From assembly GCF_002288225.1 (NCBI RefSeq), contig NZ_CP016777.1, positions 1,116,001 to 1,180,000 of the forward strand: a stretch of 64,000 nucleotides of DNA. The letters are read 5' to 3'. Shown here one piece after another: positions 1-64,000 of the stretch. Each line of letters begins with the position of its first letter. Position 1 is the stretch's first letter. The notes under the pieces were generated by a model. It made no database searches and had not been told where the DNA came from. It was given only the letters and a program-made list of their open reading frames with translations. This stretch comes from Candidatus Planktophila dulcis. GTDB lineage: Bacteria > Actinomycetota > Actinomycetes > Nanopelagicales > Nanopelagicaceae. The translations under genes were made by a program, and so were the position numbers.

Positions 1-1171
1 AGAACATGATGTTCTTTGCTGCTGCAAGAACTGCAAGCTTCTGCTTGTTGAATGAATCGTAAGCTGATGTATCAAATGACTTCGATACATAGATATTTGT
101 ATCGCCAGCCTTGACAGCTTGTGCAATACCTTCTGGTGATGCCCAGAATTCTGCAAGGGCCTTACCGCCAGCTACGTTCTTACCGTTTGCAGCAACTGAA
201 ATACCATCTAGTGGTGCATCAATTGTGTCGATACCGAACTTAGGGTTGATTTCTGGGAATGGAACTACCCATAGATCGTCGTAATCTGCCTGTGACTTCG
301 CCTTGAAGTCATTTGCAAACCATGAACCCATCAACATTGCGCCTGTCTTCTTCTGGAGAAGAAGATCGCGCATGCCGTCCCATGAAATATCCATGACGTT
401 TTCGTTCATGAATGGGATGAGCTGTGCGAAGTACTTGAATGTTTCCTTTGTGCGAGCATCTGTCCACTTTGCGCGACCGTTAAGTAGGTCGATGTGGTAC
501 TTGTAGCCGTTGACACGTGCGTTGAGAACATCGAATGTTCCCATTGCTTCCCAGCCGCCCTTTGCGCCGAGTGAGTATCCAACAAGACCCTTCTTCTGTG
601 TAAGAGTCATCAACTTAACGAAGTCATCCCAGTTATCAATCTTCTCTGGGTTCATTCCAATTTCCTTAACCATTGACTTGCGGTAGTGCAAAGCCCATGG
701 GTAGTAAGTAGTTGGGAGGATGTAAGGCTTCTTTGATACAGGGCTTGTTGCACCCTTGATTGCTGCTGTTGGAAGTGATCCCTTCAGACGTGCAATCTCA
801 CGTGTGAGATCTGCAAGAAGACCTCTCTCACCGAAGTGGTTTGAGCGATATCCAGCCATCCAACCAAATGCATCATCAGGTGAACCCTGCATGATTTGTG
901 CAAAGTTGTTCTGGAAGTCATCTGAGTTAACTTGCTGAGCAACAACCTTTGCTCCGGTCTTCTTTGTGAATGCATCGTTGACAGCCTTAGCAATTGCATC
1001 GCCTGTTGCTCCGCCGCCACGTGTTGTCCACTTGACTGTGCTGCCCTTTAAACGTGTTGCTGCGCTTGCAGTACCAGCTGAAAGCGAACTACCGGCGGCA
1101 AGTGCTGCTCCACCGACTGCTGCGCCTTTGAGTACTGAGCGACGAGAAACTATGTTCTGCTCTTCTGACAT
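1..1171 (-). CDS. Sugar ABC transporter substrate-binding protein, Tat-exported (3' end outside window)
   Basis: Partial: about 390 codons are visible and the C-terminus lies beyond base 1. The start is ATG at 1171, preceded by a good ribosome site (AAAGGACG). The N-terminus MSEEQNIVSRRSVLKGAAVG has a twin-arginine motif followed by an alanine-rich hydrophobic stretch, so Tat export is expected. The rest resembles family 1 extracellular solute-binding proteins of CUT1 sugar importers: a large two-lobed protein with Trp/Tyr-rich segments such as TTYYPWALHYRK. Substrate cannot be read from sequence. Partner permeases would lie to the left, outside the window. Two palindromes in the leader (1192-1205, 1213-1234) suggest specific regulation. 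Confidence 0.8.
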   Translation of the reverse strand, partial: MSEEQNIVSRRSVLKGAAVGGAALAAGSSLSAGTASAATRLKGSTVKWTTRGGGATGDAIAKAVNDAFTKKTGAKVVAQQVNSDDFQNNFAQIMQGSPDDAFGWMAGYRSNHFGERGLLADLTREIARLKGSLPTAAIKGATSPVSKKPYILPTTYYPWALHYRKSMVKEIGMNPEKIDNWDDFVKLMTLTQKKGLVGYSLGAKGGWEAMGTFDVLNARVNGYKYHIDLLNGRAKWTDARTKETFKYFAQLIPFMNENVMDISWDGMRDLLLQKKTGAMLMGSWFANDFKAKSQADYDDLWVVPFPEINPKFGIDTIDAPLDGISVAANGKNVAGGKALAEFWASPEGIAQAVKAGDTNIYVSKSFDTSAYDSFNKQKLAVLAAAKNIMF

Positions 1172-1191
1172 CTTCGTCCTTTTCTCTGAGG

Positions 1192-1205
1192 GTTGAAAGT
1201 TCAAC
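1192..1205. promoter_or_regulatory. 14-bp palindrome in the leader of the sugar-binding protein gene
   Basis: GTTGAA-AG-TTCAAC is a perfect inverted repeat with a 2-base centre, 21 bases upstream of the ATG at 1171. It is separated by only 7 bases from the second palindrome (1213-1234). Compact symmetric sites of this size fit dimeric HTH repressors, so an operator is inferred. A small RNA hairpin is the alternative. Confidence 0.4.
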
Positions 1206-1212
1206 GAGCCTC

Positions 1213-1234
1213 GATTCACGAGGGTGCGTGAATC
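1213..1234. promoter_or_regulatory. 8-bp-arm inverted repeat upstream of the sugar-binding protein gene
   Basis: GATTCACG, a 6-base spacer, then CGTGAATC: perfect 8-base arms. It lies between a possible -10 (TAGATT near 1249-1254 on the minus strand) and the gene start, the position of a repressor site. No T-run follows on either strand, so a terminator is less likely. Confidence 0.4.
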
Positions 1235-1333
1235 TTCGACTGGGCTAATCTAGAGGTGTTGGGACTGCTCTACCTAGGAAGTTCAGGTAACGAAATGATA
1301 AAGAAAACGGGTGAATTCAACGCTAAAAGGAGG

Positions 1334-1735
1334 TCAGAGAGGCTTCTCTTGCAGGTAAAGGGCCACAGAGTTGATGCACCAGCGCTCATCTGTGGGCACC
1401 TCATACCCCTCACCCGTAAAGACATGGCCCAGGTGGGAGTCACAGTTCGCGCACCGAACCTCGGTCCGAACCCGTGGGGCCAGTGAGCGATCCTCAATCA
1501 GCTTTACCGCATCATCGGCAGTCGGTGCATAGAAAGATGGCCAACCACATCCAGAGTGAAATTTAGTTTCAGATGTAAAGAGCTCATTGCCACATGCCTT
1601 ACAACGATAACTACCAACTTTATCTGTGTCGGTGTATTCGCCAGTAAATGGTCGCTCTGTTGCACCTTCGCGAAGAACTGCATACGAAAGTGGATCTAAG
1701 CGAGCTTTAAGTTCTTCCTCGTTAATCTCTGCCAT
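1334..1735 (-). CDS. msrB: Peptide-methionine (R)-S-oxide reductase MsrB
   Basis: 133 aa, the usual length for a stand-alone MsrB. It reduces the R-epimer of methionine sulfoxide in oxidised proteins. Two CxxC pairs (YRCKACGNE and VRCANCDSHLGHVF) form the structural zinc site, and the C-terminal RWCINSVAL carries the catalytic cysteine. The SGCGWPSF motif is also present. It starts 12 bases after the SDR gene stop on the same strand, so it is probably the last gene of the fucD-SDR-msrB unit. A redox repair enzyme in a sugar operon is unexpected and may only reflect compaction. Confidence 0.95.
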   Translation of the reverse strand: MAEINEEELKARLDPLSYAVLREGATERPFTGEYTDTDKVGSYRCKACGNELFTSETKFHSGCGWPSFYAPTADDAVKLIEDRSLAPRVRTEVRCANCDSHLGHVFTGEGYEVPTDERWCINSVALYLQEKPL

Positions 1736-1747
1736 GAAATAAAATCC

Positions 1748-2482
1748 CTATCGCGGGATTCGCAGCCCTTGCATTCCACCATCGACGGCAAGGGAGGTAG
1801 CAGTTGTTGATCCTTGCAGTGGACTTGCTAAGTAGCAGAGTGCGCGTGCAACTTCATCTGCGCTGACAAGTCGTCCAAGTGGTTGACGTGCTTCCAGTGC
1901 TTTACGTTCTGCAACAGGATCTGCAGCTTGTGCCAGCAGACGTTGCACCCAAGGTGTGTCTGCTGTTCCTGGATTCACACAGTTCACGCGAATTCCTTCA
2001 GCAACATAGTCATTGGCCATCGCCATAGTCAGTGAGAGCACTGCGCCCTTTGTCGCGCTATAGAGAGCGCGCTTTGGAATTCCTGCAGTTGCTGCAACAG
2101 AGCAGACATTGACGATTGATGCGCACTTGCTCTTGCGAAGAAGTGGCAGTGCAAAGCGCGAGGTGCGCACAATCCCCACAACATTGATATTCATCACCTT
2201 GTTCCACTCATCAGATGGATTGGCTTCAACGTTGCCCACTGCGCTGATTGCAGCGCTATTAATAAGTATGTCTAGCTGTGGAATCTTTGCAAATGCAGCT
2301 TCCACAGATGCATCGTCGCTGACATCACAGGAAAGCCACTGGCCAATGCCGGCAAGGCCACCTTCTGCAATATCGAGTCCATAAACAGTTGCACCACCTG
2401 ATGCAAGCATTTGCGCTGTTGCAAGTCCGATTCCAGAACCAGCACCTGTGACTGCTGCAGTCAGACCTTTGAATTCAGACAT
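1748..2482 (-). CDS. SDR-family dehydrogenase, probably 2-keto-3-deoxy-L-fuconate dehydrogenase
   Basis: 244 aa from the ATG at 2482, which shares its A with the fucD stop (TAATG). An in-frame ATG at 2497 would overlap fucD by 16 bases and is less likely. It is a classical short-chain dehydrogenase: TGAGSGIG (residues 12-19) for NAD(P), Ser128, and catalytic Tyr141-x3-Lys145 in YSATK. The usual NAG motif reads NSA. Coupling to L-fuconate dehydratase suggests that it oxidises 2-keto-3-deoxy-L-fuconate at C4 to the 2,4-diketo acid, the substrate of the FAH-family hydrolase at 5163-6005. Family is certain; substrate is inferred from context. Confidence 0.85.
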   Translation of the reverse strand: MSEFKGLTAAVTGAGSGIGLATAQMLASGGATVYGLDIAEGGLAGIGQWLSCDVSDDASVEAAFAKIPQLDILINSAAISAVGNVEANPSDEWNKVMNINVVGIVRTSRFALPLLRKSKCASIVNVCSVAATAGIPKRALYSATKGAVLSLTMAMANDYVAEGIRVNCVNPGTADTPWVQRLLAQAADPVAERKALEARQPLGRLVSADEVARALCYLASPLQGSTTATSLAVDGGMQGLRIPR

Positions 2483-3780
2483 TACGCACTTGCCCATTCT
2501 TTTCCATGTGGGAATGTGAAGTCAGCAATCGACTGTGCATACATCTCTCCACCAGCACCTGGTTCAACAGGTGGCATGTAACGAGCATTCTGAATATTTG
2601 TTGGAACAACAAAGTGCTCATGCAGGTGATCAACGAATTCAACGACGCGTCCTGCATGGTGGCCAGTGACTGCAACGGAATCAAACATTGCAAGGTGCTG
2701 AACAAGCTCGCAGAGTCCAACGCCACCTGCGTGAGGACAGACAGGAACTCCAAACTTTGCAGCCATCAATATGTTGGCAATATTTTCATTCACACCTGCA
2801 ACACGAGTTGCATCAATTTGCATGAAAGAGAATGACTTTGCTTGCAGCATCTGCTTAAAGAGAATGCGGTTCATGCCATGCTCACCGGTTGCAACGCGCA
2901 CAGGTGCAATTGCCTTAGCAATGGCTGCATGTCCTAGAACATCATCAGGGTTTGTTGGCTCTTCAACCCAGTACAGGTTGACATCTCCTATGCCCTTAAT
3001 CCATTCAATAGCTTGATTCACATCCCATACCTGGTTGGCATCGATAGCAATTCTGATATCTGGGCCTACTGCTTCACGAGCAAGGCGCAGGCGACGCTTG
3101 TCATCTTCTAGCGATCCTCCGCACTTCAACTTAATGAGTGTGTATCCAGCAGCAACTGCTTCCTTTGCAAGACGAACCATCTTCTCATCGGTATATCCAA
3201 GCCAGCCAGGAGTAGTTGTATAGGCAGGCAATCCTTCAGCGCGAAGCTTTGCTTCATTGGCAGCGCGCTGCGGCTCTGTCTTACGCAATATCTCTAGCGC
3301 TTCAGCTGGTGTGAGCGCATCAGTAATGTATCTAAAATCAACAAGTTCAACGATTTGTTCTGGCGTTAGATCTGAAAGGAACTTCCATAAAGGCTTCTTT
3401 GCGTGCTTAGTCACAAGATCCCATGCAGCGTTAACGACTGCGCCGGCTGCCATTTGTGTCACGCCTTTTTCTGGACCTAACCAACGAATCTGAGAATCAC
3501 GAACCAAGCTGCGAGCGAACTCGCCCATGCTGGTTGCAAGATCTGCAACATCGCGTCCCACTGCATACGGTGCAAGTTGTTCAATCATGTCGCACTGCAG
3601 ATCATTTCCGCGGCCGCATGTAAAGACAAAGCCATGGCCCTCAAGTGTTGGGTCATCAGTTTCTAGGATGAGAAGAGCTGCCGAATAATCGGGTTCCTTA
3701 TTCATTGCATCGGAACCATCGAGTCCACGTGAAGTTGGGAATCTGACATCGACAGTTCTAAATCCAGTTACCTTAGGCAT
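2482..3780 (-). CDS. L-fuconate dehydratase (enolase superfamily)
   Basis: 432 aa, matching the FucD/ENOSF1 family over its full length. Recognisable blocks are [20 protein letters not shown] (11-30), RWLGPEKGV (99-107) and [11 protein letters not shown] (147-157). Enolase-superfamily active-site features are visible: KLK (Lys217/Lys219), Asp247 and Asn249 in AIDANQ, WVEEP (Glu273/274), Glu300 in TGEHG, and His350 in CPHAGG. It dehydrates L-fuconate to 2-keto-3-deoxy-L-fuconate with Mg2+. An AAAGGG ribosome site precedes the ATG at 3780. It is divergent from the aldo/keto reductase across 66 bases. This is the best substrate marker of the cluster and favours L-fucose over L-rhamnose. Confidence 0.9.
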
Positions 3781-3834
3781 GACATCCCTTTACTTGTATG
3801 AAAATTGACTCTTCGCTTGACCTGCAAAATCATA

Positions 3835-3840
3835 TAGGAT
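3835..3840 (+). promoter_or_regulatory. Putative -10 (TAGGAT) for the aldo/keto reductase, leaderless spacing
   Basis: TAGGAT occupies exactly -12 to -7 relative to the ATG at 3847, as expected if transcription starts at the A of the ATG. The same bases contain AGGA, which could instead act as a ribosome site seven bases from the ATG. The -35 region is weak. Confidence 0.45.
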
Positions 3841-3846
3841 GAATTT

Positions 3847-4824
3847 ATGCCGCGGTATAGCGAGAAAGTTAAGTTAAAGCGTTCAAATCTTGAGGTTACA
3901 CGCTTTGCTCTTGGTACAGCCCCTCTAGGTGGACTCTTTGCTTCAGTCTCTGATTCTGAAGGCGATGCTCTTCTTAATACTGCTCTTGAATTAGGAATTA
4001 ACTATTTCGATACCGCCCCTCAATATGGTCATGGCGTTGCAGAAATTCGCGTGGGCAAAGTTCTGCGCAATGTGAAGACTCCCTTCGTTATTGAAACCAA
4101 AGTCGGTCGAGTACTGCGCCATGTTGAAGGTGTTGAGCCGGAAAAATGGTTTCCTGACGCACCTCGCGACATCGTTCCTATCTATGACTACACACCTGAG
4201 GGCATTAGACGCTCCTTTGATGAGAGCCTGGAGCGTCTTGGCTTAGATCACATAGATATTGTCTTGATGCATGATGCTGAGGATTACATCCCAGAAGCAA
4301 TTAACAACGCATTCCCAGTTCTTGCCGACCTTCGTTCACAAGGACTCATTAAAGCAATCGGCCTTGGAATGAACTATGTCGATCCAGCTCTTGAGATTAT
4401 GAAGAATACAGATCTTGATATTGCACTTATCGCTGGTCGTTTTACTCTCCTTGATCAAGTAGCCCAGCATGATCTCTTCCCATATGCGCTGAAGAACAAG
4501 ATTGATATCTCAATGGGCGGAGTTCTCAACTCTGGAGTTCTTGCTAACCCGGTCGCGGGTGCAACATATAACTATCTTCCAGCATCTGATGAAATTATCG
4601 CCAGAGCTAAGAAGATATGTGACTTCCTCAAAGAACGAGATGTTCCACTCATTGCAGCAGCGCTGCAATTCCCATTGCGCCACCCTGCTGTGACATCAGT
4701 TCTGACTGGTCCCCGCACAGCTGCTGAACTGCGTTCGAATGCAGAAGATTTCAATCGCCCACTTCCTGAAGGTATCTGGAGTGAACTAGAAGATGCAGGC
4801 CTGATTGAGAAGATCCAGGCATGA
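3847..4824 (+). CDS. Aldo/keto reductase, probable L-fucose (aldose) 1-dehydrogenase
   Basis: 325 aa, TIM-barrel aldo/keto reductase. The catalytic tetrad is visible: Asp55 and Tyr60 (FDTAPQYG), Lys85 (ETKVGR) and His142 (LMHDAEDY). It fits the D-threo-aldose/L-fucose dehydrogenase subgroup, which oxidises the sugar to its 1,5-lactone with NAD(P)+. It is the first gene of the rightward fucose operon, overlaps the mutarotase gene by ATGA, and supplies the lactone for the amidohydrolase at 6921-7772. Specificity for L-fucose is inferred from the neighbouring fucD. Confidence 0.85.
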   Translation: MPRYSEKVKLKRSNLEVTRFALGTAPLGGLFASVSDSEGDALLNTALELGINYFDTAPQYGHGVAEIRVGKVLRNVKTPFVIETKVGRVLRHVEGVEPEKWFPDAPRDIVPIYDYTPEGIRRSFDESLERLGLDHIDIVLMHDAEDYIPEAINNAFPVLADLRSQGLIKAIGLGMNYVDPALEIMKNTDLDIALIAGRFTLLDQVAQHDLFPYALKNKIDISMGGVLNSGVLANPVAGATYNYLPASDEIIARAKKICDFLKERDVPLIAAALQFPLRHPAVTSVLTGPRTAAELRSNAEDFNRPLPEGIWSELEDAGLIEKIQA

Positions 4825-5150
4825 GCATCAAAAGAATCGGCCAAGTAATTGGTATTAAGCCTGAAGAAATCGAAGAGTATGAACGCATTCATGAGGCTAT
4901 TTGGCCAACAGTTGCTGCCACTTTGAAGAAAGCCAATATTCAGAACTACTCAATCTTTCGATATGAAAATCTCCTCTTTGCTTATATGGAGTACACAGGC
5001 ACTGACTATGAAGCCGATATGGCTCTTATCGCCGCAGATCCTGAAACTCAGAAATGGTGGAAGATCACAGCTCCTATGCAGGTGCAAGTTCCCGAAGCTC
5101 GCGATGGCGAGTGGTGGCATACACTCCACCAAAACTTTTACCTCGACTAG
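4821..5150 (+). CDS. L-rhamnose/L-fucose mutarotase family (RhaM-like)
   Basis: 109 aa, close to the usual ~104 aa of the RhaM family (DUF718), a ferredoxin-like dimeric alpha/beta-barrel fold. It interconverts alpha and beta anomers of 6-deoxy-hexoses. Typical features are the early YERIHEAIWPTV helix, the IFRYENLLFAYMEY strand and the C-terminal EWWHTLHQNFYLD. It overlaps the preceding gene by four bases (ATGA), indicating translational coupling. In this context it should feed the correct L-fucose anomer to the dehydrogenase. The family alone does not distinguish rhamnose from fucose. Confidence 0.88.
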   Translation: MSIKRIGQVIGIKPEEIEEYERIHEAIWPTVAATLKKANIQNYSIFRYENLLFAYMEYTGTDYEADMALIAADPETQKWWKITAPMQVQVPEARDGEWWHTLHQNFYLD

Positions 5151-5162
5151 TTAAGGAATTCA

Positions 5163-6005
5163 ATGAAATTTTCAGTCCTTCATACCAAAAACGCGCAATA
5201 CCAATTTGCCGTCACTACTGATGGCGTTCACCGCAGCGTTGAAGGACTACCCACACTGACTGAGGCAATGCACCTGACTCTTGCTGAACTCAAAACTCGC
5301 ACAGCTAGCGCAACAACATCTATTACTGGAGAGCTTGCACCCCCAATCGCTGCTGAAATTGAATTATGGGGAGCTGGCGTTACCTACCTGCGTTCACGCG
5401 ATGCTCGTAAAGAGGAGAGCGGTGTGCCTGATGTCTATCAGCGCGTCTATGAAGCAGACCGCCCAGAGCTCTTCTTTAAATCAACTGCAGTACGTGCACG
5501 AGGAACCAATGCACCTATCGGTATTCGCTATGACAGCGAGGCATCTGTGCCTGAACCAGAAGTTGCTATCTATATAAATAAGCATCGCGAGATTATTGGT
5601 TATGCGATCTGTAACGATGTCACTGCCCGTTCTATTGAAGGTGAGAACCCTCTCTACCTCTCACAAGCAAAGATCTATATCGGCTCAACAGCAATTGGCC
5701 CAGATATCACTCCTGCCTGGCTTGCACCTGCAGCCAATGAGATGAGCATCAAAGCAAAGATTCTTCGCGGTTCAGCTCTGGTCTGGGAGGCAGAAACATC
5801 ACTCGGTGCTCTCAATAGAACTCTGGAAGATCTTGTGAACTATGTATTTCGTTGCCAAGATTTTCCTCATGGCTTAATTCTCTCCACCGGCACAGGAATT
5901 GTTCCTCCTATGGATATCGCACTTGCTGCAGGAGATATCGTTGAGATTAACGTTGCAGGCGTTGGAACCCTTTCAAATACAGTTGAAGTAATTCCAGAAC
6001 GGTAA
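5163..6005 (+). CDS. FAH-family hydrolase, probable 2,4-diketo-3-deoxy-L-fuconate hydrolase
   Basis: 280 aa, fumarylacetoacetate hydrolase family. The metal-binding acidic residues are in PEPEVAIYI (Glu131/Glu133) and NDVTARSIEG (Asp152), and the C-terminal LSTGTGIVPP loop is typical. An AAGGA ribosome site lies 5 bases before the ATG. In the oxidative fucose route this family cleaves 2,4-diketo-3-deoxy-L-fuconate to pyruvate and L-lactate. Position in the operon and the SDR partner support that role; other beta-diketone or keto-acid substrates cannot be excluded. Confidence 0.85.
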   Translation: MKFSVLHTKNAQYQFAVTTDGVHRSVEGLPTLTEAMHLTLAELKTRTASATTSITGELAPPIAAEIELWGAGVTYLRSRDARKEESGVPDVYQRVYEADRPELFFKSTAVRARGTNAPIGIRYDSEASVPEPEVAIYINKHREIIGYAICNDVTARSIEGENPLYLSQAKIYIGSTAIGPDITPAWLAPAANEMSIKAKILRGSALVWEAETSLGALNRTLEDLVNYVFRCQDFPHGLILSTGTGIVPPMDIALAAGDIVEINVAGVGTLSNTVEVIPER

Positions 6006-6008
6006 AAC

Positions 6009-6911
6009 ATGTCTTCGATCAATGCATGGACTCAATGGGATGACCTCTCAGCTCCTGCTGGAATCACACTGCTCTCCCCTGAAAACTTTCCATTAGATAC
6101 ATCAGATCTTTCACAAATTGATTTCTATGTTCCTCTCTATATGGGAGGCGCAAAGGCTCTCTCCTATGCCGCACAAATGCCCAATTTAAAAACTCTGCAG
6201 ATGCTCAACGCTGGCTATGACGATGCACTTGCATACCTTCGCCCAGGGTTAACGCTCTGCAATGCACGAGGTGTTCACGATGCATCCACAGCTGAATTAG
6301 CAGTGGGATTAGCAATTGCTTCCCGCCGAGGTTTTCCTGAATTCATGCGCGAGCAGATTGCAGGCAGGTGGAGCCATCACCGCACATCGGCTCTTTCTGA
6401 TTCCAAGATCGGAATCATTGGATATGGATCAATCGGTAAGAAGATTGCCAAGAATCTCTCTGGCTTTGAAGTATCCGTCACCGCCTTTACCCAATCAGGA
6501 AGAGATGGCTCTCTCACCATCGATCAACTCGATGCTCATCTACCTGGGCTCGACATCATCATTTTGATTCTTCCGCTCTCAGATTCATCTCGTCATCTCT
6601 TTAACGCCAAGCGCCTTGCTGCAATGAAGGATGGCGCACTCCTTATCAATGTGGCGCGCGGTCCTGTCGTTGAAACCGATGCATTAGTAAAAGAGCTCAA
6701 TTCAGGGCGCATCTTTGCAGCCCTCGATGTGACAGACCCTGAACCACTTCCAACAGGGCACCCTCTATGGAGTGCGAAGAATCTCCTTCTTCTCCCTCAC
6801 GTAGGTGGAAATTCAGATGCATTTGAACCACGTGGCAGGGCTTTGGTGGAATCCCAACTACAGCTTCTGGCTGCAGGTGCTCCTCTTGAACATGTAGTTG
6901 CCCAAGGTTAA
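6009..6911 (+). CDS. D-isomer-specific 2-hydroxyacid dehydrogenase family protein
   Basis: 300 aa. The Rossmann motif GIIGYGSIG (135-143) and the catalytic triad Arg217 (NVARGPVV), Glu245 (TDPEPLP) and His264 (LPHVGG) are all present, so it should be an active NAD(P)-dependent 2-keto/2-hydroxy acid oxidoreductase. It follows the FAH hydrolase gene after 3 bases and precedes the lactonase by 9. Its place in fucose catabolism is unclear: the route yields L-lactate, while this family normally handles D-hydroxy acids or glyoxylate/hydroxypyruvate. It may serve a side product or another sugar acid. Confidence 0.88.
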   Translation: MSSINAWTQWDDLSAPAGITLLSPENFPLDTSDLSQIDFYVPLYMGGAKALSYAAQMPNLKTLQMLNAGYDDALAYLRPGLTLCNARGVHDASTAELAVGLAIASRRGFPEFMREQIAGRWSHHRTSALSDSKIGIIGYGSIGKKIAKNLSGFEVSVTAFTQSGRDGSLTIDQLDAHLPGLDIIILILPLSDSSRHLFNAKRLAAMKDGALLINVARGPVVETDALVKELNSGRIFAALDVTDPEPLPTGHPLWSAKNLLLLPHVGGNSDAFEPRGRALVESQLQLLAAGAPLEHVVAQG

Positions 6912-6920
6912 ATTGCAATC

Positions 6921-7772
6921 GTGAGAATTGATTCGCACCACCATCTATGGGACCTCTCCATTCGCCCACAAGAGTGGATGGTGGGCGATGGCATGGAGCC
7001 TGTTGCTCGCAACTTCAACACCGATGACCTGCGCAGTGCGATTGCTGGAACGGGAATCGAGAAAACAATCCTTGTTCACGCAACGACAACACATGATGAA
7101 ACTTTTGAACTACTGGAGATTGCGCAATCAGATTCCACAGTGATTGCTGTGGTGGGTTGGCTGCAGATTGATTCACCCGGTGCGATTGCTCAGTGCGAGA
7201 AATATCTAGAAGCACACGGTGGTGGCTACCTCAAAGGCATCCGTGATGTTGCACAAGACCTGCCTGACTCCAATTACTTGGCGAAACCCCAAGCGATTGC
7301 AACTGTGCAACAACTTGGCAAGATGGGTCTGACTTATGACATTCTTACCAAGACTCCCGAACTGCCAGCTGCTATTGAATTAGTTAAAGCGTGCCCTGAT
7401 GTGCAATTTGTCCTTGACCACATTTCAAAGCCATATATCGCTAGAGAAGAAATGCAGCCTTGGAAATCTCTGATTACAGAACTTTCATCCTTCGATAACG
7501 TTTCGTGCAAGATTTCTGGAATGGTGACTGAAGCAAAGTGGAATATCTGGAAAGTTGATGACTTTGCGCCCTACGTTGATCACATCATTGAGAGCTTTAG
7601 CCCAGAACGGCTGATGTTTGGCTCCGATTGGCCCGTGGCGCTTTTAGCCACTTCAAGCTATTCAGAGGTAGTTCGCCTTGCCCAGAGCCTTACGGTGAAA
7701 TTTACTGAAAGGGAAAATGAACTTTTCTGGCGTGAGAACGCCTTATCTGCCTACAAGATAACGAAGCTGTAA
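6921..7772 (+). CDS. Amidohydrolase 2 family lactonase, probable L-fucono-1,5-lactonase
   Basis: 283 aa with a GTG start. It belongs to the COG3618 TIM-barrel metal-dependent hydrolases: N-terminal HxH (His6/His8 in SHHHLWDLS), His in VLDHISKP, and the C-terminal LMFGSDWPV block with the catalytic Asp. This family contains the L-fuconolactone and L-rhamnonolactone hydrolases. In this operon it should open the lactone made by the aldo/keto reductase to L-fuconate, the FucD substrate. It is the last catabolic gene before the transporter genes. Confidence 0.87.
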   Translation: MRIDSHHHLWDLSIRPQEWMVGDGMEPVARNFNTDDLRSAIAGTGIEKTILVHATTTHDETFELLEIAQSDSTVIAVVGWLQIDSPGAIAQCEKYLEAHGGGYLKGIRDVAQDLPDSNYLAKPQAIATVQQLGKMGLTYDILTKTPELPAAIELVKACPDVQFVLDHISKPYIAREEMQPWKSLITELSSFDNVSCKISGMVTEAKWNIWKVDDFAPYVDHIIESFSPERLMFGSDWPVALLATSSYSEVVRLAQSLTVKFTERENELFWRENALSAYKITKL

Positions 7773-7809
7773 CAATCGGCTTTACCGCCTGGTATTTACC
7801 CATTATTTA

Positions 7810-7838
7810 TTGAAGGTAGCGCGCCGCCCCCCTAGGAT
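7810..7838 (+). promoter_or_regulatory. Promoter for the sugar-binding protein gene (TTGAAG-N17-TAGGAT)
   Basis: TTGAAG (7810-7815), a 17-base GC-rich spacer, then TAGGAT (7833-7838). The transcript would have a leader of about 33 bases ending in AGGAG. This gives the binding protein its own strong promoter downstream of the catabolic genes. Confidence 0.65.
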
Positions 7839-7877
7839 TTCCACACAGCAATTCCGCTGCTTCTAGAGGAGAAATAC

Positions 7878-8876
7878 ATGAAGAAAGGTCTCATCACAGT
7901 TGCTGCACTATCAGCACTGGCGCTAGTAACTGGAACAGCAACTCCAGTAACAGCTGCAGAGAAGACTCTTAAGATCGAATTGATCTCAAAGGGCGAAACG
8001 CACCAATTTTGGCAGGCAGTAAAGAAGGGCGCTGAAGATCAAGCTAAGAAGATGAACGCAGAAGTTCACTTCATTGGTCCAGCAGCAGAAACAATGATCG
8101 ATAAGCAGCTTGAAATGCTTGATGCAGCAATTGCACTTAAGCCAGATGCAATCGGTTACGCAGCTCTTGGTACAACACAGTCACTTCCAAAGCTCAAGGC
8201 AGCTAAGGCAGCAGGCATTCCTGTGTACATGTTCGACACAGCAGCTAGCTGTGAGGGTGGAGTTCCTAAGCTAGGACCAAACTCTGACTGCGCACTTGGC
8301 GTTGCATACACAAATTCAACAGCTGCTGGCGCACTCGCTGCAGACTGGATGGCTAAGTTGGTTGGTAACAAGGGTAAGGTTTTGGTTGTCGGTCACTCAC
8401 AGACAAACCAGACAGGTATCGACCGTGCAAACGGCTTTATCAACCGCATGAAGGCTAAGTACAAGGGCATCACACTTCTTACACCTCAGTACGCTGAGGG
8501 TGGAGATGCACTTAAGGCACAGGAAATCGTTAGCGCATCACTCGTTGCTAACAAGGACCTCAAGGGTGTCTACGGAACTAACGAAGGTGTATCAATCGGC
8601 GCTGGCCAGGCATTCAAGGCTGCAAAGCTTAAGAATGGCGCAGTTAAGTTGATCGGATTCGACTCAGGAAAGCAGCAGATGGCAAACATCAAGTCTGGTC
8701 TCCAGTCAGGTGCTATCACACAGAGCCCAATGGGTATCGGTGCGAAGACTGTCGAAGCTCTCGTTAACTACGTACGTAACAAGACAGTTCCAAAGAACCT
8801 TATCGATACAGGTTTCTACTACTACGATAAGAAGAACATCGCCGATCCAAAGATCGCCGGTAACCTTTACGAATAA
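7878..8876 (+). CDS. Periplasmic sugar-binding protein, RbsB-like, of an ABC importer
   Basis: 332 aa. A Sec signal peptide (MKKGLITVAALSALALVTG...) probably ends after VTAA near residue 27, and there is no lipobox cysteine. The mature protein fits the RbsB/periplasmic-binding-protein-4 family: an alternating alpha/beta pattern with FWQAVKKGAEDQAKK, DAIGYAALG and KLIGFDSGKQQ. An AGGAG ribosome site lies 7 bases before the ATG. With its own promoter upstream and a strong hairpin downstream it is set up for higher expression than the ATPase and permease. Substrate is probably L-fucose or a related sugar, from context. Confidence 0.88.
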   Translation: MKKGLITVAALSALALVTGTATPVTAAEKTLKIELISKGETHQFWQAVKKGAEDQAKKMNAEVHFIGPAAETMIDKQLEMLDAAIALKPDAIGYAALGTTQSLPKLKAAKAAGIPVYMFDTAASCEGGVPKLGPNSDCALGVAYTNSTAAGALAADWMAKLVGNKGKVLVVGHSQTNQTGIDRANGFINRMKAKYKGITLLTPQYAEGGDALKAQEIVSASLVANKDLKGVYGTNEGVSIGAGQAFKAAKLKNGAVKLIGFDSGKQQMANIKSGLQSGAITQSPMGIGAKTVEALVNYVRNKTVPKNLIDTGFYYYDKKNIADPKIAGNLYE

Positions 8877-8904
8877 GTCATTACTGACTGATTTGTAAGT
8901 GATT

Positions 8905-8946
8905 AAAGGCATGGTGGCCGGGAGCAATCTCGGCCACCATTGCTTT
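8905..8946 (+). terminator. Strong hairpin (partial terminator/attenuator) between binding protein and ATPase genes
   Basis: ATGGTGGCCG (8911-8920), loop of 10, CGGCCACCAT (8931-8940): perfect 10-bp arms. With one bulged T the stem extends by up to five more pairs to 8905/8946. The downstream sequence is only moderately T-rich (TTTATTCTT). Placement after the binding-protein gene matches hairpins that stabilise the 5' message or let only part of transcription through to the ATPase. Confidence 0.7.
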
Positions 8947-8995
8947 ATTCTTAAGTGAGTAAGCTCATCGCAACTCTAGATATAAGGTGAAAACA

Positions 8996-10519
8996 ATGGC
9001 TTCAGCACAGCTCTTATCTCTCTCAGGCGTTAGTAAAGAGTTCCCGGGCGTCAAGGCACTCAGTAATGTGCACTTTGATCTCAATGAGGGTGAAGTTCAT
9101 GCCATTGTCGGCGAGAACGGTGCTGGTAAATCAACACTCATGAAGATTCTCTCTGGTATTTATAAGAAAGATTCTGGAGAGATTATCTACAAGGGAAAGT
9201 CTGTTTCAATTCCCAATCCATTTGAAGCACAGAAGCTCGGTATCAGCATCATTCACCAAGAGCTGAACCTGATGCCACATCTCACAGTTGCTGAGAACAT
9301 TTTTATTGGTCGTGAAGATCGATTCCCTGGTGGAGTTTTTCTCAATAATAAGAAGTTAGTTGATGCCACTATTGCGCTCCTAGCTGAACTCGGATTGGCA
9401 CTCAATCCCAACGACATCGTTGGTGAACTTACTATTGCAAAACAACAGATGGTTGAAATCGCAAAGGCTGTCTCTTATCGCGGCTCAGTCATCATCATGG
9501 ATGAACCAACCTCATCGCTGACCCCAGCTGAGACTGATGCGCTCTTTAAGATTATTCGCTCTCTCAAGGCTGCAGGAAAAGGCGTTGTCTATATCTCTCA
9601 CCGCCTGGAAGAGCTCGAGAAGATCACCGACCGCATCACAGTTCTACGTGATGGTGAGTATGTAAAGACTCTGATAACTACTCAGACGACTATCCCAGAA
9701 GTCATTTCGCTTATGGTCGGCCGTAAGGTGGATCAGGATCAACGCCCAACCAACCGCTCCATCGGTAGTGAAATAGTTCTGCAGGTTAAAAACCTTTCAG
9801 ACCAACACCTTCTTAGAGATATCTCCTTCGATCTTCGCAAAGGTGAAATTCTTGGCTTTGCAGGTTTGATGGGCGCAGGTCGCACAGAACTTGCACGCGC
9901 GATTATGGGCGCAGATCCAAAGACTTCAGGAACTATCACTTTGCGTGGCACCGAGGTAAAGATCAAGCAACCATCAGATGCGGTTGCGGTGGGTATTGGA
10001 TACCTCTCTGAAGACCGCAAACGTTTTGGTCTTCTTCTCAATCAAGACATCACCTTTAATGTGATTCTCTCCTCCATCCCACGCTTTTCCAATAAGTTGG
10101 GCTTTCTCAAAGTGAAGTCAGCAGCTGGCATTGCGCGTGATGTCATCGCTCAACTTCGAGTGCGCACACCCTCTGAACGCCAGTTCCTTAAGAACTTATC
10201 TGGCGGAAACCAGCAGAAGGTAGTTATCGCAAAATGGCTCACTCGCGATTGCGATGTATTGATTTTCGATGAGCCAACACGTGGAATTGATGTGGGCGCC
10301 AAAGATGAGATTTATCGCCTTCTGACTGGCTTGGCCGAAGAAGGCAAGTCCATCATCATGATTTCATCCGAACTGCCAGAAGTTTTGCGACTATCAGATC
10401 GCATCGCAGTGATGTGTGATGGTCGCTTAACAGGAATTATTGATAACAAAGATGCCAACCAGAACATCATCATGGAACTTGCGACCAAGTTCAGCGATTC
10501 ATTAACGACAGTTAACTAA
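8996..10519 (+). CDS. Sugar ABC transporter ATPase, RbsA/MglA type
   Basis: 507 aa from the ATG at 8996, chosen because AAGGTG lies six bases upstream. A GTG at 8987 falls inside that ribosome site and would add only three residues. Two fused ABC domains are present. The first has GENGAGKS, the signature-like region LTIAKQQMVEI and Walker B IIMDEPTSSL. The second has a degenerate Walker A (GLMGAGRTE), a canonical LSGGNQQKV and LIFDEPTRGID. The degenerate second P-loop is normal for this family. It energises import of the sugar captured by the upstream binding protein. Confidence 0.93.
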   Translation: MASAQLLSLSGVSKEFPGVKALSNVHFDLNEGEVHAIVGENGAGKSTLMKILSGIYKKDSGEIIYKGKSVSIPNPFEAQKLGISIIHQELNLMPHLTVAENIFIGREDRFPGGVFLNNKKLVDATIALLAELGLALNPNDIVGELTIAKQQMVEIAKAVSYRGSVIIMDEPTSSLTPAETDALFKIIRSLKAAGKGVVYISHRLEELEKITDRITVLRDGEYVKTLITTQTTIPEVISLMVGRKVDQDQRPTNRSIGSEIVLQVKNLSDQHLLRDISFDLRKGEILGFAGLMGAGRTELARAIMGADPKTSGTITLRGTEVKIKQPSDAVAVGIGYLSEDRKRFGLLLNQDITFNVILSSIPRFSNKLGFLKVKSAAGIARDVIAQLRVRTPSERQFLKNLSGGNQQKVVIAKWLTRDCDVLIFDEPTRGIDVGAKDEIYRLLTGLAEEGKSIIMISSELPEVLRLSDRIAVMCDGRLTGIIDNKDANQNIIMELATKFSDSLTTVN

Positions 10520-10538
10520 TACGGGAAAAGAGAGAGAA

Positions 10539-11555
10539 ATGTCAGAAGTAACTAACGCAGGCACAAAGGCAGATGGCGGCAATAAAGTTTCAGCCTTTAT
10601 TCGTCGAGAAATCGGTCGAGTGACAGCACTTGCTAGCCTTTTCGTCATCTTTACCTTCTTCACCGTAATGCGTCCTGTCTTTGCCTCATGGGCAAATGTC
10701 TCTGGCGGAATCTTGATGTCCACAACGGTGATTGGCCTGATGGCAATCGGTGTCACCTTCGTCATCATCACCGGTGGTATCGATCTCTCTGTTGGAACAT
10801 CCATGGCTCTCGTGGGAGTTATTACTGGTAAGACAGTGATGGCGATGAACCTAAACGTCTGGAGCGGAATACTCCTAGGACTTGTCGTGGGAACAATCCT
10901 TGGCGCTATCAACGGAATTCTTATTACTGTTCTTAAGTTGCCTCCATTTATTGCAACTCTTGCAACAATGAAGGGTGCTCAAGGATTGGCGCTCATTACC
11001 TCCGATCTGAAGCCAATTCTCTTCACAACAGATGTAAAGGGCTGGGACTCCATTGCACAAGGAAATATCATCCCGAATCTTCCTAATGCTGTTCTCATTC
11101 TTCTCGTGGCAGCTGTGGTTGCTTCAATCATTCTTAATAAGACAGTCCTCGGCCGTTACACATTCGCAATCGGTTCTAATACTGAAGCAACAAAGCTCTC
11201 TGGCGTGAAGGTCGATCGTTGGTTGATTGCCGTCTATGCACTCTGTGGATTCTTCGTTGGCCTCTCAGCAATTGTGATGACATCTCGCCTGGGCTCTGCG
11301 CAACCTGACCTTGGTCTTGGTTATGAGCTTGAAGCAATCGCTGCAGTCATCATCGGTGGAACATCACTTCTTGGCGGTAAGGGAACTATCTCTGGAACCA
11401 TCATCGGTGCCCTCATCATGTCGGTTCTGATCAACGGTCTACGTATTCTCGAACTTCAACAGGAATGGCAGTACGTCGTAGTAGGTGCAGTCATTCTCCT
11501 TGCAGTCTATGGAGATAACGTTCGTCGTCGTCGTGCTGGTGAAACCACGCATTAA
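10539..11555 (+). CDS. Sugar ABC transporter permease, RbsC type
   Basis: 338 aa hydrophobic protein with about eight to ten membrane segments. The family hallmark VIITGGIDLSVGT follows the second segment, and the cytoplasmic loop contains AIGSNTEATKLSGVKVDRW, the EAA-like ATPase contact. The C-terminal block VIIGGTSLLGGKGT is also typical. It follows the ATPase gene by 19 bases with a GAGAGA ribosome site. It would form the homodimeric channel of the importer. No second permease gene is present, as expected for the family. Confidence 0.93.
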   Translation: MSEVTNAGTKADGGNKVSAFIRREIGRVTALASLFVIFTFFTVMRPVFASWANVSGGILMSTTVIGLMAIGVTFVIITGGIDLSVGTSMALVGVITGKTVMAMNLNVWSGILLGLVVGTILGAINGILITVLKLPPFIATLATMKGAQGLALITSDLKPILFTTDVKGWDSIAQGNIIPNLPNAVLILLVAAVVASIILNKTVLGRYTFAIGSNTEATKLSGVKVDRWLIAVYALCGFFVGLSAIVMTSRLGSAQPDLGLGYELEAIAAVIIGGTSLLGGKGTISGTIIGALIMSVLINGLRILELQQEWQYVVVGAVILLAVYGDNVRRRRAGETTH

Positions 11556-11576
11556 CCCTTTATCTATTGCGAGAGC

Positions 11577-11605
11577 TTGACCCTGCACTTACCCTTAGTT
11601 AAGTC
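11577..11605 (+). promoter_or_regulatory. Possible promoter of the PsiE-like gene (TTGACC-N17-TAAGTC)
   Basis: TTGACC (11577-11582) and TAAGTC (11600-11605) are 17 bases apart, just upstream of the AAGGTGG ribosome site of the next gene. The -10 is imperfect, so read-through from the permease gene may also contribute. Confidence 0.4.
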
Positions 11606-11622
11606 TAAAAAAGGTGGTTGAG

Positions 11623-12108
11623 ATGAAATACAAGTCCGTTAAGGGTTTACTCACCGGAGATGAATCACTCATCCCTGTAACTTTTATCGACAAGCTCGAA
11701 GATATCCTTCACGGCTTCCTTGGCATCGTTCTCTTTATCATCTCAGTCCTTGCTGCTGGCTATAGCTTGCAGCGCCTGATTGAAACTCGCCCATTCTTTC
11801 CACTAGGAATGATCCAAGCAATTAATGACATTCTCTTTGTAGTCATCATCCTTGAGATCATGCGCACAGTGATCGTCCGCTTCACAGATGGAATTTTCCA
11901 ACTCGATAACTTCCTTATTATCGGAGTCATCGCAGCCGTTCGACACATTCTCACAGTCGGTGCATCACTGACGATGGAGAAGGAGAAGACAACGGAGTAT
12001 TTCAACCGTGCACTGACAGAGATGGGCGTGAACACTGGAATTGTTTTAGCTCTCGTATTTGCGCTATTTTTATCTCGCGCAGCACGCAAACCTGGCGCAA
12101 AAAGTTAG
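11623..12108 (+). CDS. PsiE-like small integral membrane protein
   Basis: 161 aa from the ATG at 11623, which has AAGGTGG five bases upstream. A GTG at 11614 is inside that site and unlikely to be used. Four hydrophobic segments are visible (about residues 23-45, 60-80, 95-113 and 130-150). The motif FVVIILEIMRTVIVRF with the following LIIGVIAAVRHIL resembles the PsiE family (phosphate-starvation-inducible E in E. coli), whose function is unknown. It is last in the rightward sugar block and is closed by a terminator at 12115-12134. The link to sugar uptake is positional only. Confidence 0.6.
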   Translation: MKYKSVKGLLTGDESLIPVTFIDKLEDILHGFLGIVLFIISVLAAGYSLQRLIETRPFFPLGMIQAINDILFVVIILEIMRTVIVRFTDGIFQLDNFLIIGVIAAVRHILTVGASLTMEKEKTTEYFNRALTEMGVNTGIVLALVFALFLSRAARKPGAKS

Positions 12109-12114
12109 CTCACT

Positions 12115-12134
12115 GACCTCATTCTCATGAGGTC
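12115..12134. terminator. Hairpin between convergent operons
   Basis: GACCTCA, a six-base loop, TGAGGTC, followed on the plus strand by TTAATCATTCTTTCT. It lies seven bases after the PsiE-like stop and 14 bases before the end of the oppositely oriented ATPase gene, so it can serve both directions. Confidence 0.6.
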
Positions 12135-12147
12135 TTAATCATTCTTT

Positions 12148-12894
12148 CTACAGTCGACCAGCTTGATGGACTCGCTTCAAGAACTCTTGGGTTTTTGGGT
12201 TCTGCGGGTTATGGAGCACCTGCTCTGCGCTTCCTCGCTCAATGATGTTGCCGGACTCTAGGAAACAGACTTCATCTGCTACTTGAGTTGCAAACCCCAT
12301 TTCATGTGTCGCCAGCACCATGGTCATGCCATCACTTTTGAGATCACGGACAGCTGAGAGAACTTCGTTAACAAGTACTGGGTCAAGTGCTGATGTGACT
12401 TCATCAAGGAGAAGTAGCCGTGGACTTACCGCAAGTGAGCGAATTATCGCTACTCGCTGCTGCTGTCCCCCACTCAGGCGATCAGGATATTGATCGGCTT
12501 TATCCGCTAAATCAAATCTCTTCAATAGGTGCAGTGCATGAGTATTGGCTTCATCTCTACTTTTGCCATGAACCTTGATGGGCGAGAGTGTGATGTTTTC
12601 TAAAACCGTTTTATGAGGAAAGAGGTTAAATGATTGAAAGACCATACCTAGACGGCGGCGAACTTCATCAACGTTTATCAGAGGATCTGAAATTTCTTGT
12701 CCATCTAAGAAAATTTGGCCATCATCGATTGATTCCAGCAAGTTGATGCAGCGGAGAAGTGTGGACTTACCTGAGCCCGAAGCACCAATAAGAACAGTGG
12801 CTGTGTGTTCAGGAACAGTGAGTGATAGATCGTGCAGGACAACTTCTGCACCAAAGGACTTTCGAACATCTACCAGTTCAAGCACTTTACTCAT
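12148..12894 (-). CDS. Polar amino-acid ABC transporter ATPase, GlnQ type
   Basis: 248 aa single ABC domain. It has Walker A GASGSGKST, the Q-loop in GMVFQSFNLFPH, the signature LSGGQQQRVAIIRSLA, Walker B LLLLDEVTSALDP and the H-loop in LATHEMGF. The DEVTSALDP variant (Val for the usual Pro) and the FNLFPH/EMGFA signatures are typical of GlnQ/HisP enzymes. Its start ATG overlaps the permease stop by one base (TGATG). It is the last gene of the binding-protein/permease/ATPase operon on this strand. Confidence 0.93.
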   Translation of the reverse strand: MSKVLELVDVRKSFGAEVVLHDLSLTVPEHTATVLIGASGSGKSTLLRCINLLESIDDGQIFLDGQEISDPLINVDEVRRRLGMVFQSFNLFPHKTVLENITLSPIKVHGKSRDEANTHALHLLKRFDLADKADQYPDRLSGGQQQRVAIIRSLAVSPRLLLLDEVTSALDPVLVNEVLSAVRDLKSDGMTMVLATHEMGFATQVADEVCFLESGNIIERGSAEQVLHNPQNPKTQEFLKRVHQAGRL

Positions 12895-13760
12895 CAGATT
12901 GCACCTTCTGAGTTCTGTGCACTAGTGCGTTGCCTTATAGCTCGATCTGTATAGCGAGTCATTGGAATTGTGATGAGTAGAAAGAGTATGGCTGCCACAA
13001 CATAAGGTGTGTAGTTAAAGGTTCGGCTAGCATTAATTTGAGCAGCACGAACGGCATCGGTGACTCCCAGGATTGAGACCAAACCTGTGTCCTTCAGTAG
13101 TGAAACAAAATCATTGAGCAAGGGAGGCACAACACGACGTATGGCCTGAGGCAGTACAACAAAACGCATGGTCTGCCCTGAAGTGAGTCCGAGGGAACGA
13201 GCTGCTGCGCGTTGACTTGGGTGAATAGATAAAATTCCACTTCGGATAACTTCAGCTACATATGCCGAGTATGTGAGCACCACAGCAACTGTCCCGAGAA
13301 AGATGACATTGCTTGAGATTCCGGAAAGTCCTAGGGCTGGAACACCAAAACCAACAAGCAAGATAATCAAGATCAGTGGGGCGCCTCGGAAGATATCGAC
13401 GTAGGCAGTAGCTAGAAATCTAAATGGAGTAAGCGCTGGTGATTTTGTAGTCCGCAGTAAAGCAAGCCCAAGTGCAATAACGCCAATAGCAGCACCGCCA
13501 ATAAAAGTAAGTTGCAAATTGATCCAGAGCCCTCGCACGACTGTTGGAAATACCTCGCGGCCATAATCAATATCGAAGAATGTAGCTTTTACGGTTTCCC
13601 AGCCTGGTGAAGTTACGAGAATTATGGCAAGAGTTCCGAGGACAAAAATAGAAGAAGCCGCAGCAATACTTGCTTGCTTGCGGCTAATCCTGCGACGAGA
13701 TTTACGTCGTTCTAGTTCACGGGAGCTTGGCGACCAAGCAGAGCTTTTCTTCTCTGACAT
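12894..13760 (-). CDS. Polar amino-acid ABC transporter permease
   Basis: 288 aa from the ATG at 13760. A TTG at 13769 has AAGG at closer spacing and is an alternative start adding three residues. A basic cytoplasmic N-terminus with many Ser/Arg/Lys is followed by about five or six membrane segments. The conserved EAA loop is visible as AARSLGLTSGQTMRFVVLPQ, typical of the HisM/GlnP family. It lies 36 bases after the binding-protein gene. One permease gene only, so a homodimer is inferred. Confidence 0.92.
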   Translation of the reverse strand: MSEKKSSAWSPSSRELERRKSRRRISRKQASIAAASSIFVLGTLAIILVTSPGWETVKATFFDIDYGREVFPTVVRGLWINLQLTFIGGAAIGVIALGLALLRTTKSPALTPFRFLATAYVDIFRGAPLILIILLVGFGVPALGLSGISSNVIFLGTVAVVLTYSAYVAEVIRSGILSIHPSQRAAARSLGLTSGQTMRFVVLPQAIRRVVPPLLNDFVSLLKDTGLVSILGVTDAVRAAQINASRTFNYTPYVVAAILFLLITIPMTRYTDRAIRQRTSAQNSEGAI

Positions 13761-13796
13761 GGTCGCCAAACTACCTTGTTTACTGCTGAGTTTCTA

Positions 13797-14648
13797 TTAA
13801 GGCTTCAATACAGGAGCGCCAGCATCAGTTGCTAGCCACTTATCTGTAATTGCTGCGAGTGTTCCATCAGCGGTAATGGCATCTACAGCGCCAGTAACAC
13901 ATGATGTGAGCTTGCTTCCCTTTGAAAGCAGGAGACCAAACTGATCACCTTCACCATTTGATGGAAGTTGACCAACGATAAGTCCGTTTGGAACTTCAAC
14001 GCCTGATAGGTAGAAAGCAGTTGGTAGATCTACAACAAGGCCATCGATCTGCTTGTTTTTGAGTGCAGATACACCTGCTGCATTGTCGTTAAATACCTGT
14101 GGCTTTGTGCCAATCTGATTCTCGATTGCATCAAGTGAGGTAGTACCGACTGCTGCGCCAAGCTTGGCGCTCTTGAGTTCAGCAAGTGAAGTCTTTCCTT
14201 CAATCTTGCTTCCCTTGAATGAGACGATTGCCTGTGGAGCTGTGTAATAAGGTGATGAGAAATCAACAGCTTTCTTGCGATCATCAGTAATTGAGAACTG
14301 CTGCAAGTTGAAGTCAAACTTCTTCTCTCCTGGTGTTACAGCTGAGTCAAATGTTGTGCGGGCCCAGGTGACATCTGCAGCATCAAAGCCGAGTTGCTTA
14401 GCAACTGCATAAGCCACTGCTCCTTCGAAGCCTTCGCCAGACTCTGGCTTGTCATCGATAACCCATGGGTAGTACGCAGGTTCACCAGTTGCGATAGTGA
14501 GTTTGCCTTCAGTGATTGTTGCTAGCTCACCGATTTCACATGATGCTGATGCTGAATCAGATGAATCCGAACCGAAAGGTCCACATCCTGTGAGTGTGAG
14601 AGCAGCTGCGATAACAGCTGCAGTGATAATTCCGAAACGTTTCTGCAC
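13797..14648 (-). CDS. Amino-acid ABC transporter substrate-binding lipoprotein
   Basis: 283 aa, GTG start with a textbook AAGGAG five bases upstream. The N-terminus is a lipoprotein signal: basic, hydrophobic, then LTLTGC with the acylated cysteine at about residue 22, followed by a Ser/Asp-rich linker. The mature domain fits solute-binding family 3, with LTIATGEPAYYPW near the start and a DFNLQQFSITDDRKKAVDFS block in the hinge region. Ligand specificity cannot be fixed; polar amino acids are likely. It heads the operon and has a clear promoter (14688-14716). Confidence 0.92.
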   Translation of the reverse strand: MQKRFGIITAAVIAAALTLTGCGPFGSDSSDSASASCEIGELATITEGKLTIATGEPAYYPWVIDDKPESGEGFEGAVAYAVAKQLGFDAADVTWARTTFDSAVTPGEKKFDFNLQQFSITDDRKKAVDFSSPYYTAPQAIVSFKGSKIEGKTSLAELKSAKLGAAVGTTSLDAIENQIGTKPQVFNDNAAGVSALKNKQIDGLVVDLPTAFYLSGVEVPNGLIVGQLPSNGEGDQFGLLLSKGSKLTSCVTGAVDAITADGTLAAITDKWLATDAGAPVLKP

Positions 14649-14676
14649 GTTAGCTCCTTAAGGTTGGGGCGAGATA

Positions 14677-14695
14677 AATACTAGAGAAGAGTATT
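14677..14695. promoter_or_regulatory. Inverted repeat over the -10 region of the amino-acid transporter promoter
   Basis: AATACT, seven bases, AGTATT: perfect six-base arms spanning the -10 hexamer (14688-14693) and the predicted transcription start of the binding-protein gene. A repressor bound here would block transcription. Confidence 0.4.
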
Positions 14696-14716
14696 AACCC
14701 AATCGCCCAATGTCGA
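14688..14716 (-). promoter_or_regulatory. Promoter of the amino-acid ABC operon (TCGACA-N17-TACTCT)
   Basis: Read on the minus strand: TCGACA (14716-14711), 17-base spacer, TACTCT (14693-14688). The -35 matches TTGACA at five of six positions. Transcription would begin about 30 bases before the GTG at 14648. Confidence 0.65.
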
Positions 14717-14752
14717 CACGCGAATGAACTGCAGGAAGCCCAGCAAAGTAAT

Positions 14753-14774
14753 ACGCCCTCGTGAATTAGGGCGT
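14753..14774 (-). terminator. Hairpin after tRNA-Tyr
   Basis: ACGCCCT, an eight-base loop, AGGGCGT: perfect seven-base arms beginning three bases past the tRNA 3' CCA, followed on the minus strand by ATTACTTTG. Confidence 0.6.
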
Positions 14775-14776
14775 TG

Positions 14777-14861
14777 TGGTGGCGGGTGAAGGATTTGAAC
14801 CTTCGAAGGCAGAGCCGGGGGATTTACAGTCCCCTCCCATTGGCCGCTCGGGCAACCCGCC
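14777..14861 (-). tRNA. tRNA-Tyr (anticodon GTA)
   Basis: 85 nt including an encoded CCA (14779-14777). The acceptor GGCGGGT (14861-14855) pairs with ACCCGCC (14787-14781), with A as discriminator. The anticodon loop CTGTAAA is closed by GGGA/TCCC, giving GTA. A long variable arm makes this a type II tRNA, and the T arm reads GAAGG-TTCAAAT-CCTTC. Type II structure plus GTA fits tyrosine. Confidence 0.95.
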
Positions 14862-14969
14862 AGGGTCATACAAGTCTTACGGCGCTTTGGTAAGTGCGAG
14901 CGGCAAACGATACCTTAGGCACTTGAACTTTGAAAATCACAAGATTAACCACAAGGGAGCGCCACCGAT

Positions 14970-15458
14970 ATGGCTGATAGCAGTTTTGACGTAGTCTCGA
15001 AGATCGACCGCATGGAGCTAGATAACGCTATAAATCAGGCTATCCGCGAGATTGATACCCGCTTTGACTTTAAGAATACTGGCGCAAAGATTGAACTCTC
15101 AGGTGACAAGTTAGCAATCGAAGCAGATACTGAAGAGCGCGCAAAGGCGACCCTGGATGTCGTTAAAGATAAGTTGATTAAGCGTGGAGTTTCACTCAAG
15201 CACCTTGATGCTGGTGAGCCACAGCTCTCAGGAAAAATCTACAAGATTGCATGCACCATGAAAGAGGGCATCTCAACTGAGAATGCCAAGAAGATTGCTA
15301 AGTTCTTGCGTGATGAAGGTGCGAAATCAATCAAGACCCAGATTCAAGGCGATGAGCTACGCGTGACATCAAAGAGCCGTGATGATCTGCAGGAAGCTAT
15401 TGAGCAGATTAAAAATGGCAAATTCGAATTTGCAGTTCAATTCGTAAACTTCCGATAA
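14970..15458 (+). CDS. YajQ family protein (DUF520), nucleotide-binding
   Basis: 162 aa, the standard length. It has the family N-terminus (SSFDVVSKIDRMELDNAINQ), the central DTRFDFKNTGAKIEL and the C-terminal GKFEFAVQFVNFR. YajQ proteins have two ferredoxin-like RNP-type domains. Some members bind cyclic-di-GMP or nucleic acids, but the role in actinobacteria is not settled. An AAGGGAG ribosome site precedes the ATG by ten bases. The rarD gene starts at the base after the stop, so the two are probably co-transcribed. Confidence 0.93.
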   Translation: MADSSFDVVSKIDRMELDNAINQAIREIDTRFDFKNTGAKIELSGDKLAIEADTEERAKATLDVVKDKLIKRGVSLKHLDAGEPQLSGKIYKIACTMKEGISTENAKKIAKFLRDEGAKSIKTQIQGDELRVTSKSRDDLQEAIEQIKNGKFEFAVQFVNFR

Positions 15459-16370
15459 GTGGTTAAGAACCGGAGCGAGTATTCGCTGGGGCTTCTCTTT
15501 GGCGTCAGCGCATATATTTTGTGGGGGCTCTTCCCTTTGTATTGGCCGCTCCTAGAGCCAGCTAATCCATGGGAGATTGTTGCCCACCGCGCCGTGTGGA
15601 CATTGGTCTTCTGCGCAATTGTTCTCGCTATCTCCAAGCAAATTCATTCCACGATCGCAATCCTTAAGAGCCCCAAGAAAGTTATTGGCTTACTTGCAAC
15701 AACAATCCTCATCTCCATCAACTGGATTACTTACATCTGGGCAACGAATAATGGACATGTTGTAGAGGCTGCCCTTGGTTACTACATCAATCCGCTCATC
15801 ATTATTTCATTCGGAGTAATTCTCCTTCGAGAGAAGATGCGTCCTTTGCAGTGGCTCGCAGTTGGTATTGCAGCAATTGGCGTTGGCATCCTTACCTACG
15901 ATTATGGACGTCTTCCCTGGGTTGCTATCTCACTCGCCCTCTCATGGGGCACATATGGCCTTGTGAAGAAGAAGTTAGATCTTGGCGCACTCGATGGACT
16001 CGCAATTGAAACCTTGATATCCCTTATCCCCTATGGCTTCTATCTTCTCTATCTCGGCAACAATGGCACAGGACAGTTTGGCCATAACTCCCTTCTCACA
16101 GTGCTTCTTATCAGCGCAGGTGCAATCACTGCTATTCCACTCTTACTCTTTAACGGCTCAACTACTCGCCTGCCCTATAGCACCATCGGATTGCTGCAAT
16201 ACATCACTCCAACGATTCAATTCTCTATCGGTGTGTGGTTGCGCCATGAAGATATGCCGACTGCGCGATGGATTGGTTTTATCGTGATCTGGTTTGCTCT
16301 AGCTGCGTTAGCTACTGATCTAGTGCGATCAAGCAGAACGGTCGACAATAGCGTCGCACAAGGAAAATAG
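15459..16370 (+). CDS. rarD: RarD-like EamA-family permease
   Basis: 303 aa with a GTG start directly after the yajQ stop. It has ten predicted membrane segments in two EamA repeats. The N-terminal GVSAYILWGLFPLYWPLLEP and VAHRAVWTLVF are characteristic of RarD, as is LPYSTIGLLQYITPTIQF near the end. RarD proteins belong to the drug/metabolite transporter superfamily; the substrate is unknown. The last 42 bases overlap, tail to tail, the polyprenyl synthase gene on the other strand. Confidence 0.88.
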   Translation: MVKNRSEYSLGLLFGVSAYILWGLFPLYWPLLEPANPWEIVAHRAVWTLVFCAIVLAISKQIHSTIAILKSPKKVIGLLATTILISINWITYIWATNNGHVVEAALGYYINPLIIISFGVILLREKMRPLQWLAVGIAAIGVGILTYDYGRLPWVAISLALSWGTYGLVKKKLDLGALDGLAIETLISLIPYGFYLLYLGNNGTGQFGHNSLLTVLLISAGAITAIPLLLFNGSTTRLPYSTIGLLQYITPTIQFSIGVWLRHEDMPTARWIGFIVIWFALAALATDLVRSSRTVDNSVAQGK

Positions 16371-17318
16371 AGCACCTGTCACATCGTTAACAGGTAGTGG
16401 TCCAAGAGCTGCGCGAGCATCACGTGCAATATTCTGCAGTTGACCGCGCGATTCATCGAGTGCGCTATGTCCTCGCAGAGTTGTGAGAACCTGCGCTACA
16501 ACTTTCTCATCCTTGATCGGGGCTTTGAGTAGCTTGATGAGTTCGCGATCTTCGGCCCGTGTAGATTTCATGACATTAAGAGTCACAAGAGTTGGAACTC
16601 CTTCACGCAGATCAGTGCCTGGGGTCTTTCCAGATTGGTGAGATTCACTTGCAATATCAATAACATCATCTGCTAATTGGAATGCAATACCTACTTTTTC
16701 ACCGAAGACTGTGAGAGTCTCTTTAATATCTGCAGGAGCACCTGAGACCATCGCACCGAATCGTGCGCTTGCTGCAATCAGTGATCCTGTCTTATCTGCA
16801 ACAACTTGCAGATAATGATCAAGGGCATCCTCCCCATTTTGCGGTCCTTGCGTCTCCATAATCTGGCCAATGACAAGACGTTCAAAAGTTGATGCCTGCA
16901 GGCGAACTGCTTCAGGTCCGATATCTGCAAGGAGTGCTGAGACCTTTGCAAAGAGGTAATCCCCGGTGAGAATGGCAACGGTGTTGCCCCAGCGACTATT
17001 TGCGCTCTCCACTCCACGACGAAGCTTTGCTTCATCCATCACATCATCGTGATAGAGAGTTGCAACGTGTGTAAGTTCGCAGACAACTGCTGATTCAACA
17101 ATGCCAGACTTATTCTTATCTCCATAGTGAGATGCAAGAAGAGTTAACAACGGCCTCAGGCGCTTGCCACCTGCTGCAACGAGGTGGCGCGAAGTCTCCT
17201 CCACCAGCGGGTAATCACCCTGAATATGGCTAAGGAGAAGGCTTTCAACTTTAGCCATACCCTCTTTAAGCTCTGCCTCTAGCTCAGGGGCTAAACCAGG
17301 TATTCCGAATTTAGACAT
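16329..17318 (-). CDS. Polyprenyl (heptaprenyl/octaprenyl-type) diphosphate synthase
   Basis: 329 aa, all-alpha trans-prenyltransferase. The first Asp-rich motif is DDVMD (91-95) with the following LRRG, and the second is DDVID (217-221). GGKRLRP (50-56) binds isopentenyl diphosphate. It makes the long isoprenoid tail attached to menaquinone by MenA; chain length cannot be set by eye. It is the last gene of the nuo operon, overlapping nuoN by one base (TAATG), which ties quinone supply to complex I. It is an orthologue candidate of mycobacterial GrcC, which is also near men genes. Confidence 0.93.
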   Translation of the reverse strand: MSKFGIPGLAPELEAELKEGMAKVESLLLSHIQGDYPLVEETSRHLVAAGGKRLRPLLTLLASHYGDKNKSGIVESAVVCELTHVATLYHDDVMDEAKLRRGVESANSRWGNTVAILTGDYLFAKVSALLADIGPEAVRLQASTFERLVIGQIMETQGPQNGEDALDHYLQVVADKTGSLIAASARFGAMVSGAPADIKETLTVFGEKVGIAFQLADDVIDIASESHQSGKTPGTDLREGVPTLVTLNVMKSTRAEDRELIKLLKAPIKDEKVVAQVLTTLRGHSALDESRGQLQNIARDARAALGPLPVNDVTGALFSLCDAIVDRSA

Positions 17319-18835
17319 TATCGGATGAAGAAAGCTGTTGATGCAATGAAATCGATCAGAGGTGCGGGGAAGATACCGAGAATCAAGGTAATCACTGCCG
17401 CAACTGTAATCGTTATTGTTGTAAGGGCAGAAGGAATGACAACGCTGGTGCCATCTTCAACTGGATCCTTAAAGAACATCAAGACGATGACGCGGATATA
17501 GAAGAAGGCAGCTATTGCTGATGAGAGCACACCAGAAATCAAAATCCATGTGCTTCCTGATTCATAAGCACTTGAGAAGATGGAGAATTTTCCAATAAAG
17601 CCTGATGTAAGAGGAATGCCTGCAAAGGCTAAAAGGAAGAAGGAGAAGACTGAAGCAACTAATGGTGAGCGCTTACCAAGTCCACTCCAGCGATTGAGGT
17701 CTGTGACCTCACCCGATGAGTCGCGCACGAGAGTGACAACTCCAAATGCTCCAACGGTGGCGATGCCATAGGCGAAGAGATAGAAGATGGTGGCATCAAG
17801 ACCTGATTTGCTCAAGGCAATCACACCTGCAAGAAGGAAGCCTGCGTGAGCGATTGATGAGTAGGCAAGCATGCGCTTAACATCTCGTTGCGCAATTGCC
17901 ACTACTGATCCAATGACCATCGTGATTATTGCAATCAGAACAAGAGCTGGACTCCATTGCCACTGCGCATTGGCAAATGAGACATAGAAGATACGAAGGA
18001 TCGCACCGAATGCTGCAACCTTGGTAGCAGCTGCCATAAAGCCTGTAATTGCTGTTGGTGCACCTTGATAGACATCAGGTGACCATGCATGAAATGGCAC
18101 CGCACCGACTTTAAAGAGAAGACCCACAGAGATAAATGCAATGCCTAGAAGCAGGAATACATCATTTCCTGAGCCACCCACAACACTTGATTGAATTCCT
18201 GCAAATGTAATTGAGCCTGAGTATCCATAGAGATAAGCAGCGCCAAAGAGGAAGAATGCTGATGAGAATGCACCCAATAAGAAGTACTTCAGCGCAGCCT
18301 CTTGCGACATCAATCGGCGACGACGTGAAAGTCCTGCCATCAAATAGAGCGGTAATGAGAGCACTTCAAGGGCCACAAAGAGAGTGATTAAATCTGTGGA
18401 AACTGGGAAGAGCAGCATTCCAGCCACTGCAAAGAGTGTCAGCGGATAGACCTCAGTAACGCGTAGATCAAGCTGGAGCGATTCACGTTCTTCATGAGAA
18501 CCAGGAACTGCTGCAGGAAGAGCTGTGAAGTTCTCTTGATCTGCAATCAGAAATACCGAGAGTAGAGCAATCACTAAAATCGAAGCTTGAAGTAGAACAC
18601 CTGCACCATCAAATGCCACAGAACCCATTGCAGCATTTGCTGAAGATTGTGTGCGGACCTGCATCAGCGCTGCAAAGGATGAGACCAGTGTTGCAACTGT
18701 AATGAAGAGCTGTGAGCTATGGCGTGATGCACGAGGTGCAAATGCCTCAATAAGAACACCAATGAGTGCCCCACCGAGAACGATGAGCATCGGTGCAAGC
18801 TGTGCATAGTTAAGTACGGGAGCCGTGAATGACAT
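17318..18835 (-). CDS. nuoN: NADH-quinone oxidoreductase subunit N
   Basis: 505 aa, one of three antiporter-like membrane subunits of complex I. About 14 membrane segments are expected. The proton-channel region has LKYFLLGAFSSAFFLFGAAY and GAVPFHAWSPDVYQGAPT, with a conserved Lys in each (LKYF and FKVG). An insertion of about 40 residues after the second or third segment (around SHEERESLQLDLRVTEVYPL) is typical of actinobacterial NuoN. It starts one base after the nuoM stop region. Confidence 0.96.
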   Translation of the reverse strand: MSFTAPVLNYAQLAPMLIVLGGALIGVLIEAFAPRASRHSSQLFITVATLVSSFAALMQVRTQSSANAAMGSVAFDGAGVLLQASILVIALLSVFLIADQENFTALPAAVPGSHEERESLQLDLRVTEVYPLTLFAVAGMLLFPVSTDLITLFVALEVLSLPLYLMAGLSRRRRLMSQEAALKYFLLGAFSSAFFLFGAAYLYGYSGSITFAGIQSSVVGGSGNDVFLLLGIAFISVGLLFKVGAVPFHAWSPDVYQGAPTAITGFMAAATKVAAFGAILRIFYVSFANAQWQWSPALVLIAIITMVIGSVVAIAQRDVKRMLAYSSIAHAGFLLAGVIALSKSGLDATIFYLFAYGIATVGAFGVVTLVRDSSGEVTDLNRWSGLGKRSPLVASVFSFFLLAFAGIPLTSGFIGKFSIFSSAYESGSTWILISGVLSSAIAAFFYIRVIVLMFFKDPVEDGTSVVIPSALTTITITVAAVITLILGIFPAPLIDFIASTAFFIR

Positions 18836-20353
18836 TTACTTGCCTGCGCTCTCTGAAGGAACTGGATCAGTAAAACCTTGCTTCTCAAGCACATGTGCTG
18901 AAGCTGGGTTAATAACGTTGAGCAGCGGTGCTGGATAGAAGCCAAGAGCGATAATCACTGCAATCACAGGACCGATAGCAATCTTCTCGCGGAGGTTGAG
19001 GTCTGGAAGATTCTCATTTCCCGGAGTTGTCGGACCGTGCAGCGCTTTCTGCACTGGGATCAAGATGTAGAGAGCTGCAAGAACTATTCCGAAGGTAGCA
19101 ATAATTGCAGCTACTGGGTAGCGAGTGTATGTACCTACTAGAACGAGGAACTCGCTCACAAAGCTTGAGAGACCAGGTAGAGCGAGTGAAGACATTCCTG
19201 CAATAAAGAATGACCATGCCATCACTGGTGTAACGCGCTGTAATCCGCCGAAATCTGCAATTGTTGATGAACCGCGGCGAGAAATCATCCAGCCTGCAAC
19301 GAGGAAGAGAGCAGCTGTTGAGAAGCCGTGGTTGAACATATAGAGAGTTGCACCGCTATGGCCTTGCGTAGTCATTGCAAAGATTCCCATGGTGATAAAC
19401 CCGAAGTGTGATATTGATGTATAGGCAATCAATCTCTTGATATCGCGCGCTCCAATTGCAAGGAATGCGCCATACAAGATTGAGATCACAGCTAAGACCA
19501 TGATGACAGGAGTAAAGGTCTTAGAGGCATCAGGAAAGAGCGCAAGACAGAAACGAATCATTCCAAATGTTCCGACCTTGTCGAGAATGCCAAGGAGAAG
19601 AACAGATGTTCCTGGTGTTGCAGAAGCTGCCGCGTCAGGAAGCCATGTGTGTAGTGGCCAGAGAGGTGCCTTAATTGCGAATGCAATAAAGAATCCTAGG
19701 AACAGAAGGTTCTGAGTCGTAGAGCTCATATATTTATGCATCTCAGAGAGCTGGCCAATATCAAAGGTGTGGCCACCGTTAGCGCCTGAGATCACATAAA
19801 GCCCGATGATTGATGCGAGCATCAAGAGACCGCCAAAGAGGCTGTAGAGCAAGAATTTCACAGCAGCAGCTGCACGTTCTCCACTGCCATAACCACCGAT
19901 CAGGAAGTAGACAGGGATCAACATCGCTTCAAAGAATACGTAGAACAAGAAGACATCAGTTGCTGCAAAGACGCCGATCATCATTGTTTCAAGAACGAGA
20001 ATCAGAATATAGAAGACCTTGGCAGACCAGCGTCCACCTTCAGATTCATTCCAGCCAGCCAGGACCACAATCGGTGCCAAGAGGACCGACATAAGAATCA
20101 GAACGATTGAAAGCCCATCGACTCCAACTGCATAGTTGATACCAAAGGATGGAATCCATTGTGCAATCTGAACGAATTGGAATGCTGTGTTCTCTGAATC
20201 AAATTTTATCCAGGCCATGACGCCTGAGATGGCAACCAACAAGGTAGTACCAAGTGCTGCCTGCTTGATGCGAAGAACTTGATCTGTTGGGATAACCGCA
20301 ACGAGGAGTGAACCTAGTAGCGGCAATAACATCATGCTTGTCAGCGCGTTCAT
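18836..20353 (-). CDS. nuoM: NADH-quinone oxidoreductase subunit M
   Basis: 505 aa antiporter-like subunit. It has the expected [16 protein letters not shown] and [20 protein letters not shown] (with the conserved Glu of the channel), and [15 protein letters not shown] with the key Lys. It begins with an ATGA overlap with nuoL and ends next to nuoN. It contributes one proton pathway of the membrane arm. Confidence 0.97.
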
Positions 20354-22251
20354 TGTGTGACCACCCAGATTCCAGCAATCAAGGCGACTGCACCGATAAG
20401 AATGAGCGCTGCATAACTGCGAGCGAACCCTGTCTGTGTCTTGCGTAAAGCCGCGCCAGCACCGAGTGCTGTGCGACCGACTCCACGTACAGCGCCATCA
20501 ACAACGCTCTCATCGCCCTTCACAAGCAGTGCTGTGAGAGCTTGTCCAGGACGCATAAAGACTGCTTCGTTAAATGAATCCTGCATCAAATCCTTACGGG
20601 CGATGCGAGTAAAGATTGAGACATCCTGTGGCGCAACAGAATCAACTTCTGCAAGCTGATACTTCACAATCGCAATTGCAACACCTATTGCTACGGCAAC
20701 GAGCGCCATGCCTGAGACAACAATCGGTTCAAAGAGGTGCTCTGTGCCATGTTCTTCACCATGCTCACCAAATACTGGGTTGAGCCAGTTGGCGAGAGCA
20801 TCTCCGCGAGTAAAGAGGAAACCTGTTGTTACAGATCCGATTGCAAGAATTGCCATAGGAAGCCACATAAGAATTGGTGACTCGTGAGGATGTTGATTCT
20901 CTTCCCAACGCGCTTTACTTGTAAAAGTAAGAACCATAACGCGAGTCATGTAGAAGGCAGTGATTGCAGCTCCTAGGAGTGCAGTTGAGCCAAGGAGAAT
21001 TCCCTTAATTCCACCTGCATTAAATGCAGTTTCAATAATGAGATCTTTTGAGTAGAAGCCAGCAAATGGTGGAACACCGATGATTGCAAGATAGCCAAGA
21101 CCAAAGGTAATGAATGTGATTGGCATGAATTTACGAAGCGCGCCATAGCGACGCATATCAACTTGATCATTCATGCCGTGCATGACAGAGCCTGCACCCA
21201 AGAACATGCCCGCTTTAAAGAATCCGTGTGTGAGCAAGTGCATGATGGCGAATGCATACCCTGCAGGACCAAGGCCTGCGCCAAGGATCATGTAACCAAT
21301 CTGTGACATCGTTGAAGCAGCAAGTGCTTTCTTGATGTCATCTTTTGCAGTACCGATGAAGGCACCGAATAACAAAGTAATTGCTCCCACGATCACAACA
21401 AGAAGTTGGGCAGTAGGCGCTGCATCAAAGATAAAGTTAGAGCGAATAATCAGATAAACACCAGCTGTCACCATTGTCGCTGCGTGGATCAGTGCTGAAA
21501 CCGGTGTTGGACCAGCCATCGCATCACCAAGCCATGCCTGCAATGGGAATTGTGCTGACTTTCCTGTTGCTGCAACGAGCAACATCACTCCGATAGCTGT
21601 GAGTGCTGCTTTGGATGCAGTATGTGATGCCTCTTCTACTCCGCTAAATGAGACCGTGCCAAGAGTTGCAAAGGCGATCATGATGGCAAAGGAGAGACCC
21701 ATATCGCCGATGCGGTTCATGACAAATGCCTTTTTGGAAGCAGTTGCATAGGCAGGCTTTTGATTCCAGAAACCGATCAAGAGATAAGAGGCAAGACCCA
21801 CGCCTTCCCATCCCACATAGAGGTTGAGATAGGAATCTCCGAGAACGAGCAGGAGCATCGCTGCAATAAAGAGGTTGAGATAGGCAAAGAAGCGTCGACG
21901 GTTTTGATCATGAGACATATAAGAAATTGAGTAGATATGAATCAGAGTTCCAACGCCGGTAATAAGAAGGATGAAACAGATCGAGAGCTGATCGAGCAAG
22001 AGCCCTGCATCAACATTAAATGTGCCGACGTTGATCCATGAGAAGAGCTTCTGACCTACTGCGCGCTCCTCCGTTGGACGAGAAAGCATCTGTGAGAGTT
22101 GGTAGAGACCGACTCCAAATGAACTCGCAGAGAGCGCTGTTGCAAGCAGGTGTCCCCACTTATCAGCACGACGTCCTGCAAGTAGAAGAATTGTTGCACC
22201 AAAGAGTGGAAGTGCAATCAGATAGACCAATGAAGTTGAAGTCGTCATCAC
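20350..22251 (-). CDS. nuoL: NADH-quinone oxidoreductase subunit L
   Basis: 633 aa, the largest antiporter-like subunit, with the long C-terminal lateral helix region. The core motif [18 protein letters not shown] is clear, with [15 protein letters not shown] and the lysine-containing [15 protein letters not shown] upstream. The start is either the GTG at 22251, sharing the G of the nuoK stop TAG, or the ATG three bases later; the two differ by one residue. Distal proton pump module of complex I. Confidence 0.97.
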
Positions 22252-22550
22252 TATCGCTTCAACAAACTAGCATCATCGATAGATGCTGATCGACGTGAGC
22301 GATAAATCGTCACGATAATGGCAAGACCCACTACTACTTCACAAGCTGCAACAACCATCGTGAAGAAGGCAACTACTTGTCCATCGAGTGTTCCATTAAT
22401 CCGAGAGAACGTTACAAATGAGAGGTTTGCAGCATTAAGCATGAGCTCAACACACATAAAGACAACGATTGCATTGCGGCGAACAACAACGCCCACTGCA
22501 CCAATGGTGAAGAGAATGGCTGAAACGTAGAGATAGTTATATGGATTCAT
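22251..22550 (-). CDS. nuoK: NADH-quinone oxidoreductase subunit K
   Basis: 99 aa with three membrane segments, the standard length for NuoK/ND4L. The conserved Glu is in [14 protein letters not shown], and the second is in the following segment ([12 protein letters not shown]). Both belong to the proton pathway linking the quinone site to the antiporter subunits. It abuts nuoJ with no gap. Confidence 0.97.
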
Positions 22551-23321
22551 TTACTTCTCCTCCGTCACAGTGTTATCGACTTCACCGAGTTCGAATTGAG
22601 CAGAATCCAACATATCTCCGCGCGCTTTAAGCGTTGCAGAGATTGAGTTAGGGGCAGCACTTCCATCAGGAAGTAGCGCTGGAACATCGACTGCATTGTG
22701 GCGAGCAAAGACACCTGGGTTAGGAAGCCCTGCTGCACTACCAAGGGAGGCGCCACGAAAGCGTGCGATCGCTTGTTCGCGTTGTGTAGCGCGTGGAACT
22801 GCGCGTTGGTGATGAGCTAAAACCATTGCACCGAGTGCTGCTGTGATCAGAAGTGAGGACACAACTTCAAATGGCCACACATACGTTGAGAAGAGAAGTT
22901 GAGCCAAACCTTGAACATTGCCTTCGCTATTTGCTGCTGTGAGTCCATATGCATCGTGGCCCAACTTTGCACGGCCAATCAACGAAACAAGTAATCCACC
23001 AAAGCCAAGGGCAGCTGTAATTGCAATTGGGCGAAGGCCAGGAATTGTTTCAGTCAATGAATCTGATGCATCAACACCGACCAACATAAGAATAAAGAGG
23101 AAGAGCATCATTACTGCGCCCGTATAGACAACAATCTGAACAATTCCGAGGAAGAGAGCATCTTGGGCAATATAGAAGATTGCAAGAGTAATCATGACCC
23201 ACGCTAAGAGAAGTGCTGAGTGGACAGCCTTCTTCACAAGGAGCATTCCAAGTGCTGCAACCACTGAAAGTGGAGCAAGGAACCAGAACATCACTGCTTC
23301 AGGAGTTTGAATCGTTAACAT
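22551..23321 (-). CDS. nuoJ: NADH-quinone oxidoreductase subunit J
   Basis: 256 aa. The first ~165 residues carry the five membrane segments of NuoJ/ND6, including IVQIVVYTGAVMMLFLFILM. The C-terminal ~90 residues are hydrophilic and charged, an extension seen in actinobacterial NuoJ and absent from E. coli (184 aa). It starts with a one-base overlap with nuoI. Confidence 0.95.
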   Translation of the reverse strand: MLTIQTPEAVMFWFLAPLSVVAALGMLLVKKAVHSALLLAWVMITLAIFYIAQDALFLGIVQIVVYTGAVMMLFLFILMLVGVDASDSLTETIPGLRPIAITAALGFGGLLVSLIGRAKLGHDAYGLTAANSEGNVQGLAQLLFSTYVWPFEVVSSLLITAALGAMVLAHHQRAVPRATQREQAIARFRGASLGSAAGLPNPGVFARHNAVDVPALLPDGSAAPNSISATLKARGDMLDSAQFELGEVDNTVTEEK

Positions 23322-23947
23322 TATTTCTCGCCCTGTGATGGATGAGCTTCCTTCACATCGCCGTTGTAATAATTGGTATCTGTCATCCCTGGATACATTG
23401 GATGGGGAGGTGCAAGCATTCCTTGACGAAGTGGAGCAAGGAGATCTTCCTTTTCGAAGATCAACTTCTCGCGCTTGTCATCTGCTAATTCGTATTCATT
23501 TGTCATAGTAAGTGCGCGAGTTGGGCATGCTTCAACACAGAGACCACAGAAGATGCAGCGAAGATAGTTAATTTGATAGACAGCACCGTGGCGCTCACCC
23601 GGTGACATTTGATTTCCAGGTGTGTTATTTCCACCCTCTACCAAGATTGCATCTGCAGGACATGCCCATGCACAGAGTTCGCAACCAATGCACTTCTCAA
23701 GACCATCTGGGTGGCGGTTAAGTTGATGACGGCCGTGGAATCGTGGGGCAGTTGGTGCCTTCACATCAGGGTATTGAACAGTTTGATTCTTCTTAAACAT
23801 TGTTGAGAAGGTGACCCAGAAACCCTTTGCTTGCTGTGCAAGAGATGCCGGTCCTGGTTGTTCGACCTCAGTAAATGGAACAGAGTTGATATCAGCCTGA
23901 CCTGAATTTCTCTTCTCAATATTTAGGTTCTCATTGAAGTCAGTCAT
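23321..23947 (-). CDS. nuoI: NADH-quinone oxidoreductase subunit I (two 4Fe-4S clusters)
   Basis: 208 aa. Two ferredoxin-type motifs are intact: Cys86/89/92/96 in [12 protein letters not shown] and Cys131/134/137/141 in [12 protein letters not shown]. They bind clusters N6a and N6b, which pass electrons from NuoG toward NuoB. The N-terminal ~40 residues form a hydrophilic leader before the membrane-contact helix ([10 protein letters not shown]). One-base overlap with nuoH. Confidence 0.97.
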
Positions 23948-25176
23948 TACTTGCCTCCTGAGACGTTAATTGATTGCACATTAGGTAAAGATGGAACAGG
24001 GAAATCTGGAGCTTCACCGAGAGGAAGATCTGCACTGCGGACCTTCTCTTTATTGCGTTCAACAAGTGAGCTAATTGCCATCACGATAATGACGACACCT
24101 GCTGCAAAGGCAAGAATTGCAGAACGTGGAGCGCCCTCTTGCTGAAGAACGCGCAATGAAGCAACAATCAAGATCCAAATCAGTGAGACCGGAATCAAAA
24201 CTTTCCAGCCAAATTTCATGAACTGGTCATACCGAAGACGTGGAAGAGAACCTCGTAGCCACATAAAGATAAAGAAGAACAGGTTTACCTTGGCAAAGAA
24301 CCAGATGAGTGTGAACCAGCCACCAAGCCATTGCTCTGTAAAACCAAGGCCAGGAAGTGCGTGATAGCCACCAAGGAAGAGCGTTGTTGCAAGAGCTGAA
24401 ACCGCAATGATGTTCACATATTCAGCCAAGAAGAAGAGTGCAAACTTCAGTGATGAGTACTCAGTGTGGAAACCACCAACGAGCTCACCTTCAGCTTCTG
24501 CCAAGTCAAATGGTGCACGGTTTGTTTCACCGACCATAGAGATCACATAGATAACAAATGATGGGAAGAGAACGACAGCGTTCCAGATGTGCTGGTGCTG
24601 TGAGGCAACAATGTCTGATGTCGACATTGAACTTGCATAGATAAAGACTGCAACGAGTGAAAGCCCCATCGCTACTTCATATGAAATAACTTGTGCGCTA
24701 GAGCGCAGACCACCAAGAAGTGGATAGGTAGAACCTGATGACCACCCAGCGAGTACTACGCCATACACACCGATAGATGTGACTGCAAGGATGTAGAGAA
24801 CGCCAACAGGAAGATCGGTGAGTTGAAGCGCTGTCTTATGTCCAAAGAGATTTACAACGCCAGTCATCGGAATAACAGCAAAGGCCATAAAGCACATTGA
24901 TGTTGCAATGATTGGAGCAATGATGAAAACGACCTTATCTGCAGCTGCAGGGATGATGTCTTCCTTCAGTGCAAGTTTGACTCCATCAGAGAGTGATTGA
25001 AGAAGTCCTGCAGGACCAACGCGGTTAGGGCCTGTGCGCAGCTGCATCTTTGCAAGGACGCGACGCTCGGTCCAGACAGCCATCAACGTTGCAACTACAC
25101 AGATACCAAAGACCATTACTGCCTTAACCGCAATGATCCAACCTGGATCTGTTCCTAGAAGTTCTGCAGTTGTCAT
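23947..25176 (-). CDS. nuoH: NADH-quinone oxidoreductase subunit H
   Basis: 409 aa membrane subunit that forms much of the quinone cavity. Hallmarks are [19 protein letters not shown], the [21 protein letters not shown] loop split around the fifth segment, and [19 protein letters not shown] facing the quinone. The C-terminus has an extra hydrophilic tail of about 40 residues. It overlaps nuoG by four bases. Confidence 0.97.
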
Positions 25177-27536
25177 GCCTTCACCACCGTTACTACATCG
25201 CCATGCACTGCATCGAGTGCGACAAGTGCTTGAGAAGCAAATGAATTACGTGGAATCCACACTGCATCTTCATGGATATCTTCAACAAGTACTGGAATTG
25301 TGATGGAGCCGTGTGCATTAGAGACGCGAACTTGCTGACCTGTTGCAACGCCGATTGATGCAGCGCGCTTAGGTGAAATCACTGCAACTGTTGGGCGGCG
25401 TGTGCCAGCTAAATTATCTTCACCTTTTTGTAAAGTTCCCATATCCAGCAAGCGACGCCATGATGAAAGAAGTGCATCATTTCCTGAAACAGATTTTGCA
25501 GTTCCAGAAGCCACAGGTGCGAGCTGAACACGAGAGCCATCCCATGAACCAAGTTGGTTAAATTCACGAGCAGATGAAGTCACAGTTCCAAGTGAGATTG
25601 GATTACCCAATGCATCTGCAAGCATGGAGAGAATACGAACATCGCTACGGTTATGAGAGTCTGCAACTGCTGAATCAAAGGCACGTGCGCGGCCTTCCCA
25701 ATTAAGGAAACTTCCGCTCTTTTCAGTAATGGCAGCAACTGGCAATACGACATCTGCAACAGCAGTTACCGAACTTGGTGCAATTTCGAGTGAGACAACA
25801 AATGACTTCTTAAGGGCTGCAATTGCTTCGCGAGAATGTGGAAGATCGTGTGCATCAACGCCGCCGACTACAACTGCATCAAGATCACCCGATGTCAGTG
25901 CATCAATGATTTGTGTGGATGTGCGACCTGGTGTTGCTGGAAGTGAATCAATTCCCCACGCAGCCGCGATATCAACGCGAGCTGCAGCATCTGCAACAGG
26001 GCGACCGCCCGGAAGAACGTTTCCGAGTGCGCCTGCCTCAAGTGCACCACGCTCGCCTGCGCGACGTGGAATATAGGCAATCTTTGCACCAGTCTTTGCA
26101 GCAAGGGCTGCAACTGCTGTGAAGAGCCCTGCACTTTCAGATGCGCGCTCTCCAACAAGAATTACTGACTTTGCTGTGAGTGCAAGTCCTGCAACTGCTG
26201 TGCTTTCAGCACCAGGGGCTACCTTGATGAATTCAGCTTTGAGCTTATCCATTGCAATTGAGCCCTTGGTAGCAACTGCTGAGACTTTAAGTCCGCGCTT
26301 TTTAAAGTTCTTATTCAGGCGCAAGAAGACGATGGGTGATTCTTCTTCAGGTTCGAAGGCAATGAGTGCAACATGATCTGCTGTATCGATATCGCGATAT
26401 GTAGTTGATGATCCTGCAACATGTGCTGCAAGGAAGTCGCGCTCTTCATCAGAGGTAACCCGAGCACGGTAATCAATATCGTTTGTGCCGAGTGCAATAC
26501 GTGCAAACTTTGAATATCCATAAGCATCTTCAGTTGTCACACGACCGCCTGTAAGAACTGCGGCACGCTTGCCCTTAAGACCAGCTGCTGCTGCAGCTAA
26601 CGCTTCAGGCCATGATGCTTGAACGAGTTCACCGGATGAGTTGCGAACAAGAGGATGTGTAAGGCGATCAAGGGAAGTCACATATTTAAATGCCCAGCGG
26701 CCCTTGTCGCAGTTCCACTCTTCATTGACAGATGGGTCATCCCCAGCAAGACGACGCAAAGTCTTTCCACGACGAACATCGGTGCGCATATCGCACCCTG
26801 ATGCACAGTGCTCACATGCAGATGGTGTTGAAACTAAATCGAATGGACGTGCACGGAATCGGTAAGAAGCACCGGTAAGTGCGCCCACTGGGCAAATCTG
26901 CACAGTATTTCCTGAGAAGTAAGATTTAAATGGATCGTTCTCATAAATTCCAACTTGCTGCAAAGCTCCACGTTCATTCAAAGTAATAAATGGGTCAGAT
27001 GCGATCTGTTCTGAGAAGCGCGTGCAACGAGCACACAGAACACAGCGTTCACGATCGAGAAGAACTGATGATGAAATATTGATTGGCTTCTCAAAGGTGC
27101 GCTTATAGCCATCTAGGCGTGCATCGGGACGACCATTGCTCATCGCCTGGTTCTGCAGCGGGCATTCCCCGCCCTTATCGCAGACTGGGCAATCAAGTGG
27201 GTGGTTACCAAGTAATAACTCCATCACACCTTTCTGCGCCTTATCGGCAACAGGTGATGTCAGCTGTGTTTTAACAATCATGTTGGGTTCAACTGGAATG
27301 GTGCAGGAAGCCTGTGGCTTTGGAAATGCGCGACCATTGATTTCAACATCGACTAGACATTGACGACATGCACCAACTGGATCAAGAAGTGGGTGATCGC
27401 AGAAACGTGGAATCTGAATTCCAAGCTTCTCTGCTGCACGAATAATCAGAGTTCCCTTGGGAACTGAAACTTCAAAACCATCAATGACAACGGTGATGAG
27501 TTCAACTGCAACTGCAGAATCTTGAGTTGTTGTCAT
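25173..27536 (-). CDS. nuoG: NADH-quinone oxidoreductase subunit G
   Basis: 787 aa from the ATG at 27536, which overlaps the nuoF stop (TAATG). An in-frame ATG at 27587 would add 17 residues inside nuoF and is rejected. It has a 2Fe-2S domain (Cys46/57/60/78), a His/Cys 4Fe-4S site (His112, Cys116/119/125), a 4Fe-4S site (Cys165/168/171/215) and a further four-Cys motif, CEHCASGC...C (241/244/248/276), the ligands of the off-pathway N7 cluster. The rest is a molybdopterin-oxidoreductase-like domain without obvious cofactor function. Confidence 0.97.
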
Positions 27537-28816
27537 TACTTCACCGCCCCTGCAAAGAGTGTGGACTTCACTGGATCGAATGGGCATGCACCGTTTGTCA
27601 CGTGTGCGATGTATTCGTCACGGAAGTACTTGATAGAAGATGTAATAGGAGATGTTGCACCATCACCGAGTGCGCAGAATGAGCGACCCATGATGTTGTC
27701 GCAGAGATCAAGTAACTTCTCAAGATCTGCTTCTGTGCCGGTTCCGTTTTCAAGATCACGCAAGATTTGTACCAACCACCAAGTGCCTTCACGACATGGT
27801 GTGCACTTACCGCAGGATTCGTGCTTATAGAACTCAGTCCAGCGAAGTACTGCGCGAACAACACATGTTGTCTCATCAAAGATTTGCAGAGCCTTTGTTC
27901 CAAGCATGGAACCAGCTGCAGCGACACCTTCGTAATCAAGTGGGGTATCAAGGTGAGCATCAGTAAAGAGTGGAGTAGAAGATCCACCCGGTGTCCAGAA
28001 CTTGAGCTGATGACCTGTGCGAACTCCGCCTGCAAGTTCAAGAATTTCACGAAGAGTGATTCCAAGTGGTGCTTCAAATTGTCCTGGGTTATTTACATGT
28101 CCTGAGAGTGAGTACAGAGTTGCACCCTTTGACTTCTCTGTTCCCATTGATTGATACCACTCTGCGCCATTGTTGATGATGGCAGGAACAGATGAGATTG
28201 ATTCGACATTGTTCACAACTGTTGGACGTGCATAGAGACCTGCGATTGCAGGAAATGGCGGACGAAGACGAGGTTGACCGCGGAAGCCTTCGAGTGAATC
28301 AAGCAGCGCTGTCTCTTCACCACAGATATAAGCACCTGCTCCAATATGAAGAGTGATATCAATTCCCTTACCAAGGTGTCCAGCTTTATATGCATCCGCA
28401 ATTGCAGCATTAACGCGGCGTACAACGTGAGTTACTTCTCCACGGATATAGATAAATGCGCGCTCTGCACGGATTGCATGACAGGCGATGATGCAGCCTT
28501 CAATAAGAACGTGTGGGTTAGCCATCAATAGAGGCGTGTCCTTGCATGTTCCTGGCTCTGATTCATCAGCGTTCACAACAAGATAGTGATCTTTATTATC
28601 ACCTTGTGGAATAAAGCCCCACTTCATTCCAGTAGGAAAACCTGCGCCACCGCGACCGCGAAGACCAGAATCTTTCACCAGTTGAATGACTGCATCAGGA
28701 TCCATTGCAAGAGCCTTCTTCGATGCTGTGTATCCACCATTACGTGTGTATGCCTCGATAGTAAAAGAATCTGGTTGATCCCAGTGTGCTGAAAGGACGG
28801 GAGTTAACTTTGACAT
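27536..28816 (-). CDS. nuoF: NADH-quinone oxidoreductase subunit F (NADH/FMN site)
   Basis: 426 aa. The glycine-rich FMN/NADH loop GRGGAGFPTGMKW (from about residue 54), the second loop GAGAYICGEETALLDSLEG (160-177) and the N3 cluster ligands Cys335/338/341 (ESCGKCTPC) plus Cys381 are all present. It oxidises NADH and starts the electron chain of complex I. One-base overlaps on both sides (nuoE and nuoG). Confidence 0.98.
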   Translation of the reverse strand: MSKLTPVLSAHWDQPDSFTIEAYTRNGGYTASKKALAMDPDAVIQLVKDSGLRGRGGAGFPTGMKWGFIPQGDNKDHYLVVNADESEPGTCKDTPLLMANPHVLIEGCIIACHAIRAERAFIYIRGEVTHVVRRVNAAIADAYKAGHLGKGIDITLHIGAGAYICGEETALLDSLEGFRGQPRLRPPFPAIAGLYARPTVVNNVESISSVPAIINNGAEWYQSMGTEKSKGATLYSLSGHVNNPGQFEAPLGITLREILELAGGVRTGHQLKFWTPGGSSTPLFTDAHLDTPLDYEGVAAAGSMLGTKALQIFDETTCVVRAVLRWTEFYKHESCGKCTPCREGTWWLVQILRDLENGTGTEADLEKLLDLCDNIMGRSFCALGDGATSPITSSIKYFRDEYIAHVTNGACPFDPVKSTLFAGAVK

Positions 28817-29433
28817 TACTTTCCTTCCTTCGAAAGCTTAAGACCGAGAAGTGTTGGCTCTCCTGCTTGAATACCTTCACGAGCACGACCATCATCAAGA
28901 CCTGCAAGAACAGCAGAAGCCTCTTTGTATGTAACGAGTGTGTTGGGACCACGTGTTGGTGCTGGTGGATTTCCAGCACGAGCTCCATCGACTAGTGACT
29001 TCGCAGATTCAACTGTCTGATTGTCATAGAACTCCCAGTTAGCCATGACTACAGGTGCGTAATCACATGCTGCATTACACTCGATATGTTCGAGAGAAAC
29101 TTTTCCATCTTCTGTAACGCCATCATTTTCAATACCAAGGTGCTCTTTCAGCGCTGAGAAGATTGCGTCCCCGCCCATAACTGCGCAGAGAGTGTTTGTG
29201 CAGACACCTACGTGGTACTCACCCACTGGCTTGCGCTTGTATTGAGTATAGAAAGTAGCAACGGCGGATACTTCAGCTGTTTCAATTTCGAGAAGTTCAG
29301 AGATTGTCTCGATGCCTTCATGTGTGACATAGCCAGATACTGATTGCACATAGTGAAGTAAAGGCATGATGGCAGAACGGCTACGTGGGTAGCGCTTGAT
29401 AATTGTCTGCATGAGGTCGCGATCTAGAGTCAT
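28816..29433 (-). CDS. nuoE: NADH-quinone oxidoreductase subunit E (2Fe-2S)
   Basis: 205 aa thioredoxin-like 24-kDa subunit. The N1a ligands are Cys78 and Cys83 (GVCTNTLC) with Cys119 and Cys123 (ECNAAC). The C-terminal ~60 residues after the cluster domain are longer than in E. coli. It overlaps nuoD by four bases (ATGA) and nuoF by one. Confidence 0.97.
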
Positions 29434-30770
29434 CGGTCAACGCCTCCCATAACTGGATCGATAGATGCAACAGCGCCGATAATGTCAGCGACCATTCCAC
29501 CTTCACTCATTGCAGATGTTGATTGCAAGTTATTAAAGGAAGGTTCACGGAAGTGAACACGGTATGGACGAGTTCCACCGTCTGAGACAACGTGTGCTGC
29601 AAGTTCACCGCGTGGAGATTCAACCGCTGCATAGGCCTGTCCCGCTGGAACGCGGAAACCTTCGGTGACAAGTTTGAAGTGATGGATAAGTGATTCCATC
29701 GATGTGCCCATGATTTCGCGGATGTGCTCAAGTGAGTTTCCGAGCCCATCTGCACCCAGTGCAAGCTGTGCCGGCCATGCAATCTTCTTATCGGCAACCA
29801 TCACAGGTTGTCCTTCAAGTTTGTCGAGCTTGTCAGCTGCTTGCTCAATGATGCGAAGTGATTGCTCAAGCTCTGCCATGCGCACTAAGAAGCGACCATA
29901 GACGTCGGCAGTATCTGCAGTAATTACTTCGAATTCATAATTTTCATATCCGCAGTAAGGCTGCATCTTGCGAAGATCCCAAGGAAGTCCCGCAGAGCGA
30001 AGTACTGGTCCTGTGATTCCAAGGGTTGTGCACCCTGCAAGATCTAAGTAACCAATTCCTTCGGTGCGCTTCATCCAGATGGTGTTACCGATAAGCAACT
30101 TTGCATTATCTTCAAAGTTCTTACGAAGAGTCTTTACAACGTCGCGAATCTTTACCGTCATTCCTGCTGGAAGATCTTGTGAAACTCCACCTGGGCGGAC
30201 ATAGGCCATATTCATGCGAAGGCCCGTGATTTCTTCAAAGGTATCGAGAACAATTTCGCGATCGCGGAATGCAAAGAACATAGGTCCCATGGCGCCGAGT
30301 TCAAGAGCACCTGTGCCAAGGGCCACCATGTGGGATGAAATACGGTTGAGCTCCATCATCATCACGCGGATGACAGATGCGCGCTCTGGAACATCATGGG
30401 TAATTCCCAATAGCTTTTCAACTGCAAGGCAGTAAGCGGTTTCGTTAAAGATAGGAGCTAAGTAATCCATACGGGTTGCAAAGGTGACAGCTTGTGTCCA
30501 GTTACGGAATTCAATGTTCTTCTCAATTCCTGTGTGCAGATATCCAATACCTGTGCGCACTTCAGTCACTGTTTCGCCTTCAAGTTCAAGAACCAGGCGA
30601 AGAACACCGTGCGTTGATGGGTGCTGTGGACCCATGTTGACAATGATGCGCTCTTCTTTTGATTCACCGATTTCAGAGACAAGTGAATCCCAATCGCCAC
30701 CGGTAACTGAGAAGACTGTGCCCTCAGTAGTCTCGCGTGAGGATGCGTATGGATCTGAATACGTTGTCAT
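29430..30770 (-). CDS. nuoD: NADH-quinone oxidoreductase subunit D (49-kDa)
   Basis: 446 aa, related to the large subunit of NiFe hydrogenases but without metal ligands. The quinone-site motif [19 protein letters not shown] is near residue 45, and [13 protein letters not shown] follows. Together with NuoB it forms the quinone-reduction site. A ~40-residue N-terminal extension precedes the core. Four-base overlap with nuoC. Confidence 0.98.
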
Positions 30771-31402
30771 CGGTAGCTCCTGCGATTTGAAGGTGCAGGT
30801 GTTGTTGCGCCCTTGTACTCAACGGCAATTCCACCGAGTGGGTAATCCTTACGTTGTGGGTGACCATTCCAGTCATCTGGCATCAAGATGCGAGTAAGAC
30901 CTGGGTGGCCATCGAAGATGATTCCGAACATGTCGAAAGTTTCGCGCTCGTGCCAGTTATTGCCTGCCCATACTTCAATAAGGGATGGAATATGTGGATC
31001 GAGTTCTGATGTTGCAACTTCAAGGCGAACACGCTGGTTCTTTGTGAGCGACAGAAGTGGGTATAGAGCAACGAGTTCTGCGCCAGCGCGATCTGGATAG
31101 TGAACACCGGAAACACCCATACACATTTCAAACTTCAACTTATCGCGCAAGATAAAGGCAACTTCAAGAAGACGAGACTTCTTGATGTGCAGTGTGAGTT
31201 CGCCACGGTCAACAACTACGCGAGTGATTGCATCTGCGAAATCTGGGTATGCGCGCTCTAAATCATCGGCAACATCATCGAAATATCCACCGTATGGGCG
31301 CTCGGTTGAACCAGTAGATGCTGCTGTGCGGACAAGGCCGCCATATCCTGAAGTATCTCCGGTACCTGCGGCCCCGAACATACCTTTCTGATCTTCGCTC
31401 AT
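30767..31402 (-). CDS. nuoC: NADH-quinone oxidoreductase subunit C (30-kDa)
   Basis: 211 aa, separate from nuoD (not the fused NuoCD of enterobacteria). The typical block [20 protein letters not shown] and the C-terminal [15 protein letters not shown] are clear. The N-terminal ~35 residues are Gly/Ser/Thr-rich and probably disordered. It starts directly after the nuoB stop (TAAATG). Confidence 0.97.
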
Positions 31403-31960
31403 TTACGCCAGCAACCCCTTCATCTGGATTGTTGGCTTGGCATTCATTGCAGCAAGTTCAACTTCCTTAATAATCGCTTCGCGATTTGGACCGAGCTTTG
31501 TATCGCCAATAAGAGTGTGGAGCTTGATGATTGCATCCATCAACTGTTCAGGTCGTGGTGGGCACCCTGGTAGATAAATATCAACAGGAACAATGTGATC
31601 AACGCCTTGCACGATTGCATAGTTATTAAACATTCCACCAGATGAAGCACACGCACCCATGGAGATAACCCACTTTGGCGCTGTCATTTGATCATAAATC
31701 TGACGAAGCACTGGTGCCATCTTCTGTGAGACGCGACCTGCAACGATCATGAGATCTGCTTGACGAGGAGAAGCTGAAAAACGTTCCATACCGAAGCGAG
31801 AAATATCGTGCTTAGGAGCTGAACCAAGTGCCATCATTTCAATCGCACAACATGCAAGACCAAATGTTGCAGGCCAGAGCGAGCTCTTGCGCATATAACC
31901 AGCAAGTCCTTCAACAGTTGAGAGAAGGATTCCGCTTGGTAACTTATCTTCTAGGCCCAC
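31403..31960 (-). CDS. nuoB: NADH-quinone oxidoreductase subunit B (cluster N2)
   Basis: 185 aa. Ligands of the terminal 4Fe-4S cluster N2 are visible: adjacent Cys37-Cys38 (GLACCAIEM), Cys104 ([10 protein letters not shown]) and Cys133 (PGCPPRPE). It donates electrons to menaquinone at the interface with NuoD and NuoH. It begins three bases after the nuoA stop. Confidence 0.98.
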
Positions 31961-31963
31961 GAA

Positions 31964-32329
31964 TTAATCCCATTCCAATCCACCGCGACGCCACACATAT
32001 GCATATGCAACGAAGACTGTTCCAATAAAAATTGCCATCTCAACTAATCCAAAGAGGCCGAGCTTGTCGAAGGTAACTGCCCATGGATAGAGAAAAACAA
32101 TTTCAATATCGAAGATGATAAAGAGCATCGCTGTGAGGAAGTACTTCACCGGAAAGCGTCCACCTTGAATAGCTTGCGGTGATGGTTCGATTCCGCACTC
32201 ATACGCTTCAAGCTTGGCGCGGTTATAGCGAGCAGGGCCGGTAACGGCTGCGATGCCCACAGAGAAGGCGGCAAATCCAAAGCCGATGGCAAAGATCACC
32301 AGGATCGGAATATATGGATTTGCGCTCAC
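31964..32329 (-). CDS. nuoA: NADH-quinone oxidoreductase subunit A
   Basis: 121 aa with three membrane segments. The conserved loop YECGIEPSPQ is followed by FIIFDIEIVFLYPWA, the quinone-cavity-lining helix. It is the first nuo gene, 39 bases downstream of menG on the same strand. No strong promoter is evident in that gap, so transcription from menG is likely. Confidence 0.97.
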   Translation of the reverse strand: MSANPYIPILVIFAIGFGFAAFSVGIAAVTGPARYNRAKLEAYECGIEPSPQAIQGGRFPVKYFLTAMLFIIFDIEIVFLYPWAVTFDKLGLFGLVEMAIFIGTVFVAYAYVWRRGGLEWD

Positions 32330-32368
32330 GAGCCAAATCCTAAGCGTTGGCAGATGCCGATTAAACCG

Positions 32369-33061
32369 TTACGGCTTGCGCGCTTTGTGAACTGCGACAA
32401 CTCCGCCAGTCAGGTTCTTCCATGAAATCTCGACCCATCCAGCAGCTTCGATCTGGGCCGCGAGCGCCCTCTGATCTGGCCATGCCCGGATGGACTCTGC
32501 CAGGTAGATATAGGCATCGGGATTGGATGAAGTTTTTCGGGCAACCCAAGGAAGAGCCCTCATGAGGTAATTGGTATAAATGGTGCGAAAGGGACGCCAT
32601 GTAGGGCTTGAGAACTCAGCGACGATGAGGTGTCCCCCGGGCTTTACGACCCGAAGCATCTGTGCGAGCGCTTTCTCAGTGTTCTGGGTATTGCGAAGGC
32701 CAAAGGAGATGGTCGCGGTATCGAATTCACCTTCTGCAAAGGGCAGATTGAGGGCATCAGCCTTGGTGAAGGCAAGGTGGGGCCGTGCTTTGCGCCCTGC
32801 TGCAAGCATCCCCTCACTGAAATCAGCTGGGATGACATCTGCGCCAGCTGCAGCCAAAGGCTCAGAGCTTGAGCCTGTGCCTGCTGCTAAATCCAGGATC
32901 TTCATCCCTGGGCGTGGAGAGATGATCTTCGTTGTCGCCTTACGCCAGGCCTTGGTGCGGCCCAGGCTTAAGAGATCATTGACCAGGTCATAGCGCTTTG
33001 CAACGCCATCGAACATGGCTGCAACTTCATCAGGATTCTTATCCATATTGGCGCGTGACAT
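32369..33061 (-). CDS. menG: Demethylmenaquinone methyltransferase MenG (UbiE family)
   Basis: 230 aa from the ATG at 33061, the normal family length. Longer in-frame starts reach 33175 but would run into bioY on the other strand. The hallmark FDGVAKRYDLVNDLLSLG and the SAM-binding LDLAAGTGSSSEPLA are clear, and ISFGLRNTQN is the UbiE motif. It adds the final methyl group to demethylmenaquinone. It heads the nuo array, so the enzyme finishing the quinone is co-expressed with the complex that reduces it. Confidence 0.94.
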   Translation of the reverse strand: MSRANMDKNPDEVAAMFDGVAKRYDLVNDLLSLGRTKAWRKATTKIISPRPGMKILDLAAGTGSSSEPLAAAGADVIPADFSEGMLAAGRKARPHLAFTKADALNLPFAEGEFDTATISFGLRNTQNTEKALAQMLRVVKPGGHLIVAEFSSPTWRPFRTIYTNYLMRALPWVARKTSSNPDAYIYLAESIRAWPDQRALAAQIEAAGWVEISWKNLTGGVVAVHKARKP

Positions 33062-33132
33062 GCGCATATTCTCTCTGAAGGTAGGCTCTGCGCACAACTT
33101 GTATTCGATTTCAAAGATGAGAGGCTCACCCG

Positions 33133-33732
33133 ATGTCACTTCACTCTGGCTCACTTCGCTCAGCTGTCTTTCCACGTTCTACTGCCTTGACTCAAGCGCT
33201 CTTCATCGTGGGTGGCGTTGGCTTTATCTCTCTCCTTGCTCAAATCTCACTTCCTGTTCCGGGCTCACCTGTTCCAGTCACAGGTCAGACACTTGCAGTT
33301 CTCTTAATCGGAACAACATATGGCGCTCGCCTAGGTCTAATGACTTTTGCTACATATTTATTGGCCGGAATTGCAGGAGCACCCATCTTCGCTCCCTCTG
33401 CAACAAGTGCTAACCACGGCATTGATCGCCTGATCGGTGCAACAGGTGGATACCTGGTTGGAATGCTCGTTGCATCTTTCGTCCTTGGATACCTTGCAGA
33501 TCGCAAAGCAGATCAAAAGTTTCGCACATCATTTCCTGCACTCTTACTCGGTGATCTCATTATCTTCACACTTGGTCTTGCATGGCTTCATGCATCCCTT
33601 GATCTGACATGGGCTGCCACCTTTAAAGCAGGACTTACACCTTTTATTCTCGGTGAGGCTCTCAAGATTGCAATCACTGCAACATCACTTCCTCTTATAT
33701 GGCGAAGAATTTCACGCAGCCTCAATCGCTAA
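33133..33732 (+). CDS. bioY: BioY-family biotin transporter S component
   Basis: 199 aa with six predicted membrane helices. The BioY signature is present: QISLPVPGSPVPVTGQT near residue 38 and GIDRLIGATGGYLVGML near residue 95. BioY binds biotin and usually works with ECF ATPase and T components; neither is encoded nearby, so it may use a shared ECF module or act alone. An AGAGG site lies 8 bases before the ATG. It is divergent from menG across 71 bases, and its stop (TAA) is followed immediately by the menF ATG. Confidence 0.93.
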   Translation: MSLHSGSLRSAVFPRSTALTQALFIVGGVGFISLLAQISLPVPGSPVPVTGQTLAVLLIGTTYGARLGLMTFATYLLAGIAGAPIFAPSATSANHGIDRLIGATGGYLVGMLVASFVLGYLADRKADQKFRTSFPALLLGDLIIFTLGLAWLHASLDLTWAATFKAGLTPFILGEALKIAITATSLPLIWRRISRSLNR

Positions 33733-34956
33733 ATGCCCTCCCTTATCCCCGTCACCACAAATCGCATTGGTGATCACCTCCCGCTCTTAGAGCTGCTTCC
33801 CAGTGATGCGCCTTTGTCATGGGTGCGAAACGGTGAAGGCCTTGTGGGATGGGGCGTTCATGCAACAACTACTGTCAGTGGAAAAGATCGCTTTGAGAAA
33901 GCTCGCAACTGGTGGCACCACCAACTAGAGACATTTGCTGTTGCAAACTCCGTTCACGGCAGTGGCACAGGACCAGTTCTCTTTGCCTCATTCTCATTTG
34001 ATAGAAATCAAGAGTCTGTGCTGGTTATTCCTAAGGTTGTTGTTGGACAGAAAGGTCTGCAATCCTGGATTACATGGATTGGCGATATACCTCAGCCTCT
34101 TCTTCCAGAAAAGCGTGAAAATATCTCACAAGGTGCCTTCACATTTGGTGATGGAAGCATCAGCACAGCAGCGTGGAAAGAGCGCGTTGCACAAGCAATC
34201 ACACGGATTGAAACAACAAAGGTCGACAAGGTTGTTCTAGCAAGAGATCTTCTTGCAACAACGAGTGCAGATATTGATGCGCGCCCCATCCTTGCCAAAC
34301 TCGCATCTGAATATCCATCGACGTGGACATTTGCAGTCGATGGTCTTGTCGGTGCAACACCTGAACTACTTCTTCGCCTCTCTCGCGGAATGGTCACATC
34401 CCGCGTCTTGGCAGGCACTATTCCAAAGACTGGCGATGATGCAAAAGATTTAGCACTTGCTGCATCCCTTGCTCGTTCTTCTAAAGATCTTGAAGAACAT
34501 GAATACGCGGTGCGCTCCGTGGCCGAAGCATTGGAACCATTCTGCTCATCGACAAACGTTCCTGAATCACCTTTTGTATTGCACCTAGCCAATGTCATGC
34601 ACCTTGCAACAGATGTGACGGGAGCGCTGACTGAGACCAAGCACCGCGTCGATGCTTTCTCACTACTGAAGAACTTGCATCCTTCTGCTGCTGTCTGCGG
34701 AACTCCACGCAATATTGCATTCGACATCATCGATGAAATCGAAGGAATGAACCGTGGGCGCTATGCGGGCCCTGTCGGCTGGATCGATGCCAGTGGCGAT
34801 GGCGAACTAGGTATCGCACTTCGCACAGGTCAGATTACAGGCAAAGAGATTCGGATCTATGCCGGTTGCGGAATCGTTGCAGGCTCAAGCCCGGAGAAAG
34901 AGTTAGAAGAGAGCAATGCAAAGATGATTCCAATGCGCTCTGCTTTGCAGAGCTAA
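33733..34956 (+). CDS. menF: Isochorismate synthase MenF
   Basis: 407 aa, chorismate-binding family. Recognisable blocks are DKVVLARDLLA, TWTFAVDGLVGATPELLLRL, SRVLAGTIPKTGDD, DLEEHEYAVRSV, LHPSAAVCGTPR and the C-terminal GCGIVAGSSPEKE(LEES). It converts chorismate to isochorismate, the first committed menaquinone step. A role in siderophore or salicylate synthesis is possible for the family, but the surrounding men genes decide for menaquinone. Its stop codon directly abuts the menD stop on the other strand, with no base between. Confidence 0.92.
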   Translation: MPSLIPVTTNRIGDHLPLLELLPSDAPLSWVRNGEGLVGWGVHATTTVSGKDRFEKARNWWHHQLETFAVANSVHGSGTGPVLFASFSFDRNQESVLVIPKVVVGQKGLQSWITWIGDIPQPLLPEKRENISQGAFTFGDGSISTAAWKERVAQAITRIETTKVDKVVLARDLLATTSADIDARPILAKLASEYPSTWTFAVDGLVGATPELLLRLSRGMVTSRVLAGTIPKTGDDAKDLALAASLARSSKDLEEHEYAVRSVAEALEPFCSSTNVPESPFVLHLANVMHLATDVTGALTETKHRVDAFSLLKNLHPSAAVCGTPRNIAFDIIDEIEGMNRGRYAGPVGWIDASGDGELGIALRTGQITGKEIRIYAGCGIVAGSSPEKELEESNAKMIPMRSALQS

Positions 34957-36534
34957 CTACATCGAGGAAATACTCTTATAAATTCCTTTAAGGAAATCTG
35001 CATTTGCATCACGATTTGGAACATCTACAACAACAACGCTCATTCCCTTAACTGGCTCTGAAAGTTCCGTGGTGAGCTCTTTTTGGGTTCCAATGGTCTT
35101 TGCAGAGATACCCATAGAAGTGGCAATCGCAGCTGGGTCTAGTCCATGAGGAGTTCCAAAGACATCTTCAAAACCCTCAACACCGCGTTGTGAAAGTGTG
35201 GAGAAGATCCCACCGCCATCATTATTGATAACAAAAATCTTGAGGTTGATCTTCTCTTTGTGAATAAGGCCAGTCAGGTCATGCAAGAAGCCAAGGTCGC
35301 CAAGTACGGCAATAGTTTCTTTGCGTTGGGATGCGATACCGAGTGCGGTCGAGATATTGCCATCGATGCCTGCAAGTCCGCGGTTGGCAAAGGTTTCAAC
35401 GCCTGTGCGTGCTGCAGCAAAACCTTCAAGGTCGCGGATGGGACGAGATGAAGAGATGAAGAGGGAAGTGCCGGATGGAACTCCAGCTGCAATTTCACGT
35501 GCAACGAGTTGTTCTGACCAGGTTGAAATATCCGCAACCATCTTCTGTGCACGAAGTGAGTACTTCTCCCACTTCTCTGCGTACTCCGCATCGGCAGGCT
35601 GCACCTCAACAACGGGAAGCTGAATGAACTTTTGATCTGCCATGCGGTCGCTATCAACAGTTGCCATACGTGGATCAATGACGATTTCTTTCCGTGCCGT
35701 CTTGATAAAGGCGTTGATGGAACGAGAAAGAGTTGTGCGACCAATGACAACAACGGTATCTGGCGCTAAATCATCTGCAATTGTCTTTGATGTGAGAAAG
35801 ACGCTGGCATGGGAGATGGCGCTTTCAAATGTGAGTGGATCTTCTGCGATAACTGGCCAACCGAGTTTTTCTGCAAAGTCTTTTACCACTTGAACGCTTA
35901 AGCCCCCGCGATCGTGACCGATGGCCAGAACTCCACGAGTTGATTTTGTATAGAAAGTTCCAGGGGTTTTACGATCAAATACTTTTGGTGCAGAAATTGT
36001 TAAGTCATTGAGCCAGTTATCACTCTTATCTCCCACAAGTGGTTCTTCAAATTGAATGTTGAGATGAACTGGTCCACTGTGAAGTGAGTTAAATGGAAGT
36101 TCCATCGGATAAACGCTGCCTGAAACATCCGCAAAGTAACGAACAGCTTTGCCGAAGATGCGTGCTTGCTCTGTTGTCTGGTTTGCACCTGTCTTGCGAA
36201 GGGAAGCAGGACGATCTGCAGTCAGTACTAGAAGTGGAATATTGGTGTGTGATGCTTCTAAAACTGCTGGGTGGTAATTAGCAACAGCTGTTCCGCTGGT
36301 GCAGACAATTGGCACCGGGCGACCTGAAGCTTTAGCGATTCCAAGTGCGAAGAATGCTGCTGTTCGTTCATCTATGCGGACGTGAAGATTGATAAGTCCT
36401 TTGGTACTTGCCTGATGAAAGGCGATGGAAAGCGGAGCATTGCGAGATCCTGGAGAGATCACTACATCAGTGACACCAGCTTCAAGAATTTGGCGGACGA
36501 TGACGCGAGCAAGGAGTGTGGATGGATTAATCAC
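34957..36534 (-). CDS. menD: 2-succinyl-5-enolpyruvyl-6-hydroxy-3-cyclohexene-1-carboxylate synthase MenD
   Basis: 525 aa from a GTG at 36534. That codon overlaps the menC stop as GTGA, has GGAG five bases upstream and gives an N-terminus INPSTLLARVIV that matches actinobacterial MenD starts. An ATG at 36573 would overlap menC by 43 bases. It is a ThDP-dependent enzyme: VVISPGSRNAPLS, the Glu-containing SGTAVANYHPAVLEASH, and the ThDP/Mg motif region GDLGFLHDLTGL...NNDGGGIFS. It joins isochorismate and 2-oxoglutarate. Confidence 0.95.
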   Translation of the reverse strand: MINPSTLLARVIVRQILEAGVTDVVISPGSRNAPLSIAFHQASTKGLINLHVRIDERTAAFFALGIAKASGRPVPIVCTSGTAVANYHPAVLEASHTNIPLLVLTADRPASLRKTGANQTTEQARIFGKAVRYFADVSGSVYPMELPFNSLHSGPVHLNIQFEEPLVGDKSDNWLNDLTISAPKVFDRKTPGTFYTKSTRGVLAIGHDRGGLSVQVVKDFAEKLGWPVIAEDPLTFESAISHASVFLTSKTIADDLAPDTVVVIGRTTLSRSINAFIKTARKEIVIDPRMATVDSDRMADQKFIQLPVVEVQPADAEYAEKWEKYSLRAQKMVADISTWSEQLVAREIAAGVPSGTSLFISSSRPIRDLEGFAAARTGVETFANRGLAGIDGNISTALGIASQRKETIAVLGDLGFLHDLTGLIHKEKINLKIFVINNDGGGIFSTLSQRGVEGFEDVFGTPHGLDPAAIATSMGISAKTIGTQKELTTELSEPVKGMSVVVVDVPNRDANADFLKGIYKSISSM

Positions 36535-37475
36535 AGGAGCTCCGCTGTCTTCATAACGCGATTCTTCCACCATTCATAGCGCTCTGGTGCCACCTCTAAT
36601 CCTGCGAAGTCAGGCTCAACTTCCGTGATTTGGATTTCACCATTAACGATTGGAAGGTCTGCAACATTTGCAGACAGCAGTGAGCCTGTTCCAAGCCCAC
36701 ATTCAAAATCCATTTCAGGAAATGATGCAGCAAGTTGTAATCCGTAATTGATTCCTACTGCGCTCTCGAGGGCACTTGAAATGACGACTGGGAGTTTGTG
36801 GTGCTCAGCCAACTTATGAGCACGAGCAATTCCACCCAGTGGTTGCACTTTGAGCATCAAGATATCGATAGCCCCCTTGAGATCCACAGCAAATGGATCT
36901 GATGCTTTGCGCAAGACTTCATCGCCAGCAATCTTGATATCAACCTTTAACTTCTCTTTGAGTTCGCGCAGCTCATCCACTGTTCCACATGGTTGCTCCA
37001 CATATTCAAGCGCGCCGATGTTTTCATAGATAGCACGAAGGTTTGTGACTGCTTCTTGCACTGACCAAGTTCCATTGACATCAATACGCAGCTTTGCTTT
37101 GGGGCGAAGTGAACTCACCTTGGCAAGACGTGCAATATCCTCGGCTAAGTTCTCGCCCACTTTCACCTTAAATGTTTGTACCCCTGGAAATGAATCAACA
37201 ATGCGTTCGATATCTGCTGGGTTATTCAGTGCAGGAATGGTGCCGTTCACCTTTACTGAGGTGCGATAGAGCTTGGGAGAAGGCTTAGTTGCAGCCTCTA
37301 TCGCACACATCAACCATGGGGCTGATTCTTTGTAATCGTATTCAAGAAAGGGTGAGAATTCACCCCATCCGTATTCGCCTTTAAAGAGCGCAACTTCTCT
37401 GAGAGTTATGCTGCGAAAGTTTGTCTTAGTGGGCAGCGCAACTACGCGCAGTGTTTCGAGCAGGCTTTGATCCAT
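36531..37475 (-). CDS. menC: o-Succinylbenzoate synthase MenC
   Basis: 314 aa, enolase superfamily. The active-site elements can be followed: KVKVG (second Lys as base), RIDVNGTW (Asp), YVEQP (Glu), AGDEVLR (Asp/Glu) and MLKVQPLGG (Lys). It dehydrates SHCHC to o-succinylbenzoate. It starts three bases after the menB stop and is coupled to menD by GTGA. Confidence 0.94.
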   Translation of the reverse strand: MDQSLLETLRVVALPTKTNFRSITLREVALFKGEYGWGEFSPFLEYDYKESAPWLMCAIEAATKPSPKLYRTSVKVNGTIPALNNPADIERIVDSFPGVQTFKVKVGENLAEDIARLAKVSSLRPKAKLRIDVNGTWSVQEAVTNLRAIYENIGALEYVEQPCGTVDELRELKEKLKVDIKIAGDEVLRKASDPFAVDLKGAIDILMLKVQPLGGIARAHKLAEHHKLPVVISSALESAVGINYGLQLAASFPEMDFECGLGTGSLLSANVADLPIVNGEIQITEVEPDFAGLEVAPERYEWWKNRVMKTAELL

Positions 37476-37478
37476 AAA

Positions 37479-38357
37479 TTAAGGTCGCTTAGGAAACTTT
37501 CCAAAGTCAGGCTTGCGCTTTTCCTTGTATGCATCTCGGCCTTCTTGGCCTTCTTCAGATAAGTAGAAGAGAAGAGTGGCATCTCCTGCAAGCTGTTGAA
37601 CTCCTGCAAGTCCATCATCTGCAGCGTTCATTGAAGCCTTAATCAGGCGAAGTGCCATTGGAGAGTTCTGCAACATCTCCCGGCACCATGAAACTGTTTC
37701 AGCTTCCAACTCTTTCAGTGGAACAACGGTGTTAACAAGTCCCATAGAGAGAGCTTCTTGAGCATCGTATTGACGGGTCATAAACCAGATCTCACGAGCC
37801 TTCTTCTGTCCAACACTTGCGGCCAATAAACCTGAACCATAACCGCCATCGAATGAACCAACCATCGGTCCTGTCTGACCAAACTTTGCATTATCTGCAG
37901 CGATGGAGAGATCGCAGACAACGTGAAGAACATGTCCTCCGCCAATTGCCCAACCAGCGATCATTGCAACAACTGGTTTTGGTGTGCGACGAATTTGTAC
38001 CTGAAGATCTAAGACATTGAGTCGACCAACACCTTGCTGAGCAAGTGAATCATCGCCGAGGTATCCATCATCTCCACGAACACTGATATCTCCGCCAGAA
38101 CAGAATGCGTCATCACCTTTACCTGTAAGGATGATGACGCCTACTTCTGAGTTATCGCGTGCTAAATCAAATGCTGACTTCAATTCAATAATTGTTTGTG
38201 GACGAAATGCGTTGCGCACTTCTGGACGGTTGATAGTAATTTTTGCAATGCCATCTGCGACTTCATAGGTGATGTCGGTAAAAGATTCTCCGCCGCGACC
38301 TGTTACCCATGCTGGGATAGTCCGGTCACCAAAATCACGCTTAATAGGCTTGCTCAC
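37479..38357 (-). CDS. menB: 1,4-Dihydroxy-2-naphthoyl-CoA synthase MenB
   Basis: 292 aa, crotonase family, GTG start with GGAGGA upstream. Features are [15 protein letters not shown], the oxyanion loop [34 protein letters not shown] and [15 protein letters not shown], all specific to MenB rather than other enoyl-CoA hydratases. It closes the second naphthoquinone ring from o-succinylbenzoyl-CoA. First gene of the menB-menC-menD unit, divergent from menE across 41 bases. Confidence 0.96.
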
Positions 38358-38398
38358 GATTCCTCCATCTGGTCTACGAGCGATAGCCTACGCGTGCA

Positions 38399-39493
38399 AT
38401 GGAGCAGAACGCACAACGAGAACTTCGCTCAGCCGATCCCGAATGGACCGCCAGCGAATCGATGGCTCATGTCTCTGGCGCCCTGAAATCAGATGGGCCA
38501 GCACTGGTATTTGCCCGCTCATCACTCACCCATGTTCCTCAAGCCATCAGCCTTGTCATCGCAACGACAGGAAGCTCTGGCACTCCTAAAGAGGTTGGTC
38601 TTTCTGCATCCGCGCTGATCTCTTCAGCACGTGCATCCAATAAAGCACTGGGTGCAGAACCTGGAAACACATGGTCACTTCTCTTGCCTCTTTCACATAT
38701 CGCAGGAGTTAACGTAGTAATTCGCGCACATGAACTTGGAACCGAACCTATTGATCTGCGTAGCCATAAAGGTGAATACCCTCATGCCGATTTCACAGCC
38801 ATCGTTCCCACACAATTATTTAAAGCTCTTCACGAAGATGATCAACTCCTGAAGCATCTGACTGGCGCAAAGGCTGTCTTAGTTGGTGGAGCAGCACTTG
38901 CAGCAGATCTGCATCTTGCGGCCACGAAGGCTGGGATCAATATTGTTGTGACATATGGAATGACTGAAACAACAGGTGGGTGCGTCTATGACGGAGTGCC
39001 ACTTGATGGTGTGGAAATTTCCATCACATCTGAAAACCGAATTGCAATTAAGGGAACAGTTCTGGCACAGACTTACCTTGGCGCCGAATCACTCTGGGAT
39101 GCGCAACTCAAAGATGGATGGTTTCTCACATCTGACTTGGGACGTATGGAGAATGGAAAACTTGTTGTTGAAGGTAGAAGTGATGATGTGATCATCTCTG
39201 GTGGAGAAAACATCTCACTGAGTGCCATCGAGAGCTCTCTTCATGACCACTTTCCTCACGCATCATTTGCTGCCTTCTCACTCAAGGATGCGCAGTGGGG
39301 ACAATCTCTCCACGTGGCAATTGCTGGAGACGGTGCAACAACTGATGATGAGATTTCACAGTATCTATCTGAGCGCTTTGGAGATTTCAGTAAACCCAAG
39401 GGATATCTCCATATTCCTGAACTTCCGCTCATTGGTATTGGTAAAGTAGACCGCATCAAACTTGCAGAGCTCTATATGGAGGCCTCACATTAA
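38399..39493 (+). CDS. menE: o-Succinylbenzoate-CoA ligase MenE
   Basis: 364 aa, a compact AMP-forming acyl-CoA ligase, shorter than the ~450-490 aa of most MenE but similar to the mycobacterial enzyme. It has the P-loop IATTGSSGTPKEV (54-66), YGMTETTGGC, the SDLGRMENGKLVVEGRSDD hinge and C-terminal GIGKVDRIKL with the catalytic Lys. It activates o-succinylbenzoate for MenB. A TAGCCT (38384-38389) nine bases before the ATG is a possible -10 with a very short leader. The menA frame overlaps its 3' end. Confidence 0.93.
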   Translation: MEQNAQRELRSADPEWTASESMAHVSGALKSDGPALVFARSSLTHVPQAISLVIATTGSSGTPKEVGLSASALISSARASNKALGAEPGNTWSLLLPLSHIAGVNVVIRAHELGTEPIDLRSHKGEYPHADFTAIVPTQLFKALHEDDQLLKHLTGAKAVLVGGAALAADLHLAATKAGINIVVTYGMTETTGGCVYDGVPLDGVEISITSENRIAIKGTVLAQTYLGAESLWDAQLKDGWFLTSDLGRMENGKLVVEGRSDDVIISGGENISLSAIESSLHDHFPHASFAAFSLKDAQWGQSLHVAIAGDGATTDDEISQYLSERFGDFSKPKGYLHIPELPLIGIGKVDRIKLAELYMEASH

Positions 39494-40334
39494 TATTTGG
39501 ATTCAAGGAGCTCGTCCTCGCACGCTTCCTGCAGCAGTTGCCCCCGTCATTGTTGCAACAGTGCTTGCAGGTAAAGAGTGGAAGCCTCTTCAGGCACTTC
39601 TTGCACTCATTGTGAGTTTGGCTCTACAGATTGCAGTCAATTACTCGAATGATTACTCCGATGGAATTCGCGGCACCGATGATGATCGCGTGGGCCCTGT
39701 TCGCCTCGTTGCTTCAGGTCTTGCCTCAGCACAATCCGTAAAGCGCGCAGCGCAAATCTCATTTCTCGTTGCATGTGTTGCAGGACTTGTTCTTGCATCC
39801 CTATCTGCATGGTGGGTCATCCTTGTTGGTATTGCTTCCGTACTTGCAGCATGGGGCTATACCGGTGGCCATGCTCCATACGGTTACCGAGGATTTGGTG
39901 AACTCTCTGTATTCACATTCTTCGGTGTGGTTGCAACTGTGGGTACTTTTTATGTTCAAACTCTTGAGATAACACTCGCAGCATTTGCAGCATCTATCCC
40001 AATGGGTGCACTCTCCTGTGCTCTGCTTGCCATCAATAACATTCGCGATATCCCAGGTGACCAAGCTGTTGGCAAGAAGACTCTTGCTGTAAAGTTAGGC
40101 GATCAAAAGGCCCGAAAGTTCTTTGTAGGACTTTTGATTACTGCATATATCTTTCCAATTTTCACCGGTCACACACTGGCTCTCCTGACATTGGCAACTG
40201 CACCTGCCGCCTATGCAATTGCTCGAGAAGTACTTGCTGGGGCAAAGGGCGCCGATCTCATTCCATTACTTGGCAGAACCGGTCAATTGCAGCTGCACTT
40301 CGGGCTCACCTTCGCTCTTGCACTCTCGTTTTAA
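39462..40334 (+). CDS. menA: 1,4-Dihydroxy-2-naphthoate polyprenyltransferase MenA
   Basis: 290 aa as listed, UbiA family, eight or nine membrane helices. The first Asp-rich motif is NYSNDYSDGIRGTDDDR, and the second region reads NNIRDIPGDQAVGKKT. The N-terminal GARPRTLPAAVAPV is diagnostic. It attaches the isoprenoid tail made by the nuo-linked prenyl synthase. The only in-frame ATG (39462) overlaps menE by 32 bases and lacks a ribosome site. GGAGG at 39478-39482 is instead six bases before an in-frame ATT at 39489, so a non-standard start is possible (see findings). Confidence 0.94.
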   Translation: MQSSIWRPHINIWIQGARPRTLPAAVAPVIVATVLAGKEWKPLQALLALIVSLALQIAVNYSNDYSDGIRGTDDDRVGPVRLVASGLASAQSVKRAAQISFLVACVAGLVLASLSAWWVILVGIASVLAAWGYTGGHAPYGYRGFGELSVFTFFGVVATVGTFYVQTLEITLAAFAASIPMGALSCALLAINNIRDIPGDQAVGKKTLAVKLGDQKARKFFVGLLITAYIFPIFTGHTLALLTLATAPAAYAIAREVLAGAKGADLIPLLGRTGQLQLHFGLTFALALSF

Positions 40335-40362
40335 CGAGTAAGCAGAGCTAGATACAAAGGAT

Positions 40363-40368
40363 TAGAAT
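40363..40368 (+). promoter_or_regulatory. -10 element TAGAAT with leaderless spacing
   Basis: TAGAAT occupies -12 to -7 relative to the ATG at 40375, with no ribosome site between. This fits a transcript starting at the initiation codon. Confidence 0.55.
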
Positions 40369-40374
40369 CTCCTT

Positions 40375-40629
40375 ATGGTTCGCGCGCTCCTCATTCTCTT
40401 GCCTTTGGCACTTACCCTCTACACATTTGTGGACTGTGCGATGCGCGATGACTCGCAAATTAAGAAGATTCCTAAGTGGGGTTGGTTGCTAGCAATTCTC
40501 TTCTTGCAGCCCTTTGGTGGAATCGTTTATCTCTTCATCGGACGCAATCGTGGCCCTAAGGGTCCAAAACCTGGGAAGAAGCGCATTCTTCCTCCCGATG
40601 ACGATCCAGATTTCTTACGTAGTCTGTAA
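40375..40629 (+). CDS. PLDc_N-type small membrane protein
   Basis: 84 aa with two membrane segments (about residues 4-22 and 37-54). The motifs VDCAMRDDSQIKKIPKWGW and LQPFGGIVYLFIGR match the phospholipase D N-terminal (PLDc_N) domain, here without any catalytic domain. Such short proteins are frequent beside cytochrome c maturation and men genes in actinobacteria; the function is unknown. The C-terminal 15 bases overlap the oppositely oriented PQ-loop gene. Confidence 0.8.
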   Translation: MVRALLILLPLALTLYTFVDCAMRDDSQIKKIPKWGWLLAILFLQPFGGIVYLFIGRNRGPKGPKPGKKRILPPDDDPDFLRSL

Positions 40630-41208
40630 CTCTCTTCGGCGCTTACCAATCAGTTCCAGAACAATGACTGAGATGTTGAGTGAGACTGCGATGGAAGCAC
40701 TCAGAAGTATGAGTGAAACATCAGCAAGCAGAGCATAAACAAACCAGAGAGCAATACTGATCGAGCTCACACTCAGTCCACTGATAGATACTGCAGTGTC
40801 AGCACCAGCATGCAAGTTCTTATAAGACCTAACAATTTGAGGCGTTTGTGCAAAAACCACAAGAATCAGAATCGTAGAGACAACAGCACTGGGTAGATTG
40901 AGAATGAGCGCTGAGAGAGCTGATGCATATACCGATAGAAGCGCAATAGATTTCAGATTATTCTTCATGATTGCCATGATCACACTCGCATTAACGAGCG
41001 CTGCTCCTATATTTGTCAGAAGCACAGAAGGTGAGCTGATATCAAAACCATATGCACCCCAACAAGTAGAAGTTCCAAACAGGAGTAACCACGAGATCAG
41101 ACTTACTCCACGGCCATGACCAAGGCGACGAACACGCAGTGCTTGTGGAAGTCCAACGAACATTCCGAGGCCACCTGCAATAAAACCAACTACTTCTGCA
41201 GAAATCAT
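40615..41208 (-). CDS. Two-repeat PQ-loop / SWEET-like membrane protein
   Basis: 197 aa with about six or seven membrane helices. Two internally similar units are visible: GLPQALRVRRLGHGRGVSL near residue 19 and AQTPQIVRSYKNLHAGADT near residue 118, each with a PQ dipeptide followed by a short basic stretch and a helix with Ser/Trp/Tyr. This resembles a tandem duplication of bacterial SemiSWEET or other PQ-loop transporters. Possible substrates are sugars or amino acids. No partner gene is visible. Confidence 0.65.
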   Translation of the reverse strand: MISAEVVGFIAGGLGMFVGLPQALRVRRLGHGRGVSLISWLLLFGTSTCWGAYGFDISSPSVLLTNIGAALVNASVIMAIMKNNLKSIALLSVYASALSALILNLPSAVVSTILILVVFAQTPQIVRSYKNLHAGADTAVSISGLSVSSISIALWFVYALLADVSLILLSASIAVSLNISVIVLELIGKRRRELQTT

Positions 41209-41222
41209 CTAGTCAAGGCTTC

Positions 41223-42137
41223 TTACAAACCTGAGTAAGTATGTTTGCCGGATCCCCACACATTGACATAGACGTAGTTAAATAAGAATGTTGAACCTGC
41301 AAAGATGCAGAGCCATGCTGCGCGTCGACCACGCCAACCCACTGTCACGCGAGCATGGAGATAGGCCGCATAAGCAACCCAGGTAATAAATGCCCACGTC
41401 TCTTTTGGATCCCAACCCCAATAGCGTCCCCATGCACTCTCTGCCCAGATCGCACCAGCAATGACTGCAAAGGTCCAGAGTGGGAATACAAATGCAACGA
41501 GGCGATAAGAAAGTTGATCAAGGACTTCAAGAGATGGGACTCTCTGTAACCACACTGGGCGTGGACCACGTGCTTCTACTCGCTCAAGATATAGATAAGC
41601 ACCAGCTACTACGTTGGCGAGTAGGAAGACTCCGCCAGAAATAATCGCGGCTAAGACGTGAATGACTAACCACGTTGATTTCAGCGCAGGAACAAGTGGT
41701 GCGCTATTGCGATAGAGCAGAGTAATTGCGGTACCAAGTGTTAAGAGAACTGAGAGTGAGACAAAGAGCCCAAGCCAGCGAAGATCATATTTACGAAGGG
41801 CTGCAAGATAGGCGCCGGTAAATGCTAAAGCTCCCGTAATAGAGAACTCATACATATTTCCCCATGGGACATGTCCATTTGAAATTCCACGAGCCACGAT
41901 GCCTGCGAGAAGAAGAATGAAACCAAGAATCATCATTGCAGTTGCAATGCGTGCCGACTTCTCTGTTCGCTTGTAATCAAGAGTCTTCAGAAGAAGGTTT
42001 CCATCTGTTGAATCAGCAGCCTCAGGTGCTCGCACAGCAAAGGCAGTTTCAAAGGCGTGTGCGATAAAGGAGATAGTAAAGACAGCCATTGCGGAATACA
42101 CAGAGTAATTTGAGATGTAGGCCCACGTTGTCTGCAT
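41223..42137 (-). CDS. ccsB: Cytochrome c biogenesis protein CcsB (CcsA/ResC family)
   Basis: 304 aa with eight or so membrane segments. The haem-handling tryptophan-rich WWD-type motif is present as WGRYWGWDPKETWAF, and conserved histidines occur in the flanking helices (VIHVLAAI, YLHARVT). With ResB it forms the system II haem-delivery and ligation complex that attaches haem to apocytochrome c outside the membrane. One-base overlap with resB. Confidence 0.94.
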   Translation of the reverse strand: MQTTWAYISNYSVYSAMAVFTISFIAHAFETAFAVRAPEAADSTDGNLLLKTLDYKRTEKSARIATAMMILGFILLLAGIVARGISNGHVPWGNMYEFSITGALAFTGAYLAALRKYDLRWLGLFVSLSVLLTLGTAITLLYRNSAPLVPALKSTWLVIHVLAAIISGGVFLLANVVAGAYLYLERVEARGPRPVWLQRVPSLEVLDQLSYRLVAFVFPLWTFAVIAGAIWAESAWGRYWGWDPKETWAFITWVAYAAYLHARVTVGWRGRRAAWLCIFAGSTFLFNYVYVNVWGSGKHTYSGL

Positions 42138-43603
42138 TACTTCTCTCCCTTAATTGCGCTTACAAAATTCTCTATCTCAACATCAAGTCCTGGCGCACTG
42201 TTCTTTGCAAGTCCTGCAACTTCTACTCCGGCAGATATAGTGCGAACCCAGATTCGACGACGACGACCATAGAGTGAAGAAAGTAGACCTAGGATGGCAA
42301 GAATAGCGCCGATGAGCGCATAACTCTTTCCGGGATCATCGACGAACTGAAGGTTGACCCACGGAACAACTGTCTCGAGTGTGATGGAGCCCTCAGGATA
42401 GGTGAAGGTTTCACCTGGCTTTACTGAACCTAAACCGACTTTCTCTAACTGGCTTGTATCAATTCTGTACACGGATTGGGGAATGCCTGAATCAAGACCT
42501 AGATCGCCTTTCCAAATAGAGAAGAGAAGTTTGGGATCTAAGAGCTCAGGAAATATTGATACTGCGCCTTGATCACTGGTGCGCGCATTTGTTGGAACGA
42601 AGGAAGATACAAAGCCAATCTGTGGCTGTGCATCGGGGACTTTGATCGAACCAATAGAGCGGAGATTGCCATCCTGTGGCAAGAATGGAATAGGTCCCTG
42701 AAGAGCGACATTTCCTTCTGAATCTCTCACCGTGACAACTGGGCTATAACCATTTGCTTGCAAGTAGACGCGGGTATTGCCAAAGGTAAGGGGCTTATTA
42801 ACTTTTATCACTTTCTTATAGGTGCTGCCGTTATCAGTGATTGTGACCCATGCTGTGTAATCTTTTGGAGCATTGGTCACCGGATCGTATTCGCCCAGGA
42901 ATTTATCGAGCTTAATCTCAAATGTCGGAAGTGATTTTTCGCCTGTGAGTTTTCCAAATGAGACTGAGTCATAGGAAGTTGCCACGTTAACAAAACGCTC
43001 ACCCACGTTGATGATTGCTTCACCGCGCATTCCAAAGAGAGAGCCGAAGCTGACACCAACAAGAATCAAGATAAGTGAGAGGTGGAAGAGAAGATTTCCT
43101 GTCTCTCGCACGAAACCTTTCTCGGCAGAGATTGAATTGCCTTCGACGCGCACTCTGAATCTATTCTTCTTAAACCAGAGCGCTGCGCGATCTAGCGACT
43201 CAGCTCCACCTGCAAACTCCTGATGGTGCTCAAGCCTTGATAAATTCTTCGGTGTCACAGGCGGTTGAGCGCGCATCGCCTTGTAATGCTCAACGCTTCG
43301 AGGCAGAACACAACCGATGAGTGAGATGAAGAGCAAGATATAAATTGCACTAAACCACGGGGATCCATAAACATCAAAGAGTGAGAAGCGGTCATACCAT
43401 TTAGCTAAATCTGGATTTGTAGTGAATAACTCACGCACTGCAATCTGATTGGTAATACGTTGAGGAATCAACGAACCTGGAATTGCAGCAACGCCCATCA
43501 GCATCAGCAAGATCAGCGCCGTGCGCATACTTGTGAGCTGGCGCCATGCATAATGAATGAGGGCAATAAAGCCTAGCTCTGGTACTTCAATCTCTTTGCT
43601 CAT
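42137..43603 (-). CDS. resB: Cytochrome c biogenesis protein ResB
   Basis: 488 aa. Membrane segments occur near residues 25-45, 80-95, 175-195 and 445-465, with a large extracytoplasmic domain between the last two, the ResB/Ccs1 layout. Typical phrases are RTALILLMLMGVAAIPGSLIP and a pattern of FSLFDVYGSPWF. It works with CcsB in haem ligation. One-base overlaps with both ccdA and ccsB. Confidence 0.94.
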   Translation of the reverse strand: MSKEIEVPELGFIALIHYAWRQLTSMRTALILLMLMGVAAIPGSLIPQRITNQIAVRELFTTNPDLAKWYDRFSLFDVYGSPWFSAIYILLFISLIGCVLPRSVEHYKAMRAQPPVTPKNLSRLEHHQEFAGGAESLDRAALWFKKNRFRVRVEGNSISAEKGFVRETGNLLFHLSLILILVGVSFGSLFGMRGEAIINVGERFVNVATSYDSVSFGKLTGEKSLPTFEIKLDKFLGEYDPVTNAPKDYTAWVTITDNGSTYKKVIKVNKPLTFGNTRVYLQANGYSPVVTVRDSEGNVALQGPIPFLPQDGNLRSIGSIKVPDAQPQIGFVSSFVPTNARTSDQGAVSIFPELLDPKLLFSIWKGDLGLDSGIPQSVYRIDTSQLEKVGLGSVKPGETFTYPEGSITLETVVPWVNLQFVDDPGKSYALIGAILAILGLLSSLYGRRRRIWVRTISAGVEVAGLAKNSAPGLDVEIENFVSAIKGEK

Positions 43604-44328
43604 TAGATCACCGGTGCGAAATCTGTAATAAGGGAGCGCATCTCAATCATGAAATCTGTCCAAAGACCAGTTAATTGCAGAAGGCCAATAACAATAAGTA
43701 GGACTCCGCCCACCTTTGAAACTTTATTACCGCTCTTCACTAGTACTTTGCGCAGCTTCTCTGATTTATCTAGAAATACACCGGATGCGATAAATGGAAT
43801 TCCAAGTCCAATGCAGTAACCGAATGACAACACAGCTCCGCGCACTGCACTCGATTCTTGGAATGCCAGTGCCTGCACACTCGCCAGCGCTGGACCAATA
43901 CAAGGCGTCCATCCAACTCCAAAGAGGAATCCGAGCAGTGGTGCTCCAATGAGTCCACCATTGGTTGCAATCTTTGGCTTCAGTGTTGGCATCATGGGAA
44001 ATGCTCCGAGGAAGATCACTCCCATAAGAATTGTGAGAACTCCGAGAACTCGAGTAATCGACTCTTCATTGGTGGCAATTCGTGCACCCAGTTCGCCAAA
44101 GAGAACTCCATAGGAGATGAATAGGGCGCTAAAACCAAGGACAAAGAGCACAGAACCTAGGAAGAGTTTTCCGCGGGAGTTAGAAAATCCAGCAGCAAAT
44201 GAGAGATAGCCGGGCACAAGTGGAAGCACACATGGAGAGATGAAGGAGATGAGTCCTGCAAGCACAGCAATAGGAAAAGCAGTCAGTAAGAAACCATCCA
44301 TGATGTGGTTGACAACAAATTCTCTCAT
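43603..44328 (-). CDS. ccdA: Cytochrome c biogenesis protein CcdA (thiol reductant carrier)
   Basis: 241 aa, six membrane segments. The redox-active cysteines are Cys33 (FISPCVLPLVPGYLS) and Cys143 (GVGWTPCIGP), one in each half. It carries electrons from cytoplasmic thioredoxin to the extracellular thioredoxin-like ResA encoded directly upstream. The start at 44328 overlaps the resA stop by four bases (ATGA); Met10 is an alternative. Confidence 0.94.
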   Translation of the reverse strand: MREFVVNHIMDGFLLTAFPIAVLAGLISFISPCVLPLVPGYLSFAAGFSNSRGKLFLGSVLFVLGFSALFISYGVLFGELGARIATNEESITRVLGVLTILMGVIFLGAFPMMPTLKPKIATNGGLIGAPLLGFLFGVGWTPCIGPALASVQALAFQESSAVRGAVLSFGYCIGLGIPFIASGVFLDKSEKLRKVLVKSGNKVSKVGGVLLIVIGLLQLTGLWTDFMIEMRSLITDFAPVI

Positions 44329-44861
44329 TCTGCTCTCACCTCTTCAATGAGGGCAGTAAGGGATGCAACTGTGACCACACCTGAAACGCGTGAGGCAACT
44401 TTGCCGTTTCGATCAATAATCACAGTTGTAGGAATTGCATTGGCAGGAAGAGATTTACTAAATCCAATCAGGATTGAATCATCAATCAGCGTTGGGTATG
44501 GGGTTCCGCGCTTTCGCGTGAAAGCCTCAGCATTAACAGGGTTATCGCGTGTAAGGATTCCAATGAATTGAACATCTGAGAAGGTGCGAGAGAGCGCTGC
44601 CAGAGTTGGCTCTTCTGCTCTGCATGGTGAACACCATGATGCCCACACATTAACTACCGCAATTTTTCCTGGAGTGAATGTGAAGTTCTCTCCACTGAGG
44701 GTCATACCTGAAATTGCAGGAGCAGCAATTCTGCTGCCCGCTTTCATCTTTGTGATTGCCCCACTACCTGCAATAAAACTCTCTTGAGCTTGTGATGCTC
44801 CACCATTGCTGCAGCCAGTCAGAAGCATGACCGATGCGAGAGCGATGGCAAGTTTTTTCAT
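44325..44861 (-). CDS. Thioredoxin-like lipoprotein ResA/TlpA
   Basis: 178 aa. A lipoprotein signal ends in LLTGC (Cys17), so the protein is anchored outside the membrane. The thioredoxin active site is Cys77-x2-Cys80 in WASWCSPCRAEEPTL. It keeps the haem-binding cysteines of apocytochrome c reduced, fed by CcdA. It starts one base after the histidine phosphatase stop. Confidence 0.93.
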   Translation of the reverse strand: MKKLAIALASVMLLTGCSNGGASQAQESFIAGSGAITKMKAGSRIAAPAISGMTLSGENFTFTPGKIAVVNVWASWCSPCRAEEPTLAALSRTFSDVQFIGILTRDNPVNAEAFTRKRGTPYPTLIDDSILIGFSKSLPANAIPTTVIIDRNGKVASRVSGVVTVASLTALIEEVRAE

Positions 44862-44862
44862 A

Positions 44863-45483
44863 CTATTTTGGAGGAAGAAGATGCTTAGCAGGTTCGGAAT
44901 ATGAAGTACCAGAGATCATTTCTTCATCATCGAAGTGAACGCTAGTTACTGATGCCAATGTGCACTCACGTTTGCGTGGATCATGCAACATGCTGCGTCC
45001 CTCAATGGCACTTCTTAAAATCCAAATAGGTAGCTGATGTGAAACAACGATTGCATCTTTACCTTTAGCCGCCTTATTGGCATCAAAGATTGCAGCAAGC
45101 ATTCGAGAGATTTGCTCTTCGTAGGGTTCTCCCCATGATGGCTTCCACGGGTTATAAAGATGGCGCCATGCAGATGGATGCTTGAGCACTCCACTACCTA
45201 ATTCAAATGATTTTCCTTCAAAGATATTTGCAGCTTCAATAAGTCGATCATCGGTCTTGATATCAATTGAGTGCGCACGAGATATAGGTGCTGCTGTCTC
45301 TTGCGCTCTCTGTAGTGGTGAGACGTGAAGAGCGCCAAGATCAATTGACTTAGACCACTCACCAATTGTTTGTGCCATCTCTTGTCCGCGCTGTGAAAGT
45401 CTCCATCCAGGCTGACGTCCGTAGAGAATCTTGTTGGGATTCTCTACTTCGCCATGGCGAATGACGTGGACAGTTGAACTCAT
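44863..45483 (-). CDS. Histidine phosphatase family protein (phosphoglycerate mutase-like)
   Basis: 206 aa from the ATG at 45483. A longer frame reaches 45540 but would overlap the divergent HAD gene and lacks support. The catalytic VIRHGEVENP has the phosphorylated His10, and the second His is in IVVSHQLPIW. It is a broad-specificity phosphatase rather than a clear glycolytic mutase. A similar gene precedes resA in mycobacteria, so the association with cytochrome c maturation is conserved although unexplained. A leaderless promoter lies directly upstream. Confidence 0.88.
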   Translation of the reverse strand: MSSTVHVIRHGEVENPNKILYGRQPGWRLSQRGQEMAQTIGEWSKSIDLGALHVSPLQRAQETAAPISRAHSIDIKTDDRLIEAANIFEGKSFELGSGVLKHPSAWRHLYNPWKPSWGEPYEEQISRMLAAIFDANKAAKGKDAIVVSHQLPIWILRSAIEGRSMLHDPRKRECTLASVTSVHFDDEEMISGTSYSEPAKHLLPPK

Positions 45484-45489
45484 GGAGTA

Positions 45490-45517
45490 AGCATAAAGCG
45501 TCGAAAAACCGCCCCAA
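45490..45517 (-). promoter_or_regulatory. Leaderless promoter of the histidine phosphatase/ccs operon
   Basis: On the minus strand TTGGGG (45517-45512), 16 bases, TATGCT (45495-45490), then six bases to the ATG at 45483. The -10 is exactly at -12 to -7, and no ribosome site is present. Confidence 0.6.
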
Positions 45518-45521
45518 TCGC

Positions 45522-45527
45522 TAAGGT
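45522..45527 (+). promoter_or_regulatory. TAAGGT: -10 with leaderless spacing, or ribosome site, of the HAD gene
   Basis: TAAGGT lies at -12 to -7 of the ATG at 45534. The AAGG within it could also pair with 16S rRNA, so the two readings cannot be separated by eye. Confidence 0.4.
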
Positions 45528-45533
45528 AGTGAC

Positions 45534-46295
45534 ATGGCACTCACCTCGAAACGAGCAGCCTTCTTCGATGTAGATAACACCCTTGTTCGAGGGTCCACGC
45601 TCTACTTCCTTGGAAGAGGCATGTACCAGCGTGGCTTCTTCACCAACGCTGATATCTCTCGCTTTGTTGTCGCCAATATTCGATTCCGCATGACGGGGAC
45701 TGAGAAGAAGGAAGTCATCGAGAAATTCCAAAATGCAGCCACAGATTTTATTGGTGGCCATGCAGTTGATGACATCAAAAAAATTGGTGAAGAAATTTAT
45801 GATGAATTCGTCTCGCCAAAGCTCTGGCAAGGAACATTTGAAATAGCCAAGTCACACTTAGATAAAGGTGAAGAAGTCTGGCTAGTGACAGCTGCTCCAC
45901 AAGATATGGCAAACATCATCGCTCAGCGATTAGGGCTAACTGGTGCCCTTGGTAGTAAGGCTCATATTGAAAATGGAATCTATACCGGCACGTTAGATGG
46001 CAAGCTCTTGCACGGAGCTGAGAAGGCGATAGCAATTCAAGGTTTAGCCAAGGAACATGGTTTTGATCTAGAAGATTGTTATTCATACTCTGATAGCCAT
46101 AATGACATTCCATTGCTGCAAGCAGTGGGGCATCCTTGTGCAATTAATCCAGATGCCGTTCTGCGCATTCGCGCACTTGCCGAAGGATGGCCCATCCATG
46201 ATTTCCGCAGAGCACGTTTTCTCAATCGATTGCTTGGTCCAGCAGTAAGTCGACTTGCTGCACTTGCAACCTTGCTTACTCCTCGCAAGCGCTAG
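45534..46295 (+). CDS. HAD-IB family hydrolase (SerB-like)
   Basis: 253 aa. The HAD nucleophile motif is AFFDVDNTLVRG (Asp12, Asp14), motif II is the TAAPQ stretch, and motif IV is SYSDSHNDIPLLQAVGHP. It belongs to the IB subfamily with phosphoserine phosphatase-like proteins, with a helical cap between motifs I and II. The substrate is unknown. A C-terminal basic/hydrophobic tail (RLAALATLLTPRKR) may associate with membrane. It is divergent from the histidine phosphatase with 50 bases between start codons. Confidence 0.9.
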   Translation: MALTSKRAAFFDVDNTLVRGSTLYFLGRGMYQRGFFTNADISRFVVANIRFRMTGTEKKEVIEKFQNAATDFIGGHAVDDIKKIGEEIYDEFVSPKLWQGTFEIAKSHLDKGEEVWLVTAAPQDMANIIAQRLGLTGALGSKAHIENGIYTGTLDGKLLHGAEKAIAIQGLAKEHGFDLEDCYSYSDSHNDIPLLQAVGHPCAINPDAVLRIRALAEGWPIHDFRRARFLNRLLGPAVSRLAALATLLTPRKR

Positions 46296-46357
46296 ATCTG
46301 CCTACTCTGCACCTCAATTAGCGCACACGCCTCACTTACGGCTATCGTTGGCAGGTT

Positions 46358-48559
46358 ATGGAAATTCGCTCTTACGCTGACTATCTACGCGCACTCGATG
46401 ATGCCGCTTTAATTTCCATGTTCAACCACCGCCCTGATCTTGTAACGCCGGTGCCGCCAGATATGGCAAGCCTTGCTGTGCGCGCATCCTCTGCCCCCAG
46501 CCTTGCTCGCGCAGTAGATGCGCTCAATAAGTGGCAACTCCAAGTTCTAGAAGTCTGCGCAATTCTTCCTGAACCATTCTCTGAAAAAGATGTCACTGCT
46601 CTGACAGAGAAATCAGCTCTCTTTGTTATTCCTGGGCTTATTGAGCGGGGCCTTCTCTATACGGATAAAGATGGACTTCGCACCCCCACAACTCTCAAAG
46701 AAGTTCTTGGCAATGAGATTGCAGGTCTTGGCCCTGCATCAATGTCGAAGTTGAAGTTAAAGAAGTTAGATGAAGTCCCTGCTCCTTCTAAGAAAGTTCT
46801 CGATGCAATGGTCTGGGGACCACCTCGTGGAGCGATTGCAGATATTAAGAAGCCAAGTGTGGGTGTTCAGTGGCTGCTTGAAGAAGGATTCCTTATTCCA
46901 TTTAACCAACAGACTGTTGTTCTTCCACGTGAGGTAGCAATCTACTTACGTGGGAATACAGTCCATCGCGAACTAGAAACATCTCAGCCATCGGTTACTG
47001 GCAGCAAGCGCGATATGCGCAATGTGCAGTTAGCAGCGATTGCAAATATCACCACCTTCCTGCGATGGACTGAAGAAGTACTTAACTTCTGGGCGCAAGA
47101 GCCAGCTACAGCACTTCGCTCTGGGGGCTTGGGTGTTCGTGATCTAAAAGAGCTTTCGCTGCACCTAGGTGTCGATGAATCCTGCACAGCATTTGTCGCT
47201 GAAGTTGCATACCTATCAGGGCTTTTGACAATTGATCCCGATGACAAGATTTTGCCCACACATCAATTTGATATCTGGTTAACGCAGAACGCATCTGTGA
47301 AGTGGCAGTTACTGGCATCAGCGTGGCTGAGCACCTCTCGCGTATCTGGCCTCGTTGGAAAAGAAGGCAGTAAAAATGTTGCACCGCTTGGGCCGGAGTT
47401 AGATCGCTCATCAGCGACAACAACCCGTCGCCTCACACTCACTCTTTTGCAAGAAAATTCTCAAATAGCAGTAGATATTGATTCACTCTTTGCAGCAGCC
47501 ACCTGGCTTGCACCGGCAAAGCGTGCAGGTGGATTACAGAAGGATTACATTCTCTGGGCTATGCGCGAAGCTGAATGGCTAGGCATAACAGGACAAGGCG
47601 TTTTATCCTCATATGGCGCTGACTTCCTGACAGGTGGCGATAGCACATCAGTTGATACCGATCTTCCTAAGGCCGTTGACCACATTCTTATTCAGAGCGA
47701 TAACACTGCAATTGCTCCAGGACCGTTAGAACATGAAGTAGCACAAGAGCTTGCACTCATCGCAGATGTCGAATCACGCGGTGGTGCCACAGTATTTAGA
47801 TTCTCTGAAGGATCAATCCGTCGAGGACTTGACCATGGTCGCACTGGCGAAGAGATTGCAAAGTTTCTTGCAAAGACTTCCAAGACCCCAATGCCACAGC
47901 CTCTTGAATATCTCATTGCAGATGTTGCAAAGAAACATGGAAAGTTGCGCGTTGGAAATACCGCATCCTTTATTCGCTGTGAAGATTCGGCGCTGATCGC
48001 CCAGATTCTTGGAGATAAACGTCTTGATGTTCTAGGCCTTCGAAAGATTGCACCTGAAGTTCTTATCTGTGGGCACGATGCAACAGAGGCAATGAATATT
48101 CTGCGCAGTTGTGGTTACTTGCCAGCTGCTGAGGATTCACGTGGACTTCTCTTAAGTGGTCCACGTATTCAACGAGCACAGTCAAAGGCGCGACCACCAC
48201 GCATCATCGGTGAATACGAGCGACCAGATGAGATTCAGATCGAAGGTGCGCTACGCGCGCTGCGTACTGGTGAGAAATCCAGCCGCAAGCAGAGCACGAT
48301 GCGTAACATTGCAACTGAAGCTCTCGGTTCATTGCCACGATCGACAGCAAATGAAACTCTTGAACTCTTAAGTGATTACTTACAGAATCAACCAACTAAG
48401 TCGCTATCTATTGGTTATGCCGATAACAATGGTCTTGTCTCACATCGAATCATCGATCCTTTGAAATTATCTGCAGGATCACTGGTTGCGCGCGACCATG
48501 CCACCGGTGAAGTGCAGACCTTCAGAATCGCGCGTATTACGGGGGTTGCTGCCTTATGA
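46358..48559 (+). CDS. Helicase-associated domain protein (XPB partner)
   Basis: 733 aa. It begins with IRSYADYLRALDDAALISMF, the conserved N-terminus of the large actinobacterial proteins annotated as helicase-associated or XPB/Ssl2-like N-terminal domain proteins (Helicase_C_3). No Walker A or DEAD box is visible, so it is not itself a helicase. It is regularly encoded beside the XPB helicase and may be its partner in DNA repair or transcription-coupled remodelling. Here an M20 peptidase gene lies between the two. A TATCGT (46343-46348) nine bases upstream is a possible -10. ATGA overlap with the next gene. Confidence 0.85.
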   Translation: MEIRSYADYLRALDDAALISMFNHRPDLVTPVPPDMASLAVRASSAPSLARAVDALNKWQLQVLEVCAILPEPFSEKDVTALTEKSALFVIPGLIERGLLYTDKDGLRTPTTLKEVLGNEIAGLGPASMSKLKLKKLDEVPAPSKKVLDAMVWGPPRGAIADIKKPSVGVQWLLEEGFLIPFNQQTVVLPREVAIYLRGNTVHRELETSQPSVTGSKRDMRNVQLAAIANITTFLRWTEEVLNFWAQEPATALRSGGLGVRDLKELSLHLGVDESCTAFVAEVAYLSGLLTIDPDDKILPTHQFDIWLTQNASVKWQLLASAWLSTSRVSGLVGKEGSKNVAPLGPELDRSSATTTRRLTLTLLQENSQIAVDIDSLFAAATWLAPAKRAGGLQKDYILWAMREAEWLGITGQGVLSSYGADFLTGGDSTSVDTDLPKAVDHILIQSDNTAIAPGPLEHEVAQELALIADVESRGGATVFRFSEGSIRRGLDHGRTGEEIAKFLAKTSKTPMPQPLEYLIADVAKKHGKLRVGNTASFIRCEDSALIAQILGDKRLDVLGLRKIAPEVLICGHDATEAMNILRSCGYLPAAEDSRGLLLSGPRIQRAQSKARPPRIIGEYERPDEIQIEGALRALRTGEKSSRKQSTMRNIATEALGSLPRSTANETLELLSDYLQNQPTKSLSIGYADNNGLVSHRIIDPLKLSAGSLVARDHATGEVQTFRIARITGVAAL

Positions 48560-49668
48560 CGAGCGAGAAAGCCTCCGAATACGGCAGACTTGAGCCTATG
48601 TTGGCACCCCTTGAAGCATTGGTTCGGTGTGAATCCCCCACTGACGATCTTGATGCGTGCCGCGAAGTAGTTCGTCTTGCTAGCGATATCGCAACGCGTG
48701 TTCTCGGAGTTCCTGCACAGATTAAAGAGATTGAAGGACGCCCCGTATTTTGGTGGGGAGCAGAAGAGCCTGATGTATTAATCCTCGCTCACCTCGACAC
48801 AGTCTGGCCGCATGGTTCCTACCAACCTCTCTGGGAGATCAAAGGTGATGTTCTTCGCGGTCCTGGAACATTTGATATGAAGGCTGGATTTATCCAGGCT
48901 CTCTATGCACTCAAAGGAATTGAAGGATCTGTTGCACTTGTCGCAACAACAGATGAAGAGACAGGAAGCCACGCATCTAAGGCTCTCATCAAAGATTTAT
49001 CATCGAAGGCAAAAGCAGTTCTCGTTCTTGAAGCATCCCTTGATGGCAAAGTAAAAACTGGTCGCAAGGGAACTGCGATGTATCAAATCAAAGTTCTTGG
49101 TCTTGCAGCCCATGCCGGCCTTGAACCTGAGAAGGGCGTCAACACAACAACAGAGATAGCACATGCCATCTTGGCTCTTTCATCACTTGAAAGTGCTGAA
49201 CATGGAACAACTGTTGTCCCCACACTTCTTCATTCAGGAAATACGACAAATACTGTTCCTGATGTTGCAGTCCTTGATATTGATGCCCGTTCATTTTCAC
49301 AAGCAGAGCTTGCGCGCGTTGATAAAGCAATTAAGAATTTCACAGCCGTAAATCCCAAGGCTCGCCTAGAAATCACAGGAGGGCTCAATCGCCCACCATT
49401 GCAACCGTCTTCAACGAAAGCTCTCTATGAACGCGCAGAGAAAGTTGCTGCAGCGATTGGTATGAAGCCACTGGGATGTGCTGAAGTAGGCGGAGCTAGT
49501 GATGGAAACTTCGCAGCAGCAGCTGGCGCCCAAGTACTTGATGGCCTTGGCGCTGTGGGTGGTGGAGCACACGCTCCTACTGAATGGGTAAGCGTCTCTT
49601 CCATGCAAGAGCGCAGTGATTTCCTGCATGCCTTTATCAAAGACTTACTAGCGAAGGATGTTTCATGA
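48556..49668 (+). CDS. M20 family metallopeptidase (carboxypeptidase G2-like)
   Basis: 370 aa zinc exopeptidase. Metal and catalytic residues are His79 and Asp81 (LAHLDTVWP), Asp107 (GTFDMKAG), Glu134/Glu135 (TTDEETGS), and a later Asp/His pair near the end (GGGAHAPTEWV). A dimerisation domain sits in the middle (TAMYQIKVLGLAAHAGLEP). The likely substrate is a peptide or N-acyl amino acid, as for glutamate carboxypeptidases. It overlaps both flanking genes by four bases, so it is in a helicase operon with which it has no obvious functional link. Confidence 0.9.
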   Translation: MTSEKASEYGRLEPMLAPLEALVRCESPTDDLDACREVVRLASDIATRVLGVPAQIKEIEGRPVFWWGAEEPDVLILAHLDTVWPHGSYQPLWEIKGDVLRGPGTFDMKAGFIQALYALKGIEGSVALVATTDEETGSHASKALIKDLSSKAKAVLVLEASLDGKVKTGRKGTAMYQIKVLGLAAHAGLEPEKGVNTTTEIAHAILALSSLESAEHGTTVVPTLLHSGNTTNTVPDVAVLDIDARSFSQAELARVDKAIKNFTAVNPKARLEITGGLNRPPLQPSSTKALYERAEKVAAAIGMKPLGCAEVGGASDGNFAAAAGAQVLDGLGAVGGGAHAPTEWVSVSSMQERSDFLHAFIKDLLAKDVS

Positions 49669-51314
49669 CCGATGGACCACTGATTGTCCAGAGCGATAAA
49701 ACTCTTCTTCTCGATGTTGATCATGTTCTCTCTACTGAATGCCGCCGCGCAATTGCACCCTTTGCTGAACTTGAACGTTCTCCTGAACATATCCACACAT
49801 ATCGCCTGACAAATCTAGGTCTCTGGAATGCACGTGCTGCAGGCCACGATGCAGAGCTCGTCATCGACACTCTTATTAAGTATTCCAGGTATGCAGTCCC
49901 ACATTCATTACTCGTCGATGTTGCAGAGACAATGTCTCGTTATGGTCGTCTTCGCCTTGAAGCAGATCCTGTGCACGGGCTCATCCTTGTTACAACTGAC
50001 ACAGGCGTGCTGGAAGAAGTAATCCGAGCAAAGAAGATTGCTCCACTTCTTGGAGTTCGTATTGATAAGGAAACAATTGCTGTTCACCCAAGTCAACGTG
50101 GACAGATTAAGCAATCACTTCTTCGTCTTGGTTGGCCAGCAGAAGATTTTGCAGGCTATGTTGATGGACAAGCACATGACATTGCACTCAAACAAGATGG
50201 ATGGAAGATTCGCCAATATCAAGAGCATGCCGCAGAAGGATTCTGGCATGGTGGCTCTGGTGTTGTTGTGCTTCCATGTGGTGCTGGAAAAACTATTGTT
50301 GGCGCAGCCGCAATGGCACATGTCAAGGCAACAACCTTGATTCTTGTGACAAATACAATTGCTGCTCGTCAATGGCGTGAAGAGCTACTCAAGCGCACAA
50401 CACTTCTCGATGATGAGATCGGTGAATATTCAGGAGCGAAGAAAGAGATTCGCCCTGTCACTATTGCTACATACCAAGTGATGACGAAGAAGAAGAATGG
50501 TGTCTATGCCCATTTAGATCTCTTCGATACTCATGACTGGGGGCTGATTATTTATGATGAAGTACACCTACTTCCCGCTCCCATCTTCCGCTTTACTGCA
50601 GATATCCAATCTCGTCGTCGCTTAGGCCTGACAGCAACACTTGTGCGCGAAGATGGAATGGAAGGTGAAGTCTTCTCACTTATTGGCCCAAAGAGATTTG
50701 ATGTGCCATGGAAAGAGATTGAAGCGCAGGGCTATATCGCACCTGCTGAATGTATTGAAGTGCGCGTTAACCTGACAGAGGCAGAACGTCTGTCTTATGC
50801 AACTGCTGAACCTGAAGAGCGTTACCGATACTGCGCAACTACTCGCACCAAGCGCAATGTTGTGGAAGAACTTGTCGCTCACCATGCGGGAGAACAAGTA
50901 CTTGTTATTGGGCAATACATTGATCAACTCGATGATCTCTCTGAAACTCTCGGTGTTCCACTGATTAAGGGCGATACACCACAGAAAGAGCGCGAACGAC
51001 TCTTTGCAGCATTTCGCACAGGTGAAGTCACATGCCTAGTTGTTTCCAAGGTTGCCAACTTCTCTGTCGATCTTCCTGAAGCCACGATTGCAATTCAAGT
51101 ATCGGGTGCATTTGGCTCACGCCAAGAAGAAGCACAACGCCTGGGCCGCATCTTGAGACCTAAGGCAGATGGGCGCGGAGCTAAGTTCTACTCTGTTGTC
51201 TCACGTGACACTATAGATCAAGATTTTGCACAGAACCGTCAGCGCTTCTTAGCTGAACAGGGTTACTCCTACAGAATTATTGATGCCGACGATGTTTTTC
51301 TAGGGAAGTTCTAA
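49665..51314 (+). CDS. DNA repair helicase XPB (superfamily 2)
   Basis: 549 aa. An N-terminal DRD-like damage-recognition region (about 1-180) is followed by the helicase core: PCGAGKT (204-210), the Walker B box DEVH (298-301), the SAT-equivalent LTATLVREDG, and motifs V/VI near FSVDLPEA and QRLGRILRPK. It is a 3'-5' helicase homologous to eukaryotic XPB/Ssl2 and to mycobacterial Ercc3, with nucleotide-excision-type functions inferred. Four-base overlap upstream; its last 38 bases overlap the glutaredoxin gene on the other strand. Confidence 0.95.
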   Translation: MTDGPLIVQSDKTLLLDVDHVLSTECRRAIAPFAELERSPEHIHTYRLTNLGLWNARAAGHDAELVIDTLIKYSRYAVPHSLLVDVAETMSRYGRLRLEADPVHGLILVTTDTGVLEEVIRAKKIAPLLGVRIDKETIAVHPSQRGQIKQSLLRLGWPAEDFAGYVDGQAHDIALKQDGWKIRQYQEHAAEGFWHGGSGVVVLPCGAGKTIVGAAAMAHVKATTLILVTNTIAARQWREELLKRTTLLDDEIGEYSGAKKEIRPVTIATYQVMTKKKNGVYAHLDLFDTHDWGLIIYDEVHLLPAPIFRFTADIQSRRRLGLTATLVREDGMEGEVFSLIGPKRFDVPWKEIEAQGYIAPAECIEVRVNLTEAERLSYATAEPEERYRYCATTRTKRNVVEELVAHHAGEQVLVIGQYIDQLDDLSETLGVPLIKGDTPQKERERLFAAFRTGEVTCLVVSKVANFSVDLPEATIAIQVSGAFGSRQEEAQRLGRILRPKADGRGAKFYSVVSRDTIDQDFAQNRQRFLAEQGYSYRIIDADDVFLGKF

Positions 51315-51522
51315 AGCGTTCTGGATCAATCCGATAAAAGTCATGGTGCTCGCCATTGATGTGAATCACAGGAACTTCATTTCCATATAGCTTTTCTAGT
51401 TCTGGATTGCCGTCGATATAGATAATCTCAATCTCAAATGCGAGTTCTTCGCGCATGCCCTCTAAGGTTTTCACAGCATCTTCACACAGATGACAGCCTT
51501 GGCGAGAGTAAACGGTAACCAT
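51277..51522 (-). CDS. Glutaredoxin-like thioredoxin-fold protein (DUF836 type)
   Basis: 81 aa. The redox pair is Cys10-x2-Cys13 in RQGCHLCEDA near the N-terminus, followed by a cis-Pro region (EVPVIHI), a compact glutaredoxin fold. It probably reduces small or protein disulfides. The start codon at 51522 is 35 bases from the divergent start at 51558. A GAGAAT at -12 to -7 hints at leaderless transcription. Confidence 0.85.
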   Translation of the reverse strand: MVTVYSRQGCHLCEDAVKTLEGMREELAFEIEIIYIDGNPELEKLYGNEVPVIHINGEHHDFYRIDPERFRTSLEKHRRHQ

Positions 51523-51549
51523 GACTGCATTCTCGCATCCTGATAGCGT
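51521..51549 (+). promoter_or_regulatory. Promoter of the secreted metalloprotease-like gene (ATGACT-N17-TAGCGT)
   Basis: ATGACT (51521-51526), 17 bases, TAGCGT (51544-51549), eight bases before the ATG at 51558. The -35 overlaps the start codon of the divergent glutaredoxin gene, and no ribosome site is seen. Confidence 0.5.
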
Positions 51550-51557
51550 TACCCGCT

Positions 51558-53933
51558 ATGAGAGGCCAGATAAGACGCAGTGGACCTTTCTTCCTCGTAT
51601 TAGGCCTGATTGCCTCACTTCTTCTACCAACGCAATCTGTTGCACTCTCCAATTTCAAAGTAGCTCCATCAACTGTCTGGGGTTACACATACGCAGGTAA
51701 GGCAACTGGAATAACGCAAACTCGTCCACCTAAAGTTGCTTATCTTGAGCAGAAATCAAAATTTGTAGTTAATTTCAAGAACTTTCCTGAATGGGCGAAG
51801 AAGGATTTCCAAGCAGCGGTAGATATCTGGGCAGCGAATTTTTCATCAGATGCTCCCATCACGATTGATGCATCATGGGGACGATCAGCTTCTATCGGAG
51901 TTCTCGGTAGCGCACGTCCTGGAAATTACTATTCTGGCTTTGATGGGGCACCTGATCAGAGTCTCTGGTATCCATCAGCTCTTGCTAATGCTTTGGCCGG
52001 AAAAGATTTAGATCCTCAAACTCCAGAGATGGTTATTCAAGTCAACTCTGTTGCTAACTGGAATACACGTAACGATGGAGCTCCGCGCGCAAATGAGTAT
52101 GACCTTCAATCTGTCTTTCTCCACGAAATGGGACACGGCTTAGGATTCTTATCTACTGATTCTTATGATCAATTCTTTGGTTATGGAACTATCGAACAAC
52201 CAACTCCTTATAACGCTTACGCCCAACTTCCCGATGGTCGCCGCCTTTCAGATCTTCCATCTCCCTCCATCGAACTTGGTAAGGCGCTGACATCAACACT
52301 TGTCTGGGCTGGTCCACTGGGAATGGCAGCTAATGGTGGACAGAAACCAATTCTCTACACGCCGGCGCGCTATGAAGAAGGCTCATCTGTTAGCCACCTT
52401 GATGAAGCTACCTACTCAAATCTAGGTGCGAATTCGATCATGACTCCCAATCTTGATGCAGGTGAAATTTTCAGAGAGCCAGGTTCTCTTCTACTAGCAA
52501 TGATGGAAGATCTACGTCGTAAACCACCTGTGGGTATTGCAGTTGGTGTGCCACAAGTAGTGCGTAATGCTGCTGCCATCATCGCCGATAGCTCAGCCAT
52601 CATCACCTTTGACCCTCCTGCTAATGCGCGAACAGCACAGATCACTAGTTACTCAGTACGTAATCTCAAGACTGATCAAGTAAAGAGCTCAACCGAATCT
52701 CCGATTATCGTTACAGGGCTGAAGAACGGCACCAGTTATAGCTTTAGCATCGTTGCATCCAATACCAATGGAACTTCCGATGCTGTCATTACAGCCCCCA
52801 TGACTCCACAAGTTGGCTGGAAGAGATTTGTTATCGATGAGAAGGCTGATGCAAAGCATGTCACCAGCACGCTCTTTAACGGTAAGCCACTTATTGCTTA
52901 TACCGATTCAAAGAGCGGAATTTTAAAGATTGCAATCTGGGATGGAAAATCGTGGAAGAAGTCGACCGTAGATGGAGCGGGAGGAACTGCAGGACGCATC
53001 AAGACCGCTATTACAAGTCCTATCTCACTCTGCGTGAATGGTTCTGGCCTTGCTCAAACTCTTCACATCTTCTACTCCGAAAGTGGAGATCGCGATCTGC
53101 GCTATGCAACCTATGACGGCAAGAAGTTTTTCTATGAAATCGTCGATGGCAACGGTGTGCAGGTAAATGATTACAAGGACCCTGTTCGTGTTCGCACAGG
53201 TAGCGATGTCAGCATCTCTAACGCATGTGTTGCAACATCAGGTGGAATCCAAGTCTTTTATCGCGATGAGAGCCAAGGAATTCTCTTAGGTGCTACAAAG
53301 GCTAAGGGAACCTCTAAATGGGTATACGAACTAGTCGATGGTGATCGTAAAACCGATGGTCGCAGCACAGGCGATGTCGCCTTCCATCTCAAAGCGCTCT
53401 TTGATGGCAAGAAGACTTATGTTGTCTATGACTCAGTTCTAACAATCAGCCAGAAGAAGCAACCCACCTCCGGTGAGGTGCGCGTTGCATCGCGCACAAC
53501 ACTGTCTAGTGATGCCTGGAGTTATTTCAACCTCGACACATCAGGCAGTGCAACGCCTATGACTGGCTTTGATGTCTCGATTGCAAAGACTCTCAATGGA
53601 ATTCAAGCCACCTGGCTTATCTCATCTCCTGCAACTGCGCCTAACCCAAATCGAATTCGCTGGAGTCCGGTACAAAACCCACCAACACAAGGTGTTGCAA
53701 CGAGTGAGCTCTATGGCGCTCCAGGCAAATACCTCAACACTGATGGCTCATTTATTGCATATAACTGCTTCCAGCGCCTCTGTGTTCTCGATAGCGCAAG
53801 AGCGATACCAACAATTAAATTGGTTTCTACCGAACAAAACCCTGATGGTGTTGCCTCCGCCTGGGTTACTGTCGATCGCGTGAAGTACTTAGTGGCCGGT
53901 TATAAAGGCCAACTTTCAATGTTTCGTCCTTAA
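51558..53933 (+). CDS. Secreted zinc-metalloprotease-like protein with Fn3 domain
   Basis: 791 aa. A signal peptide (hydrophobic about 11-28, cleavage near TQSVA-LS) directs secretion. Residues 40-320 form a peptidase-like domain with HEMGHGLGF (189-197), the zinc-binding HExxH, and HLDEATY plus SIMTPNLDAGE further on, as in secreted HExxH proteins of environmental bacteria; the third zinc ligand is not obvious. Residues ~330-415 look like a fibronectin type III domain. Residues ~420-791 contain repeated beta-strand units (for example KPLIAYTDSKSGILKIAIWD), possibly a propeller. Overlaps the next gene tail to tail by four bases. Confidence 0.8.
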   Translation: MRGQIRRSGPFFLVLGLIASLLLPTQSVALSNFKVAPSTVWGYTYAGKATGITQTRPPKVAYLEQKSKFVVNFKNFPEWAKKDFQAAVDIWAANFSSDAPITIDASWGRSASIGVLGSARPGNYYSGFDGAPDQSLWYPSALANALAGKDLDPQTPEMVIQVNSVANWNTRNDGAPRANEYDLQSVFLHEMGHGLGFLSTDSYDQFFGYGTIEQPTPYNAYAQLPDGRRLSDLPSPSIELGKALTSTLVWAGPLGMAANGGQKPILYTPARYEEGSSVSHLDEATYSNLGANSIMTPNLDAGEIFREPGSLLLAMMEDLRRKPPVGIAVGVPQVVRNAAAIIADSSAIITFDPPANARTAQITSYSVRNLKTDQVKSSTESPIIVTGLKNGTSYSFSIVASNTNGTSDAVITAPMTPQVGWKRFVIDEKADAKHVTSTLFNGKPLIAYTDSKSGILKIAIWDGKSWKKSTVDGAGGTAGRIKTAITSPISLCVNGSGLAQTLHIFYSESGDRDLRYATYDGKKFFYEIVDGNGVQVNDYKDPVRVRTGSDVSISNACVATSGGIQVFYRDESQGILLGATKAKGTSKWVYELVDGDRKTDGRSTGDVAFHLKALFDGKKTYVVYDSVLTISQKKQPTSGEVRVASRTTLSSDAWSYFNLDTSGSATPMTGFDVSIAKTLNGIQATWLISSPATAPNPNRIRWSPVQNPPTQGVATSELYGAPGKYLNTDGSFIAYNCFQRLCVLDSARAIPTIKLVSTEQNPDGVASAWVTVDRVKYLVAGYKGQLSMFRP

Positions 53934-55111
53934 GGTAATTTAAAGAGGGAAACGCTTTGGGCACTCGTCTTTGCTAAGCCGACAAGTCCTAACTCCTTTG
54001 AATATGCCAGTGAAATTGGCTCTGTTATTTCAGATGAGCCATATGCCCCAGCAATCACTCCTTTAACATCGAGTGCGAGTAGCAATACTGATGCACTCGT
54101 TGGTTTCCAGCCAATCACACCTGCAACTGCAGAGCTGGAGGAGATAGCACCGTATGTGGTGTTTCCAGCAGTTAGCACTGTTGAAGTTCCAAGAGATGGA
54201 ACTCGCATGGTCCATGTTGGTGCAAGTGCCATAGTGAATTTTGTAAAGGCGGTTTCAATAATTTTTCCACTCTTCACAAATCCAGTCAGTGCAAGAGTTG
54301 AATCAGCTGCAAGCCATGCTCGATTTGCTTTGGGGGCTGAGCTTCGAACAACAGATGCAATAGCTCCTGTCTTTGACACTCGAATCAACACACCATCGCG
54401 CACTCCAGCTAACTTCTTACCTGCCAAAGTTTCTGCACTGCTTCCAAAGACTGATACAGAACCATCGCTGTGGCGCACGACTGCACCTAGCTGAGTCTTT
54501 GATGTTCCAATCGATATGACTTTGCCAAATACTCCATTAGCCGTAGCGCTGATGAGGAAAGGCTTATCAAGTAATTGCCCGACAATAGAAACTCCACTTG
54601 CGTTGACCGAGATTGCATTGATCAGAGCTGGTGCGCTTTGGGAGAGCGTGTAAGTGCCTAAGAGATCACCCAGTGGAGAGAGCTTCCAGAGAGTTAACTG
54701 ATTCATATCACCGCGAAGTTTTGTAACAGGTTCTGCAATGACTCCATCAGGATTTTCTGCCTGGATGGGAGCTGTCGCACTCTCAACAGAAGTCAGCACA
54801 GATGATGCACCTGCCAGCCACACATTGCCGAGTGGATCAACTGCAGAAGTAAGAGCTATCTCATCCACGCCTGAATCAATGGTCTTCTGCCACAGCTGTG
54901 CGCCGCTGATATCCATCCCTGTAAGGAGAATATTTGAGTTCAGCCCTTCAGTATTGCTCACAGTAACAATTGTCTTTCCTGTTACAACCATCGCTTCTGC
55001 GTTCACTGTTGCAATAATGGTCAACTTCTTTATGGCAACAGATTTAGGTGCCGCAACTGCTGGTGTTATTCCAACGAGCAGTAGTGCGAGAAATAATGCA
55101 GTGCGCTTCAT
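53930..55111 (-). CDS. Secreted protein of unknown function, beta-rich
   Basis: 393 aa. A Sec signal peptide (MKRTALFLALLLVGITPAVA) is followed by a mature protein rich in short beta-strand units with Gly-Asn/Asp turns (for example ALTSAVDPLGNVWLAGASS), which suggests a beta-propeller of the quinoprotein/WD-like type. No catalytic motif is recognised. It is coupled to proC by TAATG, an odd pairing, and is convergent with the secreted metalloprotease-like gene. Both may act at the cell surface, but that is only positional. Confidence 0.7.
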   Translation of the reverse strand: MKRTALFLALLLVGITPAVAAPKSVAIKKLTIIATVNAEAMVVTGKTIVTVSNTEGLNSNILLTGMDISGAQLWQKTIDSGVDEIALTSAVDPLGNVWLAGASSVLTSVESATAPIQAENPDGVIAEPVTKLRGDMNQLTLWKLSPLGDLLGTYTLSQSAPALINAISVNASGVSIVGQLLDKPFLISATANGVFGKVISIGTSKTQLGAVVRHSDGSVSVFGSSAETLAGKKLAGVRDGVLIRVSKTGAIASVVRSSAPKANRAWLAADSTLALTGFVKSGKIIETAFTKFTMALAPTWTMRVPSLGTSTVLTAGNTTYGAISSSSAVAGVIGWKPTSASVLLLALDVKGVIAGAYGSSEITEPISLAYSKELGLVGLAKTSAQSVSLFKLP

Positions 55112-55911
55112 TATTGAGCGAGTTCTCCAGCGCGACGAGCAGATGCTGCCATCGCATCGGCAACTATCTTAGAAATTCCAGCTTCATCAAAGACAGCGAT
55201 TGCCTCAGCCGTTGCACCTTTAAGACTTGTGACTTTTTCACGTAGTCGTGTTGGTGTGTCCCCTGATTCATCAAGGAGAGCTGCCGCGCCCACAATAGTT
55301 TGAATGCTCAGCGTTGTTGCATCATCACGTGATAGTCCCATTGCAACTGCTCCATCGATCATCGCCTCCACAAATCTAAAGAAGTAGGCAGGCCCTGATC
55401 CACTTGTTCCTGTGAGGGCATTCTGTAAATCTTCAGGAATCTCAATCGCCTTACCTGTTGAGGCAAGTAGTGTTTGAACAAATTTCTTTTGTGCATCCGT
55501 CACTCCTGCGCTAAGTGAATATCCAGCCATTCCCTTGCCAACCAGAGTCGGAGTATTGGGCATAACGCGAGCTATGAATTGATGGTTACCAAGGCCCGCT
55601 GAGATGCCTGCAATGGTCTTTCCAGCAAGCAGTGAGATGACGAGGGCATCACTACGCAGATGTGGCGCTATCTCAGGCATAAGCTCGCTCAGGCCTTGAG
55701 GTTTGATACCTAGTAGGACTACATCACTACTGCGTAGAGCCTCACCCAGAGTCTTAACACCAATTGAATATTTGGTAACTAATTCATCGCCTCTTTCAGG
55801 TCGACGAACTACAGCAGTTATTGATGATGCAGGAGCTCCAGATCGAATAAGGGCGGCGATAAATGCTTCACCCATTACTCCGGCACCAACGACTGCAATC
55901 TGATTAGCCAT
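55111..55911 (-). CDS. proC: Pyrroline-5-carboxylate reductase ProC
   Basis: 266 aa, full length. The N-terminal Rossmann motif VGAGVMGEAF binds NAD(P)H, and the C-terminal signature GTSGSGPAYFF and the following helix (ALLDESGDTPTRLREKVTS) are characteristic. It catalyses the last step of proline synthesis. The start is ATG at 55911; no ribosome site is present, but TACTCT occupies -12 to -7, which implies a leaderless message. Confidence 0.95.
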   Translation of the reverse strand: MANQIAVVGAGVMGEAFIAALIRSGAPASSITAVVRRPERGDELVTKYSIGVKTLGEALRSSDVVLLGIKPQGLSELMPEIAPHLRSDALVISLLAGKTIAGISAGLGNHQFIARVMPNTPTLVGKGMAGYSLSAGVTDAQKKFVQTLLASTGKAIEIPEDLQNALTGTSGSGPAYFFRFVEAMIDGAVAMGLSRDDATTLSIQTIVGAAALLDESGDTPTRLREKVTSLKGATAEAIAVFDEAGISKIVADAMAASARRAGELAQ

Positions 55912-55917
55912 GGCGAA

Positions 55918-55923
55918 AGAGTA
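55918..55923 (-). promoter_or_regulatory. -10 element TACTCT of proC, leaderless spacing
   Basis: TACTCT on the minus strand is followed by six bases and the proC ATG. It lies in a 30-base divergent gap. Confidence 0.6.
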
Positions 55924-55927
55924 CGCG

Positions 55928-55933
55928 TAGGCT
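55928..55933 (+). promoter_or_regulatory. -10 element TAGGCT for the divergent cysteine-rich gene
   Basis: TAGGCT ends eight bases before the ATG at 55942. A start of transcription two or three bases before the ATG would give an almost leaderless message. Confidence 0.45.
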
Positions 55934-55941
55934 CTGCGACT

Positions 55942-56751
55942 ATGTCAGAGATAAAGCCAGGTTTTGCACGCGACTGGGTCGAATTCGCAGATCCCAACGA
56001 TGAAGAAGAAATCTTCAAATGCGACCTCACCTGGTTGACCTCCTTCTGGACCTGCATCTATGGCGATGGCTGCCAGGGTGTTTTCAAAGACCGTCCTAAT
56101 GATGGGTGCTGCACAGAAGGTGCGATGTATTCAGATGAAGATGATGAAGAGCGCGTTCGTAAGGCAGCAGAATTCCTGACTCCAGATATGTGGCAGTTCT
56201 ATGAAGCAGCTCGCCCAAAGAAGCCAGGTGGAAAACTTCGTATTACAGATCTCGATGAAGATAATGATCGCAAGACTCGCACTGTCAATAATGCGTGCAT
56301 CTTCCTTAACCGTAAAGGCCATGAAGCTCCAGGCTTTACTGGTGACTTCGGTTGCGTACTACACCACCTTGCACAGAAGAGAAATATTCACTTTGTAGAT
56401 ACAAAGCCTGATGTATGTTGGCAATTACCACTTCGCAGAAGTTTTGAAACTCGCGAAGTTGGCGAGCGCGAATATTCAGTCACGGTCATTGGTGAATATG
56501 AACGCCTTGGTTGGGGCGATGGCGGAGAAGATTTCGATTGGTACTGCACAAGTAATACCGATGCTCACGTCGGTAGTGAACCTGTGTATATCTCCAACAA
56601 GGCTGAGCTTTCACAGTTGATGGGTAAGGATGCATATGCGATCCTGGCTGAGCACTGTGATCGCCGCGTTCAGGGTATTCGCGATGCTCAGGCTCGCTCA
56701 CTGCCGCTCTTTATTATTCAACACCCAGCCACTCTCGCTGCCGGCAAGTAG
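55942..56751 (+). CDS. Cysteine-rich conserved hypothetical protein
   Basis: 269 aa, soluble, not recognised beyond a general likeness to conserved actinobacterial hypotheticals. It has ten cysteines. Five are clustered early (27, 38, 44, 56, 57, in CIYGDGCQGVF and NDGCCTEG), others are in NNACIFL, FGCVLHH, DVCWQLP, WYCTSN and EHCDRR. The pattern suggests a bound zinc or iron-sulfur centre, as in other cysteine-rich cytoplasmic proteins, but this is inference. It is acidic near residues 18-24 and 64-70. It lies between proC and radA. Confidence 0.6.
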   Translation: MSEIKPGFARDWVEFADPNDEEEIFKCDLTWLTSFWTCIYGDGCQGVFKDRPNDGCCTEGAMYSDEDDEERVRKAAEFLTPDMWQFYEAARPKKPGGKLRITDLDEDNDRKTRTVNNACIFLNRKGHEAPGFTGDFGCVLHHLAQKRNIHFVDTKPDVCWQLPLRRSFETREVGEREYSVTVIGEYERLGWGDGGEDFDWYCTSNTDAHVGSEPVYISNKAELSQLMGKDAYAILAEHCDRRVQGIRDAQARSLPLFIIQHPATLAAGK

Positions 56752-56765
56752 TCAGCGCTCTCCTC

Positions 56766-56771
56766 TAACCT
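56766..56771 (+). promoter_or_regulatory. -10 element TAACCT of radA, leaderless spacing
   Basis: TAACCT is at -12 to -7 of the ATG at 56778, with no purine-rich ribosome site between. The -35 region is weak. Confidence 0.55.
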
Positions 56772-56777
56772 ACGACT

Positions 56778-58145
56778 ATGGCTAAGGTTGAGAAGGAACC
56801 ATTTCGTTGCTCTGAATGTGGATGGGCATCGCAGAAATGGGTTGGTCGCTGCGGTGAGTGCCAAGCATGGGGCTCTGTTGAAGAGTTAGCCGCTCCTAAG
56901 AAACTCTCACTCGTTGCAGGCACTGTCACCTCAAAGGCCACACCTATCGGCGATGTTGATCTCTCATCTGCTCGTGCACGTGCCACAGGTGTATCTGAAC
57001 TCGATCGCGTATTAGGTGGCGGGCTAGTACCAGGGGCAGCAATCCTTCTTGCTGGCGAACCTGGAGTTGGTAAATCAACTCTTCTCTTATCAGTTGCTGC
57101 GCAAACTGCCGCTAAAGGAATTCCTGCCCTCTATATCTCAGGTGAAGAATCTGCCTCCCAAGTTCGACTTCGTGCCGAACGTATCAATGCAGTTGACCCC
57201 AAGTTATTTCTTGCATCTGAAACAGATTTAGGCGCAGTCATTGCCCATATCGATGCAGTTAAACCTGAACTTCTCATCATCGACTCCGTGCAGACAATTG
57301 GTTCATCTACGGCAGATGGCTCACCTGGCGGTGTCACACAGGTGCGTGAAGTTGCTGGTGCACTCATTCGCATCTGTAAAGATCGCGATATCACTCTGCT
57401 TCTGGTTGGCCATGTCACTAAAGATGGATCTATTGCAGGCCCAAGACTTCTTGAACATATCGTCGATGTTGTTCTGCAATTCGAAGGTGAGCGTCACTCA
57501 CGCCTTCGCCTTATCCGCGCCATAAAGAATCGTTTTGGTGCAAGTGATGAAGTGGGGTGCTTTGACTTAAGTGATACTGGTATTGAAAGTGTTCTCGACC
57601 CCACAGGGCTCTTCACATCGCGCCATGCAGAACCTGTGCCGGGCACATGCGTCACAGTCACTCTCGAAGGTCGCAGGCCACTGCTTGCAGAAATCCAGGC
57701 ACTTGTGAGCGCAGGGCGAGAAAATGATTTCGGAAATGCTCGTCGCGTCACAAGCGGCCTCGATTCAGCCCGCACATCAATGACACTTGCAGTCCTTGAA
57801 CTTCGTGCACATATTCGCGTCGGTGGTCGTGATGTCTATGCAGCAACTGTGGGCGGAATGAAGATGTCTGAACCTGCTGCAGATTTAGCTCTTGCACTGG
57901 CTGTGGCATCTGCTGCAAAAGGTTTAGCACTTCCAGCAGATCTTGTTGCTATCGGTGAAGTCGGCCTTGCTGGGGAGATTCGCAAAGTAAGCGGTGTTTC
58001 TCGTCGCCTTGCTGAGGCTTACCGCCTTGGATTTAAGCGCGCACTTGTTCCAGCAGGTTCTGATGTGAAGATCGATGGAATGGAAGTCGTTGAAGTCTCT
58101 CGCCTTGATCAAGCGCTGCAGCAAGTAAAAATCACTGGCGAATAA
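56778..58145 (+). CDS. radA: DNA repair protein RadA
   Basis: 455 aa, standard length. It has an N-terminal zinc finger (Cys11/14/25/28), a RecA-like core with Walker A GEPGVGKST, the RadA-specific IKNRFGASDEVGCF motif, and a C-terminal Lon-protease-like domain (GGMKMSEPAADLALALAV). It is a DnaB-like helicase acting in recombination intermediate processing. It overlaps mutY by one base. The disA gene that commonly follows radA in actinobacteria is absent here. Confidence 0.97.
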   Translation: MAKVEKEPFRCSECGWASQKWVGRCGECQAWGSVEELAAPKKLSLVAGTVTSKATPIGDVDLSSARARATGVSELDRVLGGGLVPGAAILLAGEPGVGKSTLLLSVAAQTAAKGIPALYISGEESASQVRLRAERINAVDPKLFLASETDLGAVIAHIDAVKPELLIIDSVQTIGSSTADGSPGGVTQVREVAGALIRICKDRDITLLLVGHVTKDGSIAGPRLLEHIVDVVLQFEGERHSRLRLIRAIKNRFGASDEVGCFDLSDTGIESVLDPTGLFTSRHAEPVPGTCVTVTLEGRRPLLAEIQALVSAGRENDFGNARRVTSGLDSARTSMTLAVLELRAHIRVGGRDVYAATVGGMKMSEPAADLALALAVASAAKGLALPADLVAIGEVGLAGEIRKVSGVSRRLAEAYRLGFKRALVPAGSDVKIDGMEVVEVSRLDQALQQVKITGE

Positions 58146-58993
58146 TGCTCGAGAAAGAGATTATTTCTTGGTTTAAGAAGAATAAACGAGATCTTCCATG
58201 GCGCAAGACTGACACATGGGGCGTTTTAGTTTCAGAATTTATGTTGCAGCAAACTCCGGTCAATCGAGTGCTCCCTGTTTATATCGAGTGGATGAAACGC
58301 TGGCCAACTCCCGCACTGCTTGCCAAAGCAACTCCTGCGCAAGTAATTACTGCATGGGGTCGCCTTGGTTACCCACGTCGTGCACTGCGATTGCATGAAT
58401 GTGCAAAGGTGATTACTACCCAATACAAGGGAGTTATTCCACGAGAGGAATCAGAGCTGCGCAAGCTTCCCGGCATCGGTGAATACACAGCAGCTGCCTT
58501 GGTCGCCTTTGCATTTAGTGGGCGCTCACTCGTACTCGATATCAATATCCGAAGGCTCTTTGCTCGCATTATTGATGGAGTTGAATCCCCCAAGCTCTCT
58601 GCCACAAAGGATGAGAAATCACGCTATGAAGAACTCATTCCAAAGAAAGATCCGCATTTATGGGCAGCTGCCACGATGGAGCTCGGTGCACTGGTGTGCA
58701 CATCACAATCGCCTAAGTGCGGAATCTGCCCAGTGGCACACGAGTGCACATGGCGCAGTCTTGATTATCCAAAATCAGATCTCATAAAGCGCACGCAGAG
58801 TTGGCATGGAACTGATCGCCAATGTCGCGGAACTGTTGTGCAGGCGCTGCGTGAGAATGATGTGCTCACCAAAGCTCAGATATCACAGCTGTGGGATGTT
58901 CCATCACAGCTCGAGAAAGCCTTACTGACGCTTCTCGATGATGGACTTATCGAATCTCGCGGCAAGAATAAATATTCACTGCCAAGAAATTAA
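58145..58993 (+). CDS. mutY: A/G-specific adenine glycosylase MutY
   Basis: 282 aa. The catalytic Glu31 is in SEFMLQQTPVNRV, the helix-hairpin-helix ends in LPGIGEYTAAAL, and Asp132 is in VLDINIRRL. The 4Fe-4S loop Cys185-x6-Cys192-x2-Cys195-x5-Cys201 is intact. It removes adenine mispaired with 8-oxoguanine. Most MutY proteins are ~350 aa; here the C-terminal MutT-like recognition domain is short or replaced by a ~80-residue winged-helix-like tail. One base separates its stop from the clpC stop on the other strand. Confidence 0.93.
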   Translation: MLEKEIISWFKKNKRDLPWRKTDTWGVLVSEFMLQQTPVNRVLPVYIEWMKRWPTPALLAKATPAQVITAWGRLGYPRRALRLHECAKVITTQYKGVIPREESELRKLPGIGEYTAAALVAFAFSGRSLVLDINIRRLFARIIDGVESPKLSATKDEKSRYEELIPKKDPHLWAAATMELGALVCTSQSPKCGICPVAHECTWRSLDYPKSDLIKRTQSWHGTDRQCRGTVVQALRENDVLTKAQISQLWDVPSQLEKALLTLLDDGLIESRGKNKYSLPRN

Positions 58994-58994
58994 T

Positions 58995-61496
58995 TTAGGC
59001 AGTAGGTGCTTCCGCTAGATCCCCAGGGCTATCAGGTGATGAAACCTTGGGTGAGCCTGTAAAGGTGAATTTCGCATCTGCATCAACACCTTCAACATCG
59101 ACCACAATGATTTCACCAGCCTTAAGCTCGTTAAACAAGATGCGCTCTGAAAGTGAATCTTCAATCTCACGTTGAATGACGCGACGCAATGGACGCGCAC
59201 CAAGGAGTGGGTCATAACCACGCAGAGCAAGGAGATCCTTAGCAGCCTGTGTGAGTTCGATTCCCATGTCCTTAGCCTTCAAACGCTCATCAAGGTTAGC
59301 AATCATGAGATCCACGATGTGAATAATCTGTTCTCTCGTGAGCTGGTGGAAGACGATGACATCATCGATGCGGTTAAGAAATTCTGGGCGGAAGTGGTTC
59401 TTGAGTTCATCTTGAACCTTGCCCTTCATGCGATCGTAATTCGTTAAATCATCATCAGCGTTGGAGAAGCCAAGCCCAAGTGACTTAGAGATATCGCGTG
59501 TTCCAAGGTTGGTTGTCATGATGATGACAGTGTTCTTAAAGTCGACTGTGCGACCTTGTGAATCTGTCAGGCGACCATCTTCAAGAACCTGAAGAAGTGA
59601 GTTAAAGATATCTGGGTGTGCCTTTTCGATCTCATCAAAGAGAACAACAGAGAATGGACGACGACGAACCTTCTCAGTCAGCTGTCCACCTTCGTCATAG
59701 CCGACATAGCCTGGAGGTGCACCGAATAGACGTGAGGCTGTGTGGCGCTCTGAATATTCAGACATATCAAGTTGAATCAACGCTGTCTCATCACCAAAGA
59801 GGAATGAGGCAAGTGTGCGTGAGAGTTCAGTCTTACCAACGCCTGAAGGGCCAGCGAAGATAAATGATCCACCAGGGCGCTTAGGATCTTTTAGACCTGC
59901 ACGAGTACGGCGGATTGCTTGTGACAGAGCCTTAATCGCTTGATCTTGACCAATAACGCGGCGGTGAAGTTCATCTTCCATGCGAAGAAGACGCGCAGTC
60001 TCTTCTTCAGTCAACTTAAATACTGGAATACCCGTTGATGCTGAAAGCACCTGAGCGATGAGTTCTTCATCGACTTCAGTGACCTTATCGAGATCGGTTG
60101 CCTTCCAATTCTTTTCTGCTTCTTGCTTCTCTTGGATAAGAGTCTTCTCCTTATCGCGAAGAGTTGCAGCACCTTCAAAATCTTGTCCATCGATTGCAGA
60201 TTCCTTAGCTTTGCGAGCATCAGCGATCTTGTCATCGAATGCGCGAAGTTCAGCAGGTGCTGTCATGCGCTTTATGCGAAGACGTGAGCCTGCCTCATCA
60301 ATAAGGTCAATTGCCTTATCGGGAAGGAAGCGATCTGAGACATAACGGTCTGCAAGATTTGCAGCTGCAGCCAGTGCGCCATCTGTGATGGAGACACGGT
60401 GGTGTGTTTCATAACGATCGCGAAGACCCTTAAGAATTTCGATGGTGTGAGCCACAGATGGCTCCTTCACCTGAATAGGTTGGAAACGACGCTCAAGTGC
60501 TGCATCTTTTTCAATGTGCTTGCGGTACTCATCAAGAGTTGTTGCACCAATTGTCTGGAGCTCACCGCGAGCAAGCATCGGCTTTAAAATGCTTGCTGCA
60601 TCAATAGCACCTTCAGCTGCTCCTGCGCCAACGAGTGTGTGAATTTCATCGATAAAGATAATGATGTCACCGCGAGTTTTAATCTCTTTAAGAACCTTCT
60701 TCAAACGCTCTTCAAAATCTCCACGGTAGCGAGAGCCAGCAACGAGTGCACCTAAATCAAGTGAGTAGAGCTGCTTATCTTTGAGTGTTTCAGGAACATC
60801 GTTCTTAGCAATAGCTTGGGCAAGACCTTCAACAACTGCAGTCTTTCCAACACCTGGCTCACCAATAAGAACTGGGTTGTTCTTTGTGCGACGAGAGAGA
60901 ACCTGCATTACGCGTTCGATCTCTAATTCACGACCAATAACAGGATCGAGCTTTCCTTCACGAGCAGCTGCTGTGAGGTTGCGACCGAATTGATCAAGGA
61001 CGAGTGATGTTGATGGAGTTCCTTCTGCAGGACCACCTTGTGCAACGGTCTCTTTTCCTTGATATCCGGAAAGTAATTGAATAACTTGTTGGCGCACGCG
61101 ATTGAGATCTGCGCCAAGCTTTACGAGAACTTGAGCTGCAACGCCTTCGCCTTCGCGAATAAGTCCAAGAAGAATATGTTCTGTGCCGATGTAGTTGTGG
61201 CCAAGTTGTAGCGCTTCACGAAGTGAAAGTTCAAGAACTTTCTTTGCACGTGGAGTAAATGGAATGTGGCCACTTGGTGCTTGCTGTCCTTGACCAATGA
61301 TTTCTTCCACTTGAGCGCGAACGCCTTCAAGTGAGATGCCGAGAGATTCAAGACCCTTTGCAGCAACGCCTTCACCTTCGTGGATAAGACCGAGGAGGAT
61401 GTGTTCTGTGCCGATGTAGTTGTGGTTGAGCATGCGTGCTTCTTCTTGAGCTAGGACAACAACGCGTCGAGCTCGATCGGTAAAGCGCTCAAACAT
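58995..61496 (-). CDS. clpC: ATP-dependent Clp protease ATP-binding subunit ClpC
   Basis: 833 aa from the ATG at 61496 ([11 protein letters not shown]), the conserved ClpC start. GAAGGAG lies eight bases upstream. An ATG two codons earlier is too close to it. Domains: two N-terminal Clp-N repeats (about 1-145), AAA-1 with [13 protein letters not shown] and [12 protein letters not shown], a coiled M-domain with a UVR motif near [16 protein letters not shown], then AAA-2 with [15 protein letters not shown] and [11 protein letters not shown]. It unfolds substrates for ClpP. Gly/Ser/Pro-rich C-terminus. Confidence 0.97.
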
Positions 61497-61624
61497 GGGC
61501 ATTACTCCTTCTACTTAATTCAACGAACTATCGGTAAGCCTATAACCCAGCGTGGGCAAGGCGCGAGGTGGAATGGCTATATGTCATAGAACCCCAGATA
61601 TGGGGTCGATATTCCCGCCAGAGG

Positions 61625-62119
61625 CTAGAGATTGAGGAGCATGCGGGTATTGCCCAGGGTATTGGGCTTTACCGACTCGAGATCAAGGAATTCGGCAACA
61701 CCTGCGTCATAGGAGCGCAGGAGCTGCTGATAGACATCGGAATCCACAGGTGTGCCATGAATTTCAACAAAACCGTGGCGACTAAAGAACTCTGTTTGAA
61801 AAGTGAGACAGAAAATTCTCTCCACACCAATCTCGCGGGCACGTTCAATAATGCGCTCCATCAATTTGTTGCCAATACCTTGCTTATGCAAACTCTCTTT
61901 CACAGCAACTGTGCGAACTTCAGCCAAATCTTCCCAGAGTGTGTGGAGTGCTCCGCATCCCACAACTTTTCCATCAAGTTCTGCAACAGTAAATTCCTGC
62001 ACGCCTTCATAAAGTGTCACCGTCTCTTTTGCCAGCATCTGACCTGGGGCGGCATAGGAATCAACGAGTTCGCGGATTGCCTTCACATCACTTGTCTTAG
62101 CAGGACGAATAACAAGCAT
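61625..62119 (-). CDS. argA: Amino-acid N-acetyltransferase ArgA (GNAT family, Rv2747 type)
   Basis: 164 aa stand-alone GNAT domain. It closely follows the mycobacterial N-acetylglutamate synthase pattern: IRPAKTSDVKAIRELVDSYA, TLYEGVQEFTVAE, GCGALHTLWEDLAEVRTVAV, the acetyl-CoA loop KQGIGNKLM, FFSRHGF, and the C-terminal SYDAGVAEFLDLESVKPN. It acetylates glutamate (or glutamine), the first step of arginine synthesis. It starts three bases after the lysS stop, so the two are probably co-transcribed. It has no amino-acid-kinase domain, unlike E. coli ArgA. Confidence 0.9.
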   Translation of the reverse strand: MLVIRPAKTSDVKAIRELVDSYAAPGQMLAKETVTLYEGVQEFTVAELDGKVVGCGALHTLWEDLAEVRTVAVKESLHKQGIGNKLMERIIERAREIGVERIFCLTFQTEFFSRHGFVEIHGTPVDSDVYQQLLRSYDAGVAEFLDLESVKPNTLGNTRMLLNL

Positions 62120-62121
62120 TC

Positions 62122-63630
62122 TTAATCTGCTTCAGGTTTTACGAGTGGGAACAAAATAGTTTCACGGATTCCAAGACCAGTCAGCGCCATGAGAAGTCGG
62201 TCAACGCCCATTCCCATTCCGCCCATAGGTGGCATTCCAAATTCCATAGCACGTAAGAAATCTTCATCGACCTGCATCGCTTCAAGATCGCCCTTAGCTC
62301 CAAGCTGTGCTTGTTCAATCAGACGCTCGCGTTGAATCACTGGGTCAATAAGTTCTGAGTATCCGGTTGCAAGTTCAAAGCCATCAACATAGAGATCCCA
62401 TTTTTCAACAACTCCAGGAGTTTCGCGATGTGCACGAACAAGTGGAGAAGTATCAACTGGGTATCCCATAACAAATGTTGGCTCTACCAATTTATCTTGA
62501 GCAACATGCTCAAAGATCTCTTCGGCGAGCTTGCCTGTTACCCACTTTGGGTCAATCTTCATACCGAGTTTTGTTGCATACTTCTTCAGCTCATCGATGG
62601 AAGTAAGCGCTGTTACCTGCTCGCCTACTCCTTCAGAGATTGCGTCATAGAGTGAGATCTCTTTCCATGTGCCACCAAGATCTGCTTGGCGACCATCGTG
62701 ATGTGTCACCACATGTGAACCAGCAACTGCCATGGCTGCATTTTGAATAAGAGAACGTGTGACATCAGCAATAGAGCGCCAATCGCCATAGGCCATGTAT
62801 GACTCGACCATTGCAAACTCTGGTGAGTGTGAAGAATCTGCGCCTTCATTACGGAAATTACGATTGATTTCAAAGACGCGCTCAATGCCACCGACAACGC
62901 AACGCTTTAGGAAAAGCTCAGGTGCAATACGCATGTAGAGATCCATATCGTATGCATTACTAAATGTCTTAAATGGACGAGCAGTAGCTCCACCATGCAT
63001 CACCTGAAGCATGGGTGTCTCTACCTCAATAAAGCTTTCACTATTAAATGTCTCTCGCAATGAACGCATCACAGCAGGGCGCATACGTGCTGCTGCACGT
63101 GCTTCAGGGCGAACAATCAAATCCACATAACGCATTCGAACGCGAGTCTCTTCAGACATCGGTTTGTGGTCGTTAGGAAGCGGGCGAAGAGACTTTGAAG
63201 CAAGAGCCCATGACGTTGCAAGGATAGAAAGTTCACCGCGCTTGGAAGTAATAATTTCTCCAGTAACAGAGACCATGTCACCTAAATCAATATCGGATTT
63301 CCATGCATCGAGTTGATCTTGTCCCACTTGATCCAGAGATAGCATCGCCTGAAGTTCAGTTCCATCGCCTTCGCGAAGAGTTGCAAAGCAAAGTTTTCCT
63401 GTGTCGCGCTTAAAGATGATGCGCCCTGTCAGGCTTTCAATATCTCCGGTGGCCACATCAACGGCAAGATCTGTGTATTTGTCGCGAACTTCCTTCAAAG
63501 ATTTAGTGCGGGCTACTGCAACCGGATATGGCTCAATTCCGCGCTCAATAAGGCTTGCACGCTTCTCGCGACGAATCCGAAGTTGCTCGGGTAGGTCATC
63601 CTCTGTGGCGGGCGAGTTATCGGTTGTCAT
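62122..63630 (-). CDS. lysS: Lysyl-tRNA synthetase (class II)
   Basis: 502 aa. The N-terminal OB-fold anticodon-binding domain covers about residues 50-170. Class II motifs are visible: motif 1 near RPAVMRSLRETFNSE, motif 2 FRNEGADSSHSPEFAMVE and motif 3 GMGMGVDRLLMAL. It attaches lysine to tRNA-Lys. The start is ATG at 63630; a TAGACT lies about nine bases upstream. The gene sits 25 bases downstream of coaX in the same direction. Confidence 0.97.
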   Translation of the reverse strand: MTTDNSPATEDDLPEQLRIRREKRASLIERGIEPYPVAVARTKSLKEVRDKYTDLAVDVATGDIESLTGRIIFKRDTGKLCFATLREGDGTELQAMLSLDQVGQDQLDAWKSDIDLGDMVSVTGEIITSKRGELSILATSWALASKSLRPLPNDHKPMSEETRVRMRYVDLIVRPEARAAARMRPAVMRSLRETFNSESFIEVETPMLQVMHGGATARPFKTFSNAYDMDLYMRIAPELFLKRCVVGGIERVFEINRNFRNEGADSSHSPEFAMVESYMAYGDWRSIADVTRSLIQNAAMAVAGSHVVTHHDGRQADLGGTWKEISLYDAISEGVGEQVTALTSIDELKKYATKLGMKIDPKWVTGKLAEEIFEHVAQDKLVEPTFVMGYPVDTSPLVRAHRETPGVVEKWDLYVDGFELATGYSELIDPVIQRERLIEQAQLGAKGDLEAMQVDEDFLRAMEFGMPPMGGMGMGVDRLLMALTGLGIRETILFPLVKPEAD

Positions 63631-63655
63631 AGTGCAGTGAGTCTACCTTTTATAG

Positions 63656-64000
63656 CTACTGATTCTTCTCATGAATAAGGCGAAGGCCAATAAGAGTCAG
63701 ATCTGGCTCATGCTCATCGATAGTTTCAGATACTCCAATGATGAGTGGAGCAAGGCCACCTGTTGCAATCACGGTGGGAGCATCATCATAATCCTTCGCC
63801 AATTCTGCAGTGATTCGATCAACGAGACCATCTACTTGTCCAGCAAATCCAAAGATAGTTCCAGATTGAAGAGCTTCAACGGTGTTCTTTCCAATAACGC
63901 TCTTTGGTCGAACAAGTTCGACTTTGCGAAGCTGGGCTGCGCGAGCAGCGAGAGCATCCACTGAAATTTCAATTCCGGGCGCTAACGCTCCACCGAGGAA
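63656..64000 (-). CDS. coaX: Type III pantothenate kinase CoaX (5' part outside window)
   Basis: Only the C-terminal ~114 residues are inside the window; the frame is open through base 64000. The visible GGALAPGIEISVDALAARAA is the conserved CoaX region around the second phosphate/pantothenate site, followed by KNTVEALQSGTIFGFAGQVD and VIATGGLAPLI. It phosphorylates pantothenate in CoA synthesis and is a member of the ASKHA fold that needs a monovalent cation. The coaX-lysS order is common in actinobacteria. Confidence 0.9.
   Translation of the reverse strand, partial: FLGGALAPGIEISVDALAARAAQLRKVELVRPKSVIGKNTVEALQSGTIFGFAGQVDGLVDRITAELAKDYDDAPTVIATGGLAPLIIGVSETIDEHEPDLTLIGLRLIHEKNQ

Follow-up and report, generated by a model that had tools for sequence, protein, structure and literature searches.

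Six genes in a window of the Candidatus Planktophila dulcis genome (64,000 nt; NZ_CP016777.1, positions 1,116,001-1,180,000; coordinates are window positions throughout) are preceded by hexamers of the form TAnnnT, and the question arose of whether these hexamers are -10 promoter elements from which transcription would begin on the start codon itself. By direct inspection all six hexamers named in the initial annotation were found at exactly -12 to -7 (Table 1).

Table 1 Putative -10 elements and predicted leaderless genes in the window.
Feature	Position	Strand	Remarks and basis
Putative -10 element TAGGAT	3835..3840	+	at -12 of 3847; -12/-13 in 13/19 family orthologues
Predicted leaderless gene, aldo/keto reductase (PF00248)	3847..4824	+	orthologues and Pfam
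Putative -10 element TAGAAT	40363..40368	+	at -12 of 40375; box in 28/30 orthologues, one (L255) only at TTG
Predicted leaderless gene, 84-aa protein with PLDc_N (PF13396)	40375..40629	+	orthologues and Pfam
Putative -10 element TATGCT	45490..45495	-	at -12 of 45483; box at divergent start in 77/78 loci
Predicted leaderless gene, histidine phosphatase family (PF00300)	44863..45483	-	loci comparison and Pfam
Putative -10 element TAAGGT	45522..45527	+	at -12 of 45534; 76 at -12 and 2 at -13 among 78 loci
Predicted leaderless gene, HAD hydrolase (PF12710)	45534..46295	+	loci comparison and Pfam
Putative -10 element TACTCT	55918..55923	-	at -12 of 55911; box in 27/30 orthologues
Predicted leaderless gene proC, pyrroline-5-carboxylate reductase (PF14748, PF03807)	55111..55911	-	orthologues and Pfam
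Putative -10 element TAACCT	56766..56771	+	at -12 of 56778; box in 30/30 orthologues (28 at -12, 2 at -13)
Predicted leaderless gene, RadA/Sms-like ATPase (PF06745, PF13541, zinc ribbon)	56778..58145	+	orthologues and Pfam
Candidate TAGTTT	13768..13773	-	at -13 of called start 13760; candidate start
TAAGGT, ambiguous	8983..8988	+	at -13 of called start 8996; AAGGTG also SD-like, upstream GTG at 8987 possible

The motif was counted in a sample of the same genome (524 kb, 39% of the genome, 515 genes) and in a family sample of 2,064 kb from eight genera of Nanopelagicaceae (1,895 genes); of 46 annotated starts in E. coli the gene caller reproduced just 28 exactly, so all fractions are rough. In its own genome, TAnnnT began at -12 in 67/515 genes, compared to a mean of 7.5 (sd 2.6, maximum 16) in 200 dinucleotide shuffles, and at -13 in 31/515 genes (shuffles: mean 7.2, maximum 14). 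Divergent, i.e. first, genes had the motif at -12 in 34 of 126 cases and at -13 in 11, compared to 1.4 per other offset. Thus, the enrichment at -12 over a shuffled control, on which the initial annotation had staked its proposal, was indeed found, but its single fixed offset has to be widened: -12 is the main peak and -13 is used as well. Family-wide, 238 of the 1,895 genes had the motif at -12 and 84 at -13, with approximately 20 at offsets -30 to -15, and some 20 would be expected by chance per offset; genes of related genomes do not count as independent observations here. The eight genera contributed 67, 36, 50, 32, 16, 19, 6 and 12 genes at -12 on a background of 0.4-4.9 per offset. The 46 annotated starts of E. 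coli K-12 had none at -12 and one at -13. Within the window, 7/60 called genes had the motif at -12 or -13. The start at 45534 escaped this count, the caller having set it at 45621.

Across orthologues of all six starts, the distance from box to start codon is mostly conserved. The genes at 45483 (-) and 45534 (+) are divergent with 50 bp between their start codons, and 80 loci were available for comparison, of which L068 and L115 were left out because their contigs stop at the gene start. In the 78 remaining loci the aligned start of 45534 always had a box at -12 or -13, and on the 45483 side the permissive pattern TAnnnT was found at -12 (53) or -13 (24); the intergenic gaps beside the aligned start of 45534 were 49-88 bp in divergent loci. 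The counts for the radA-like gene, 40375, proC and 3847 accept any in-frame start within 45 nt, and L224-L234 (≤38% identity) were taken as paralogues and left out of orthologue counts. On the protein alignment the start of proC varies from -27 to +6 nt, and the box shifts along with it. A box was absent from 6/19 orthologues of the aldo/keto reductase gene (3847), 3/30 of proC and 2/30 of 40375 and, for other genes, from 9/30 of cysS and 3/30 of L012:12932. The name RadA for gene 56778 is a reading from its domains (PF06745, PF13541 and a zinc ribbon), which suggest a RadA/Sms-like protein.

The starts themselves carry further signatures. TTG was the start codon in 2/322 motif genes vs 105/1,573 others (p=4.9e-7), and a purine stood at -1 in 75/322 vs 829/1,573 (p=7.5e-23); the latter scarcity is to be expected if the first base of the start codon is +1 of the RNA. 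In the set with the box at -13, the base at -1 was C (0.57), T (0.29), A (0.10) or G (0.05). No -35 element was detected, no position exceeding 0.08 bit in the 30 bases that precede the box (n=238), and an extended TGn, looked for before the box, occurred in only 13/322 genes and was taken as absent; the middle of the box was nearly uninformative. Shine-Dalgarno (SD) matches of at least 5 bases were found in 11/256 motif genes vs 341/1,282 others. This low rate indicates that SD sites are absent, but since it differs little from what chance gives around any TAnnnT (0.035), the idea of active SD avoidance at leaderless starts was dropped. The statement that most of the six genes lack a ribosome site was fair: two have a 4-base SD-like run, AGGA at 3847 and AAGG at 45534, both within the hexamer. 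At 40375, AAAGGA lies at -20 to -15, farther from the start than usual. The anti-SD GGATCACCTCCTTT occurs once and the 16S tail has a normal anti-SD, so a led mode is available.

These starts are very probably those of ordinary actinobacterial leaderless genes, with the point of transcription start read from the sequence. The counts establish a box-to-start spacing that is fixed and conserved, together with the signatures in SD, TTG and the -1 purine and the contrasts between gene classes. As to start position, sigma factor and ribosomal mechanism, we infer that TAnnnT would serve the housekeeping sigma factor as its -10 element, apparently without need of a -35, and would set the transcription start; RNA polymerase would begin synthesis 6 or 7 bases past the box, with the initial A or G of the start codon. 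The mRNA would then open with AUG or GUG, having neither a 5' UTR nor an SD site, and would, by precedent, be bound directly by the 70S ribosome. Upstream SD sites are used instead by core genes of high output and by many genes within operons.

That the box is a promoter whose RNA begins 1-5 nt from the start codon, particularly in the -13 set, is an improbable alternative. It would account for the existence of two offsets (-12 and -13), but the predominant C at -1 in the -13 set is usual for that position and unfavourable as a +1, and the avoidance of TTG also argues against it. Much less probable still is that a translation signal or a sequence bias around start codons accounts for TAnnnT at -12. 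The motif does keep its position with respect to the start codon and a -35 signal is missing, but TAnnnT is the -10 consensus mapped under M. tuberculosis transcription starts (PMC3898074); moreover, the motif is commonest at divergent, first genes, TTG and a purine at -1 are avoided and the 16S tail has its normal anti-SD. Internal in-frame ATG codons (n=8,531) showed no peak at -12 (23 matches): at offsets -20 to -6 they gave 11-96 matches in a three-base codon rhythm, and the 66 matches at -13 were below those at -10 (89) and -16 (96). Start-context bias was rejected on the basis of the shuffles and these internal ATGs. Chance, i.e. a weak motif picked by eye from a TA-rich window, was rejected as next to impossible: in its favour, the window alone has just 7/60 genes with the motif, but the 67 genes compared to 7.5 in shuffles, the family-wide peak and the conservation in orthologues speak against it.

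For the leaderless reading, we asked which genes use which mode. The two modes proposed in the initial annotation, leaderless and SD-led, are both supported by the motif peak, the SD counts and the orthologues. In the own genome the motif was found in 46/130 divergent vs 50/371 co-directional genes, and the box apparently also lies inside operons: 44/134 co-directional motif starts in 12 genomes, chance matches included, were ≤14 bp from the preceding gene. The assignment of high-output genes to the led mode stood as well. In the two ribosomal-protein/rpoB clusters, 0/31 genes had the motif and 20/31 had an SD of at least 5 bases, in a small, mostly operon-internal set for which few motif genes are expected anyway; SD-led genes had a stronger ribosomal-type codon bias than leaderless ones (p=1.8e-6). 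In the own genome, Pfam scans covered 30/52 leaderless and 30/42 SD-led first genes, the latter drawn from the 40/42 with at least 80 aa, and 126/220 first genes belonged to neither class. The leaderless first genes scanned encoded for the most part enzymes of metabolism, components of transport systems or proteins of unknown function; DnaK, FtsZ, IF-2, RpoA, GyrB, S15, trigger factor, ClpP and enolase were led. The claim that leaderless genes head housekeeping units therefore holds for the enrichment in first genes, but with many core genes led, the label "housekeeping" misleads.

The box also overlaps stop codons. At gaps of 9-10 bp the upstream gene's stop codon doubled as half of the box in 25/45 pairs, and elsewhere in 66/367. 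With about equal chances for and against, where two genes lie exactly 9 or 10 bp apart the TAA or TAG that ends the first may supply the -10 box of the second with its first three bases, and divergent genes 22-23 bp apart may be served by a pair of leaderless promoters with one TA step in common; both arrangements are possibly new. Such a fusion would give an internal promoter at almost no DNA cost. A survey of gap lengths in 530 genomes, presumably that of Pallejà, bears on these counts. Gaps of 9-15 bp are in excess and those of 5-8 bp too few across the 530 genomes (PMC2784483). Part of the excess at 9 bp is expected anyway because the excess at 9-15 bp is general in prokaryotes; the excess of T at the sixth base of the box is not explained by it. 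At cysS the box was kept in 21/30 orthologues, but the fusion was lost in the close relatives L286 and L287, where the upstream frame ends earlier, and was present again in L275 (G027), a relative of another genus; thus, the promoter seems to be older than its fusion with the stop codon. Among 33 divergent pairs with a box on both sides, the start codons were 22-23 bp apart, with a shared TA step, in 5, and the -10 elements overlapped almost fully in one. A regular spacing of divergent boxes was discarded: a smaller set gave separations of -2, 4-5 and 12, and further pairs added 1, 7, 13 and 18 and blurred the picture. The shared-TA class is the sole spacing class left; it is small and was noticed after looking.

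The leaderless arrangement is real and conserved, and is already well known from other actinobacteria: leaderless TANNNT starts were predicted in 2011 (PMC3160421) and mapped in mycobacteria in 2013-2015 (PMC3898074, PMC4633059). Zheng et al. 2011, using RefSeq genomes of 2010, describe TANNNT about 12 bp before the start codon in a mean of 19.2% of genes of 86 actinobacterial genomes and a change of initiation mode between related genomes (PMC3160421); distance and mode change are the same here. The sampled genera have a GC content of 42-53% with a nearly uninformative box middle, which that paper describes for high-GC and not for medium-GC groups. Cortes et al. 2013 (PMC3898074) and Shell et al. 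2015 (PMC4633059) show the same features in Mycobacterium, i.e. TANNNT, no -35, ATG or GTG to the exclusion of TTG, a preference for C at -1, ribosomal proteins outside the leaderless set and some tRNA synthetases (here cysS) within it, but there the starts were measured, and in Nanopelagicaceae they are deduced from sequence. A search of a limited literature collection for leaderless starts with Nanopelagicales or Planktophila found no paper. The results extend a known actinobacterial initiation mode to the freshwater lineage acI (Nanopelagicaceae), and the box offset offers a simple rule by which start codons and N-termini can be corrected in genomes of this kind. A possible difference from mycobacteria is that the small genomes of Nanopelagicaceae have boxes that merge with stop codons and divergent genes with very little DNA between them; if the fusion is functional, it would illustrate how promoters can be accommodated within coding signals in small genomes. 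About 18 bp was not the commonest divergent start spacing in our 33 pairs, where starts are inferred from start codons and numbers are small. Bidirectional promoters based on -10 symmetry are described in Middlemiss 2023 (PMC10268837; citing Warman 2021), and as there, divergent starts have overlapping -10 elements, but unlike there, the commonest overlap is the TA step only and both RNAs would be leaderless mRNAs.

The -10-like hexamer TAnnnT, which the initial annotation had placed exactly at -12 to -7 of six starts in the window, was found there at all six (see table). The window occupies positions 1,116,001-1,180,000 of the Planktophila dulcis genome (a single contig of 1,348,019 bp) and has a GC content of 48%. 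Of the 446 genes in the first 464 kb of this genome, 61 have TAnnnT starting at -12 and 31 have it at -13, the remaining offsets having a mean of 4.4 and a maximum of 10. With three further stretches included (524 kb, 515 genes) the counts were 67 and 31, compared to 7.5 (maximum 16) and 7.2 (maximum 14) in 200 shuffles preserving dinucleotides, confirming the start architecture by the kind of shuffled control that had been proposed for it. Among 8,531 internal in-frame ATG codons the -12 peak was absent (count 23); the 66 hexamers at -13 are part of a three-base rhythm with fellow members of 89 to 96. Annotated starts of E. coli K-12 (n = 46) had TAnnnT in no case at -12 and in one at -13. 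In eight genera (2,064 kb, 1,895 genes) it begins at -12 in 238, at -13 in 84, at -11 in 13 and at -14 in 32 genes. The pattern spans the family Nanopelagicaceae, the group also named acI lineage, and is weakest in one genus, g7 (6 at -12 and 1 at -13 among 74 genes). Upstream motifs were never used by the gene caller, which relied on coding potential, start-codon type and overlap and which, on annotated E. coli genes, recovered 28 of 46 starts to the base and 42 of 46 stops. Among 1,514 non-motif genes an alternative in-frame ATG or GTG carries the box at -12 in 40 and at -13 in 26 (other offsets 4 to 12) and, therefore, some cases are masked by start-call errors.

Genes with the box are very probably leaderless, as the initial annotation had read them, and the bases around the start point to an RNA that begins on the start codon. 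TTG starts were found in 2 of 322 motif genes compared to 105 of 1,573 others, and a purine at -1 in 75 compared to 829; in the -13 subset the -1 base is C in 57%. Over the 30 positions before the box the information nowhere exceeded 0.08 bit, and no -35 signal was seen there. For mycobacteria, Shell et al. (2015, PMC4633059) describe a 5'-terminal ATG or GTG as necessary and sufficient and cite a cytosine preference at -1, and Cortes et al. (2013, PMC3898074) describe TANNNT with the -35 element absent. A single copy of GGATCACCTCCTTT, the 16S tail, is present in the genome and, therefore, initiation led by a Shine-Dalgarno (SD) match is expected too.

The box at 45534 was present in all 78 loci compared (at -12 in 76, at -13 in 2). 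For the 45534 protein, the most similar loci from named strains were those of Actinobacteria bacterium IMCC25003 (93%) and Candidatus Planktophila versatilis (90%), with a lake MAG (99%) ahead of all others. At the adjoining divergent start, a permissive pattern found the box in 77 of 78 loci (-12 in 53, -13 in 24), the lone exception, L084, having merely 68 bp of upstream sequence; the gap between both starts ranges from 49 to 88 bp and the box is nevertheless kept. In many relatives the minus-strand promoter upstream of 45483 (45483-45534) has a longer conserved block around CGCTTTATGCTTA, exceeding what a -10 box needs, perhaps a putative operator. When every in-frame start within 45 nt was accepted, the box was found in orthologues of 56778 (30/30), 55911 (27/30), 40375 (28/30, including L255, a relative's locus with the box only at a TTG) and 3847 (13/19). 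In proC (55111-55911, L175-L204) the N-terminus varies by species by up to ~11 codons, the box moving along with the start codon at a fixed distance. Five of the six boxless orthologues of 3847 (L211, L216, L217, L218, L222) have an SD-like run (AGGAG, AGAGG or GGAGG) and, therefore, the initiation mode seems to have switched there. Upstream of this aldo/keto reductase (3810-3847; orthologues L208-L215) a block resembling CAAAAATCCTATACGAT is shared by several genera, suggesting a putative regulator site overlapping the promoter. The RadA-like protein has only weak matches (best E 1e-7 to 1e-4) in the genomes G031, G036, G040, G049 (genus g7) and G021, and is present whole or in pieces in the other 76 of 81 genomes (E 1e-104 or better).

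If the preceding gene on the same strand stops 9 or 10 bp short of a start, its TAA or TAG codon falls at -12 or -13. Counted from the first base of such a stop, the sixth place held a T in 25 of 45 pairs at these gaps compared to 66 of 367 at other gaps of 3-60 bp (p = 1.8e-7, pairs from related genomes not being independent). Gaps of 9 and 10 bp were found in 27 and 19 pairs, each gap of 5 to 8 bp in 11 to 12 and each of 11 to 14 bp in 12 to 18. Since an excess of gaps of 9-15 bp and a lack of 5-8 bp is reported for prokaryotes generally (PMC2784483), the gap excess alone is weak proof, and the evidence is the sixth-base T. In cysS, 21 of 30 orthologues retain the box, though not always the fusion of stop codon and box, which suggests that promoters came first and upstream reading frames later came to end in them. 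This junction of stop codon and -10 box may be a detail new to science.

Positions of starts, fusions (others exist too) and divergent starts with a shared TA step; bare numbers refer to the window, L numbers to sequence loci
Feature	Position	Strand	Detail
Start with box	3847	+	aldo/keto reductase
Start with box	40375	+	PLDc_N
Start with box	45483	-	histidine phosphatase
Start with box	45534	+	HAD hydrolase
Start with box	55911	-	proC
Start with box	56778	+	RadA/Sms-like ATPase
Own-genome fusion	L003:18229		cysS; stop = first three box bases, gap 9 or 10 bp
Own-genome fusion	L006:17395		as above
Own-genome fusion	L007:15101		as above
Own-genome fusion	L009:3663		as above
Own-genome fusion	L019:15557		as above
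Shared-TA divergent starts	L006:8959-8980		22 bp apart
Shared-TA divergent starts	L012:12910-12931		22 bp apart

Among 220 first genes of the own genome (divergent, or at least 60 bp from the co-directional neighbour), 52 had the box, 42 an SD match of five or more bases and 126 neither; among 197 genes whose co-directional neighbour is nearer than 15 bp, the numbers were 20, 54 and 123. Two ribosomal-protein/rpoB clusters, anchored by the ribosomal proteins L2 and L10 and with the remaining genes presumably those of the usual gene order, had the box in none of 31 genes and an SD match of at least 5 bases in 20. By our own sorting, core machinery made up 12 of 30 SD-led first genes scanned (DnaK, enolase, FtsZ, class I tRNA synthetase, PNPase, S15, IF-2, ClpP, trigger factor, RpoA, GyrB, Clp ATPase) compared to 2 of 30 leaderless ones (release factor, ClpX), the others being chiefly metabolic enzymes, transporters or unknown. 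With the reference genes excluded, leaderless genes showed a weaker codon bias towards the ribosomal-protein set than SD-led genes did (p = 1.8e-6; p = 4.8e-6 for first genes alone) and did not differ in it from genes with neither signal (p = 0.31). The division into leaderless housekeeping and led high-output units holds in outline, core high-output genes being led, but "housekeeping" is misleading and it should read that many modestly expressed metabolic genes are leaderless. The initial annotation's remark that transporter genes often have clear ribosome sites agrees with two SD-led solute-binding proteins in the window, at 7878 and 14648 (minus strand), but other transport genes (ABC ATPases, EamA, Zip) are leaderless.

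The box was found on both sides in 33 of 241 divergent pairs, compared to 21.8 expected under independence. One of the 33 has nearly full box overlap, and in five a distance of 22-23 bp separates the start codons, with one TA step common to both boxes, a class of few pairs spotted post hoc. In L006 and L012 the entire intergenic region looks like one putative two-way promoter, and the plus gene of L012 has the box in 27 of 30 orthologues despite varying distance to its partner. Symmetric bidirectional promoters usually have a spacing of 18 bp (Middlemiss 2023, PMC10268837), whereas the start codons of the shared-TA pairs, here deduced transcript starts, are 22-23 bp apart; this arrangement may likewise be new to science. 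No paper on leaderless initiation in Nanopelagicales or Planktophila was found in the literature searched, and extending the subject to streamlined freshwater Actinobacteria brought up a single review, on synthetic biology. The TANNNT leaderless architecture goes back to a prediction for Actinobacteria by Zheng et al. (2011, PMC3160421) and leaderless starts were mapped in mycobacteria (Cortes 2013, PMC3898074; Shell 2015, PMC4633059) and, therefore, the kind is already known, with Planktophila as an added case.
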